From assembly GCA_030272155.1 (NCBI GenBank), contig CP126204.1, forward strand, positions 2,347,501-2,411,500: a stretch of 64,000 bases of DNA, written 5' to 3'. A program made the position numbers and the translations under genes. Under the pieces are notes generated by a model that was not told the DNA's origin, made no database searches, and saw only the letters and a program-made list of their open reading frames with translations. This document shows, piece by piece, positions 1-64,000 of the stretch (positions are counted from its first letter, which is position 1; each line of letters starts with the position of its first letter). Origin of the DNA: Tetradesmus obliquus. Taxonomy: Eukaryota; Chlorophyta; Chlorophyceae; Sphaeropleales; Scenedesmaceae.

Positions 1-3000
1 GTCGTTCACTGCAGTGACAACAGCAGAAAGGGACAGCGGTAGCGGCAACAATGTGCTTGTGAATGGATGTTTTATTTCTACTGCACGAGCTGCTGCAACT
101 GACTGGCAGGCTCTTGTGGCAATCACGGAGTGGATGAACCCCGCATTACGCATCTTCCATGATCACGGTTTTTTACGGAGCAGTCTAGTAGTTGCCCTGC
201 CACAATTTGCACGGTTGCCATGGCGACCCGTGCGTTTTGTCGCAAGGTGTTGTGGAGTGTGAATGACCACACACATCAAGTGCCTAGGCATGCCAGCAGC
301 TCCATCAGCGCAATGTCGCACATCAACCTACACACAGTTGGCAGTGTACTCTTGAAGCTGAAGGGTGCGTGAACCTGTACATTTATGATTGCAAAACTGC
401 CACTCTTGGGCTCAGGACAGCGATTGCAACAAAGCAATGTGCGCTCACGTCCTTAAAAAGTATACATGAGTATTCTGGCTGTCCTGCAATGTCTGGAATG
501 TGTTCGATGTCTGGACATGGCAAAAGTATGTCCAGATAAGGGAGAGCAGGACATCAAACTGACTTCATGTTCAATTATGTAAGGACACTACGTGAATCAC
601 AAACAGCACCCAAACGGCGGTGCGCATTTGACGTTGACTGTTCAGCAGCATTCGCCTGCTGATGTGCTGCTCACCTGAGGTTACTACAATGCTCAACGGT
701 GCAGAGAAATTGAGGCCATTTGGCATCTGCTCAGTCAGCGTCACCGAGCAGTTGGCATTGCCATATATGTTGGCGCGCGGAGTGAATGTGAGGTGCCCAG
801 TGTTGTTGATCGCAGGAGCCCCTGCAACTGTGAACAAATCAGTGCCTGTGGGACAATTGACTGTAAACTGCAGTGGATCCTCATCGCCTTCGCCTGCTGA
901 GATGTCTGTGGCCCAAGAAGCACTGTAGGTGCCAGAATCCTCCTTCACGGTGATGGGCGACTCCCCAGCCTGGAAAGTGGGGGCGTAGTTGACTGCAGCA
1001 GCGCCAACAGCAGCGGCAGACACACCAGCAAGACGGTCAGCAGATGAAACGCAGCCACAGCAGGGCACACCCGGCATGCAGTCGCAGCAGACACATCATG
1101 TGTGCTCCATGTAGCTCCACAGCATGCACAGTGCACTCCCGCCTCCTCACCGTCTGTCACTTCAATGCTCAGTGGTGCTGTGGCCTTCAGGCCACCCTGG
1201 AAGGTCTCTGCCAGCGTCACGGTGCAGTTGGTGCTGCCTGGCGTGTTCTTGGCAGGCGTGAAGCTCAGCACGCCATCAGCAGAGATGCTTGGGCCGGCAG
1301 TGAACAGCTTGCTGTCCGAGCAGTCAATGCTCATGCCGAGCTGCTGGCCCTGCTCCCGTGGCCCGGCTGAGATGTTGCGTGCCCAGGTCTTGTTGAAGTC
1401 CCCAGAGTCACCAGCCACGGTGATGGTGGCGTCACCGGCTGTGAAGCTGGGCGGGTCGTTGACCGGCGTCACCTCGATGGTCAAGCCAGCGCTGGACTTC
1501 AGGCCGCCATCACCATCCTCGGTCAGCGTCACTGTGCAGTTGCTGCTGCCAAACGCGTCCTCGGCAACGGTGAAGGTCAGCATGCCATCAGCATCCACGC
1601 TGGGGGCTGTGGTGAACAACTCGCCTGCCGCGTCGTCGCAGGACGTGCTGAAGGTCATCGTCTGGTTCTCGCCGCGGCCGGCGGAGATCTGGCTTGCCCA
1701 CGGCTGGCGGTATGGGGCGGCGTCCTCAGCAACAGTGACGCGGGCGTTGCTCACATTGAAGCTGGGCGCGTCGTTCACTGCAGGCGCATGCATGCACACA
1801 GTCAAAGCGCGGCCAACAGTCAAACAGCGGCGCGCAAGCTCAAGGCAGGAGGCAGCACATGGCGGCTGCTCGGGCACACGCGCCCTGCAGCTTGCGGCAG
1901 CACACATGCATGCACGCTAGCCGCTGGTGCCGTGAGCCACACCCACCGCCAGCCACACCCACCGCCAGCCCCGCACCTGATTCAATGACAATGTCCAGTG
2001 CCTTCTCAGCAGACTTGCCGGAGGGGATGGGCTCAGACAGGGTCACTGTACAGGCGACGCGGCCGGACTGGCCTGGGGCAGGCATGAACGTCAGCACGCC
2101 CTCTTGGGTGATGGCAGGCGGCTCGCTGAACAGCTCGCCCACTGCACCATTGCACGCAATGTCCAGCTTGAGGGGCTCCTCGTCGCCTTCGCCTGGTGAC
2201 ATGTTGCTGGCCCAGGGTGCGCTGTAGCCCGGCGCATCCTCCTTCACGGTGATGGGCGACTCCCCAGCCTGGAAAGTGGGGGCGTAGTTGACTGCAGCAG
2301 CGCCAACAGCAGCGGCAGACACATCAGCAAGACGGTCAGCAGATGAAACGCAGCCACAGCAGGGCACACCCGGCATGCAGTCGCAGCAGACACATCATGT
2401 GTGCTCCATGTAGCTCCACAGCATGCACAGTGCACTCCCGCCTCCTCACCGTCTGTCACTTCAATGCTCAGTGGTGCTGTGGCCTTCAGGCCACCCTGGA
2501 AGGTCTCTGCCAGCGTCACGGTGCAGTTGGTGCTGCCTGGCGTGTTCTTGGCAGGCGTGAAGCTCAGCACGCCATCAGCAGAGATGCTTGGGCCGGCAGT
2601 GAACAGCTTGCTGTCCGAGCAGTCAATGCTCATGCCGAGCTGCTGGCCCTGCTCCCGTGGCCCGGCTGAGATGTTGCGTGCCCAGGTCTTGTTGAAGTCC
2701 CCAGAGTCACCAGCCACGGTGATGGTGGCGTCACCGGCTGTGAAGCTGGGCGGGTCGTTGACCGGCGTCACCTCGATGGTCAAGCCAGCGCTGGACTTCA
2801 GGCCGCCATCACCATCCTCGGTCAGCGTCACTGTGCAGTTGCTGCTGCCAAACGCGTCCTCGGCAACGGTGAAGGTCAGCACGCCATCAGCATCCACGCT
2901 GGGGGCTGTGGTGAACAACTCGCCTGCCGCGTCGTCGCAGGACGTGCTGAAGGTCATCGTCTGGTTCTCGCCGCGGCCGGCGGAGATCTGGCTTGCCCAC

Positions 3001-6000
3001 GGCTGGCGGTATGGGGCGGCGTCCTCAGCAACAGTGACGCGGGCGTTGCTCACATTGAAGCTGGGCGCGTCGTTCACTGCAGGCGCATGCATGCACACAG
3101 TCAAAGCGCGGCCAACAGTCAAACAGCGGCGCGCAAGCTCAAGGCAGGAGGCAGCACATGGCGGCTGCTCGGGCACACGCGCCCTGCAGCTTGCGGCAGC
3201 ACACATGCATGCACGCTAGCCGCTGGTGCCGTGAGCCACACACACCGCCAGCCACACCCACCGCCAGCCCCGCACCTGATTCAATGACAATGTCCAGTGC
3301 CTTCTCAGCAGACTTGCCGGAGGGGATGGGCTCAGACAGGGTCACTGTACAGGCGACGCGGCCGGACTGGCCTGGGGCAGGCATGAACGTCAGCACGCCC
3401 TCTTGGGTGATGGCAGGCGGCTCGCTGAACAGCTCGCCCACTGCACCATTGCACGCAATGTCCAGCTTGAGGGGCTCCTCGTCGCCTTCGCCTGGTGACA
3501 TGTTGCTGGCCCAGGGTGCGCTGTAGCCCGGCGCATCCTCCTTCACGGTGATGGGCGACTCCCCAGCCTGGAAAGTGGGGGCGTAGTTGACTGCAGCAGC
3601 GCCAACAGCAGCGGCAGACACACCAGCAAGACGGTCAGCAGATGAAACGCAGCCACAGCAGGGCACACCCGGCATGCAGTCGCAGCAGACACATCATGTG
3701 TGCTCCATGTAGCTCCACAGCATGCACAGTGCACTCCCGCCTCCTCACCGTCTGTCACTTCAATGCTCAGTGGTGCTGTGGCCTTCAGGCCACCCTGGAA
3801 GGTCTCTGCCAGCGTCACGGTGCAGTTGGTGCTGCCTGGCGTGTTCTTGGCAGGCGTGAAGCTCAGCACGCCATCAGCAGAGATGCTTGGGCCGGCAGTG
3901 AACAGCTTGCTGTCCGAGCAGTCAATGCTCATGCCGAGCTGCTGGCCCTGCTCCCGTGGCCCGGCTGAGATGTTGCGTGCCCAGGTCTTGTTGAAGTCCG
4001 CAGAGTCACCAGCCACGGTGATGGTGGCGTCACCGGCTGTGAAGCTGGGCGGGTCGTTGACCGGCGTCACCTCGATGGTCAAGCCAGCGCTGGACTTCAG
4101 GCCGCCATCACCATCCTCGGTCAGCGTCACTGTGCAGTTGCTGCTGCCAAACGCGTCCTCGGCAACGGTGAAGGTCAGCACGCCATCAGCATCCACGCTG
4201 GGGGCTGTGGTGAACAACTCGCCTGCCGCGTCGTCGCAGGACGTGCTGAAGGTCATCGTCTGGTTCTCGCCGCGGCCGGCGGAGATCTGGCTTGCCCACG
4301 GCTGGCGGTATGGGGCGGCGTCCTCAGCAACAGTGACGCGGGCGTTGCTCACATTGAAGCTGGGCGCGTCGTTCACTGCAGGCGCATGCATGCACACAGT
4401 CAAAGCGCGGCCAACAGTCAAACAGCGGCGCGCAAGCTCAAGGCAGGAGGCAGCACATGGCGGCTGCTCGGGCACACGCGCCCTGCAGCTTGCGGCAGCA
4501 CACATGCATGCACGCTAGCCGCTGGTGCCGTGAGCCACACACACCGCCAGCCACACCCACCGCCAGCCCCGCACCTGATTCAATGACAATGTCCAGTGCC
4601 TTCTCAGCAGACTTGCCGGAGGGGATGGGCTCAGACAGGGTCACTGTACAGGCGACGCGGCCGGACTGGCCTGGGGCAGGCATGAACGTCAGCACGCCCT
4701 CTTGGGTGATGGCAGGCGGCTCGCTGAACAGCTCGCCCACTGCACCATTGCACGCAATGTCCAGCTTGAGGGGCTCCTCGTCGCCTTCGCCTGGTGACAT
4801 GTTGCTGGCCCAGGGTGCGCTGTAGCCCGGCGCATCCTCCTTCACGGTGATGGGCGACTCCCCAGCCTGGAAAGTGGGGGCGTAGTTGACTGCAGCAGCG
4901 CCAACAGCAGCGGCAGACACATCAGCAAGACGGTCAGCAGATGAAACGCAGCCACAGCAGGGCACACCCGGCATGCAGTCGCAGCAGACACATCATGTGT
5001 GCTCCATGTAGCTCCACAGCATGCACAGTGCACTCCCGCCTCCTCACCGTCTGTCACTTCAATGCTCAGTGGTGCTGTGGCCTTCAGGCCACCCTGGAAG
5101 GTCTCTGCCAGCGTCACGGTGCAGTTGGTGCTGCCTGGCGTGTTCTTGGCAGGCGTGAAGCTCAGCACGCCATCAGCAGAGATGCTTGGGCCGGCAGTGA
5201 ACAGCTTGCTGTCCGAGCAGTCAATGCTCATGCCGAGCTGCTGGCCCTGCTCCCGTGGCCCGGCTGAGATGTTGCGTGCCCAGGTCTTGTTGAAGTCCCC
5301 AGAGTCACCAGCCACGGTGATGGTGGCGTCACCGGCTGTGAAGCTGGGCGGGTCGTTGACCGGCGTCACCTCGATGGTCAAGCCAGCGCTGGACTTCAGG
5401 CCGCCATCACCATCCTCGGTCAGCGTCACTGTGCAGTTGCTGCTGCCAAACGCGTCCTCGGCAACGGTGAAGGTCAGCACGCCATCAGCATCCACGCTGG
5501 GGGCTGTGGTGAACAACTCGCCTGCCGCGTCGTCGCAGGACGTGCTGAAGGTCATCGTCTGGTTCTCGCCGCGGCCGGCGGAGATCTGGCTTGCCCACGG
5601 CTGGCGGTATGGGGCGGCGTCCTCAGCAACAGTGACGCGGGCGTTGCTCACATTGAAGCTGGGCGCGTCGTTCACTGCAGCCGCATGCATGCACACAGTC
5701 AAAGCGCGGCCAACAGTCAAACAGCGGCGCGCAAGCTCAAGGCAGGAGGCAGCACATGGCGGCTGCTCGGGCACACGCGCCCTGCAGCTTGCGGCAGCAC
5801 ACATGCATGCACGCCAGCCGCTGGTGCCGTGAGCCACACACACCGCCAGCCACACCCACCGCCAGCCCCGCACCTGATTCAATGACAATGTCCAGTGCCT
5901 TCTCAGCAGACTTGCCGGAGGGGATGGGCTCAGACAGGGTCACTGTACAGGCGACGCGGCCGGACTGGCCTGGGGCAGGCATGAACGTCAGCACGCCCTC

Positions 6001-9000
6001 TTGGGTGATGGCAGGCGGCTCGCTGAACAGCTCGCCCACTGCACCATTGCACGCAATGTCCAGCTTGAGGGGCTCCTCGTCGCCTTCGCCTGGTGACATG
6101 TTGCTGGCCCAGGGTGCGCTGTAGCCCGGCGCATCCTCCTTCACGGTGATGGGCGACTCCCCAGCCTGGAAAGTGGGGGCGTAGTTGACTGCAGCAGCGC
6201 CAACAGCAGCGGCAGACACATCAGCAAGACGGTCAGCAGATGAAACGCAGCCACAGCAGGGCACACCCGGCATGCAGTCGCAGCAGACACATCATGTGTG
6301 CTCCATGTAGCTCCACAGCATGCACAGTGCACTCCCGCCTCCTCACCGTCTGTCACTTCAATGCTCAGTGGTGCTGTGGCCTTCAGGCCACCCTGGAAGG
6401 TCTCTGCCAGCGTCACGGTGCAGTTGGTGCTGCCTGGCGTGTTCTTGGCAGGCGTGAAGCTCAGCACGCCATCAGCAGAGATGCTTGGGCCGGCAGTGAA
6501 CAGCTTGCTGTCCGAGCAGTCAATGCTCATGCCGAGCTGCTGGCCCTGCTCCCGTGGCCCGGCTGAGATGTTGCGTGCCCAGGTCTTGTTGAAGTCCCCA
6601 GAGTCACCAGCCACGGTGATGGTGGCGTCACCGGCTGTGAAGCTGGGCGGGTCGTTGACCGGCGTCACCTCGATGGTCAAGCCAGCGCTGGACTTCAGGC
6701 CGCCATCACCATCCTCGGTCAGCGTCACTGTGCAGTTGCTGCTGCCAAACGCGTCCTCGGCAACGGTGAAGGTCAGCACGCCATCAGCATCCACGCTGGG
6801 GGCTGTGGTGAACAACTCGCCTGCCGCGTCGTCGCAGGACGTGCTGAAGGTCATCGTCTGGTTCTCGCCGCGGCCGGCGGAGATCTGGCTTGCCCACGGC
6901 TGGCGGTATGGGGCGGCGTCCTCAGCAACAGTGACGCGGGCGTTGCTCACATTGAAGCTGGGCGCGTCGTTCACTGCAGCCGCATGCATGCACACAGTCA
7001 AAGCGCGGCCAACAGTCAAACAGCGGCGCGCAAGCTCAAGGCAGGAGGCAGCACATGGCGGCTGCTCGGGCACACGCGCCCTGCAGCTTGCGGCAGCACA
7101 CATGCATGCACGCTAGCCGCTGGTGCCGTGAGCCACACACACCGCCAGCCACACCCACCGCCAGCCCCGCACCTGATTCAATGACAATGTCCAGTGCCTT
7201 CTCAGCAGACTTGCCGGAGGGGATGGGCTCAGACAGGGTCACTGTACAGGCGACGCGGCCGGACTGGCCTGGGGCAGGCATGAACGTCAGCACGCCCTCT
7301 TGGGTGATGGCAGGCGGCTCGCTGAACAGCTCGCCCACTGCACCATTGCACGCAATGTCCAGCTTGAGGGGCTCCTCGTCGCCTTCGCCTGGTGACATGT
7401 TGCTGGCCCAGGGTGCGCTGTAGCCCGGCGCATCCTCCTTCACGGTGATGGGCGACTCCCCAGCCTGGAAAGTGGGGGCGTAGTTGACTGCAGCAGCGCC
7501 AACAGCAGCGGCAGACACATCAGCAAGACGGTCAGCAGATGAAACGCAGCCACAGCAGGGCACACCCGGCATGCAGTCGCAGCAGACACATCATGTGTGC
7601 TCCATGTAGCTCCATAGCATGCACAGTGCACTCCCGCCTCCTCACCGTCTGTCACTTCAATGCTCAGTGGTGCTGTGGCCTTCAGGCCACCCTGGAAGGT
7701 CTCTGCCAGCGTCACGGTGCAGTTGGTGCTGCCTGGCGTGTTCTTGGCAGGCGTGAAGCTCAGCACGCCATCAGCAGAGATGCTTGGGCCGGCAGTGAAC
7801 AGCTTGCTGTCCGAGCAGTCAATGCTCATGCCGAGCTGCTGGCCCTGCTCCCGTGGCCCGGCTGAGATGTTGCGTGCCCAGGTCTTGTTGAAGTCCCCAG
7901 AGTCACCAGCCACGGTGATGGTGGCGTCACCGGCTGTGAAGCTGGGCGGGTCGTTGACCGGCGTCACCTCGATGGTAAGGGTCTGATCTGCGAACCCATC
8001 TGCATTGGTCAGCGTCACTATGCAGTTGCTGCTGCCAAACGCGTCCTTGGCAACCGTGAAGGCCAGCATGCCGTCGGCATTGACAGAGGGCTGCTCGGTA
8101 AACAAGCTGTCAACAGCTTCGTCACATTGCGTGCTGAAGTTGCTTGGCGCATTTCCTGGACCCGCCCAGATGTTGGTTGCCCAGGAAATGTTGCTCGGGC
8201 GCGAGTCTTCCTCCACAGTCACTGTGTTTTTGCTGGTGTTGAATGTGGGCGGGTAGTTGCCTGCGCGGGGGAGTCAGTGAAACAAAGCATGTCAGCAGCA
8301 TTTCTGGGAATCTGTGCACTGTGGCTTGTCCTGACGCTTTGTGCATGCGGCGGTACGTAAGGCAAGGTACCTGCAAGCAAGCCAGCTGCTGCCATTAAAT
8401 GAGAGAGCAGAGACTTAATGCCTCAGTCAAACACGCAGTGGCATGTGAGCTGCTTTCAAGAACCCTAGGCCAGCTGTGACATGCTGGCAGCTCAATGCAT
8501 CGTTGTTCCCAAGTTCTAGTCCATAAGGGCACCTGCAGTAGTTGTTTAGAAAAGAGCATAAGCAATATGAATCTTCAGAAATGCCACAATAGAGCGCTAC
8601 AGATGCTGCGCCATGCAGGGCACTGCACAAGCATTCAGCATCACTCACCTTTTTCCACCACAATCACCAATGACTTGGCCACAAGCGGCGCATCCACTCG
8701 CCCGTCTCTGATGCTGACCGAGCACTGTGAAGTTCCAGACTGGTATTGCTTGGGTGTGAAGCTCAGGACACCGTCATTGGTGATGCTTGGGCCGTCTGAA
8801 AACATCCTCTCAGCGTCGCTGCAGTCGATGCTCATGAAGACAAGCTCGCCCTCCTCCTTGGGTCCGGGTGAGATCTCGGTGGCCCAGGTTTTGTTATAGG
8901 GCTCGGAGTCTGCTGGCACAGTGATGTTGGCATCCCCTGCCTTGAAGCTGGGTGGATCGTTGACCGGCGTGACCTCAATGGTGAGGGTCTGCTCTGCAAC

Positions 9001-11546
9001 CCCATCTGCATTGCTCAGCGTCATGTTGCACTCGCTGCTGCCAAATGCATCGCTCTTGAGTGTGAAGGTGAGCACGCCTGTGGGGTCGACTGCCGGCTGC
9101 ACAGAGAACAAATTATTGGCAGCTGTGTCACACTCTGTGATGAAGTTGGGTTGCTCGCCTCCTGGGCCTGCCCAGATGTTGGTGGCCCAGCTGGCGTTGT
9201 GTGGGGCCGAGTCTTCATCCACAGTCACGGTATTTTTGGTGGTGTTGAATCTGGGGGGATAGCTGCCTGCGCAACACAGTGAGCGAGCCAAAGCATTGTG
9301 ATCAACATGCATGAACAGTGTGGGAAAAGGTGCAGTAGCATATCGTGCATAGCGCAGTCAAGCAAGTCTGCAGCTGGTACGGCCGAGCCATTAGATTGCA
9401 CGTGAAGTAAACGATGGCTGCATTGCGTGTGGAGGTGTGACGTGGCTGCGGGTGCAGGTGTCACGCGGCTACAGGTGCATGTGTAACGTGGCCGCGGGTG
9501 GATTTCTGCAGAAGCTTTGGCATCGAGCGTGCAGCTGCACAAGCTTTCCGCACAACTCACCTTTCTTCACCTCGATCGCCAGTGGGTGTGTTTCAGTCAA
9601 CCCAATAGGCGACCCAATCATGTCCGCGAGGGTGACCGAGCACCCCACGCTGCCTGACTGGTACTGCCTGGGTGTGAAGCTCAGCACACCATCGTTGGTG
9701 ATGCGTGGGCCATCGGCAAACAACCTTTGCGTTGTTTCAGAAGGGCTGCAAACAATGCTCATGAAGACAGGCTCGCCTTCCCCGCCTGCACCGGCTGAGA
9801 TATCAGTGGCCCAGGTTTCGTTGTAGGGCTCGGAGTCCGCGTCCCTGACGATGGCGGAAGGACCAGGCTTGAAGCTGGGTGGGTCGTTCACTGCAAGCAG
9901 CAAGTCGTCACACCATGCAGTCGCAGGATGAGTGCCGCTTGTTTTGGTTCCCGTGCAGCATCGCTGTACAGACTTTTGATCAAGGGCATTTGTTGTATAT
10001 GTTCAGACTGTATGATTCGGCAAGCTCAGCATGATGTCATTGCTGATTTATGCAGCAGCAGCAGCAACAGCACCTGCCATGCCGTCAACAATGCTGCTTC
10101 AGTTTACAGCAGTAGGAGCAGCAGCAGCAGCAGGTGCCGCACCTGGCACGACTTGGATGTCCAGTGTCGTTGTGCTGCTGCAAAGCCACGCGGCACACAG
10201 CCTCACGCTGAAACCGCACCGTCCAAAGGCATTGGGCGCAGGCTTGAAAGCAATCACGCCGGCGGGGCTGATGCTCGGCATGGTTTGCAGGATGGAGCAG
10301 TTGCCGGTGGGTGTGACGTTGAATTTCAGCTGGGAAGTTCCTTGAAAGACGAGCTCAGACGCCCAGGGCTTGGGTGCAACTTCCTCATCTTCTTGGGCTG
10401 AGATGATTGCTGGCCCAGCAACGAACGTAGGCCCTGCAAGGGGCCAATGCACAGCACAGTACAGTACAGTACAGTACAGTACGTTAGGTTCAGCGTTAAA
10501 ACCTGCTTTTGGCAGTAGCCCATGGCCAGAGGCCGATGTACGGAGGAGCGCAGCCGCACAGCGGCGGTTGTTGGGTTGAAAAGATGTGCTGCATGCCATT
10601 GCAGGCGAAGCACTGCAATGCTGACCTGTTGATGCTGTGTCGTGATGGCATGGACTTGACCATGTGTCGCAAGGTTGCTGCTGCGCATGATAAGGCCACC
10701 AAGCAAGCAAGCCAGCAAGCCAGCAAGCCAGCAAGCCAGCCAGCCAGCCAGCAAGCAAGCACGCACGCACGCATGCACGCACGCACGCACGCAAGCAAGG
10801 TGGCAGCGGAAGCGCACGACATCCGTCGCGCACGCAAGCGAGGTGGCAACGGAAGTGCACGACATCCGTCACGCAGTTGTCAGCAGTGCACTGCAGCCAG
10901 TCCACAGTGTGCTGTTCTACACAACCCTAGCTGCTGCTGTGAGCTGCTCTACCAATGCAACGATGTTCTGGCAAGCTGCTGCTGCTGCTGCTGCTGCTAG
11001 TACATGCCATGCAGTGCATACCCCACTCTGTTCTACCCAACCCACCCAGCCCGCCACTCACGTGGGCAGCGGAAGTTCACGATGTTCGTCACGCAGTTGT
11101 CACCCACACACTGCAGCCAATCCACAATGCGCGTCGCACACTGGCCCGCCAAACTGCACAGCGCAGACAACGGATCGGGTCCTCGGTCAAAGCCTAAGCA
11201 GCCGCCGCTGCTGGTGATGCCTGCACACTGCTGCATCAAGTTGGACAGCACATCATCCGCAGGCACTGCCGTTCCGTTGATGCTCAGCACTGAGTTGCAG
11301 CCGTTGTCTGATGATTTGATCTTGTCTACGTTGAAGGACGCAGGCAGCTTGTTGGCACATGCTGCCAGAGCCAGCGCGTTCAACCCCTTGGCGTCCTTCG
11401 CGCACGGGCGCTGGCGCCATGATCCAATGGCCGCACAATCGCAGGCTGTGTTGGTGGTTGTTGCAGAGCTAGAGCAGACCTGCACCACGTCAACCAGCCC
11501 TGGAAAGCGAGTCCGGCAGCTGCCAATGCCGCTCTTGCACCTGTAA

Positions 11547-11580
<34 letters not shown>

Positions 11581-11677
11581 GCGGCGGCGGCAACAGCGGC
11601 GGCTTTCAGCAACCACCTGCTGCCCCTGCTGATTTACGACTGCACTGCTTCCATTACTACATGATGCTGGGGTTGCT

Positions 11678-11708
<31 letters not shown>

Positions 11709-11710
11709 AC

Positions 11711-11759
<49 letters not shown>

Positions 11760-11878
11760 CCAATGATCTACCTGCAAAACATCGGCTGCTGCTTGTTTGT
11801 TTATTTTACGTGATGCTGGCTGCTGCTGCCTCCTTCAGGTAAATGTGTTCTGTTGCGCGCTGCGCAGCATGCTGTCAG

Positions 11879-11921
<43 letters not shown>

Positions 11922-12667
11922 ACAGCAAGCGCCCACACCATGAGCTGGCACTTTTCACAGCAGCAACTCACTCCGCTTGTCCTGCACCGGAAGCCCAGAA
12001 CAGCTGGCCTAGCCCTGTGTAGCCTGAGCTGTTCACGCCTTGTGGGCACTGCAGGGTGCTCCATGTACCTGCATCACATAAAACAGCTTTGTTACCTTCA
12101 CTGCTGCGTCCACCAGCTGCTAGTACTGCTCCGATCCCAAGCCCGCTTCACTAATTAGGTGGGACAGGCCAACGCAGCTGTGTGCCGTGATTGCTGAAAG
12201 CGTCAGCTTGGAAGCATACAATGGCTGCCAGTGTCATGCGGGAGTGTGTCCCACACGTCCAAGCAGGCCTACACTGCACTGCACAGTTTCTTGCCCAAGA
12301 CCATGGCTTCTTTGCTTTTTTGTTAGAATTGCGCGCGACTTGCCTTTACAAAACGCTGCAAGCATTAACTCTAGCTGAATTGCTGCTGCTGAAATACCTT
12401 GGGACCTGCACTTGATAATGAATCTGCTGGCGCTGCAGGGAATGTAAACTTCTGGTCAACCACAGCCAGAACTTCAAAGTGCTGCCTATGCTGGCCCTAT
12501 GAATGAGCCTGCTGCTGCTCCGCATGCAAGCTCCTGCAAGCTGCTGCTCGTCCTGCGAAGTCTGCAGAATCTGCTGCGCCTGTGCACTCACTTTGTGCAA
12601 AGCTGGGAGAGAGCAGGACGGCCAGCACCCACACTGCTGCCGCAACAGCCCAGTTATTGATCCTCAT
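1..12667 (-). CDS. Giant secreted Ig/cadherin-like repeat protein, 3' end outside window
   Basis: The start at 12667 opens a clean signal peptide (MRINNWAVAAAVWVLAVLL, then SPSFAQ). Proposed exons, 5' to 3': 12667-12592, 12068-11972, 11540-11062, 10433-10143, 9890-9561, 9266-8649, 8260-7646, then five pairs (7487-7173/6973-6347, 6188-5874/5674-5048, 4889-4575/4375-3749, 3590-3276/3076-2450, 2291-1977/1777-1151), 992-675, and the first 8 bases of another exon at 8-1. Frames agree across all junctions, giving about 2,510 visible residues. Exons 2-3 encode a head with about 16 Cys. From exon 4 on there are 22 modules of about 105 residues, each usually starting VND[AP]PSF, with two Cys and many N-glycosylation sequons (NKT, NIS, NCT). 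Such modules resemble bacterial tandem-95/cadherin-like folds. I infer an extracellular, probably cell-wall or adhesive role; the exact family is not recognised. Readings on the opposite strand are shadows. Confidence 0.85.
939..7975 (-). repeat. Tandem array of 1299-bp exon-pair units, about 5.4 copies
   Basis: The same 1299-bp unit recurs from about 939 to 7975. Each unit holds one 315-bp exon (one module), a 199-bp intron, one 627-bp exon (two modules) and a 158-bp intron. Copies differ at only a handful of bases, introns included; examples are a Met/Val change in one module, a Gly/Ala change near 4003 and a Pro/Ala codon at the exon start. Identity ends at about 939 inside the exon 992-675 and at about 7975 inside the exon 8260-7646, so the array edges cut through coding exons. 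Recent unequal exchange or gene conversion is the simplest explanation. Confidence 0.97.
10448..10482. repeat. (GTACA)n microsatellite
   Basis: A short pentanucleotide run lies in the intron just upstream (on the minus strand) of the exon 10433-10143. Confidence 0.9.
10697..10803. repeat. (CAAGC/CAGC/CACG)n low-complexity tract
   Basis: Interrupted tetra- and pentanucleotide runs in the intron between exons 3 and 4 of the giant gene. The Cys/Leu/Ala-rich open frames seen here are by-products of the repeat. Confidence 0.85.
10798..11125 (-). repeat. Duplicated 3' end of Cys-rich exon 3
   Basis: The exon 3 end at 11125-11062 (DWLQCVGDNCVTN...FRC) recurs at about 10905-10844 as DWLQCTADNCVTD...FRC, and in shorter form at about 10830-10798. 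Neither copy has an acceptor that fits the phase of the gene, so I treat them as intronic pseudo-exon copies, not coding exons. Confidence 0.75.
11686..11760. repeat. (ATG/ATC)n microsatellite in intron 2
   Basis: About 70 bp of nearly perfect trinucleotide repeat lies inside the intron between exons 2 and 3 of the giant gene. (CAG/CTG) runs lie on both sides, near 11554-11580 and 11880-11925. Confidence 0.9.
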
Positions 12668-13897
12668 CCTGCAATCGCAAACTCTAAGTAAAGTTAGATC
12701 AATTTTTTTGATGACTCGACGAACGCACTGCACAGTTGCCGGCAAGCTGCACTGCCCCCAGCAGGTTGCACTTCGGCAAGCAGCCAAAGCAGCCAACACA
12801 TGCTCAAAGGAGTCAAGGCTGATCGTCGATTGTTGATGAACCGTGTGCTGATCTGGCTGTATTGCTTGCTGCATTCATACCCGACGAACCTGGTCTGTGG
12901 CTTGGCGGAGGTCCTCATGGACGATTCGCACAGCAGCACATTCTTTTCAAAGACCGTTAACTTGAACTATTGAAACGAGTAAAGGCGTGTAGACAGCTTC
13001 CTCCTCGTCAATTTCCACACACGTACGCCTTGCTCCTGTGCTTGCAATGCCTGGCGTATGCGAAAACAGAAGCCGGTGACAAACCAAAGCAGCGCACAAC
13101 GATAGCAGCAGCGGTGGTGCCGCACAAGAACAGCTCAAGCCAGAGCCCAGGGGGTGGTATTACAGACTGTGGCGTGTTGATTGCGCCAAACTCTTCATCA
13201 TACGATTAATGCAGTAAAAGTTACTGGTTAGTTTATTTTGTGATCGACACATGTTCAGGGTGTACATCCACTGTGACTTTCACACTGCCGCTCGTGGCGA
13301 ATTCTGTTATATTCATGAATTGTGTTGCAGACAGGCTATTGCTCGGAAGTGATTTACTTCTCAAATGGTTTTCCTAGCAACAAACAACATGGAGCTGCTG
13401 AGCTCCGAGCCCCCGGCCTCTCAAGAACTGATCAACTTGACAGTGCCAACACACGAACAAGGCGCAGAGTACTTGATTGAAGATTTCGACCATCAGCAAG
13501 CTGATGAAAGATCGATCCCTGCTAATTCGAGGGCACTTGCTGAACCTTGGCTAGGCCCCCTTGCTAGCTTGTGTTTGTTGCTACATACGTAGCATATGTA
13601 TTTATAAACGTTATGCAAGCGCTATGCTGTCACAAAGCATGTTGACCCGCAGCGTCTCACCCGCCTCGCGCTTTGAAATCACACTGCTGGGCACCACTGG
13701 TGGGCTGAAGCCGCGTTGTGCTGTGCACGAGCGCGGTAAAAAGCGTCGATGGATACGTGATTACTTACATGAAGCAGCAAAACAAACCTACAGGTGATGC
13801 AGAGGGGGGCACCGTCAGTATTGCTGTGCTCTGCCACAGTGCACAGTGCACAGCATTGCTGGCAGGGCGCCTGCGGTACTCAAGCCGCTGCTCGGCA

Positions 13898-14083
13898 ACA
13901 CATATAAGGAAAGTTGCCGAATTGCATTCATTACAAGCATCAGCATCATGCAACATAATGCGCACTCACATGGCAAGAAGTGGTCCCCCGAAAGGCCACC
14001 GTGGCTGCTGCACCTCAGATTAGCATGTGCAGCTCCTGCTTCTGCTCCTACGTCGTCTAGTATTACCTGCAACCATAACAACA
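13898..14083 (-). repeat. Dispersed exon-like segment, copy A
   Basis: This segment is nearly identical to 30131-30436, which contains the same block with part of it doubled. On the minus strand it reads acceptor-like TTGCAG, about 33 codons (VILDDVGAEAGAAHANLR..., then HGGLSGDHFLP), and a donor-like GTGAGT. It therefore looks like an exon with its flanks, here separated from the coding context present at copy B. The protein family is not recognised. Confidence 0.7.
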
Positions 14084-14273
14084 CAGTTCAGCATGCCTTC
14101 TAGGACAGCATCAAACGACAAAGACCAACTTACGCTCACAAACAGGGCTGGCTTGCGTAACCCCCATCGCCGCTGCCAGCAGCAGCAGCACCTGACGGCT
14201 GTCTCACAATGAAGAGGCTGTACAAGGCTCACATCATGTCAAGCCTTGCACGCGAGGCCCCCACATTGCCAAG

Positions 14274-14278
14274 TTACA
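14274..14278 (-). terminator. Candidate UGUAA polyadenylation signal
   Basis: TGTAA on the minus strand about 75 bases after the TFIIIC-subunit stop. Chlorophycean mRNAs commonly use UGUAA as poly(A) signal. The match is only five bases, so support is positional. Confidence 0.4.
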
Positions 14279-14351
14279 CCAGCGCATCTGCACAGCTGCA
14301 ACGCTGCTACCAGTACACCTGCACTTTCTTGTACACTACGTACACCTGGCG

Positions 14352-14523
14352 CTACATGCCCGGCATCATAACATCTGTCAGTGACAGCCCCACTCCAAGC
14401 ACAGGGCTGCCATCCACCACCTGCCGTATACCAGCTGTGCTGCCAGGCAGGCCTGTCGCAGCAGCACCAGGAGCTAGCCTGCAGCTGCACACCAGGCAGT
14501 AAGGCACACACGGCTGCACCTCC

Positions 14524-14559
<36 letters not shown>

Positions 14560-15091
14560 AGGGCAGCAGCACGTGATGCTGCCACAATGCCCCTGCACGG
14601 CGGCACACTGTAGCGCCTGCCGCAGCTGCTACAGCCCCAGCCACTGCGCACGTGACTGCCTGCAGGACACAGCAGCAGGCTGGCAGCACACCTCGGCCAC
14701 CCAACCACTGCTGCTGTTGCTGCTGCTGCACTGCCACCTGGCTGTACATCTGCATCTGTCATCTCCTCATCATCTGCAACACCTCCTGCACCAGCTGCTG
14801 CTGCCTCTGCTGCTACACTCGCCACCTGCATCGCCAGCAGCTCGCCCCCTGAGACGCTCACCGCCGGCAGCTGATCAGCATCCAACGGGTTTGGCTCGCG
14901 CGCCGGCATGCTGCTGCTGCTGCTGCTGCCATCGCCCGCTGCTGCCAGCGGAGCAGGCAGGCTGTAGCTTGCATACACCACTGCTGCTGGCCGTAGCAGC
15001 TCGTCACCATTGAGATCAGGGCTGCGGATGTTTAGGCTGACCCAATCAGCCATCAACACTTCACTCACAGGGAAGCTGCCTAACCCATAGC

Positions 15092-15125
<34 letters not shown>

Positions 15126-15714
15126 GCCTGCTGCTGCTGCTGCTGCCGCTGCTGCTGGGCCTTCACTGGCCGCTCCTGGTGCTGGCAGCTGCAGCAGCTG
15201 CCGCTGCTGCGGCTGCAGCAACTGCCGCTGCGCTGCCGCAAGTTGCGCGGCGCCCTGCGGATCCAGGCAGTATGCCAGCCCACCGTTTAGACTGCAGTAC
15301 ACATGCCTCTGCAGTAGCTCCAGCTCCCAGCGCTGCTGCAGCTGCTGCATCTGCCCCAGCAGCTGCACAGCCTGCGGCAGCTGCTGCACTGTCCGCTGCT
15401 GCGGGCCATCCCACAGCCTCACAAAGCAGCGTGACAAATAACACGCCAACTGCAGACCCTTCCAAGCAGCTACTGGCACGCCTGGCCTGTATGCCAACGG
15501 CCCTGCAGCAGCAGGTGGAGGAACTGCTACGGCAGCATCAAAAGGCGCTGTCAATGCATGCAGCAGCTGACTCAGCAGCTCCAGCTGTAGCTGCACCTCT
15601 TTGAGCTGCTTTTTGGCCATCTTCTGCACCACTTCTGTCCGCACATCAACCGGTGCAGGCACCAGACCTGCTAGGTCCACATCTGCTGCCTCGATCTCCT
15701 CTCCTTCCTCCTCC

Positions 15715-15755
<41 letters not shown>

Positions 15756-16269
15756 GGACGGTCTGCTCTGCTTCTGCTTGCCGCCCTGCTGCTGCTCCTC
15801 CGCACCTCCCGCTGCTGCTGCTGCTGCTGCTGCATCTCCTGCTGCCGCCTGGTCCTCTGCAGGACCCAAGCTCTGCCAGCCACACCTCGCAACTGCCACA
15901 GCAACATCCCACAGAGCAGCAGTTGGAAGTACTGCCTGCCGGGACCCCTGCCACAGCAGCGCTGGCAGCAGCCGGCCGATCAGCAGCTGCTGCAGGCTGT
16001 CAGCTGGTGCTCCAGGGCCCCAGCTGCTGTATAGCTGCAGGGCTCCGTGGATGAGCTTCTCCCAGGCACTGGCGTTGATGCGCACGCCGGCTCCGGCAGT
16101 TGCGTCCATCTCACCAGCAGCCTGAAAAGGAAGCAGGGCAGGCAGGCAGCAGGCGTTACTGCTCTATGTAACGCTGAACATCTGCAGGTTTAACACAGAG
16201 AGAAAGCTTGATTGGTGCGCATGCCAGCAGTTGCATCCATCTCGCCAGCAGCCTGAAATAAAACGAGGG

Positions 16270-16326
<57 letters not shown>

Positions 16327-16341
16327 GGGCAGGCAGGCAAG

Positions 16342-16373
<32 letters not shown>

Positions 16374-16505
16374 CGGGCAGGAGGGCAGGCAGGCAGGCAG
16401 GAGGGCAGGCAGGCAGGCAGGCAGGAGGGCAGGCAGGCACGCAGGCGGGCAGGCAGGCAGGCAGGCACGCAGGCGGGCAGGCAGGCAGGCAGGCACGCAG
16501 GCGGG

Positions 16506-16598
<93 letters not shown>

Positions 16599-18660
16599 GG
16601 GCAGCAGGTGTTACTGCTCTGTGCAGGGCCTGACAACTGTCGAGTCTCTCACAGACAAAACGGGTCTGATACGCACGCCAATGCCAGCGGTTGCTTCCAT
16701 TTCTCCGGCGGCCTGATATGGGAGGAGGGCAGACGGGCAGGCGGGCAGTGTGTCATACCACAACAGAATGTGGCATAGAACACGGCCACAAGCTGGTCAC
16801 CTCAGTGACTCGCCAGTCCCGTGCTGTTGCCATCACCAGCCCTGCTGCGCTGCCAGCCAGGCCGCACATGGGCGCCACCGCACGCGCAGCATGCGTCATG
16901 GCACTGGCTACAGACGGCCGCAGCCACTGGCGGTTGAAGCGGCTGCAGGGCCGCCCGGGCTGTTCAAATACATTGCAGATACAACAACACGGCACAGCTC
17001 AGTTGCTTGTATGTGTGCAGGTCATGATGAAAGCCGGGCTGTCTTGATACACAGCAGATGAAACAAGGCACAGGTCCTTTGCTTATATGACTGCAGGACA
17101 TGGCAAATGCGCATATGTGTCATAGCACTGGCAACGGATGGCCGCAGCCACTGGCGGTTGAAGCGGCTGCAGGGCCGCCCGGGCTGTGTAAATACATAGC
17201 AGATACAACAACAAGGCACAGCTCAGTTGCCTGTATTGTTGCAGGACATGGCAGATGCGCATGTGTCATGGCACTGGCAACGCCGTAGCCACTGCCAGTT
17301 GAAGCAGCTGCAGGGCCGGCCAGGCTGTTGGAACAGAAGTGTGCAAGGCGGATGAACCAACGTGTAAGTGCATCAGATACCACTCTGCTCAGTGGGCTGT
17401 GAATGCGCAATGCCAGCGCTGCATGCAGCTGCAACAAGTTGTCACAGTATCGCACCAATGCAGCGGCAGCAACGCCAGCAGATCTTTCCGAGCAGAGTAA
17501 GGCAAGCAGGCTAGCCGCACTTGCAGCAGGGTTTAGTCAACAATGCAGCCGCTAAACCGCACCCTCCTCACCTGCAATCCACCCTTGGCCCACACCCAGC
17601 TCAGCAGCTGCCCATCTGCCCCACAACTCGACAGCTGCTGTTCCAGCGGACTCCAGAGCACCCCTGTCACAAACCCAACGCCATGGCAGCGCCTGCAGCT
17701 GCTCTCGCCTGTTGACACGGCCAGTGAGAGCTGCTGCCGGCTGTAGCCTGCGGCAGTGTCACTAACACCGTCACTAACAACTGCGCCACTCCTCCAAACC
17801 GAAATGCTGCCGAGGTTCTTGCCAGCAGCTAGCAGCAGCTGCCAGCCTGCAGCAGCAGCATCCACGCCAGCTTCCACTGCTGCTGCTGCTGCTGCGGGGT
17901 GTGCCGCTGCTGCCACCACTGCCGTGCTCAGCACAAGTGCAGGCTGTCTGTCAGGCAGCAGGGCAGTGCCGAGGCAGGTGAGGGTCTGCTGCGCGGTGCC
18001 GCTGCTGGCAGCAGCAGCAGAAGGGTCTGCTGACCAGATTGTGACATCTCCTGCACTGGTGCCTGCAAAGCAGATAAGATACAAGGCGAAGTATGTGACA
18101 GCATTGGGAGGTAGTGGTGGTCGGTTGGCTAAAATATCCGCAATGATCTTTGCCAGGTGGTTGCTCCTGATGGCAGCGCTGCGCCACACAGATTGCAGCC
18201 CACCCAGCAACAAGCATCACCATAGCTGTGAACAGTTATGACGCATCGCCATTGCCCCAAGTATGCTACTCAGCCAACAGCATCAGATCATCAACATCAC
18301 AGTCTCTCGAAATCTCGTACCTACGGCCAGCAGCAGCACGTCACCATTGCTCAAACCAGCAACAAGCAGCATCATCGGCCAAGAAGCGTGATGCAAGGTG
18401 ATGATACGGCATTATCACCACCACAGTCTCTCCTTACCTACGGCCAGCAGCAGCACATCACCATTGCTCAAACCAGCAACAAGCAGCATCATTGGCCAAG
18501 AAGCGTGATACAAGCAACACTACGGCATTATCACCACTACAGTCTCTCCTTACCTACGGCCAGCAGCAGCACGTCACCAGCCTCAGCCCTGCACACAGCA
18601 CCAGGCAGCACCGCGCAGCTGCTGCTGCCAGCTGCAGCAGCAGCCTGCGCTGCACTATCC

Positions 18661-18719
<59 letters not shown>

Positions 18720-18827
18720 AGGCAGTACGGCCCATGCCAGTGACGTCACGTATGTTCCATTGGCCACCCGTACTGCACCCAGGTACTGCAGATGCACCCC
18801 TTGCTGATCCTCACTAGCGCCATTGGC

Positions 18828-18871
<44 letters not shown>

Positions 18872-19175
18872 CAGGTAAATTGCACCGCCACAGTTGCACA
18901 CAGCCGCCCTTGCTGCCAACTGCCAGCAGCGCCACTCGCTCCGGCAATCCCTCCTCCTCCTTTTCTTCCTCATGCTGCTGCTGCTGCTGTTGTTCTGCTG
19001 CAGTGTTGCTGCTTTTGCAGCGCAGGATACAAGTGGCTGACCACGCTGCTGCTGTTGCTGCCATGAAGGTGCGGCGAGCCTCCCAAGAAGCCGCTGCTAT
19101 CTTGGGGCCCTGCAGCGCTGCCAAGTTGCTGTTGTCGTACGCATACGCGGGCTGCGGTGCAGCAGCAGCAGCAGC

Positions 19176-19226
<51 letters not shown>

Positions 19227-19611
19227 AGGTGAGCACTGAAGAACCTGCAGGGCATGTGCTGCTGGAGCCCATCAGCAGCAGCAGCAGCACAACAGGCCCA
19301 GCAGAACGCACATACCCAGTAGAATCCACCGTGCATTCACAGCTGCTGTCTCCTGAACAAGCAACATCGTTGTTCCACCACCCGCACTGCATTACAGAGC
19401 CCGCATAACATCTGCCTGCTCCCTCCTTTGCGCACAGGAGCTAGACGCATTGCTCCATTTGCTGCACCACCCGGCCGCTCACCGCATATGCGCAGGTGCG
19501 TGCCGAGATTACGTTGCCAGCGCGCAGCCGCAGCGAGGGCCCCCGCAGCGAGTTGCTGGCCAGCTGCACCTCAAGACCTGCTGCCTGCTGACTCAGCTTC
19601 ACAGACACACT

Positions 19612-19651
<40 letters not shown>

Positions 19652-19728
19652 AGAGAGGTAAAGTGAGTTGCTGGCCAGCTGCACTTCCAGCCCCGCTGCC
19701 TGCTGGCTCAGCTTCACAGACACGCTGC

Positions 19729-19764
<36 letters not shown>

Positions 19765-22296
19765 GGTTGGCAGAGCGCATATGCAGCAATCCCCGCATAA
19801 CGCAGCTGACCAGTGCGAAAGAAGTGCACGCACGGCCATGCAACTGCGTGCAACCATCTAAGTTACTCAAATGATACAATAGACACAAACCCACCTCTGG
19901 CACCCCACAGCCGCATCCCTGGACTCTGCAAATGCGCTCAGCGGCCCAACAATGCCGCCAGCCTGGCCAGCAGCAGCAGCAGCAGCCGCTGCAGCAATCA
20001 GCCCCAGCCCCTCAGCTGCCTCACTCCGCTTGCGCTTGCCACCCCTGCCCCTGCCCGGCCCTGCTGCTGCTGCTGCTTGGTCAGCAGCAGCAGTAAACCC
20101 TCCTGCGCCTTGCGCTGCCGCAAGCATTGCCTGCTTCATTGACCCCCGCCTGCCAGCAGCAGCAGCAGCAGCAGCAGCAGCACCTCTGCCAGCTGGCCGC
20201 ACCCCAGGGTCTGCTGTGGATCCGTCTAGCAGTGGCTGTGCTGCGCCGCCTGCTGCCATGAGGTTGTTGTAGCCCTTGGTGAGGTAGGGGTTGGTTGTGT
20301 CTTTGCGCAGCAGGGCGTCAAAGGACTGGATGACTGCCTTGCGGATGATGGCCTTGGTCAGGCTGATCAGCTGCAGGGAGAAATACATACATCAGATGGG
20401 GAGTGGCAGGGCGCTGTGCCATGCCATTTGAGTCAGGTGCTGCTTTTGTTGCAGTTTATTGCAGCTCCCAAGGCATGCGAGCATTAGATGAATGCCCTTG
20501 TTCTGGTGTGTGAACATGTTGGCAGCACCACTGCCTTGCGGATGATGGCCTTGGTCAGGCTGATCAGCTGCATGTGGGGACGGGAGGGAAAAAACAAAGG
20601 GAAGCGGGTGTTGGCAGGGCGGTGTGCAATGTTGGATTAGTTGTTATGATGGTTCAGGCTGAAAAAAAGAGGGGACAAGAAACAGGAAGCGGCTGTCATT
20701 GTTGGTACCATGGTGGGTGGTGTGCCATACGAGTTGGGTTGAACAGCTATCTCTGCCTCACCTTCTTTGCCTCTGTGGCCGCCTCCATGTGGTGAGGTGG
20801 CTGAACTCGCCCCACACCTGGGTCCACAGCCGCAAACTGTGATGTGCTAAAGCCAACATCAGCAACTTACATTGCTGCCTGCGCACCACCTTTTTGCCTC
20901 TATGCCCGCCTCCATGTGCTGCTGGCGCGGGGCGCTGAACCGTGCACCCTGTGCTGCTGCTGCGGCAACCGTAGCAATCATCAATGGCCCTGTGCCTACC
21001 TTCTTTGCCTCTGTGGCCGCCTCCATCTGTGTCTGGTGCATGTGGCTGAACTCGCCCCACACCTGGGTCTAGGCCGCAAACCGTAATATGCCAAAGCCGA
21101 TGACAACATGTTATGTTGCCGCTACTTCTCACCTTCTTTGCCTCTGTGGCCTCCATCTGCTGCTGGTGCAGGTGGCTGAACTCGGCCCACACCTGGGTCC
21201 ACAGCCGCAGGTCAACCTTGCGCAGGTGCTGGCCCTTGCTGTAGCGCGGCAGCTGCAGCAATCAACAAACACAAGATGGAGTGAGAACACATTGCACATA
21301 GCAGAACAGTGACCGCAGGTCCACCTTGCGCAGGTGCTGGCCCTTGCTGTAGCGCGGCAGCTGCAGCAATAAGAACACAGAAGAAGGGATGAGAACACAT
21401 TGCACATAGCAGAACAGTGACCGCAGGTCCACCTTGCGCAGGTGCTGGCCCTTGCTGTAGCGCGGCAGCTGCAGCAATAAGAACACAGAAGAAGGGATGA
21501 GAACACATTGCACATAGCAGAAAAGTGACCACTGGTCCACCTTGCGCGCGTGCTGGCCCTTGCTGTAGCGCGGCAGCTGCAGCAATCACAAACACAAGAT
21601 GGAGTGAGAACACACTTTTCAAAAAAGAGGAGTGACCGCATGTCCACCTTGCACAGGTGCTGGCCTTGCTGCACCGCGGCAGCTGCAGCAATTAGACAAC
21701 AGCACACAGAGTTTAAATCGCCCTCAAAAAGCAGGTGATGGCTTTGCCGCAGCTCGGCAGCTGCAGCTACTCTGCAAGAATAACACAGCAACATCATAGC
21801 AGAAGGGTATGACCTAGCCAGCCGTTGACATATAAAAATAGCTGCAGGTCAATGCAAACCCCGGAATTCTGCATTGAACCAGCGCACCTTCTTCCTGTCC
21901 ACGGCAAGGCGCAGCGTGGCAAGGAATCCAGGTTCTACGCCAAACCCCGGAAGGATTGATATCCTAAAAAAGCTGACACTAAACCCCTGAACCTCAACCA
22001 TGCAGCAGCCGCACCTTCTTCCTGTCCACAGCCAGGCGCAGCGTGGCAAAGCGCTGCGCCAGGTCCTTGGCAAACCCTGGAAGCATTGAAAACCTAAATA
22101 GCTGACACTGAACCCCTAAACCTCAACCATGCAGCAGCCTCACCTTCTTCCTGTCCACAGCCAGGCGCAGCGTGGCAAAGCGCTGCGCCAAAATGCGCGG
22201 CACCACCTTGCTCCAGGTGCCAGCGTCGCTGCTGGCCAGGCTGCTGCCCTGCGGCAGCAGCGAGGTGAAGGTGTCACTGGGGAAGTCGGCAGGCAC

Positions 22297-22344
<48 letters not shown>

Positions 22345-22732
22345 TGGTGAGTTGGGTTGCAGCTGACATGCAGGTACCCATGCAAAAGCTGAAATACGTA
22401 AGTATCTGCAGATGGCGATAGTTTTGTTAACAGCAGTGCTCAAGAAACGCCAAGCATGCAGCACACAGCATCAAGTGAACATAACAGCAACTACAACAGC
22501 ATATACAACTGTCAACGCAAACACACCCACCTCATACTCAGCTTCAGGGTCACCCTCCTCATCTTCTGTGGCGCTGCCCTCATCTTCAGTGCCCCCACCC
22601 TCCTGCTGCTGCTCAGCATCTGCATCCTTGCCCTTCTTTGATCTGCTCTTTTTCTTGGCTGCGCTGCGCTTGCCGCGTGCTGCCAGCGGGCCAGATGCTG
22701 CGCCTGCTGCATCCCCACCTGCTTCCTCTTCC

Positions 22733-22772
<40 letters not shown>

Positions 22773-23773
22773 CCTCCTCCTCTGCCGCCGCCGCTGCCTC
22801 AGCAGCAGCAGCAGCAGCTGCAGCAGCAGCCTCTGCATCTGCGTCTCCTGCTGCCGCTGCAGCCGCCGCTGCAGCTGCCGCAAGGCCAGTCCCCGCCTGC
22901 CGCTGCGCTGCTGCTGCTGCCATTGCTGCTGAGTAAGCTGGCATTGGCCCCACTCCTTTGCTGCCCTTGCGGAGCTGTTGGCTGCTGCTGCTGCCAGTGA
23001 TCTTGCCTGCAATGCGCACCCCAGTGGGCGTGCCTTTGCCGTGCGCCCCCTTCTTCTTGCCACTGCTTGGTGCGCCGTCCAGATCTGCAGAGACAAATCA
23101 ACAGGTGTTTAAAAGTGCATGACCGAGTGAGCAACATGGCACCAAACAGTGAAGACAGCGCAGCATGCATTTGTCATCAATCCAGAGCAGCCTCCTGCGC
23201 TGCAGGCATGCTGAGATAGCGTATGTATGCCGCGCTCTACGCAGCTGTATTGCTTTTGCAGCAACCTGCCGCTGACACAACATTGTGAGGGTGCGCAAGC
23301 GGCAGGTCCCGCAGAGCAACACACAATCAACGCACAAACAACATGTGCTTCGCCCCTCACCTTCACTCTCTGTGACCTCCTCTGGCTCTGAGTAATCTCC
23401 TTCCTCCTCAACTTCATCGCTGATCTCATGGTCACTGTCAGCATCAGAATCCGAGCCGCCATCAGCAGCCCAGTCAGACCCAGAATCAGACCCAGAGCCG
23501 CCGCCTCTTCGCTTCCTGCTGCTGCGGCCGCCTTTGCCTTTGCCCCTGCCTTTGCCAGCAGCTCCTCCCCTGCCAGCAGCAGCAGCAGCAGCACTGCGGC
23601 CGCCGCCGGCATCACTGTCCGCTGCATCTGCGTCGCTGCCGGATAGGCCTGGGATGTCGGATACAGTATCATCCACCCATGATTTACCCGGCGTGCCGGC
23701 AGCGCTGCTGCGCCGCCCACGCCCTCGCCCGCCACCTGGCGTTGCAGCAGCAGCAGCAGCAGCTTCATCTCCG

Positions 23774-23808
<35 letters not shown>

Positions 23809-25051
23809 AGCAGCACTCTTCTTCTTGCTGCTGCCGCTGGCAGGCTTGCCTGGACTTGCCTTCTGCTTTCCGTGCGGGGACGCTGCCGCATTTCCTGCAA
23901 GCTGACCTGTCTTTCCTGCAAGCGCCTTGGCGCCTGTCTCTGCGCCCGACTCCGGCGGGGGCGCCCCAGGGTCCAGCAGGACCCCGTGGTCCCAGATGCC
24001 AGTGTCAGCCTCCCACACGGTCAGCTGCCGCACAGTTGTGGCCTGTAGCACAGCAGCAGCAAAAGCCGCCGCCGCCGCAGCAGCAGCAGGGGCAGTCGTG
24101 GGTGCGCTAGCAGAGAGCGGCTAGCGGTGCAGCACCATTGGTAGCGAGGCAGCTGGCGATAGTGGTACTTAGTGGATGTTGGCTCGCTGCAGCAGTACTC
24201 AACCCTCAGTCAATATGCCTCCCGGCTGCAGATCCATGCACAGTTTTGCTTTCCTTCTCTGCCCAGTGACAAGCTGCACTGAACCAAGAACCTGCTGATC
24301 ATGCGAGGATGACTCCAGACGCACAATCACAATAAGACACTGTGGCCTGCTACTGCTGCTGCAGCCAACCCACCAGATGCTTGCCAAACCCTACACACAG
24401 CACTGCAGCCCATCTGAAGCTCCACAGACACAATGTGCAATGTACACCAGCCCTGCCTCTCCGTGCTGCCACTGCCAAGCTGCATTCCACCCTTAAAGGC
24501 TGAGCATGCAGTGAACCATCCATCCACCGCACATGCAGCAACACACTGCTACATACTGCTGCACATCTGCCCACCTGCAGCGGCACTGACACGAATGTGA
24601 ACACGCCTGCCTCTCTTTGCTGTCAATGACAAGCTGTATCCCACCCTCATAGGCTGAGCCCACTCAGATCCATCAACTTCTCACCGCCAACATTGCTGCA
24701 CCCTTGACCTACTGCTGCATACTGCTGCAAATCTGCGCACCTGCAGCGGCACTGACACAATGTTGTACACGTCTGCCTCTCTTTGCTGTCACTGACAAGC
24801 TGTATCCCACCCTAGGCTGAGCCCACTCAGATCCATCAATTTTACAGCCTACATTGCTGCACCCTTGCCACACTGCTGCATCCCTGTCCACCTGAAGGGG
24901 CGCTGACACGATGTTGAGTGCATTTGCAATCGGCACGGTGATGCTGGCAGCAGTAGCGCTCATGACCCGCGTGCGCCACCAGCCATCATCCACAAACACC
25001 TCGAGGGCATCGCCAGGGGCAGGCTTGCCCGGCAGCGCCAGCAGCTGCAAA

Positions 25052-25105
<54 letters not shown>

Positions 25106-25729
25106 GGTGGCAGAGGTGGTGATTGGAGGTGGTGTGCCTTGAGGTGTTGCGCCTGAGCAGCTGCAGTGCCTGCTCATACAAGCACAGCAGCTGCAGGCAT
25201 ACGCAGCATCAAGCAGCACGATGATGGATGGACTGCATGTGCAGTGCACCTATGTAACAACATGTCCAGGGGCAAGCACTATTACTGCCAGCTGCAGCCA
25301 ACAGCCGCATCAACAGCAGCAGCAGCAGCGGCAGCCGCCCAAGCACACACCACGAGATGCACAACACCAAGCAGCTCAAGCGCACCTCCTGTGGCTGCTT
25401 GGGCCGCAGCATATTGGTCAGGTCTGTGTGCAAGTGGTGCCCCAACGCACCAGCAACAGCAGCAGCATCCCTCAAAAACACAGTGAAATTCATCACACCA
25501 AGCAGCTCAAGCGCACCTCCTGTGGCGGCTTGGGGCGCAGCATGTTGGTCAGGTCTGTGTGCAAGTGGTGGCCTTGTGCAGCAGCAGCGGCAGCAGCAGC
25601 GTCTGCTGCAGGGCCTGGGCCTGGCAGTGGGAACCATTCCCGCAGCAGTGCATTGGGTGGCTCCTCCTCATGCAGTGCGGCAAACTCAACCAGAGCAAAG
25701 CCGTGCTGCAGCTCCACCAGCCTGCAGCA

Positions 25730-25760
<31 letters not shown>

Positions 25761-25847
25761 TATGTGAGGGCGTGTTGGGTGGCTCCTCTTCATGCAGCGC
25801 GGCAAACTCAACCAGAGCAAAGCCGTGCTGTAGCTCGACCAGCCTGT

Positions 25848-25884
<37 letters not shown>

Positions 25885-25969
25885 TGTGAGAGCGTGTTGG
25901 GTGGCTCCTCTTCATGCAGCGCAGCAAACTCAACCAGGGCAAAGCCGTGCTGCAGCTTAACCAGCTTGT

Positions 25970-26004
<35 letters not shown>

Positions 26005-26775
26005 GTGAGAGCATGTTGGGGGCTCCTCTTCATACAGCGCAGCAAAAACAAAGATACACAGAAATGGGTCAAACATGGATGCAGAGATGTGCAGCTAGGA
26101 TACCATTGAAGCGTTGACTGCAGCCCGACAACGCAGTTTTGCACCATGCCAGCCACCCACCTGCCAGCAAACCAGGCTCCTGCCGGCCCCTCCTCGCTCA
26201 TCATGACTTCCACCTCATCACCAGCAACAAACACAGCACACCACAAAACAATACCTGAACGACAGCCCCACCAAACCCCTAACCACCCACCTGCCAGCAA
26301 ACCAGGCTCCTGCAGGCCCCTCATTGCCTCCACCTCATCACCAGCAGCAAATGCAGCACACCACAAAAGACACCTGAACAACAGCTCTACTAAACCTCTC
26401 CTCTAAAACCCCCACCGCCCACCTGCCGGCAAACCAGGCTCCTGCAAGCCCCTCTTCGCTCATCATGACCTCCACCTCATCACCAGCAGCAAACGCAGCA
26501 TGGCCCACGGCAGTGCGCGGCAAATGGGCATTGGGATCATCTGCATCAGCCGCACCTGCTGCTGCAGGAGCGGCAGCAGCAGCAGCAGCAGCAGCAGGAG
26601 CAGCAGGTCCGTCACTGCCAGCAGCAGGATCTTCAGCAGCAGCTGCAGCAGCGTCTGGTGTCTGCTTTTGTTGCTTGCTGCGGCTGCCGCCGCTTGCCTT
26701 GCTGCCTGCTGCAGACTTCCTGCCAGCTGCAGCTTGCTTGGGCTTGCCCTGTGTGCTAGCTGGTGTGGCCGCTGG

Positions 26776-26811
<36 letters not shown>

Positions 26812-26993
26812 AACGCCATCTGCTGCAGCTGCCTCATCAGCTGCTGCCGCTGCAGCAGCTGCTGCTGCAGCAGCTGCCTTTGCACTGCCGGCTCGCTGCT
26901 TGCCTGCAGACTTAGGTGCAGCTGGTGTCTCTGCAGCAGCAGCGGCAGCCTTGGATGGCCTGCCCTGCTTGCCAGCTGATGCGGCTGCAGGCT

Positions 26994-27048
<55 letters not shown>

Positions 27049-27397
27049 TGCTGCTGCATCGTCATGTGTTGCAGCTGCGTCATCATCAGCTGCTGCAGCA
27101 GCTGCCTTTGCACTGCCGGCCCGCTGCTTGCCTGCAGATTTAGGTGCTGCTGGTGTCCCTGCAGCAGCAGAGGCAGAGGCAGCCTTGGATGGCCTTGCGC
27201 GTTTGCGCTTCTCTCCTGGAGCAGCCTCCTCTGCTGCTGCTGCTGCTGCTGCTGCCGGTTTTGGCTCATCATCTGCTGGTGCAGCTGCACCAGTGTCCCC
27301 ACCTTCTGCTGCTGCTGCTGCTGCTTGTTGCTTTGTTGGCTTCCTAGTGGAGGTGCTGCCAGCCTTGCTGCCTCTGCCTCTGCTGGGCGCTGGGGCA

Positions 27398-27450
<53 letters not shown>

Positions 27451-29346
27451 GTCAGGGCCCGACTGCTTGGGGTGCTCCTGATCCTGCTGCTGCTGCTGCT
27501 GCTTCTGCTCCTGTTGCGTCCGCTTTGGTGTGGCAGCCTTTCGTTGCCGCTTTGCAGGGCGCCTTTGAGCATCATCATCCTCGCCTGCAGCCTGCTTATC
27601 TTCCTCTTTCACAGCTGCTGCTTCTGCTGCTTCTGCAGCAGCAGCTGCTCCTGCGGCTGCTCCTGCACGCTGCTGCTGCTGCCGCTGCTGCCGCTGCTTG
27701 GCTGGCGTCCGAGGTTTGCTGCCTGAGCCGCCGCCGCGTAAGCGCAGCACGCCTGCAGCAGCAGGCTCTGCCAGCTCAGCATCCTGCAAGCAGCGAAAAT
27801 GCAGCAATACTTGGCACACCCAGGTCAAACCAATTGACCCAATGCACTGCAGTGTAACGTACCATAGTCCCTTCCCCTTGTTCTGGAGTGCAGTGTTTGC
27901 ACAATACAACTAATGCTACACACACAGAACTATAAGGACGCTGCTGTAAAGGAACGGAGAGCAGCACACATAGCAAATGTGCAATGCCTTAAGCGAATCA
28001 CACCTGGCAGTCTGTGTCCTCCATGTGCTGCTGCAGCTGCTGCGTAAGACTTCTAAAGAGGACCCGCAAGCAGTTGCAATGCAGCAGCACGCAAAGCACG
28101 AGTATGAGGTACAAGCTGTACATACCTGCCAGTCTGTGTCCTCCATGTGCTGCTGAACAGTTATAAAGGCAGTTGTAAGCAGCATATACAGCACGAATGT
28201 TCGGTCCAAACTGTGCACACCTGCCAGTCTGTGTCCTCCATGTGCTGCTGCAGCTGCTGGGTGAGGTCAGCAGCAAGCTCCCAGCGGCTGAGCAGCGGGC
28301 CTGCAGGAGGCTGGAACAGCTGCACCTGTTGTTATAACAACAGCAGCAACAATTTGACATAACACATCAGGTCTGAGAACATGGTAGGTAAGCTGAGTGA
28401 TAATGGCCTTGCTGCATGTGAAACGCGAGACACCAACACCCAGTACCTGCTGCTGTGCAAGCAAATCAATTCATCTCATGCTGAGCATGCCAATTACGCC
28501 ACAGCGGCGCTATCAAGCACCTGCTGCTGTTGCTGCTGCAGCTGTCATGAGCGCGTCAAGCAGTCTGTGTACAGTAGATGCACAGCCCGCCCGTGCCAGT
28601 GAGACGCCACAGCCGCGCTATTACGCACCTGCTGCTGTGCTGCTGCGGGCGACATGCGGAGCTGCTTGTGCTACACGGGAGCTGTTTGTGTACAGACTGT
28701 GCAACACTACAAAGCCCCCACACAAACAAAAGCCGCACAGGAGACCATGCTGTACATACACCTAAACACGCGCGCTGCAACCTGCACTTGCACTTGCTGT
28801 GTTGTGTATGCATGAGGGGCTTGCACCCCCTTGCAGGAAAGTTACAAAAGCCAAGCCTCAACTACCAAAACGCAAACAGCTGCTGACAATGCTACCGAAG
28901 AAGCATACAAGCTGGCTCTGCTTGATGAATCCAAGCCTCACCTCCCCCTCAGTACTGACTAGTGTCAGCAGGCAAGCACCCGCCTGCATGCATCCTGCAG
29001 GCGACCACGCCAGTGCACGCACAGCAGCAGCAGCTTGGCTCAGCGGCCCTGTTTCCACCATGCAAGCCAGCCCCAGAGGCACGCTGTCATCCGGCTTGTC
29101 TGGCTTGCAACCCAGCAAGCCAGCACTGCCGCCGACGCTGCTGCTGCTTGCCAGTACTGCAAATCCCCTGGGGCCTGTGATGTCCGCAGGCGAGGAGATA
29201 ACAACGGTGCGGCCGGCTACGACAGCAATTAGGTTGTCCTCACTCCATTTGACCGCGTCTACTGCACACGGCGCATGGGGCAGGCCGTGCTGGTCCCCCA
29301 TCGCCCGTGTTATGCAGTGCAGCTGCTTGCGGGCCTGCTGCGCCAT
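14352..29346 (-). CDS. TFIIIC WD40/zinc-finger subunit (TFIIIC90/GTF3C4-like) with Agenet insert
   Basis: TFIIIC binds internal promoters of tRNA and other RNA polymerase III genes. Proposed exons (approximate): 29346-28942, 28325-28219, 27783-26423, 25721-25517, 25044-24893, 24042-23361, 23084-22531, 22296-22144, 21252-21133, 20370-19895, 19609-19483, 19244-18554, 18062-17572, unresolved exon(s) in 16.9-17.5 kb, 16121-14352; about 2,490 residues. The N-terminal propeller (VKWSEDNLIAVVAG, ITGPRG, then VQLFQPPAGP) and later blades (LLAVGSKGGCVQLW, LLLAAGKNLGSISVW, FVTGVLWSP) follow the plant TFIIIC-type WD40 protein as I remember it. The C-terminus has the zf-TFIIIC pattern (WPRCAASLLLC, WGCSSCGRRY, PYCLVCSC). 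Between them lies a 1,200-residue insert with poly-Ala/Gln, Lys-rich, acidic and two Agenet-like parts; phases agree across the insert, which favours one gene over a nested one. An upstream first exon cannot be excluded, since an acceptor-like CAG precedes the chosen Met. Confidence 0.82.
16200..16725 (-). repeat. (AGGC)n tract and copies of the last exon's 5' end
   Basis: A 340-bp interrupted (AGGC)n run spans about 16265-16606. On each side is a copy of the last TFIIIC exon's acceptor and first codons (AAGEMDATAG at 16121; variants near 16257 and 16715, the latter AAGEMEATAGIGVRI). Only the copy at 16121 opens a long frame. The Pro-Ala-Cys-Leu frames through the tract are repeat artefacts. 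Confidence 0.85.
16913..17330 (-). repeat. Partial tandem copies of a TFIIIC exon region
   Basis: A block around GGCTGCAGGGCCGCCCGGGC (plus-strand reading) recurs near 16940, 17165 and 17305, with common flanks including a TTGTTGTATCTGC stretch on the minus strand. The copy near 17305 is joined to the most convincing coding stretch (SPLSRVVSDALTRWFIRLAH). Confidence 0.7.
18297..18600 (-). repeat. Three tandem copies (about 118 bp) of a TFIIIC exon 3' end and donor
   Basis: The end of the exon 19244-18554 (DVLLLAVG, then GTAAGG) recurs twice downstream, near 18440-18425 and 18325-18305, with the intron sequence that follows it. Confidence 0.85.
19655..19745 (-). repeat. Upstream copy of the acceptor side of exon 19609-19483
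   Basis: SVKLSQQAAGLEVQLASNSL at the start of the true exon is repeated upstream after its own CTG-rich acceptor, but this copy runs into a trinucleotide tract instead of the rest of the exon. Confidence 0.8.
20525..21132 (-). repeat. Copies of exon ends around the insert exon 21252-21133
   Basis: Donor-side copies of the exon (LWTQVW.EFSHLHQ then EAKK and a donor) occur near 21070-21000, 20940-20885 and 20815-20755. An acceptor-side copy of the next exon (LISLTKAIIRKAV) lies at about 20575-20530. Confidence 0.8.
21253..21775 (-). repeat. Five upstream copies of an acceptor and exon start
   Basis: The block acceptor plus LPRYSKGQHLRKVDL recurs at about 21370-21305, 21480-21423, 21585-21534, 21690-21640 and, degenerate, 21770-21740, spaced roughly 115 bp apart. 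Only the copy at 21252 continues into the full 40-codon exon. The regular spacing can look CRISPR-like but each unit carries a splice acceptor. Confidence 0.9.
21880..22143 (-). repeat. Two downstream copies of an exon 3' end and donor
   Basis: FATLRLAVDRKK followed by a GT donor, the end of the exon 22296-22144, recurs near 22055-22012 and 21920-21885. Confidence 0.85.
24395..24892 (-). repeat. Downstream copies of an exon 3' end and donor
   Basis: The end of the exon 25044-24893 (NIVSAPLQ, then a GT donor) recurs at about 24770-24740, 24610-24570 and 24440-24410 with shared intron sequence rich in TGCAGCAGTATGCAGCAG-like words. Confidence 0.8.
25330..25516 (-). repeat. Downstream copy of an Agenet exon's 3' end and donor
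   Basis: HHLHTDLTNMLRPK..QEVRLSCLV at the end of the exon 25721-25517 is repeated at about 25445-25364. Confidence 0.85.
25722..26035 (-). repeat. Upstream copies of an Agenet exon's acceptor and start
   Basis: Three extra copies of (CTG)n-CAG followed by about 20 codons containing QHGFALVEFAALHEEEPPN precede the complete exon at 25721, spaced about 120 bp. Confidence 0.9.
26140..26422 (-). repeat. Downstream copies of the first Agenet exon's 3' end and donor
   Basis: GDEVEVMMSEEG...GAWFAGR at the end of the exon 27783-26423 recurs, with minor changes, at about 26345-26285 and 26225-26155, each followed by GTGGGTGG. Confidence 0.85.
28000..28218 (-). repeat. Downstream copies of TFIIIC exon 2 3' end and donor
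   Basis: QQHMEDTDWQ or QQHMEDTDCQ followed by a GT donor occurs three times, ending near 28219, 28126 and 28006. The first belongs to the full exon. Confidence 0.85.
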
Positions 29347-29634
29347 CTCGCCGGCAGCCTCCTGTCACAAAAGCTTTTCAAACGTAGATGTACTCAATTT
29401 GTGCCATCGGACGTTTTTGATCGGCTCTGGTAAACTCAAAGTTCCAGCTGAACATGTCACTTCATGCAGAGCTTACTGCCGGTGTCACGAGTGCAAGCAA
29501 TCGGCTGCAACTCATCAAATCGCAGTGATGTCGGCGGGGTGGCACACAAACCGCAGCTGCTGTGCCCGTGGGTTCAGGGGTCTGGCAGGCTGACTGTTAA
29601 ACAGTCTGTTACACTGCCACAGTGTCAGTGAGCA

Positions 29635-29936
29635 GGGGGGCGGTTTAGTTGAAGCTGAGACACCCTGTTCATCTGTACGGGGGGGTAGCGATGAGCAAAG
29701 ACGGCCGTGCGTGTGCTTAGGGGGGGTTAAGCGGGAAGCTAAGTTGTCAACGGCAGTTTTCTCACTCTGGCACACTGAGAAACGTTCCGCCCAGTGGGAA
29801 AGCCTACCAAGGAAAGGAGGGGGGGTCAGCGGCAAGCGACTTTCACCAGCATTTAGGCAGCAGCTGACCCCCGGTAAGCGGTTGTCACCCCTCCACAGAT
29901 GAACAGGGTGTCTCAGCTTCAACTAAACCGCCCCCC
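29635..29936. mobile_element. 302-bp MITE-like element with 42-bp perfect terminal inverted repeats
   Basis: The left end (29635-29676, GGGGGGCGGTTTAGTTGAAG...) is the exact reverse complement of the right end (29895-29936). The interior is non-coding. I see no clear target-site duplication. A non-autonomous DNA transposon of unknown superfamily is the best reading. Confidence 0.8.
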
Positions 29937-30130
29937 AGGGTGTTCGTCTGACGTCTGGACAAGCGCCCCCGACAGTTACTGTGCAGGTCATCTGAGAGCA
30001 TGGGAACGCTGTGCCGGTGTTAATCACACGCCACGTCAGCAGCAGCAGCAGCAGCAGCACCTTGCCTCCCTTGCAAGTGTTGTGCGTGGCACGCACACGC
30101 TCTGCAACCCAGGAATGAAGCGCCAGTACT

Positions 30131-30436
30131 GTATAAGGAAAGTTGCCGAATTGCATTCATTACAAGCATCAGCATCATGCAACATAATGCGCACTCACAT
30201 GGCAAGAAGTGGTCCCCCGAAAGGCCACCGTGGCTGCTGAACCTCAGATTAGCATATAAGGAAAGTTGCCGAATTGCATTCATTACAAGCATCAGCATCA
30301 TGCAACATAATGCGCACTCACATGGCAAGAAGTGGTCCCCCGAAAGGCCACCGTGGCTGCTGAACCTCAGATTAGCATGTGCAGCTCCTGCTTCTGCTCC
30401 TACGTCGTCTAGTATTACCTGCAACCATAATAACAC
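30131..30436 (-). repeat. Dispersed exon-like segment, copy B, with internal 125-bp duplication
   Basis: The first part, from TATAAGGAAAGTTGCCG to the CTCAGATTAGCATA word, is present twice in tandem (from 30131 and from about 30256), followed once by the rest. It matches 13898-14083. The extra block is donor-side on the minus strand, the same pattern as the in-gene duplications elsewhere in the window. Confidence 0.85.
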
Positions 30437-30655
30437 CTGGTCAGCGCCGTCCCGAAGAGCCACGATGCCCTTCGGGGGCAACGGCACTGACAGCCTTCCA
30501 TCCTCTTGTAGTCCTTGGTAGCCTGGGTAGTGACACCTTGTCAGTGACGCCACTTGGTTGACACCGTAGCTCAGATTGAAGTTGAAGTTTTCCTCGCAAG
30601 AAGCAGGAGTGGCAGTAGTGTAAATTGCATGTAATGGGGGAATGTGTACTTTCAT
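30437..30655 (-). pseudogene. Possible exon(s) of an unrecognised gene joined to copy B
   Basis: An open frame runs from 30655 into copy B with unbiased, non-repetitive composition: SYGVNQVASLTRCHYPGYQG, then LSVPLPPKGIVALRDGADQ, then the VILDDVGAEAGAAHANLR segment. It could be one or two exons, with an acceptor-like pyrimidine tract and GCGAG before EENFNFNL. No further exons are found on either side, so it is either a fragment or a gene whose other exons I could not see. Confidence 0.35.
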
Positions 30656-31982
30656 GCCGGTGCCGCTGACGGGCCGCTGATGAGCCGAAGCATGCAGAGC
30701 AAAACACGTTCAGAGCATGGCTGTGGAACAGCAGCATGGCCATGATAGCGCAGGCAGTGCGAGAGGGACATGGTGTCGCAGTGACTGAGAGAGCCATGCT
30801 CTCTGACAGCTTGCTGGAAGCTGAGTGGCATCACCCCTGCTTGCCGCAATGTGAACAATTGCCACAGCGCAAGCAGCAAACGAAAGGCTTGCTGTGCCAG
30901 CAGCCTGTGTCTGCCAAAAACAGGAGGGAAACCAGCAGGCCTCAGCACAAGCTGCCAGGTGATCATTAGGCCCCTTTGAAGCAGGTGTAGATCAAGCAGG
31001 TGTTGATCAAGCACAGGCCAGTGCACCTCCAGCTGCTCTGCACAGTTGCCTCAGGCTTGGCGACTGAGCCAGCCTGGCTCAGTTTGCCCATTGCAGTGCT
31101 ATACGAGCTGCATGCGGCTGCCAGGGCTCCAAAACAGGCCAGTTGTACTGCTGTGTTGTCAACGCAGTGAAGCCTGGCAGGACGGCTACTACATTCCACC
31201 ATAAGATAGGTTGAGTGGTGTGCTGTGGAACGATTGCTGCGTTGTGCCTGTGTCCTCACAGTGCAGTGCCGGGTGCAGCTCGAACAGCCAGCAGCGTGCA
31301 GCTGACATGCCATTCAGCTGCCTAGAAAGCTGCAGACTGCATGCACACGTAACCTCCACAAGCAGGAAACATGTGAACAAGAGCCTCAAGAGCCAAACTA
31401 CGCTGCACTGGGCAGCAAGGCAGCAGAACTACCAAGCACCCTTGTTTTAACACAGTAAGCGCGGGATGCAATGAGGCACAGGACAGCCAATATGAGCCAC
31501 AGATGGCATACATAAATGCACACTGCTGGAAAGCTATACCCAGTCGATGATGCAGCAGGCACAACTTAGTGCTTCAGCCAGGCACCCAACCAGTGCAACA
31601 GCAGCTGCTGGCGCTCAACAGCCACAGTGCCCAGTTTCTGCTGCACTGAGACGTTTTTGTGTGGCTCTCATATCCAGTTGTGCCTGCAGAATTGCTCCAG
31701 GCGACAGAAAACGATTAAAAAGGCAGAGGAACCAAACCAAAGGGTGCTGCTGCAAGCCACAGAGTAGGTGATCACAGCAAGTTCGGCAACTCCAGTACTC
31801 GATAAGCTAAGTAGAAGCGTTGAAATATCAGCATTTGCGCCATGTGCTGGGCGCCACACAAGCCGGAACCCCAAAACCCGGTGAGCAGCTTTTGTCGGCC
31901 CGATCACTTAGGCACTTGCCCGCCTGCAGAAAGGCCCTCTTTCCGTTGCCAGTTCCTTGTGGTTCTGTGCAAGAACTTCAAG

Positions 31983-34900
31983 ATGGCGAACCTTACGCAG
32001 AAGGAAATGGACATCCAGATGCTGCTGGCAGCTGGTGCGCAGCCTCTTACAGCAATCATATGTAGCGCGATAACGTAGTTTAAGCGCGGCTTGGACCGCC
32101 TTGGTGCCCGCTGCAGTCGCCAGCAGTAAAAGCTCATCATTGCAGGCGTCTGGGGCCGTGGGGTGCCTGCTGAGCAGCTGTGGCAGGCCCCTGCGTGCAG
32201 ATCCACCGGCATGTGTGGTTCGAAGCATTTCAGCTGCGCTGGAGCCCAGCCTGCAGCAAAACAGCAGCAGCAGCAGCACTGTGCTGCTGCTTGTTGTTGC
32301 CAGCCAGCAGCCCACTACATCACAGCTCCTCACATGCTCCATACATCCTTCCCCCGTACCCTGTTCTCATTCGAACACACTTCCACCCTTCTGATGCACA
32401 TGAAACCTCTCTGATGCACATGATCAACCTCAAACGTCTGCTTCTCCCTGCGGCAAACCGCAAACCGCAACCGCTGCAGGATGCCACCTGGGCACCAAGA
32501 ACTGCAACCACCAGATGGAGCGCTACGTGCACGCGCGCCGCCAGGATGGCATCTACGTCATCAACCTGGAGAAGACCTGGGAGAAGCTGCAGATGGCTGC
32601 ACGCATCATCGTGGCCATCGAGAACCCCCAGGACGTGGTGGTGCTGTCCGCACGCCCCTACGGCCAGCGCGCGGTGCGTGGCAGCGGCTTGCAGGGCTCT
32701 TGCATGGCTTGCAGGGGTTTGGTTGTGTATCCTTAGGGGCTAGGGGTGCCGCAGGGGGTGTATGCAGGGCAGCCCAGCAGCAGCGGCAGCAGCCATGGCG
32801 GCGGCGGTGCTGTCCGCACGCCCCTACGGCCAGCGCGTGGTGCGTGGCAGCAGCTTGCAGGGCTCTAGCATGGCTTGCAGGGGTTTGGTTGTATGCTTTA
32901 AGGTGCTAGGGGTGCGGGTGGGGTTATGTGCAGGGCAGCCCAGCAGCAGCGGCAGCAGCAGCCATGGCGGCGGCGGTGCTGTGCGCACGCCGCTATGGCC
33001 AGCGCGCGGTGTGTGGCCAAGGCAGCAGCAGAAGCAGCAAAAGCAGCAGCGGGAAACAGCTTGCAGGAGCATGGGCGATAGGGGCGCAGCGGGGGATAAG
33101 GGGGCAGGCGGCGCAGCACAGCAGCTGCGGCAGCACATGAGCAGCGGCGGCGGCAGCAGCAGCAGCACGTGGAGCGGGAGTGTTTGCTTTGCAGCAGCAG
33201 CTGCTGGTGAAGCCTGCAATCGCAAGAGGGCTGCAACAGCAGGCGGTGCAGGAGCAGTGGCAGCAGCTGCTGGCGGATCTGCTGGCGCTGTAGGAGGCAT
33301 TTCAGCAAGCAGTGTGCTGGAGCAGGCAGGGCTCACAGCCGCCATTTGCCCATGCACAAGCAAGCTAATGCTGGCATCTACATTGGCTCTGTGGCTTCAG
33401 CAGCAGCTGCTATTTTACCAGGCTACAACCACAGCAGTGGTTGCTTTGTCAAAGCCAGGCACCTCCAGCAGCAGCAGGGGCAGCAGCGGCGGCGGCGGCG
33501 GCAGCATGGACGCCCGGAAGCAGCCGCAGCAGCAGCATTGACGCCCAGCAGCAGCAGCAGCAGCAGATGTCATCTATGCTATCTGCAGCATGCAGCAGGG
33601 CGGGGAGGGACGGCTAGACAGCTGCAGCACAACAGCAATCGCAGCGATCGCATACATGCTGTTTTCATGCGCGTGGCTGCATCTGGCAGGCACTGGCGCA
33701 CTTGTTCCGTACATGCTTCCCTGTCATGCTTCCCTGTCATGCTTCCCTGTCATGCTTCACATTCCTGGCATCATACCTGGTGTTCGCTGCAGCGTGGCCA
33801 CTTTCTTTAGGTTTGACTCTCAGCCGCAGCGTACTGGGGCTCTTGTTGTCTTCAAACCCTTCTTCCTTCTCACCACTGGCCCTGCGTTGCGCTGTGTCTG
33901 CTGCTGCAGGTGTTCAAGTTTGCGCAGTACATCGGCGCCAAGTCTCTGGCTGGCCGCCACACCCCTGGTACCTTCACCAACCAGATCCAGAAGCAGTTTG
34001 AGGAGCCTCGCCTGCTCATCCTGACAGGTGCGGCTGCGCAGAAACGAAGCAGTAAAGCAGCAATAGCAGTAAAGCAGCAATAGCAGCTTCTTGAACAGTT
34101 TTGAAGCAGTTGGACGAGCCCCGTCTGCTCCTCCTGACAGGAGAGCGCTTTTTGGGTGTCTGTTCAGCAGCTGGCGCGCAGCAAGTGACGACCATGGCAG
34201 CTGTAGCATGCGGGCGAAGGGCAAAGCAGCTGTAGCATGCGGGCGCAGGCCATGGCAGCTGTAGCGCCAGCCATGCGGCGGCAGCCGGGGCAGCAGCTGT
34301 GCCAGCTGTCCTGCCCATATGGCCACCAGCCACCTTCTTTGGTTGCAGGGCAGTCGCTGGTCAGCTTCCTTTGCAATTGATTGCATAGTCATTGTCACAT
34401 GTGATGTGACAAGGGCAATGCAGCTATTTGCATGGCGATGCTGTCAGCTGCACATGCGCGCCTAGTGCCATATGTCGGCTGCTCTCGCGCCAGCTGCTCA
34501 CTGCAAGTGTCTGTAGGCAATCTGCCAGGTGCATTTGTGGCGATGCTTTTGATTTTACCTGCTTTTGATTTTACCTGCGTCCGCTCCTCCATTGATTTGA
34601 AAGCATCTCTTGTCCTTTGCACAGTTCACACCTGCTGTTGTGTTTTGCAGGCTGTCTGCTCTCTTCCTTATAGACCCCCGCACCGACCACCGGCCCATCA
34701 AGGAGTCCGCTTACATGAACATCCCCACCCTTGTTCACCTCCTCAACTGCACACCTGCTCAACGGCGCTGTTATCTGCTGCCATCTGCTGCCATATCTCC
34801 ATTCAACAGACCCCCGCATAGACCACCAGCCCATCAAGGAGCCGGCCTACATGAACATCCCACCTACATTCACTCTCCTCACCTGCACACATCATTGACA

Positions 34901-36989
34901 TCCGCTGCTCTGCTGCTTCGTCCTTCTCTCTTTTTTCCAGACCCCTGCACCGACCACCAGCCCATCAAGGAGTCGGCCTACATGAACATCCCCTCCGCCA
35001 TGCATCTGCTTGAACTGCACACCTCTTCTCACATCTGCTGCTCTGCTCATATCTGCCACCGCACCGCATTCCACAGACCCCCGCACCGACCACCAGCCCA
35101 TCAAGGAGTCGGCCTACATGAACATCCCCACCATCGCCTTCTGCGACACCGACTCCGCGCTGCCCCACGTGGACGTGGCCATCCCCGCCAACAACAAGGG
35201 CAAGCACTCCATCGGTGTGCTCTACTACCTGCTGGCACGCATGGTGCTGCAGATGCGCGGCACTGTGTCTGCCGCCAGCCCCTGGGACGTCATGGTGAGC
35301 GAGCTGTTGCTTTTGTTATTTTGTTGTCATTTTCTTGTTACTTTTGTATGCTTTAGCGTGCTGTACTACCTGCTGGCACGCATGGTGCTGCAGATGCGCG
35401 GCACCGTGTCCGCTGCCAGCCCCTGGGACGTCATGGTGAGCGAGCTGTTGCCTTTGTTATTTTGTTGTCATTTTCTTGTCACTTTGTATGCTTTGGCGTG
35501 CTGCACTACCTGCTGGCACGCATGGTGCTGCAGATGCGCGGCACCGTGTCCGCCGCCAGCCCCTGGGACGTCATGGTGAGCGAGCTGTTGCTTTTGTTAT
35601 TTTATCGTCATCTTCTTGTTACTTTGTATGCTTTGGCGTGCTGTACTACCTGCTGGCGCGCATGGTGCTGCAGATGCGCGGCACAGTGTCCGCCGCCAGC
35701 CCCTGGGACGTCATGGTGAGCGAGCTGTTGCTTTTGTTATTTTATTGTCATTTTCTTGTTATTTTGTATGCTTTGGTGTGCTCTACTACCTGCTGGCGCG
35801 CATGGTGCTGCAGATGCGCGGCACAGTGTCCGCCGCCAGCTCCTGGGACGTCATGGTGAGCAGAAAGCTGCATTACTGCCCGGGTTTTCCTGTGTTTTGG
35901 GAAAGGCGCCTAGCTGAGCCGCACCTCAGCCTGCTGTATACAGTTGAAGAGGGCATGGTATGCTACAGTGCTGGGTTGTGTTGTGGAGCTGCATCACGCC
36001 ACGCAGGACCAAACGGGAGCAAAGGGGAGCAGCTTTGCACATGTCCAACAGTTGGCAGCAGCAAGCAGATGGCAGCAGCCAGCTGTGGGCCCGCAGCAGC
36101 AGGGCGCCTCAGCAGCAGCCAGCAAAGCATGAATCCGCAGCAGCAGAGGCGGCAGCAGCAGCTGGCCGTGCTCAGAGGGTAGCAGCGTGCACACCTGTGC
36201 ACCAATAAACCCTCTGCACCTGAACATCTGCTTTGCTGTATATTGAACCCTGCAGGTGGACCTGTTCTTCTACCGCGAGCCGGAAGAGGCTGAGAAGCCC
36301 GCCGCTGAGGAGGCAGCAGCCGAGTTTGTTCACACATCTGCACCAGACGTCAAGCCCTTAAACCCTATGCACTACCTAAACCCTTGTGTTTCGGATCTGC
36401 CTAAACCCTGCAGGTGGACCTGTTCTTCTACCGCGAGCCGGAAGAGGCTGAGAAGCCCGCCGCTGAGGAGGCAGCAGCCGAGTTTGGCGCTGAGTACGGC
36501 GGTGCGCTGCCCGCCCCCGCAGCTGCGGACCAGTGGGCAGCACCCGCCCCCACTGCAGCTGCAGGCGCTGAGGGCTTTGGCGCAGCAGGCTTTGAGGCTG
36601 CCACTGGTGAGCTGTGGGCTTTGGGGCTTGGCAGTATGTGCAGACGCTGGCAGTGTGTGCAGTGTGTGCGTGTTCTGCATGCTGTTTCAATCAGCTGCTA
36701 GTTTTCGTCAGTTTGTGGCTGCATGTGTGAGCAAGAAGCTGGAACTTGAGGGCTGGGGCGCCTGTGCTGTGTGTCATATGAACATGTGTAGGCCTGCTCG
36801 CCAGACACATGTTATGATTGCCAGTTGGTAGCTTGCAAGCATTCTCTCATCTGCTGCTCTTTGACTGTGTGGTGCTGCTGTTTTCTTGCTGTTGCTGCAG
36901 GCTTCGAGGCTGCCCCTGGCTTTGAGGCAGCTGCTGCCCCTGCTGAGGCAACCTACGCTGCCCCAGAGGCCTTTGGTGACAAGTTCTAA
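31983..36989 (+). CDS. RPSA: 40S ribosomal protein SA (RPSA, uS2 family)
   Basis: A structural component of the small cytosolic ribosomal subunit, homologous to bacterial uS2 and the animal laminin-receptor precursor. Six exons: 31983-32034, 32480-32673, 33910-34027, 35077-35294, 36414-36606, 36901-36989; all phases fit, giving 287 residues, normal for the family. Signatures in order: [96 protein letters not shown], then an Ala-rich acidic tail with GFEAA repeats ending FGDKF. Introns hold extra partial copies of exons 2, 3, 4 and 5. The start is the first Met before [12 protein letters not shown], matching the usual N-terminus. Confidence 0.97.
32810..33010 (+). repeat. Two downstream copies of RPSA exon 2 3' end and donor
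   Basis: [12 protein letters not shown] followed by GTGCGTGG at the exon 2 end (32673) recurs to about 32839 and, with changes, to about 33009, with shared intron words. Confidence 0.9.
34095..34145 (+). repeat. Downstream copy of RPSA exon 3 3' end
   Basis: [12 protein letters not shown] follows the true [12 protein letters not shown] by about 95 bp. This copy ends in ACAGGAG, so its donor is lost. Confidence 0.8.
34674..35076 (+). repeat. Three upstream copies of RPSA exon 4 acceptor and start
   Basis: Blocks starting at 34674, 34810 and 34941 each have an AG acceptor followed by DPRTDH.PIKE.AYMNIP (the block at 34810 is slightly changed). The complete exon starts at 35077. Spacing is 131-136 bp. 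Confidence 0.95.
35295..35870 (+). repeat. Four downstream copies of RPSA exon 4 3' end and donor
   Basis: [24 protein letters not shown] then GTGAGC recurs with ends at 35435, 35575, 35715 and 35855, period 140 bp, after the true end at 35294. The first extra copy is also preceded by a pyrimidine-rich stretch ending TTTAG, so it could act as a cassette exon; the later ones have TTTGG there. Confidence 0.95.
36256..36413 (+). repeat. Upstream copy of RPSA exon 5 acceptor and start
   Basis: GTGGACCTGTTCTTCTACCG after a CCCTGCAG acceptor occurs at 36256 and again at 36414. The first copy departs after EEAAAEF; the second continues into the complete exon. Confidence 0.95.
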
Positions 36990-38390
36990 GCTGGTCAAAG
37001 CCTGGTCAAACTCTGCAGCGGTGCTGGCAGGAGCAGCAGCATGGGCAAACGCAGCAGTTGGCGTGCTGGTGGGAGGAGCTGCTTTCCTGCAAGCTGTCCT
37101 GCAAGAGGACTGCCTGCACAGCAGCAGCGGCAGTAGATGCAGCAGCAGCTGGAGGAGTTTCAGCAGGCGCAGCAGCGGCAGCTGTAGGGCTACAGTAGCT
37201 GAGGGTGTGGTGGCTGCTGTGGCGCTGCAAGTGCTGCTGGCGGCGCCGAGTTGCTGCTTGCAGAGCGCTGCTTGTTGTAGGGCAAGCGCGTGCTTGTTGG
37301 GTTGTGTGGGGCAGCGAGCAGCGGGGCGGCGCGGCGGTTCGCACGTGCAGGGCGAAGCTGCTGCGTGTGCCGGTGCGCGGCGCAGCAGCGTTTGTTTTCG
37401 ATTGTCGTCACTCTCTAGGTAACACAAGCATGCTGAGTGCAGAACGGAAAGGCACTAGGGTGGGTGCGAGGCATCTGCTGGGACACTGTCACAGCGTGCA
37501 GCTGACAACCCGCCTGCGCTGGTCAGCAATTTGCCCACTAAGCCTGGGCTGGTCATGTGGGGTGATGCGTGACTGCCAAAACAAACGATGCAGCATCCTG
37601 TGCAAAGCATTGGTGCCTGGTTTCAGCTAATCAGCATGCAGCAATGAACAGCAGAAGATGTCAGTAATGGTGATATAAACTGCAGTTACAAGAGGTGGCC
37701 AGCATTGGTGACAACACGCATGCAGCACTACCGCCATCATGGCAGTACTGTCTGGCAGCACAGCCTGTGTTTGGCAAACAACGTATCACACACGTATCAC
37801 ACAGTATGCAACACTACCCTGAACCTCAACCACACACAAAACAGCAGCTGCCTTCGTCAGTCACAAACGTGGTGGAATGTCAATCAACCAACCCCAACAT
37901 CAACCAGCCAATCACAAATTCATCTAGACAGTATTAAACTCTGCTACATTGCTGCCTAGCTCATATGTTGACCTTGTAATGGTTTTCTGCCGCATCAAAA
38001 CTCCATGTCAGGCTATACATTGATACAGCATCACTTCATAGTCCACTAGAACCTCCAGGCCTTGAAGCTCTGCCAGCCAATCTACTGATTGCCTGTGCAG
38101 CATATCTACCTCAGTGCTGTACCCATCTGAGACAAACTGCTTGCTATCAGTGGCAACTGCACCTGCCTCAGCAGCAGCACTTCTGCTGACCCCAAGGTGC
38201 CACTCCTGTGTCCAAGACACATCAGCTGCCGCTGCTTTGTGACTAAATGCTGGGCCGACGGCCTGCCAGTCCCTTTGTTAGAATTTGAATTATAACAGTC
38301 CCTGCAAACCTAAAGCCATCCCAGGCCTCCTGAGCTGCTGCTGCCACTGCCATTATCTGCTGCTACAAGGCCATAGTTAGCTAAATATGT
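36990..38390. other. Convergent intergenic region, RPSA and membrane protein 3' ends
   Basis: The first 400 bases are rich in GCAGCAG and probably RPSA 3' UTR. A 70-codon minus-strand frame at 38220-38008 has reasonable composition but lies after the stop of the membrane protein and has no recognisable similarity. Nothing else is seen. Confidence 0.5.
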
Positions 38391-39156
38391 TCAGCTGTCA
38401 CTGCTCCTAGAGGTAGAGCTGATGCGGCGCTGCTTTAGCACAGCACCAGCAGCAGCGCCAGCGCCGCTTGCAGGCCTGCTGCTCAGGCTGTGGAAGCTGG
38501 CTGCACTGCCTGTGTAGCTGTCGCCATTGTTCCTGCAAGCATGCAAGCGTGTGCAGGGTGCGGGTCACAGGGTGCTCAGCAGCACGATTGGGGCCTAGTC
38601 ATGACTTGCTAGCCTCACTGCCACAGCTGCTGCTGCGTGTTCAGACCACGAACCTATCATATGCCATCCATCCTGTTGTCAATCACCCAGCTTTAAGCTG
38701 CAAACTACACCCACACATGCTGGCCTATCTGTGTCATAACAGCGTATAAGATTACATCACCAACCTGTTGCAACCAGGTGTGCCTGTTCCGCTGTTGCGG
38801 CCCTGGCCCTGGCCATACACAGCTCTTAGCAGCTCCAAAAATAACCTTTTGCTCAGGTCTAGGTCTTTTCATGCAGCAGGCGTAGAGCTGCCATTTGCTC
38901 AAACAACACATCAGGCAAGCTACTGGTGTGCACCACAAGCTGCAGCACGCACACCCAGACATGAACATAACAATAAAGTACAGCGTCTAACCAACCTGTT
39001 GCCGACGGGTGTGCCTGTGCCGCTGTTGCGCCCCTGGCCCTGGCCATACATCGCCCTCAGCCGGCCCACAGGGTTCTTGGCCAAGTCCAGCTCCTCATCG
39101 TCAAAGGTGTGCTCACACTCATCAGGCAAGAATGCGGCATCAGGGGTTGCAGCCCT

Positions 39157-39250
<94 letters not shown>

Positions 39251-39346
39251 AAATGCCGTCAGGTTACTCTTCAAGTCCAGCTCCTCTTCATCAAAGGTGT
39301 GCTCACACTCATCGGGCAAGAATGCGGCATCAGGGGTTGCAGCCCT

Positions 39347-39383
<37 letters not shown>

Positions 39384-39479
39384 GAATGCCGTCAGGTTAC
39401 TCTTCAAGTCCAGCTCCTCTTCATCAAATGTGTGCTCACACTCATCGGGCAAGAATGCGGCATCAGGGGTTGCAGCCCT

Positions 39480-39513
<34 letters not shown>

Positions 39514-40006
39514 GAATGCCGTCAGGTTACTCTTCAAGTCCAGCTCCTCCTCATCAAAGGTGTGCTCACACTCATCGGGCAAGAATGCGGCGTCAGGGGT
39601 TGCAGCCCTGCAGCCACAGCAGCAGCAGCAGCAGCAGCAGCAGTAAGAACGCCGTCAGGTTCCTGTTCAAGTGAGCCCTCATCAACAATGGTGTGCTCAC
39701 ACTCATCGGGCAAGAATGCGGCGTCAGGGGTGGCAGCCCTGCGGCAGCAGCAGCAGCAGCAAGTAAGCCAGCATGCTATCACATGGCCTTGATGAAGTGC
39801 TATCATGCAAGTGGTCTCTGCTACACTAAGCCAGTCTTACCAAGGGGTTACACGTGTCATTTACTAATGGTCGTAACACTATATTCAGCCCCTCACCTTG
39901 CAGCCATGGCCTGCGGGGAGCCTGCTGACGCGCTGCCATGCACCGCCACAGTGCTCAGGTTGGAGGCCCCACTGGCAGGCACAACCAGGCCAACTGGCTC
40001 AGCCTA

Positions 40007-40039
<33 letters not shown>

Positions 40040-43000
40040 CAGATGTGTCAGCCCGTCTCAAGCAATGCTGCTGGTACTTGCAGTTGTGCATGTAGCTGGT
40101 GCTCCTGTGTTGCTGGCTGCACACAATGCTCTAAAATGCACGGCTTACACGGTGCTCGAAAGCCTCCTGAGCACGCCACACACATCCTATATCTGTCTGC
40201 AAGCTGCAACTTCCCGCTGCAGCAAGTCATAACAGCTGATTGTGTGTTATCAAATATGCTGTGCTCCTGCTGCTACATACCACCTTCATCCTCAACATGA
40301 TACTGTTACCGCCTCACCTCCTCATCCAAGTAGGCCACCTCCTCTGCTGACTTGCTGTTGCTCCTGTCTGACCAGGCGCCCACACGGCCAAAGCCGGCTG
40401 ACCGAGTAGGGCTGGCCCCGTTCGACATGTTTGACTTGTTTGACTTGTTTGACTTTGTTGGTGAGGCAGCATAGGATACATTGCTGCTGTAGGTGCTGCC
40501 GTCAGCAGGGCCGTTGCTGCTGTAGGTGCTGTTGCCATCAACGGAACCATCCAACTCGTCCTGCACAGCAGCAGTGTGAGTGCATGCAGCATGTCAGCAT
40601 AACTTTTGTATCTGACAATGAGAGAGGATAGTTACATGTGGGTCCGGGCACCATCTTAAATGGTATGAGCCACAACAGGTTGAACACAAGGTCTGAGACC
40701 AGAAAAGGAGAGTGAACACCGTATAACACAATGCACACCCTTGAACACCGAATCTCTCATGTTATATCCAGGAACGTCTTACTGCGGTGCGCAGCGGCAC
40801 CCCACCTCACCGATAGCTTGCTCTAAGTGCAAACCACACCAACAGATAGCATGTTGTCGCTTACAATGATTTGCAGCAACAGTAGCCCTGCCCGCACAAA
40901 TTGTAATGATGTACCAGTTGAAGTGGACATGCGGGTTGCTTACTTGGCCGTCAGCTCTTCAGCAAGTGCCAGCATCACATGTGGACTGCACCGCCACGCA
41001 GCATGCTCACCTGCCCAGACTGCTGCTTTGTGCTGTGGTGGTCTAGCTTTTCTGAAGCATCCTCGCCAGCCTCACGCCGCCGCTGGGCGCCTACTAAATC
41101 TCTGTGTAACAGGCAGCATTGTGCTGCTGCAAGTTTGTGCAAGGTGTATGCCAGGTGTTTGCAGCCCTGTTAGTGTGCACTGGCCGTTACGCACCTGGTC
41201 CAGCTGCTGCTGTGTGCTGTGCCCCAGCCATACATTCAATCCATCTCTGCTAGCATCACGCCGTCGATTTGAGTAGTCCAGATGACCAAACACTTTTTGA
41301 ATCGACGATTGATTTTGAAACCTGCCGCTCCTCACCTGATGCAAGTGGTTGCTGCTGTGCTGCAGCTTTCCAGAGGCATTCTCGCCAGCCTCACGCCGGC
41401 GCTTGGCGCCTAACGTGCGCTTGACAACGTATGCCGACAGCGCCACAGCGCACACCAGCGCAACCGCAATGCCGGCAATGGCACCTGCACAGAAAGAGCA
41501 TTGGCAATCAGGCTGCTGTCAGTGCACCCCTCCAGCAACAAAGATTGTCGTGCAGTCCAGGCCCTTCCGCAGTTGGTTACACATGCAGCAAAGACTGCAC
41601 TCAGTTGCACCAACAGCTGCTGTCATAGCTTAGCCTCCATGTGCTGCCAGCCCACCTGAGCCCAGCTTGCCACTCTTGCTTCGCTGCTGTGGCACCATTT
41701 CCAATCGCGTGTATGTTCCAGGATACCATACACGCAAATTTGGCAGCAGCACACAACCCCAGCACACAATCTCATCAGCCTTCCTGAGCCCAGCATGCAG
41801 GTCTTGCCCCAATGCTGTGGCACCAACTTCGTTGACATGTGCATTGCAGCAGGCCGCACATGCAAACTCGATAGCAGCACACAATCTCAGCCCACAACCC
41901 CAACCCACCTGAGCCCAGCTTTCCAGTCTTGCCCCGCTGCTGCGGCACCATTTCCATTGCCGCCCCATCCAGCGCTGCAGCATTCGGGGACACCAGGTAG
42001 CTCACAAGGCCTCCCCATGCACTAGGCAGGCTGCTGGCTCCATAGAGCCGGTCTGCATTGGTGCGCAGGTGGCTAGTGGCGAGTTCGATCTCCTTTGCTG
42101 GGGTGTCTGGTTTGAATTCGACGTATGCCAAGGCAACGACAGAGCCACGCACGATGGCCATGACACCTGCACAGCAGATATGCAGCAGTCAGGAGCTGCC
42201 AGCTGTGAACTCGGCATATGCCAGGGCAATGACGGAGCCGCGCACGATTGCCATGACACCTGCAATCACAGGGTGGCCGCAACGGCAGAGGTAGATGTGC
42301 AGCAGTCAGGAGCAGGCAGGAGAGCGGTCAGGTTTACACGCAACATATGCCAAGGCAATGACAGAGCCGCGCACGATGGCCATGACACCTGCAATCATAG
42401 GGTGGTGGCAACGGCAGCGGTACGGGGGATTTTGAGCAGTCAGGAGCAGGCAGGAGCGGTCAGGTTTCAACTCGGCATATGCCAGGGCAATGACGGAGCC
42501 GCGCACGATGGCCATGACACCTGCGATCACAGGGTGGCGGTAACAGTGGCAGGTGAGGATGTGCGGCAGTTGAGAACTGGCAGCTGTGGTTTTGGTGCTG
42601 GGATCAACCCTAAGCCATGTGCACATTTGACACCTCCTCCTGTGCTTCACACAAGGCAACTCAACTCAGCCTGAATCAGTGCATCTAGGCCAACCTACCT
42701 GCGTCCTGCACGTTCTGTGTGTTGCCGACTGACGACTTGAGCCACGTCACAACATCGGACTTGAAGCGTGCTGTGTTCTCAGGCGAGGAAACTAGCTTGT
42801 CATAATCCATATCGATCTTCAGCTTGGTGTAAACCTTGGTTGGCTGCCTGGCAGGTGACAGTGTAATCGGCGCAGTCAGCCCGTCACTGTTACGCCAGCT
42901 GTCACTGCCGCCAGCTTGACCAGGGCTGGGGATCAAGCTGTCAGCTGAGTCAGCAGCCTGAGTCTGAGTCTGAGTTTGAGTCTCAGCTGAGTTTGGAATC

Positions 43001-44324
43001 AGGCTGGCATCCTGAGCAGGGCTCGGCAGCAGACTTGCTGGATCTTCCTGATTCAGAACCTCCTCCTGCTCCTCCTCAACCACTGCCTGCTGCTGCTCTT
43101 CTGGCAGCAGCAGATCCTGTGACATCAGCCCAGCCTGATCAGGCTGCTGCTGCAGGGGCGCCGTTGTATCTGGCTTCAGCCCAGCAAATGCAATGCCAGC
43201 CGCCGCTGCTGCTGCCTGCTGCTCCTTCAGCCGCTGCACATTGTAGGGAGACAGGCACTGGTAGTAAAAGGAGTCTTGTCTATAGCAGCGGGTGCCCTGG
43301 GGGCAGCAGGCCCCTGGCCAGGGTTCATCCTCACAGCCAAAGTCGCTGCACTTTGACTTTCCGCCGCACTGGTCAAACTCTTGTAGTACTGCTGCACAGC
43401 TGTTAGGCTCCGGGTGGCGGAACTTGTTGTTGCAGTAGTCGTAGCCAAGCGTCTGCAGCAGGTGACAAGGGGTGACACGGCACAAGCCGCAAATATGACA
43501 GAGTCAATGACGCAGGGCCAGGTATGTGTGCAAGAGGACGGACAGGCTGTAAGATCTAACTGGGGATACAAGCACTGTCCAGATGCAACTGGCAGGCCAG
43601 CTGAGGCCCTTGTCACCACAACTGCAGAACCATTCACGCAGTGAGCCTGCACAGCGTGTTCACTGCACTGCGCTGCACTGTGCTGCTGACTGCATACCTC
43701 ATTCCTCTCCTGGCCATCGATCTCGCCAGCAAAGCGGTCACATGTGGCAGGATCCACAGCACACCACGGGCCCTGCAGCAGGGGAAAAGTATGACTCAGC
43801 AGTAAGCAAGCAGAGCTGTGTGACTAGTCCCGTGCCTGCCAGAAGAGTGTCCGTACTGAATCGCTGCAGTTGCATGCCACTCTACTAATGTCTGCACTGG
43901 CACTGGGTGATGCTGCTGCTGCTGGTGCTGTCGCTGTTCTTCAACCAGTTGCAGCTGACGTACTGACACCCAACTACATTTGACATTGCTACAGACAAGT
44001 GCATGCTGAAGACATCTGCCCGCATTTCATCCCTGCCAGCAAGGCAGGCTGCCAGGCCCTACCATGGGGTCACCATCAAGGTTGGCGCATGCTGCCGCTG
44101 CTGCTGTCAGACCCTATGGACCCTACAGTCCCCACACACCCTACAGCATGCTGCTGCTGCCAGACCCAAAAGCTGCCAGGCCCTACCATGGGGTCCCCAT
44201 CAGGGTTGGCGCATGCAGAGAAATTGGCCTTGGTGCCATCAGCGTACGTGTAGATCCATCCAGCCTTGCAGTCACAGTTGTGAAAGGTGGTGCTGCCGCT
44301 CCTCTCGCTTTCTCCGGCGGCGGC

Positions 44325-44368
<44 letters not shown>

Positions 44369-44724
44369 TATCATCGCAGAAGTCGAACTCTCCAACTGTT
44401 GAGTTCTCTGGGCAGGTGGCAAAGTCCACCCTGCACTTGCGCTTGGCTGCAGAAATACACAGCACACAACAGGGGGGCACAATTACAAACATGGATGACG
44501 CAACTCGCATGAACACACTCGGAAGGATCAGTCATACAGCAACAGGCGCACATCTAGCACAGTACTACATGTCAGACCGTTGCACGCCGCGCGCTTGCTG
44601 TGGGTTCATCTGTTAAACAACACGGATACAGCGCCACTTTCTGCAACACCCTGCTGCTGTTGCTTGAGCTGGCAATGCTGCAGCTGATTCCTTAGTCACC
44701 ACAGCCAGGCTACTGCTGCTTCGA

Positions 44725-44766
<42 letters not shown>

Positions 44767-46297
44767 ACCATCGGGCGCCTCTGGGCGTGCGCAGCGGTCC
44801 CTGTAATGTGGCTTGCCGACTGTTGCTCCTGGCCCCATGCTCCAGTCTGGTGCACACAGGCAGCCACCAACAGTCTTCTCTGCAAAGCATTGCAGCAGTG
44901 CAAAGTGTGGCAGGTCTCTTCAGATCAGCGACAGGTCTGTGCAGTGCTGCGAATGATGCTTATAGATGCGATATAGGCCAAGAGTGAGGCTGTTCAGGCT
45001 GTTGCTATGTCGCGTTTTAACGCCGGCTGTAGCAGTAGCTACGTGTGCTGTTACAGGAATCAGCTGACTGCTCAGGACATCCGGAGACGCGGCTGCCCGT
45101 TCTTCTTCCTGGGATGCAGTGCCTTAATTGTGACTGGCTGGTTCAATCAGCCACATGTCGAAACTGCCGGCTGGCTGCGGCTGCTGCTGCTGCTCAGGCT
45201 GTTCTCATACAAGCAGTCACCGCTGACGGTGCTGCAGAAGTTGTAGAACACGTCGCTGCCTGCTGCTGCTGCTGGTGCTGCTGCTGCTGCTGCTGCTGCC
45301 CTGCAGCAGTTGCTGCTATGCATGAGGACATGCCACTCACCTCTGACAGAGCTGCAGTAGTCGTAGAACACATCGCTACCGTTAGCGCTTGTGTATACGC
45401 CGTAGTACCCAAGGCAGGTGTTAGGGTTCACCTGGCACCAATCGCCCTGCAAGTGTTTTTGAGCAGCAGGATACAGTGTAGCAGGTTGCAGTGGCCACAC
45501 TGGCATTGCCTGCTGCTGTGCCTAGCAGCTGGTATCACAACTCAGCATACAACATGCGCTTTCTGAGCAAGACGTACCACTCCTGGCACAAAACAGTTCA
45601 AAGCTGCAGTGTATGTGTAATGCTGTCACTGCTTTTGCACTGCTGCTCTCTCACAATGGGGTCCATGTCAGGGTTGGCCAAAGCCAGTCAAACACCCAAA
45701 CATACAAATGCTGGCACTAACAAATCCAATGTGCAGTGTAGCAGTGACGACGTCACTGCTGCTGACTCACCATAGGATCCATATCAGGGTTGGCCAAAGC
45801 CAATCCACATGCAAACGCACCAATGCTGGCACATACAATTCTAGTTTGCAGTAACGATGTCACTGCTGCTGACTCACCATGGGGTCCATATCAGGGTTAG
45901 CGCAGCCTTGCCGCTCAATGCCTGCCGCATCATACCAAGTGGACAGGCACTCGCAGCCTGCCTGTGAGACCATCTGCACCGCTGCATCTGGCACTGCTGC
46001 ATCTGGCACTGCTGCATCAGGCGCTGCCGCTGCTGGCGCTGCTGCTGCTACTGGTTCTTCTTGGCAGTGTATATAGCTGCAGGCCAGCAAGGCCAGCAGC
46101 AGTGCTGTTGCTGCTGGCAGCCGAGCCCTGGGCAGAGACCGCCCCTGAACAACGGCAGCGGCCGGGACGCAACAGCAACACAAGGTGCATGATAAGAATG
46201 CTTTCTTGTAAGCTGAAATGTAGCGATTTGGAAGTCTATTGAAAGCTATGTGAAATTGCGCTGCTGAATGAGGAAACAGCAAGGCAGTAGCAGGCAT
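38391..46297 (-). CDS. Single-pass membrane protein with Cys-rich, CBM1-like and SEA-like ectodomain
   Basis: Proposed exons: 46297-45878 (start uncertain), 45446-45341, 44446-44187, 43772-43698, 43452-42699, 42166-41909, 41484-41336, 40560-40318, 40003-39897, 39154-38996, 38532-38391; phases agree, about 890 residues. A basic stretch and hydrophobic core (RLPAATALLLALLACSYIHC) is the likely signal peptide. Two modules follow of the type CANPD.DPM joined over an intron to WC.V.P.TC. Next comes a fungal CBM1-like pattern (FDQCGGKSKC, CCPQGTRCYRQDSFYYQCL), a Gln/Glu-rich linker, and a region resembling SEA domains (KLKIDMDYDKLV ... VMAIVRGSVVALAY). The membrane segment is AIAGIAVALVCAVALSAYVV followed by KRTLGAKRRRE, then a Ser-rich cytoplasmic tail. 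I infer a cell-surface receptor or wall anchor; no named family is claimed. The N-terminal exon may start at an acceptor before GRSLPRARL, with the true Met further upstream. Confidence 0.78.
38755..38825 (-). repeat. Downstream copy of an exon 3' end and donor
   Basis: The end of the exon 39154-38996 (YGQGQGRNSGTGTPVGNR, donor GTTGGT) recurs near 38820-38760. Confidence 0.85.
39155..39750 (-). repeat. Four upstream copies of an acceptor and exon start, each with a (CTG)n tract
   Basis: Each roughly 130-bp unit has, on the minus strand, (CTG)n, CAG and AATPDAAFLPDECEHT. Copies begin at about 39347, 39480, 39608 and 39745. The tract next to the complete exon at 39154 is the longest (about 30 repeats); the others have roughly 5-10. 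Confidence 0.95.
41040..41335 (-). repeat. Downstream copies of the membrane exon's 3' end
   Basis: GAKRRREAGENASGKLQ-like sequence and the following HLHQ donor region recur near 41265-41195 and 41095-41040 with substitutions. Confidence 0.75.
41655..41908 (-). repeat. Two downstream copies of an exon 3' end and donor
   Basis: MVPQQRGKTGKLGSG at the end of the exon 42166-41909 recurs near 41835-41780 and 41705-41655. Confidence 0.85.
42167..42535 (-). repeat. Three upstream copies of an acceptor and exon start
   Basis: Acceptor plus GVMAIVRGSVIALAYAELKP precedes the complete exon three times (near 42265, 42395 and 42525), spaced about 125 bp. Confidence 0.9.
44040..44090 (-). repeat. Downstream copy of an exon 3' end
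   Basis: CANLDGDPMVGPG-like sequence repeats the end of the exon 44446-44187 (CANPDGDPM, donor GTAGGG) about 130 bp further on. Confidence 0.8.
45194..45340 (-). repeat. Downstream copy of an exon 3' end and donor
   Basis: GSDVFYNFCSTVSG repeats GSDVFYDYCSSVRG of the exon 45446-45341. A CAG-rich tract separates the two. Confidence 0.85.
45650..45877 (-). repeat. Two downstream copies of the first exon's 3' end and donor
   Basis: ANPDMDPM followed by a GT donor occurs at the true exon end (45878) and again near 45765-45800 and 45650-45675. Confidence 0.85.
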
Positions 46298-46931
46298 GGG
46301 TGTGCTGCAGCAGCAGCTTCACCAGGAGGCTTGCTAGCTGTCGCGACACTAATGCGGGTAAACTCAACAGTGTAAGCATATGCGCCGTTCTCGGCGTGCT
46401 CTCCGTGTACCCACCATGTGCGGTGCTGTTGCCAGTACTAGTAGTGCCTTCCCCCAAGGTGGCGCTTCACCGGAACACCGCGCAGAGAGAACCGAGGCAG
46501 ATAGCAATTGCTAAAAATGTAAATGACCTATCAAGTTTGTGGTTTTGCCTTGATGCTTTCTGTCAGTGAATTGCCTTGATGGCTAAGAATCGACTGAAAG
46601 GCACCAAACCGCAGGACAGGATGTGCAGGATACTTTCACAATATATGTACAAGGTTTAAACAGCAGACTGGGCTGTTTGCATGTCCCTTCTGCCCTTGAC
46701 CCAAGGGTGATACCGCGCTTTTGCAGTGATGCGTTTCGGTCACGCTGGCGCAGGATCAAGATCAAGAGACCAAAGAAAGTGAATTTCCCCACTTGATTGT
46801 TGATTCTATCAGCGTTGTGCGTGTCAGGCACGCCCATCACCTGACACCAGGACGCCGACACATGCAATTGTCGGGAACTGGATACGACACTGGAACATTA
46901 ACCCGCTGCTGCTGCCGGCACTGCTGATCCA
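46298..46931. other. Intergenic region between membrane protein gene and TRAPPC3
   Basis: Holds the promoter and possibly a first exon of the membrane protein gene, and the TRAPPC3 3' UTR. No coding similarity is seen. Confidence 0.5.
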
Positions 46932-47632
46932 TCAGTCATCGTCCTTGAATGGATACTGCTCGTCTTTGTGCTCTTTTAGCCGCAGCCGCAGCTCGTAGCA
47001 GTCTGCACCCTTGAGCATGTCGTGCACAAACCGGCAGTCCACCTCCATGTTCAACTGCAGAGAAACAGCAGCAGAAAGGCAGCAACAGCAGCAGGCAAGT
47101 CAGGCACGTGTACCAGGCAGCATATCCTAGTGATGCCCGCACAAAACGGAATGTTTCCTGGGGGTCTTGCCATGCTGCGAAGCACTGCCACGCCTGATGC
47201 TGCTGCTCAGCACCGCCAAACTCGTGTCAAATCTGAAGATGCCCGCGCACCATCATAATCAAGCATCGTGCTTACTTTGCAACGGTGCGCCGCACAGCCC
47301 CAACGACAACATCTAACACCAATCACATAATCAACAGGTATCAACAATTTAGTAAGCAGCACCAGCCGCACCATCTCCAGGCCGCCGCGGATCATCCCAG
47401 GCCCATGCAATATCACAATCAAGCACCGTGCTTACTATGCAGTGGTGTTCTGCTTAACCCCAACATGAACAAACAAACAAAGTTATGTAACAAAAGGCAA
47501 TGAAAAACAGCACCCAGCGCACCATTTCCAGGCCGCCGCGGATCACCCCAGGCAGCAGGTTGCTGTAGCGCAGCGAGCGGTACTCGTCCGGCAGCTCCAC
47601 AAAGTCAGCCAGCGGGTTGTCGGTCAACACCT

Positions 47633-47681
<49 letters not shown>

Positions 47682-48877
47682 TAGTAGTCAAAGACTGTCG
47701 GCTAGCACCTGCAGCACAGGAGTCGGGTTGTCATTCAGGTGCCGTCTCACTCAGTTGTGCTGTAGCAGCGCACGACCCGGCCGGATGCTGCAGCACCTGC
47801 CTCTAATCCCTGCAGTGCTGCTGCTCACAAAGCTGCACTGGATGCCTTGCATCAAAATCTGCAGCCCCCTGTTTAATCATTGAGTCCCTGCTGCGTTGCT
47901 GACCAGGCTGCACTTGGTGCCTGACAGGATCTGCAGCCCCCTACCAGATCAAACCAAGCAGCCCCTGCTGCGTTGCTCACCAGGCTGCACTCGGTGCCAT
48001 TTGCGCTCCAGTTTGTGACTGCCGCGCTCACGTTGAGGAACATGGGCAGCGCCTGACGCGCCACCACCTCGGCAGCTTCCCTGAAGCTGCTGCACCTGCG
48101 CAAACATACAGGTTCACAGTGAAGAAGACCAGGCAGGCATGCGTGATAAGGGACTGGGGGCCAAATGCGCACTGTGTACTCTGTATGCACCACATGCCGG
48201 CACCTTGGCAGCCGCACCTGCACGTCAATGTGGCACAGTGAGGAGAAGCCAGGCGGACGCACGCGGTTGAAGGAATGAGGATGACTGCGCAGTGCATGCT
48301 GAGTAATCTTTCAGACCCAATCAACAAGATAGCTATGTAAACTGTACGTCTGTAGCTTTAGCCAGTCGCAGAACACTCTGCCTTCTCAATTCCATGATCT
48401 ACATGAACCATGTGCCACCACCTGGGCAGCCTCGCAGATGACGTGACGCTGCTGCACTTGCGAGATCTGTCACGATCACGTGGTGACAACCAGGTGTCAG
48501 ATAAAGCACGGTTGCCCGGGATGGGGGCGCAGATCAAAGCATCATGCGGCGTTCACACTCGGCTTGCGCGCTGGAATCACTGTTGCTGGTTTCAGCCAAC
48601 GCACTGCAATGCACGGGTTGCAGCTGCAGCTGCCTTACTGAAGCTGCTGTAAACAATATTCCCTGCACCGCGCAGTGCCCACCTGCCCTGCTTTGACTTG
48701 GCCAGAAACTCATCCACCAGCCGCACACCAATGTTGTAGCCCCTGCAGCAACAGCAGCAAACACCATACTAATGTTGCTTGTAGGGAGTGTACGGGCAGC
48801 GCGTGAGCAAACAGCGACAGGCTGTAATGAACACTACTGCATGGTGTGCCTGCTGATAGGCAGCATAAGGGTTGCTG

Positions 48878-48914
<37 letters not shown>

Positions 48915-49177
48915 TGCGTTCTGGCCCTTGCTGGGCCAAACAGTTTCCCTCCAAGCAGCTGGCTGTTCCGAAGCAGCTGCTGTGGTTGTATCTGGCTTCA
49001 CTGGCTGTATCTATATCCAAACCTGCCGCTGACGCTGCTGCTGCTGTTGCTGCTGCTGTTGCTGCTGCTGTTGCTGTTGGTTTTACGGCTTTTCCACATC
49101 ATCTGCTGCCCCTGCATTCGGCCCACTCACATCTTCTCCAGCTGCTTGTTGATTTCGTCGAGGGTCCTCGCGCTGCA

Positions 49178-49212
<35 letters not shown>

Positions 49213-49504
49213 CACAAAACACTGTCACTCTATTGGTCCAACGGCCCCAGCACATGGCACGGCCCACTCACATCTTCTCCAGCTGCTTGTTGACCTCATT
49301 GAGGACCTCAAGCTGCTACTGATGCTGCTGCTGCTGGTTTGAAAACACTGTTAAACTGGATGCTCAGCCCCAGCAAAGTGCATGCAGCAGGACTCACATC
49401 TTCTCTAGCTGCTTGTTGACTTCGTCCAGGTCCTCAAAGTCTGCTATGAGCTGCCGCACAATGGAGCCATATGTGAGCGTGAAGATCTCCGCATTCTGGC
49501 CAGA

Positions 49505-49551
<47 letters not shown>

Positions 49552-49703
49552 TCGGCTGTCTGAAGCAAGTGCTGGCACAGGCAGCAACCGCAATCTGCAC
49601 AGGTTGGGTTAGGCGAATGCTTGTGCCTCACACGCTGCCACTGTGTGCGCTGCAGGCTAAATGGGTTTGAACTTGGAGGTCCTTTCAAATGCTGAGCAAG
49701 CAT
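46932..49703 (-). CDS. TRAPPC3: TRAPP complex subunit 3 (TRAPPC3/BET3)
   Basis: BET3 is a core subunit of the TRAPP tethering complexes that act on ER-to-Golgi and Golgi vesicles as exchange factors for Rab GTPases. Exons: 49703-49632, 49495-49398, 48742-48683, 48095-47981, 47630-47523, 47054-46932; phases fit, 191 residues against about 180-190 for plant homologues. Conserved blocks: AEIFTLTYGSIVRQL, DEVNKQLEKM, GYNIGVRLVDEFLAKS, RCSSFREAAEVVA, VTNWSANGTECSLV, DNPLADFVELPDEY, SNLLPGVIRGGLEM, and the plant-like end EQYPFKDDD. The first exon (24 residues, ending RTQWQR) is chosen because it is in phase and has a GTGAGG donor; it is the least certain part. Introns hold copies of exon ends. Confidence 0.94.
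47366..47402 (-). repeat. Downstream copy of TRAPPC3 exon 5 3' end
   Basis: The PG(V/M)IRGGLEM block with its donor at the end of the exon 47630-47523 recurs about 150 bp further on. A weaker copy of the exon 4 end lies near 47921-47895. Confidence 0.8.
49126..49397 (-). repeat. Two downstream copies of TRAPPC3 exon 2 3' end and donor
   Basis: (D)E(V/I)NKQLEKM followed by GTGAGT recurs ending near 49266 and 49134, spaced about 130 bp, separated by CAG/CTG tracts. Confidence 0.9.
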
Positions 49704-50474
49704 GCGCCTGTGCACGTGCACGATTTGCAGCAAACCATGCACATGAGAAGAACAAAGCTGACAGGTGCCCCCTTGGTGTTGTGCATGGTGCAAGTCCCCA
49801 AGTTGCTGCCAAGCGGGAGCTACAGGCAGCGTCAGGCGTTGCACCTACAATCTGTTCTAGTTGCGGCACTGGCCTTGGCCCAGGCGGCATCCTGCCAGTG
49901 CTATTGCTACTGCTGCTGCTGTTGCTGTGGTGTGGGCGTTATGCTGCTACTGCTACTGCTGTTGCTGAGGTGATGCTGATGCAAGCACAGTAGAACTTGC
50001 AGCCTGGGGACACACAGCACTGCTGACAGGCACCTACACAGGAGCACCTGTTGTTTGATAAGTGTAAGAGTAGTTTGAATGATGTTGACGGAACAAAAGA
50101 CAAGTGGATCAGCCGTGTGAGTATGCAGATACCCAAATTGTTTGGGGGGTGAGGAGCGCCTGTAACACCAGCTCAGCCTTAGCCTGTACAAGCAACTTCA
50201 ACAGGTTGATCCTGTCTTTCGGAGGACGGACAGCATCAAGTCAAATGCCTGGAGGGGTTGTGTAGGGCTTTGGGAGTTGTCATCTTTCGGAATTTGCGCG
50301 TGCATCGACAAATGTCAGCGGCTGAGAAGTTTTGGTAGGCTTCGATTTGCTATCTTGTTTCGGATCGCTGATCTCCGCACTCTGCTCTGTGCCCCCGCGA
50401 CATCTCTCAACTGCCGAGCTGCACAGCACCAGCAGCCCAGCACCCATTCGCAAAGATCACTTTTGCACATCATT
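49704..50474. promoter_or_regulatory. Divergent promoter region, TRAPPC3 / plastid protein gene
   Basis: A 770-bp region between two heads-out genes. It holds CTG-rich stretches and no recognised coding exon. Position alone supports a promoter role. Confidence 0.45.
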
Positions 50475-51241
50475 ATGGTGAGGCGTGTGTTTTGGCGAGC
50501 AATGCGTGCTTGTTAACGTGCGCCAAACAGCTTTTCCAGCAGCAGAGTCAGTTGGCACTGTCTGCAGCGATGCCAGACCTTGGCTTGCTCGGATCAGCTT
50601 GTCAAAGCGCTACGTAACATGAAAAGTAGCTTGCATATCAGCGTGTGTGCGCTAGCTGTGCTCCCGCTTCATCCGGGACAACACCAACCCTTTGAACAGA
50701 TAGATCTGCTGCCCTCTCCTGTGCGCAAGGGAACTGTCCTGCTGACAGCTGCACCCCCACCTGCTTGCCTCCCTGCTGCTGTGTCCTGCAGGCAACCAGG
50801 GTCAGTGCTTTCTCCAGCCGTGCGCCTGCTGCCGCCAACCTTGCAGCAGCAACGCGGCCCACGCGCCTGACACGCCAGCGCTGTGTCGTCGCATCCGCAA
50901 GCAGCGACGTGCCGCCAAACGTTGCAGAGGCCCGTGCATGGATTGCTGCTTGGAAGGCCAAGCAGCAAGGCGCTGCAGCAGCTGCCCCTGCAGCAGCCCC
51001 TGCAGCAGCTGAGGTTGCTACAGCAGGCAGCAACGGCAAGGGAAGCGGCAGACGCAGGAAGAGCACCGGCACCGGCAAGGCAGCAGCTGAGGCAGCAGCA
51101 CCTGCAGCTGTGGCAGAAGCTGCAGCGCCTGTTGCAAAGCCAGCCAACAAGATGGCTGCTACTGCCTTGAAGGACGGCACCCTGGTGTTCACTGCGGATC
51201 AGTTGAAGAGCATTGACTACACTGACGTGATGAAGAAGTAA
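50475..51241 (+). CDS. Small predicted chloroplast-targeted protein, function unknown
   Basis: Two exons are proposed. Exon 1 contributes only the ATG (50475-50477), directly followed by GTGAGG; exon 2 is 50792-51241 after TGTCCTGCAG. The protein has 150 residues. Its start (MATRVSAFSSRAPAAANLAA, then ...RQRCVVASA) has the Ser/Ala/Arg composition of an algal transit peptide with a VVASA-like cleavage area. The mature part has VPPNVAEARAWIAAWKAKQ, an Ala/Pro-rich linker with a GSGRRRKSTG basic patch, and a conserved-looking end (LKDGTLVFTADQLKSIDYTD). I do not recognise the family. Without the ATG-only exon, the exon 2 frame would need another start, which makes this two-exon reading attractive but unproven. 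Confidence 0.68.
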
Positions 51242-54200
51242 AGGTGGCGCAGGAAGCGAAGTCGCGAGGTGCTGCGGTGGCTGACATACCTGGGTTTTGA
51301 GCAGATGGAGCAGCAGGCGAGGGTGGCTTGCAGGCTGCAGATGTGTGCTGTGACGTGTTGTGATGCTTGGCTGCAAGCATGCGAAGAGTTCTGGTGTCCT
51401 GATGTCATGCAAGATGTTGGATTGCATGTGCACGTGTTCCGCAGTGGTGAAGCGCGGGCAGTAGCGTGGTTGGCTGGCATGGCATGTTCTGAGGGCGTTG
51501 GACTGCGTTGGCAGAATGGCATGCAGTCAGTGCTGCAGCCAGGTTAGGCTATATCGTTGAGTGACGACGTCTTGTGCCTGCACTGTGTCTTGTGCTGTTG
51601 CCTCTGTTGTGTGGTTGCGCTGTCTCACATCCGTACAAGGAGAAGAAAGGTCTGAGAACGGAAGGAAGCGGCATATGCATAGCTGCACCGTGCACACCAT
51701 AGCAGCTGAACCTGTTACACTTTCAGGTGCGCCATACAATTACAGTGGCCAGGTGCTGCCGTTTGTTTGAGGGCAGCAGCAAGATGGCAGCAGCTGAGAT
51801 AGCAGTGCTGCTGCTGCATTTTTGTGGATGGTGGTGCCAGGTGCACAATTTCATTCCAGTCACACAGAGGCGAACATGGCGTGATGAAGGGTTGCGCTCC
51901 GCAAGCGCTTGGCACTGCGGCGGCAGGCCGTCAACCATACACCTTACATCGTTGCGGTTGTTTAGCATGCTTCTTTGCAGGGACTACTGCCCTTTATGCA
52001 GGCATGCAGGTCACTCGCACGGCATGCACTGTTGGCTTGCTGCTCTTGTTTGGTGGAGATTGCGGGAACGTCCCCCGCAGGTTTGGAAGTGATGGTCACA
52101 AGAGCAGCGAGCCTATACTGTGCCTAGGGCCCTTCTTGGCCATCATACATGCAGCAGTAGTTTCGGTAGTAGTACATGCAGCATATGCTTCATGCTGGCT
52201 GTCAGCCAACTGGTAGTTGATGCACAGAGAAGCTGCTTCACATGCCTGTTTGCATGCATGAAGTGCACCTGCATACTTGCGCATGCACAGCAGTGTGGGG
52301 ACTGCGGCCTGCCAGCCTGTCACTGGTGATCCGAGCGGTGCTGCAAGGCGTTGGTTTGTGTGGCCTGTGATTGCACGTCAAGCTGCATTAGTTGTCCGCT
52401 GTGGCGTGCTGCTGCCAGTGCCTTGTAAACTACATGTTGAAGTTTACTTTGCAGAACTTTGGCACCTGCCATCGTGGCTGTGCCGCACAGCTATGGCATA
52501 GCAGTATCCAAGCCTATTCTGGTCCTAGGCAGGGTTGGTGAGCAAGAGCAACAGTATGAAATAGGTTGCAACAGAAGGCATGCCAGCCCTCATAATAATG
52601 ATAACAGTCTTCTTGCCAGCCCTCATAACGTATAGCTTGGTACAAACGTCGCCACTGCAAGTTTGTTGCGGGTTTGTTACAAGTACTCACAAGCCAAGCA
52701 CACACGCTTGTCAACATCTGTACAAACCTCTGATTGGACACTAGCAGGCACGCTAGACAGAGCCTCAACTATGCCTCGGGCCCCTGCAGTTTCACCAAGT
52801 GCCGCAGCTCGCTGCACAGCACAGCACAGCTTGCAGCAACAACCATGACGATCTGCAACCAGCCAACTCTGATACCACACCAAACAGCTAAGCAGTGCTG
52901 CCGCAAACGCCAGACTCACAACTGTACTCTTTCATCCACTCCATCAAAATCTCACAGGCCGATTATTGTATTGTAAGGCAGGCGTGGCGAGCGCAGCACA
53001 CCACGCCCAAGCCCAGCATACACAACTCCATATTTCGATCTCAAACATAACGGTCACAAAGTCATACCCATGTCGCATCACAGAACGCGCAACATGCACG
53101 TGTGCGATGCTAAAGAGGCATCCATGTCCTGTAGCTACAAACTACGATGCAGGAAATGCAAACGATGCTACATTAGAATACAAGCAGCAGCGACAGGGGC
53201 TAGACTTCGGCAGTGCACCCCCTGTGCGCTACATCTTGCAGCATGCACACAGGGGCAAAGACGGCCCTGCTGCTGCTGCCACCTTGCTCCAATCTGATAC
53301 AGCTGCAGTGCCGCCACCAATCGTAGACAGACAGACAGCCGCGCACTGCGCAGACACGCAGTAACCCCCCGCAGACCTCTGGACATTCACAGTCCGTGCA
53401 ACAACTGCTAATGCAGCGCTGAGTGCTTTGGCAGCACCGCACTCAAAAGCGCCAACTCGAGTGGATGGCAACGGGCTGGCCCAGAGGCCCCCCGCACCTG
53501 CACACAAACTACAACGCTGCCCCATCACAAAGGCAGCAACCAGAAAGCTATGTGCGCAGATCGCACCCATGCAACAAACTGGCGCGCAAATTGATGCACC
53601 ATCAAACCAGGCTGTGTCAATGCATATATATAATGTGTACGATCAGCTGTATGTGTTTCATGATTCAATCACTGGATCACTGCTGACGCAGCGCTCTCTT
53701 GAATGCAGCTGTGTCACATGATCAGTAGTGTGTCACAGAAGAGACACCGGTTCACTGATGATAAAGGCCTTCTGGCCTGCATGATGCAGCCGCAACAACA
53801 GAAACACAGCCAAGGAAGAAGCACATGCTGGTAAGGCAGCACATGCTGGGCTGGATTGCCCTGCACCCCAGACACCCACAGCATGCCCTGCTGAACCAGC
53901 TGCTGCTGTCATAACACCAGCAGAGGCCATGAAACAGCGGCAACAAGCACACTGTTTACACACATGCGATACGCACAACACAGGCAGCTGCAGCCAAACC
54001 CTGCACCCTGCAGCCAAGTGAGCGCTGCTGCTTCTTGTAGCAACTGCTGCCCCCTACGCAGCACACAGGCTGCTGCTGCAGCGCGCTGCGTGCAGCCCAT
54101 CACATTGCTGCCCTGTACATGCACAAAACAACCCTACCCACCGCGCCTGCAGCTGCAGCGGCCGCTTCCTTGCTGCTCACTGCAGCGCCTGCTTGCACAC

Positions 54201-54294
54201 ACCCTGTTGCGCTGCTCACAGAACACGTACCCTGTTGCGCTGCTCACAGAACACGTACCCTGTTGCGCTGCTCATAGCACGCACACCCTGCTGC
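51242..54294. other. Convergent intergenic region, about 3 kb, no gene recognised
   Basis: Lies between the 3' ends of the plastid-protein gene and the lipid droplet gene. Only short frames with no family signature are present, and no exon chain could be built. A short direct repeat (CCAGCCCTCATAA) occurs near 52587 and 52618. A TGTAAA signal on the minus strand near 53947 could serve the lipid droplet gene. Confidence 0.5.
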
Positions 54295-55674
54295 TCACAG
54301 GGGCCTCAGGTGCGTCTCCAGCTGCTTCAGGTACTTGCTGTTGCTGACGTTAGTGACAACTGGGTCTGCCAGGGGTGCCAGCAGCGGGTATGCCACCTCT
54401 GCAAACTTCTTGGCGGGCCAGCTCTCCTGCAGGCTGCCGCTGGTGCTCCAGACCAGGTCCCACACCTTCTTGTACGCTGGCAGCGCCTGCACACACGCAC
54501 CAAATAGATGGACGTATTTCAAGTATCGACATTTGAATGGAAGTACATAGAGAGATGCGGAGACAAGGACATGAGTGACGGCATGGTTTGGGGTCCTGCT
54601 GGGCTAGCTATGGGCCCTGCAGAGCCTTGACGGCAGCAGGCAGCGGCTATGGCTGAGGCTTGTGCTGCGCACAAATAGCTGGTGCACATAGCTGACGTAG
54701 AGACACTGGGCATAAGCAAGCAGCGGTATGCATGCGCAGCAACTGCCTGCTGCTGCTGGTGCCTCTGCCAGCTCAGCAGAGGTATGCATGCGCCAGCTGG
54801 CTGTGCAAGTATACTGTGGTCTGCCAGCAATCACAGACGACATCAAAAGCCAGCATCCACAGGGGACGAAGCAAGCCAGCATCCACAGAAGACAATGAAA
54901 GCCAGCAGAAACTCACCACCACAGTGTCGTGAACACTGCCGTATGTCTTGACTGATGTCTTGATCAACGGGTCAGCGATCTCCACCACCTTGGGCACTGC
55001 ATTCACAGCAAGGATTGTGAGTTCCTGCAACATCAGTTGAACGCCAGGGGCTATTCCTGCGAGCGTTACCAAACTTGTGCGCGCCCTGCTCACCTGGGCC
55101 GAAGCTGGCGACCTTGCCAGCATACTCCACGCTCGTATCCACGAGCTTGTCGGGGTCAACATAGTACTCCACCTGGCCGCTGGCCCACTGCACGTATGGC
55201 GTCGGGTCCAGCAGTGCCTTGATGCGGTTAACAGTGGCCTCCACGAATCCATAGTACTGGTCCTTGGCACCAGTGAAGGTGGTCATATTTTTCTCATGCA
55301 AGTCCCTGCTGTAAAGCAGGGCACCGCTGAGCGTCTGCAGCGACTTGTCAACCTGTGTGCAGAGGAAACCAACAGTGTCAAGCCACTGCAACAGCATAAA
55401 GCAGCGCACTGCACGCTTTACGTCGTTTGAAACAGCTATGATCTCTCACCTGGCTGTCCACGCCAGCCAGCAGCTTGTCCGCTGCGTCCTGAGCCTTCGT
55501 CAGGTAGGGAGCTGCTACGCTGACCGCTGTCTCCTCGGCCTGCTTGGCATATGGCTCCACGAAGCTTGGCACGAAACCCCTGGCTGTCTTGTAAACGCCT
55601 TCACAAGTGGAGTAGCCCTGCGAGGCATAGCCTTGCACGAAGGCCAGGCGCTTCAGTTGTGTGGTGTCTGCCAT
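54295..55674 (-). CDS. MLDP: Major lipid droplet protein (MLDP)
   Basis: MLDP coats oil bodies in green algae, limiting droplet size and recruiting other proteins. Exons: 55674-55450, 55352-55094, 55056-54917, 54486-54295; 271 residues, close to the Chlamydomonas protein. Typical features are the N-terminal LKRLAFVQGYASQGYSTCEG and ARGFVPSFVEPYAKQAEE, a helical middle (KDQYYGFVEATVNRIKALLD), and the diagnostic end AYPLLAPLADPVV, SNSKYLKQLETHLRPL. The start is the Met of MADTTQLKRL; a longer open frame upstream to 56181 is probably 5' leader. The intron between exons 2 and 3 would be only 37 nt (55093-55057), but it is the only join that keeps frame. No signal peptide is seen, as expected for a droplet-surface protein. 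Confidence 0.92.
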
Positions 55675-58082
55675 GTTGTTTGTGTTTGATTGCATGTAGT
55701 TCAGGACGTAAACGTTCTGAAAGTGCGTGCCCACAAGCTGGTGTCTCCCCTCATAATCATGCGTGGAACAGCTCATGTCATTCGCAACGGCCACCTGTTC
55801 AGCTGCCAGTAGTCTTGACGCGAGCGAGGGGATCGGGATCTCAGTGAAGCTTTTAACTTCGAATGCGTATGCGTTTGTGACCAGTTTCAGGGCAACACAG
55901 CTTAGGTAGTGGTGCCTGGCTGGTACGTGCATGGCTTGATGACAGGTGTGAGCAACTTCTTTGCTTGTCATGTTATCATGCTGTCCACTACTACTGCTCA
56001 GTCTTGATGAGTCACAACAGCTAGAACAAGCAGCACTAGCTGCACCGGGTAGAAGTGCCCACACCAGTGCCCACACCAATGCATGCCATGGTCTTCTAAC
56101 TTTGAACTGTTGAACAGTGCTAGTGAGCAAGTCAAGACACCACATTTGCAGTCTGCGGACACGTTTGGCCGACATACTCACTTGCTTGAGTTTTAAACAT
56201 TGAACAGCACTGTCAAGCTTGCCGCAAACCGCGATTGCGGCAAGGGCCTTGAGGCACTGGCAGTCACTGCAACATGATGCAAGTTTTCAGGCTGATGTGC
56301 AACTGAGCCTTGCAAACCATGACACTTCAACTTCCTCTACTAAATCTGTTGAAATGCGTGATGCTGAGTAGTACAGGAGGGATGATTCCACAGCAGAGAG
56401 ACAGAGAGACCTGAGTCTCGTAGATGGTTACCGCATAAGACACGTCTAGCCTGTATTATCACCTCTAACTATGCACACGATATGCACAGCTTATATAGTC
56501 TCATAGCGTGGGCTAAACGACTGCTAATACACTTTTAACACAAGTAACAACAGCAGCATTGACTGGGACGCATGACTGCGTGCACAAGCAGGAATCTCAA
56601 CACTCCCACTCGATCCAGTCAGATGTGCAAAATGCTCTTCTCATAAACACAATACACGAGGAAGGCAGTGCATGTTTCAGCACATGGATTTTCCCAGAAG
56701 CAGTACAACTGTACAGCAGGAAACGGCAGTGTCCAGTGACACCCATCTGCTGAATGGGGCTTAGGCTCCCACTGTTTCTCAAGCCATAACAAGATAACAA
56801 TTTCTGAGCTCCCACTGGCTATTTGCTCCTCATAGCAACATACTTGCTGGCCACTACAACCAGTGATAATTCTGCAACATAGGGCTGCCAGAAACACAAG
56901 ATTTGAAATGCCAGGTCAGCCAAGCTGCTCGAAGGACACCATGGGATCTGCAGCTAGAGCACAGGCTGTTCAGCAGTACAAAGACACGGAGCGGTACACA
57001 CTGCACAGTTCATTATATGCTGACTTGACATCCGTACACATCGCTGCCCTGTTCGCTGCATGCGCCATGCAGCAAACACATGTTGCTGTCGTGCACTTAA
57101 AACAGCCGTACAGACAGGACTATTAGTTGCAGCTGTCAATTTCTGCAGCCATTCACACCAGAATCTCTCAGCAATTGCAGAAACTGCCCGTGCAGCCACC
57201 AGCTGCCATGCGAGAAACAGATGCAGCGGCACCGCTGCCCTTGCAGGAAACTACCTTGCAGCAGACACCAGCTGCCGTATGATCAGCGGAACTGCCCAAA
57301 GCAGTACACCCACAAGGTGCCCTAGTTGCTTGTGTCACAGCAACCCTTCAGCCTTTTAAGCCGGAAATAAGCTGTACACATGCAGTGCAGCCCGAATATC
57401 AGCTGTACAGCTTTCACTGCAGCCCGAAATTGCCTTGACCACGGCAATTCATCAGCCTTTGAGCTGGAACGTAGCAGCTGTACATCTTTCGATGCAGCTC
57501 AAAGTTGCCTGAACACCGCAACTCTTCAGCCTTCAAGCTGGAAACATATCAGCTGTACATCTTTCGAGCAGCACAGCCGACAAAGACCGCAGGGCCTACG
57601 CAGAGATTGTGCTGACCTGCACCTGACTGTGCTGACCTGCACACACCTGCACCTTACATCACATGTATTTTCGTCATCCTAAGTCGTGTGACTGCTGTGA
57701 CACTCGAGTGGTATGCCGGAGAGAGAGAGTGAGTGCCAGCACCTGCTTAGAGTTGGAAAGTCCATAATGGATGTCCTTAAGGTTTCAGTAGTATTGCTTC
57801 AACTGTTTATACGTATTTGTTAGCCTGATTGCCGGCAACCTGGCGATTCAAGGGTTCAGACATTTGAAGCCGCTTGAATTTCAACAACCGTCACGCGACC
57901 ATCGACCTTGAGAGCATCCGCTGCCATCAGCTCCCCAGGTGCATTGATACAAGTTGTTGAAAGGTTGCAGCCGTGTGACTGATCGCAGGTCAGCTTGATC
58001 CCGCAGAGACAAGAAAGCCAGGGCTGTCGAACTGCACATGGCTGCCTGAGACTGCAAGCGATCTCCTTTAAGACGCCCAATC
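55675..58082. promoter_or_regulatory. Divergent region between MLDP and helicase genes
   Basis: 2.4 kb between two heads-out genes. The MLDP side (to about 56180) stays open in frame and is likely 5' UTR. The middle has no recognised coding exon; 57340-57575 is a tandem repeat. A promoter role is inferred from position; MLDP homologues are induced by nitrogen starvation, but I cannot identify a matching element. Confidence 0.45.
57340..57575. repeat. Imperfect 76-bp tandem repeat, about 3 copies
   Basis: The word CAGCTGTACA(T/G)CTTTC recurs at about 57399, 57475 and 57551, with intervening TTGCC...CAAC/TTCAGCCTT(T/C) sequence conserved. No coding role is evident. Confidence 0.8.
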
Positions 58083-61000
58083 ATGGCGTCTGGTGCGCCC
58101 AACCTCTTCCAGACGCCATTGTATGGCAGCAGCAACTTCAACATCGGCCTCAACATCCCAGGCATGGCGAGCAGCATGGGCACGCAGCAACCGCAGAACC
58201 CACCAAAGGCCCCTGGTGCCGGTCTGAAAGCTAAAGCGCAAGTCATCCTGGAGGATGACGATGATGTGAGTTTTTGGGGCAGCAACTGGCCCAGATCAGC
58301 ACCCAGGGTGGCCAACAACATGAAGCTGAACACATTTGCAAGAATATTTGTTCTAATAATCAACCATTGCATGTGACCCACCTGTGTCTGGAATTGCACT
58401 AGCAAGCAGCACGTGCCTTCTAAGGGTGCTCGTCCCATTTGCCAGCCAAGCAGTTGTGCGGTGGTAGGCATTGTGGTTCATTTATTTGTGGCCAGAGTAG
58501 CAACACATCAGCTTTCATACCTATGTTAAGCATGCACAATGCGCAGCTGGTGCAATGCTCTTCCTGCAGGCAGCTGTTCTTGTCCAATGTACTGATCAGC
58601 AGCCGATCTGCTGCAACAGCTACGCCCCAAATCTCTTCGTGACACCCATCAACAGCGCACTTCACTCTGAGTCAAACACCCGCGCCGTCCCCCCCTGCTT
58701 TTGTGACTGCACAACCCTCACTTCCACACCAACAGGAGATCGGAGACGATGCCGAGGGCTATGAGAACTTTGCCACTGTCAGCAGTAATGCACTGGAGGG
58801 CTATGGCCTGGCTCCCCACCCCAGCCCTGTGTGTGAGGCAGCAACGCTGTCCTCTGTGCCGTCCCCAGAGTGTGACTACACCCTGAAGCTTCCTGGCCAT
58901 GTGCTGAAGAGTGAGTGCTGGCTGCTGCTGCTGTGTTTCATAGCTAGCTGTGCGTTGCAGCTGTGCTGTGGGGTACTGGGAATCAGCAGCTGCGCGCTTG
59001 TCAGTGCTCAGGGGGGCAGCACACCAACAGCAGCCTGGCCTCCTCACCTGCATAAAATCGGATCCAAACAACATGGCCAACCGCACTACACTCCCACCCA
59101 ACATTCTGATGAGCGAAGCTGATGTGTGCTCGCTTACGCTGCGTGCAGGTGGAGCCATCAGTGCGCTGCAGTTCCACGCAGTCAAGCTGGCGTGTGCGCG
59201 GCATGAGCAGCTGCTGCCAGACGGCAGCAGGGCTGGCTTCTTCCTGGGCGATGGTGAGCTGGCTTTGAGAGAATTAGTTGCCGATTGGCTTTCATTGCTT
59301 CATCCACAGTTGAAATCACTTGCTTGCTGATAGTACTGTCACATGTGCTGCCTGATGGCAGCAGGGCTGGCTTCTTCCTGGGCGATGGTGAGCTGGCCAA
59401 GCACAGCCAATGTAACATTTTGGCAGCTGCCAAGTGTTGTTTAAGTTTTCAACTGCACATGCGATGCAAACAGCAGCTCTTCCAGAACCATACAACTGCA
59501 CGACTGTTTGCGCCCGCAGTGGTGTCAAATAGACGTAGTTGCTGGCATGCAGGTCCTGCTGCAAGCAGCTGTCGAGCATGTGTCCTGCTGTGCAGTGAAA
59601 GTGCTGTAACATCAGTGGAGGAACCCAACATGCTGCTGTGACGCGTTGCTTGCTGCTGCTGTTTTGCTGCAGGCCCTGGAGTGGGCAAGGGCAGGCAGAT
59701 CGCAGCAACGATCTTCAACTACTTCTGCAGGGGCAAGACAAAGGTGGGTACTAAATGTGCTTGCAGGACAGGCACAGCAGTGCCGTGGCACGATTGCAGC
59801 AGCCATTGCAGCCCTGCCGGCTGTTGCTGCTGAGCATCGCCAGCAGCAAGCGCCATGTGACACATGACAGGAATAGTGTGCGCCTGTCCTGTGCATGTAA
59901 ATGCTCCCTGCAGCCATATGCAGCGTATCGTTCTGCTTAAGTGCTCACTGCTGCTATGACTTGTCAGAGGAGGCAATAGTTCACGCATGGATATGCTGTT
60001 CCAATCATATAAATGATAATCTATTTATCAAATATCAATGAAAAACTATCTATTAAATATTGTTACTATCATATAAATAAATTTTGATGTGTCTGTGCAG
60101 GCGCTGTGGGTGTCAGTGTCCACAGACCTGGTGGTGGATGCCAGGAGGGACCTTGAGGCCCTGGGCATGCTGCAGTACGAGGCGGTCAAACTGCACGTGA
60201 GTCCGGTCAAACTTTGGTCAACCTTGGTCAAACTTGGTTTCATTATGGTTTATTCGTTTCATGGAGGGTGCAGCTGTTGAGCACACAAGTGCAGCTGCCG
60301 CAGCCGTCCATGACTCGTAGAGATGCTGCACCTCCTTGTTGCAGTGTATTGCTGCATATACCGCTGCTGAATGATATCCCGCTCTGCTAGACTCATGCTG
60401 CTTGCAGGACTTGCGGCAGCTGCGCACAAAGCCTGGCCAGCCGCTCTCCGCGCTCAAGGGCCTCGACAGTGGCATCATGTTCTGCACATACGACCTGCTC
60501 ACATCTGGAGCCACACCAGCCAAGCCCAAAAAAGGCGGGAAAGTCGGCAGACCCCCGAAAGCAGCAGCAGCGCCGCTGCACGCGAGCAGCGCGGCAGGCT
60601 ATGCATACAGCGGGTATGGCAGCGGCGCAGGCGGCCTGGCTGGCAGCAGGAGCAGCAGCTTGAGCCGCAGTGGCAGCGCAGGGCTATGGGACGATGAGAA
60701 TCAACCGCCACCTTGGGAGAGGCCTCAAAGCCCTGAGGAGGATGAGGATTGGGAGGCTGCTGCTGAGGAGTTTGGTGAGCCAGCGCTGCGCTGCTTGAAT
60801 TGCTTTTTTGGTCTGACCAGGTGGTGTGCATGCAGCAGTTGAGCCCCTGCCTTTGCTTTGATGCAGCTGTTGCAATCACGAATCCTAGCTGCTATGTGTG
60901 AAGGCTTGGATGAGCAGTAGGTTATTGGCTCTCAGTCGGTGGTGCAAGCAGTATAACCTTTTCACCATTCTCATCACGCCTGTCATGACTTTCTCGCCTG

Positions 61001-64000
61001 GCTGCTTGCTCATTTGTTGTTTTCCTGCAGGCCCAGCCTCACGCCTGGCACAGATTGTGGAGTGGCTAGGAGATGGTGACTACGTCATCGTGTTTGATGA
61101 GTGCCACAAGGCAAAGAACGCGGTGCGTTGCTGCAACAGCTGCTGCTGCAGCGGCTCCTGCAAGCTGGGTGGTTGTTTCAATTGCGGCGCTGCTGCAGCT
61201 AGTGCGATGGTGTGCAGGGCCTGCCATCTCTATCAGCACCAGCCAGTTATCGCTCACATCTTTGCTAACTTGTGGATGCTCTGATGTTTTATTCTATGTG
61301 TCTTCACTGGTGTGGCGCCCAATTGCTGTTGCCGGCTGTCAGTCTGCGTTCAAATTGTGTTACTTTTGTCATTTTCTGCAGATGCCCAAGGAGAAGAAGA
61401 ACGAGTTCCCCATTGACATGATGGGGGGAGAGGCCATGGACAGCAAGACCAAGAAGGGCCAAGGAGGAGGCTTTGCATTCACAACAGGCGGCAGCAAGAC
61501 AGCGCGGGTAAGAGCATGCACATGATGCCTATGGATGGGTCTTTGTATGCTGCTTCTTGCTTATAGGTGCATGCTGTGATCGTTGCTGCTGCATCCATCG
61601 CTGCTGCAAGCATTGCTGCTGCGTGCATTGCTGCTGTAACAACGCTGCTGCATTCATTGCTGCTGCTGTGCAGGCTGTCATCGAGCTGCAGCGGCGGCTG
61701 CCCAACAGTCGAGTCATGTACGTCAGCGCAACAGGTACACAAAGTGACTAACAAGCAGCCCACAGCTGTCCTAGTTCTGGCTCTGCAGTGTTTAAGCACC
61801 TGCTGCTGTACTGCTGCACCTGGTGTCTGTGTCTGCCCCTGCTCTGTATTGCAGCAGCTGCACCCGTCTGCTTGAGCTCTTCTGCAATAACCATCTTACC
61901 TTACATACGTTCAAAGGGGTAGCTACTACAACATTTTGTTCCTGGCAGCTGATGACAGCTTACAGACTGTTTTGAACCATGTTATAACATGTTATTTCTT
62001 CCTGCAGGCGCCAGCGAGGCGGAGAACCTGTGCTACATGGAGCGGCTGGGCCTGTGGGGCCCCGGCAGTGCGTTCCCCTCCAAGAAGGAGTTTGTGGGGC
62101 TGCTGCGGCAGGTGCGGCGGCACACCGGCCTAGCTGTTATGTTGCAGAATCAAGTAATGCGGTCAAACTTGTTGTGGCAAGGCAAAACATACTATCAATG
62201 AACACTTAGGGTTTGGCCCGGCAGCGCCTTCCCCTCAAAGAAGGAGTTTGTGGGGCTGCTGCGGCAGGTGCGGCGGCACACAGGCCTCCCCATATCAGTC
62301 TGCTGCAGCTGTACCACATGGTATTGTGTACTTATGTCTTCTAAGCATGTATTGCATGTTTCTGATGCCGTGCCCGTGCTACCCTCACGCTGCCTTCTTG
62401 CTGCTGCTGCTGCTGCTGCAGGGTGGCATTGGCGCCATGGAGCTGGTGGCAATGGAGCTGAAGGGGGCTGGCTGCTACCTGTCTCGCTCCCTCAGCTGGG
62501 CGGTGAGTGCAGGCTGCACCAAACAGACACCACCGTCATTGCTTGCAGCACATGCAGCCTGCCTGTCTGTTTCACCAGCAGACAGTAAGTCTATTGATGG
62601 GGGCTGGCTGCTATCTGTCTCGCTCCCTCAGCTGGGCGGTGAGTGCACGCTGCACCAAACAAACAGCGCTGCCATTGCTTGCTGGACATGCTGCAGCCTG
62701 CCTGTCTGTGTTTCCTGCAAACAGCAAGCCTGTGGAATTTCAGCACCAGATGTTTAGTCTGTGTCCTGGACATTGTGCGGTGGTGCGTTGCAGTGGCGCG
62801 CAGCACTGTCGTTCACCTGTAGGCAGCTTGCAGCATGTTGCTGTAGCTACGCATGCGATATCTTACAGGCCGCCGCTGCCTGCTGCTGCTGGTGCTGCAG
62901 GATGTGCGCTTCGAGAGTTTGGCGATTGAGGCCTCTGAGTCGTTTGTGCAGCAGTGCAACGGTGACTGTTGCCTGCTGCTGCTGCTGCTGCTGCAGGATG
63001 TTCGCTTTGAGACGGTGGCAATTGGCGCCTCAGAGGCCTTTGTGCAGCAGTACGACGCTGACTGTTGGCTGCTGCTGCTGCAGGATGTTCGCTTTGAGAC
63101 GGTGGCAATCGAAGCCTCTGAGGCCTTTGTGCAGCAGTACGATGCTGCTGTCGACCTGTGGCAGGACACGCGCGAGTTCCTGCGGCTGCATGGCCGCGAC
63201 GTTGGCAGGGTGGATAAAGGGGTGAGCGCTGCACAGCAGCATGCGGGCCACCTCAGCGTTGACTTCTGTCACAGATGTAAATGGGCACAGCAGTTGGAAG
63301 GTTGATTTGTGCGCACAGGCCACGTAGGCTTTTACAGTGTGCCGGCCACCTGCTGGACGGCTGCGCACCGCCACCACACATTGCACCCTTCAGCTGTTGG
63401 AGCGAGCCCGTTCGTTTGAGCTAAGCTGGGACCTTAACCGAACATATGTTGCTTTATGCGCTACTGACACTGCATCACATGTGGTGTTTTGCTTGCTCTG
63501 CTGCTTGCGCTGCTGCAGAACCTGATGGGCCAGTTTGGCAGCGCGCAGCTGCGCTTCTTCAGGCAGCTCTGCACAGCAGCAAAGGTGGGCACGCGTGCAG
63601 CGAGTGTGTTATATCTGCTATTGTGTGTGTTTCCAGAGTGGCGGCCTGCTTAGGGCTCTGGGGATAGGCTGGCTCCATGTTCTGATGTGCAGCACATCAA
63701 GATTTGCTGCTTGATACCTGCAGTGAGCTACACAGCATCACACTTTCCTACATCAGGTCACAGCTCCCTGGTGCTGTACTGCTGTTTCTGATGCATATGT
63801 TTTGCCGTCTTTTCCGTAACGGCTTTTGTTAATGTAACAACATATGCAACATTTGTAACAGGTGGACACAGTGGTGCGGCTGTGTGAAGAGGCACTAGCG
63901 GCAGGCATATGCCCAGTGCTGGGCATACAGAGCATTGGAGAGGCGCGCACTACTGTGTTTCTCAACACCTCAATCAAAATATGAAAAAAAACCTGTCTAA
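58083..64000 (+). CDS. SBNO: Strawberry notch / FORGETTER1-like helicase, C-terminal part outside window
   Basis: Strawberry notch proteins are nuclear helicase-like ATPases; the Arabidopsis member FORGETTER1 works with chromatin remodellers in heat-stress memory. Exons: 58083-58265, 58736-58910, 59149-59253, 59673-59743, 60101-60196, 60408-60774, 61031-61122, 61382-61507, 61674-61734, 62008-62111, 62422-62502, 63084-63221, 63519-63584, 63862 on; phases agree, about 595 residues visible. Motifs: LQFHAVKLACARHEQLLPDG, Walker A GDGPGVGKGRQ, ALWVSVSTDLVVDARRDL, MFCTYDLL, DECH box VIVFDECHKAKN, VMYVSATGASEAENLCYM, GIGAMELVAMELK and IQSIGEART. A low-complexity AT-hook-like insert (KKGGKVGRPPK) follows MFCTYDLL. 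The last exon stays open to a TGA at 63982-63984; in the family the protein continues, so either a donor lies just before that stop or the copy is short. Confidence 0.94.
59335..59400 (+). repeat. Downstream copy of helicase exon 3 3' end and donor
   Basis: LPDGSRAGFFLGDG with its GTGAGCTGG donor recurs about 140 bp after the exon end at 59253. Confidence 0.92.
60003..60088. other. AT-rich island in a helicase intron
   Basis: About 85 bases of almost pure A/T with repeated ATCATATAAAT and CTATTTAT/CTATTAAA words, in sharp contrast to the GC-rich surroundings. It lies just before the exon at 60101, so it may contain the branch point region. Origin unknown. Confidence 0.7.
62214..62285 (+). 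repeat. Downstream copy of helicase exon 10 3' end and donor
   Basis: PGSAFPSKKEFVGLLRQ followed by GTGCGGCGGCACAC repeats the exon end at 62111. Confidence 0.92.
62590..62655 (+). repeat. Downstream copy of helicase exon 11 3' end and donor
   Basis: GAGCYLSRSLSWA-like sequence (here preceded by TIDG-type changes) and GTGAGTGCA recur about 138 bp after the exon end at 62502. Confidence 0.9.
62895..63083 (+). repeat. Two upstream copies of helicase exon 12 acceptor and start
   Basis: CTGCAG plus DVRFE(S/T)(L/V)AI.ASE.FVQQ occurs near 62901 and 62997 and again at the complete exon (63084). The copies differ by several substitutions, so they are older than the giant-gene array. Confidence 0.92.

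What the first reader, a model, noticed from the sequence alone, without database searches (positions are those of the whole stretch)
10798..63083. Splice-boundary blocks are tandemly copied into adjacent introns in six of eight genes
In the giant surface gene, TFIIIC90-like, RPSA, membrane protein, TRAPPC3 and helicase genes, short blocks (roughly 60-150 bp units) carrying an exon end, its splice site and some intron are repeated in direct orientation. Exon 3'-end blocks always lie downstream and keep a GT donor in most copies; exon 5'-end blocks lie upstream and keep an AG acceptor. Both kinds occur on both strands, always oriented with the gene. At least 25 exon boundaries are affected. Each gene therefore offers the spliceosome several near-identical donors or acceptors, of which usually one gives a whole exon. 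I know of no named system that does this; it could be a mutational habit of this genome (slippage or template switching at CTG hairpins) or a way to produce alternative mRNAs.
Basis: seen in the sequence. Interest (0 to 1): 0.88.

Follow-up and report, generated by a model that had tools for sequence, protein, structure and literature searches.

The report
Exon-end copies crowd algal introns
In the green alga Tetradesmus obliquus, short tandem duplications often straddle exon-intron junctions, leaving spare copies of exon ends and their splice sites in the introns, which could make it a natural test bed for how new introns and splice sites arise.

Summary
The genome is Tetradesmus obliquus. 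Tandem arrays, mostly with 80-170 bp units, occur in 16 of 20 sampled stretches. By eye, 15 of 18 window arrays and 19 of 31 elsewhere span a donor or acceptor, against 26-47% expected by chance. In genes placed by homology I count 13 boundary events and one intron-only event. A fair ab initio test gave only a weak shift.

Extra copies keep their exon part (91.5% identical) and usually GT/AG, while the intron part decays. CTG runs are not enriched, and 6 of 67 spare sites would give an open, in-frame mRNA.

Best reading: frequent local duplication, tolerated because splicing can ignore the spare site; exon parts then stay similar through exchange with the real exon. Targeting to splice sites, or a function, is not excluded. 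Boundary-spanning duplication is known from single genes; this frequency was not found in eight literature searches. No RNA data were available.

The parts
31983..36989 (+). RPSA (uS2) gene: exons 31983-32034, 32480-32673, 33910-34027, 35077-35294, 36414-36606, 36901-36989
   Evidence: reading; Pfam Ribosomal_S2; joined protein differs at one residue seen from the deposited 287-aa OEZ85_004466
32640..33017 (+). RPSA exon 2 donor block, unit 166 bp x 2.3, GT intact in the copies
34105..34140 (+). old copy of the RPSA exon 3 donor end, donor lost (GA)
34672..35132 (+). RPSA exon 4 acceptor block, unit 136 bp x 3.4; exon parts 94-98% identical, intron parts strongly diverged
35217..35861 (+). RPSA exon 4 donor block, unit 140 bp x 4.6, five GT donors
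36256..36327 (+). 72-nt copy of the RPSA exon 5 start (36 of 36 terminal bases identical to the real exon); the deposited protein of this strain includes it as a 24-aa in-frame exon
18318..18579 (-). donor block (GDVLLLAV|), unit 117 bp x 2.2
19550..19763 (-). acceptor block with CTG tract, unit 115 bp x 1.9
21205..21701 (-). acceptor block (LPRYSKGQHLRKVDLR), unit 108 bp x 4.6
21883..22190 (-). donor block (LAVDRKK|), unit 129 bp x 2.4
24452..24862 (-). donor block, unit 166 bp x 2.6 (by eye only; left out of the divergence tests)
25653..26046 (-). acceptor block, unit 122 bp x 3.3; AG lost in one copy
30132..30378 (-). donor block, exact 123-bp duplication (100%), the youngest case in the window
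39214..39761 (-). acceptor block with CTG tract, unit 133 bp x 4.2
42184..42544 (-). acceptor block (VMAIVRGSVVALAYV), unit 129 bp x 2.8
45638..45898 (-). donor block (NPDMDPM|), unit 107 bp x 2.4
62459..62709 (+). donor block in a helicase gene with an AAA_34 domain (strawberry-notch-like, name recalled), unit 136 bp x 1.8
   Evidence: Pfam AAA_34 match runs to this exon end
62973..63151 (+). acceptor block of the next exon of the same gene, unit 87 bp; three acceptor copies
   Evidence: the exon itself had no Pfam hit

Best explanation
The T. obliquus nuclear genome often makes local tandem duplications of about 80-170 bp. In genes with exons near 150 bp and introns of a few hundred bp, many of these straddle a splice site. 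They are tolerated because the splice site joined to the complete exon still gives the normal mRNA, so the spare exon end lies inert in the intron (inferred). Further copies then arise inside the array (inferred). The exon part of the spare copies stays similar to the real exon, most likely by recurrent exchange (conversion or unequal crossing-over) with that constrained exon, while the intron part drifts away (pattern shown, mechanism inferred). This keeps boundary arrays recognisable longer than intron-only arrays, which would explain part of the enrichment at splice sites.
For: Arrays of period 60-320 occur in 16 of 20 stretches taken by place. By-eye boundary share 34 of 49 (test). Homology places the exon side up to the boundary in RPSA, Snu114, GCS2, Mannosyl_trans3, RPE65, AAA_12 and AAA_34 genes: 13 of 14 events at boundaries, P 4e-7 to 4e-4 for expected shares 0.27-0.47. 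Exon part 0.915 vs intron part 0.592 ungapped identity, 64 of 74 copies higher in the exon part and 7 lower. Within Tandem Repeats Finder limits only, exon mismatch 7.5% vs intron 10.2%, exon lower in 17 and higher in 9 of 29 arrays, p 0.008. Changes private to a spare copy in the 9 of 23 arrays with alignable introns: codon positions 1+2, 5 of 237; intron 78 of 420. Outer array edge within 25 nt of the outermost intact splice site in 20 of 30 arrays. Offsets are not held to multiples of 3 (27 of 67), so spare copies are not kept for in-frame use.
Against: Of the arrays with 94% identity or more, 8 of 11 look boundary-spanning by eye (P 0.0016 to 0.08), so retention alone may not explain the enrichment. 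Exchange was not shown directly; codon-position bias in extra copies (31, 25, 52 changes at positions 1, 2, 3) and few in-frame stops (1 of 64) could also mean weak constraint. In one search the functional copy itself has 9 private changes at positions 1+2 against 5 in spare copies. The larger exon/intron contrasts rest on copies found by their exon core, which favours the exon. In several arrays the outermost intron part has no detectable relation to the spacers (L026 2627, L016 1572, window 34672 and 35217), which exchange does not predict by itself.
Confidence: 0.48

Rival explanations
1. The duplication process itself is aimed at exon ends, for example by transcription or co-transcriptional splicing (R-loops, paired nicks, polymerase pausing), so that breaks and refilling copy the exon end with its splice site.
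For: 13 boundary events against 1 intron-only event in homology-placed genes; 8 of 11 arrays of 94% identity or more at boundaries; array edges stop within 25 nt of the outermost splice site in 20 of 30; exon end - spacer - exon end layout with unrelated outer intron in L026 2627 and at both ends of RPSA exon 4.
Against: Exon overhangs vary from about 21 to 80 nt with no fixed breakpoint inside the exon. Short exons and introns already give 26-47% boundary hits, and the fair ab initio test is weak.
Confidence: 0.23
2. Nothing special: ordinary minisatellites in a genome with short exons and introns; boundary overlap is what chance and purifying selection leave.
For: Expected boundary share 26-47%. 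A model trained without arrays shows only a small shift (median 13.1 vs 10.6, no tail; window alone not significant); within predicted genic spans the collapsed test is not significant. At the longest unit length the sample gives P 0.07 and the 8 of 11 youngest arrays P 0.08.
Against: 34 of 49 by eye and 13 of 14 in homology-placed genes; exon parts of spare copies are conserved beyond the neighbouring intron.
Confidence: 0.17
3. The spare sites are kept because they are used: alternative donors or acceptors, or new exons, give regulated or variant mRNAs.
For: The deposited RPSA protein of this strain contains the exon 5 copy as an extra in-frame exon; an isoform of the other strain starts in the intron 2 spacer and joins a spare exon 2 end to exon 3. 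GT/AG intact in 67 of 74 copies; one copy of 64 with an in-frame stop.
Against: Only 6 of 67 spare sites would give an in-frame, stop-free product; cassette-exon potential at control level, 12 vs 14 of 64; offsets not held to multiples of 3. Gene models may be computed rather than transcript-based.
Confidence: 0.1
4. Assembly error.
For: Tandem arrays are a common place for assembly errors (general knowledge; no call).
Against: Chromosome-scale contigs (17 for 104.66 Mb); copies differ from each other by substitutions and indels; arrays in 16 of 20 sampled stretches.
Confidence: 0.02

Closest known systems
[quoted passage not shown] Ma, Lan and Niu 2016, PMC4974935; passages seen)
   Same: A tandem duplication takes in the 3' part of an intron and the 5' part of the next exon, carrying ready-made splice signals into the gene.
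   Different: One gene and one event there, with the new intron reported in transcripts; here many genes, both donor and acceptor sides, often more than two copies, and no RNA evidence in hand.
Rogers AGGT model and the ATP2A1 and fission-yeast cases (as described in PMC4974935, passages)
   Same: Tandem duplication inside genes creates extra GT and AG.
   Different: Those duplicate exonic AGGT segments; the units here contain intron sequence and an existing splice site.
Internal gene duplications / minisatellites in introns (general idea recalled; Gao and Lynch are named in the passages)
   Same: Short head-to-tail arrays found by Tandem Repeats Finder.
   Different: Most arrays here straddle exon ends by my reading, and the exon part of spare copies is better conserved than the rest of the unit.
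Tandem duplications after paired nicks in plants (recalled; my search for it, did not list it)
   Same: Duplications of about the same size without long homology (recalled).
   Different: No breaks were observed here; a possible source only.

Membership tests
[quoted passage not shown]
   32 boundary sites with 74 extra copies, GT/AG intact in 67
[quoted passage not shown]
   deposited RPSA proteins use two copies; evidence behind the gene models not seen, no RNA available
[quoted passage not shown]
Rogers AGGT model | duplicated unit is wholly exonic with AGGT | tested here: not met
   units contain intron sequence on one side of an existing splice site
Minisatellite arrays | head-to-tail copies of tens to hundreds of bp | tested here: met
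   Tandem Repeats Finder
Introner-like elements | same intron sequence dispersed at many loci | not tested
   whole-genome search did not complete; units were not compared genome-wide

The most novel reading that the evidence does not exclude
T. obliquus has a process that preferentially copies exon ends with their splice sites into the adjoining intron, gene after gene, and keeps the copies in step with the living exon, so that its introns are steadily fed with ready-made splice sites from which alternative junctions and new introns are drawn.
Probability: 0.22. Interest if true: 0.85.

Novelty: new variant of a known kind. Interest (0 to 1): 0.6.

Why it matters
How spliceosomal introns and alternative splice sites arise is still argued from few proven cases (as the abstract of PMC4974935 puts it). 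A genome in which boundary-spanning duplications of various ages sit in many genes would allow rates, fates and splicing outcomes to be measured directly, and it also warns that gene predictions in this alga may take spare copies for exons.

Tried and rejected
Ab initio gene finding written for the purpose (one search stopped with an error): the hand seeds were in the wrong frame, later versions missed most genes. Models from it were used for and, for splice scores, 100. The strong enrichment (p 1e-5 and 3e-4) is partly training bias, since copies had served as training exons, trained without arrays, is the fair version and is weak. One search stopped with an error and was redone.

CTG hairpins as cause: rejected. 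In-frame alternative products and cassette exons: few and no excess. Protein-level selection on spare copies: considered from codon-position bias, but serial copying from an exon that changes at synonymous sites gives the same bias. Introner elements: not testable. Assembly error: unlikely.

Left out of the divergence tests: window 24452, L018 6493, L021 7291, L022 5798 and the arrays read as not boundary or unclear. L024 and L027 (satellite-like; proline-rich coding repeats) were left out of the statistics. L024 and window 26777 were not read and are counted as not boundary. Three of the 31 arrays outside the window (L002, L004, L008) lie in loci fetched by similarity to a window segment, not by place. 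In one search, 14 of 23 arrays were skipped because their intron parts could not be aligned. In one search one array (L020) aligned only through gaps. Copies for searches were chosen by exon-core identity (0.70-0.75), which favours exon conservation. In one search two Snu114 ends were probably misplaced (donor 2; the fifth junction of the joined protein), and exon 1 there merges an acidic stretch. The edge count (21 of 31) included the RPSA exon 5 pair, which is not a Tandem Repeats Finder array; corrected to 20 of 30.

Literature: eight searches; their listings showed no paper describing this in Tetradesmus or other green algae. Papers seen as passages only: PMC7955037, PMC5966456, PMC4974935.

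Full report
What was checked. The window lies in a 104.66-Mb assembly of 17 contigs at C14:2347501-2411500. Contig C14 is 4,804,715 bp long, the same length as the contig given for the Tetradesmus obliquus protein OEZ86_008544 in the protein search, so this is T. obliquus. Besides the window I had twenty 10-kb stretches taken by place, at least one on each contig, and six usable loci of about 3 kb that one search had brought in by similarity (two more overlapped other loci and were dropped).

Arrays are a genome-wide habit. Tandem Repeats Finder lists 109 rows in the window, 21 of them with a period of 40 bp or more. After removal of overlaps 49 arrays of period 60-320 remained: 18 in the window and 31 elsewhere, in 16 of the 20 stretches taken by place and in three of the short loci. 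Most periods lie at about 80-170 bp; some longer rows are multiples of such a unit.

Most span a splice site by my reading. Read in gene direction, 15 of 18 in the window and 19 of 31 elsewhere are boundary-spanning; two are unclear (L013 7088, L016 241) and ten are counted as not (L002, L008, L011, L012, L019 9404, L021 1549, L023 5977, L024, two in L027). L024 and window 26777 were not read and stand as not. From averages published for a T. obliquus draft (mean intron 462 bp, 7.8 introns per gene, 452 aa; PMC5966456 table 1, passage seen; computed gene models) a unit of 90-160 bp placed at random in a gene and not wholly inside an exon would cross a boundary in 26-47% of cases. The observed share has P between 4e-10 and 1e-3 for all 49, between 4e-5 and 0.07 for the 31, and between 2e-5 and 0.05 for the 28 arrays in stretches taken by place, 18 of them boundary-spanning. 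This rests on reading by eye.

Homology supports it. The Pfam match ends at the donor or begins at the acceptor of the array in GCS2 (L013 1759), Mannosyl_trans3 (L014), RPE65 (L028, ending 3 aa before), AAA_12 (L017) and two GTP_EFTU exons (L026, one of them just under Pfam's cut-off). Of the 20 exon frames sent in these two calls, six gave such support, three gave weak or partial hits and eleven gave none. L026 carries Snu114: its exons align with the chain 8xi2_C, which I take to be the Chlamydomonas protein (partly recalled), and the copied exon start also gives faint local hits in the two other frames. The exon-joined protein aligns with four green-algal relatives without gaps at the three array junctions; there is a gap of 4-22 residues at another junction, where I probably misplaced a splice site. 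In RPSA 5 of 10 and in Snu114 3 of 18 boundaries have a copy in the adjoining intron; the other repeated intron tiles fall in the same arrays, except one marginal tile in RPSA intron 2 and one old duplication in Snu114 intron 9. With GCS2, Mannosyl_trans3, RPE65, AAA_12 and the AAA_34 helicase donor I count 13 boundary events and one intron-only event, P 4e-7 to 4e-4 for expected shares 0.27-0.47; intron-only events were sought by tiles only in RPSA and Snu114. The chance of a boundary for a 125-bp unit is 0.27 in RPSA and 0.41 in Snu114.

Tests that came out weaker. A coding model trained with all arrays removed gave array units a slightly higher boundary score than nearby random segments (window and sample together: medians 13.1 vs 10.6 for the 60-nt context; p 0.004-0.011 over three context lengths) but no excess above the 90th or 95th percentile of the control; the window alone was not significant, p 0.12-0.24. 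After collapsing arrays to one unit, predicted boundaries fell in 10 of 18 window and 11 of 28 sample units against 4.7 and 4.3 expected in the chimeric mode; keep-first gave 9 of 18 vs 4.9 (p 0.04) and 6 of 28 vs 3.9 (p 0.17); keep-last gave 6 of 18 vs 4.6 and 6 of 28 vs 4.3 (not significant). Within predicted genic spans no mode was significant. The gene finder is poor, so these tests lack power, but they do not by themselves prove enrichment.

Spare copies keep the exon part. Over 32 boundary sites and 74 extra copies, the exon part is on average 91.5% and the adjoining intron part 59.2% identical to the functional copy without gaps; the exon part is the better one in 64 copies and the worse in 7. 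Mismatch with the functional copy is 5.6, 4.4 and 16.3% at codon positions 1, 2 and 3, and 5.4% at the splice dinucleotide. Along the sequence (71 copies) identity is 0.90-0.98 from 20 nt inside the exon through GT or AG, then falls to 0.79 at +3 to +5 and 0.68-0.70 at +6 to +19 for donors, and to 0.53-0.54 at -11 to -20 for acceptors, while exon positions 30-40 nt away are still 0.80 (donors) and 0.89 (acceptors). Copies were found by their exon core, which favours this result. Counting only inside Tandem Repeats Finder limits, which favours the intron, the difference shrinks to 7.5 vs 10.2% mismatch, exon lower in 17 and higher in 9 of 29 arrays, p 0.008. In the 9 of 23 arrays with alignable introns, changes private to a spare copy are 4 of 119, 1 of 118 and 12 of 119 at codon positions 1, 2, 3 and 78 of 420 in the intron part; private changes of the functional copy there are 5, 4, 10 and 52. 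Over the arrays with at least three copies, spare-copy changes are 31, 25 and 52 and functional-copy changes 6, 6 and 23 at the three positions. The outer edge of the array lies within 25 nt of the outermost intact splice site in 20 of 30 (P 3e-7 if edges were uniform). Only 1 of 64 spare copies with an intact site holds an in-frame stop in its exon part.

Reading of these facts. Most spare copies cannot be translated as part of the normal frame: 27 of 67 intact spare sites lie at a multiple of three from the real one and 6 also leave the frame open; potential as in-frame cassette exon is at control level (12 of 64 vs 14). So the conservation is better explained by exchange with the constrained exon, or by re-copying from it, than by selection on the copy; neither was shown directly. 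Such exchange would make boundary arrays outlive intron-only arrays and produce part of the enrichment. But 8 of 11 arrays of 94% identity or more are boundary-spanning by eye, and in some arrays the outermost spacer shows no detectable relation to the inner ones (L026 2627, whose copies are 100% identical; L016 1572; RPSA exon 4 donor and acceptor). This layout of exon end - spacer - exon end would also fit duplication with filler during break repair. This is why targeting of exon ends stays a serious rival.

Use in mRNA. The deposited RPSA protein of this strain (P0001, 311 aa) contains [24 protein letters not shown] twice, that is, the exon 5 copy at 36256-36327 taken as an exon; the other strain's protein (P0002, 287 aa) does not. 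A 231-aa isoform of the other strain (P0010) begins in what is here the intron 2 spacer and runs through a spare exon 2 end into exon 3 (the spacer in this window is near 32763-32840). Whether transcripts support these models I could not see.

What is known. Ma, Lan and Niu describe a potato gene in which a tandem duplication across an intron-exon boundary gave a new intron (PMC4974935, passages). The present case differs in frequency and in affecting both donors and acceptors. The listings of my eight searches showed no report of it in this genus; most subscription journals are not covered.

Verdict. It is a new variant of a known kind, not a new system, unless targeting is shown.

Noticed in passing
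window 1-9400, minus strand: Giant surface-type gene with near-identical repeats spaced 1,299 bp and weak Big_9 / cadherin-like matches (spacing seen, Pfam).
   Followed up: no
window 16268-16608: Run of GGCA tetranucleotides about 340 bp long.
   Followed up: no
protein P0001 (OEZ86_008544): The deposited RPSA protein of this strain carries a 24-aa tandem repeat that comes from the exon 5 copy; possibly a gene-model error or a gained exon.
   Followed up: partly
L019:9404-9737: Glutamine-rich repeat with a 102-bp unit (34 codons), probably inside an exon: unit length a multiple of three.
   Followed up: no
L008:352-1139: 82-bp unit x 9.6 at 99% identity, no clear exon boundary.
   Followed up: partly
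L024:16-3959: 279-bp satellite-like array x 14.
   Followed up: no
L026 minus strand, intron 9 of Snu114: One old intron-only duplication (tiles at 30 and 174 of the intron).
   Followed up: no
window 34048-34086 and 33712-33758: Small minisatellites (17 and 13 bp units) inside RPSA introns, not at boundaries.
   Followed up: no
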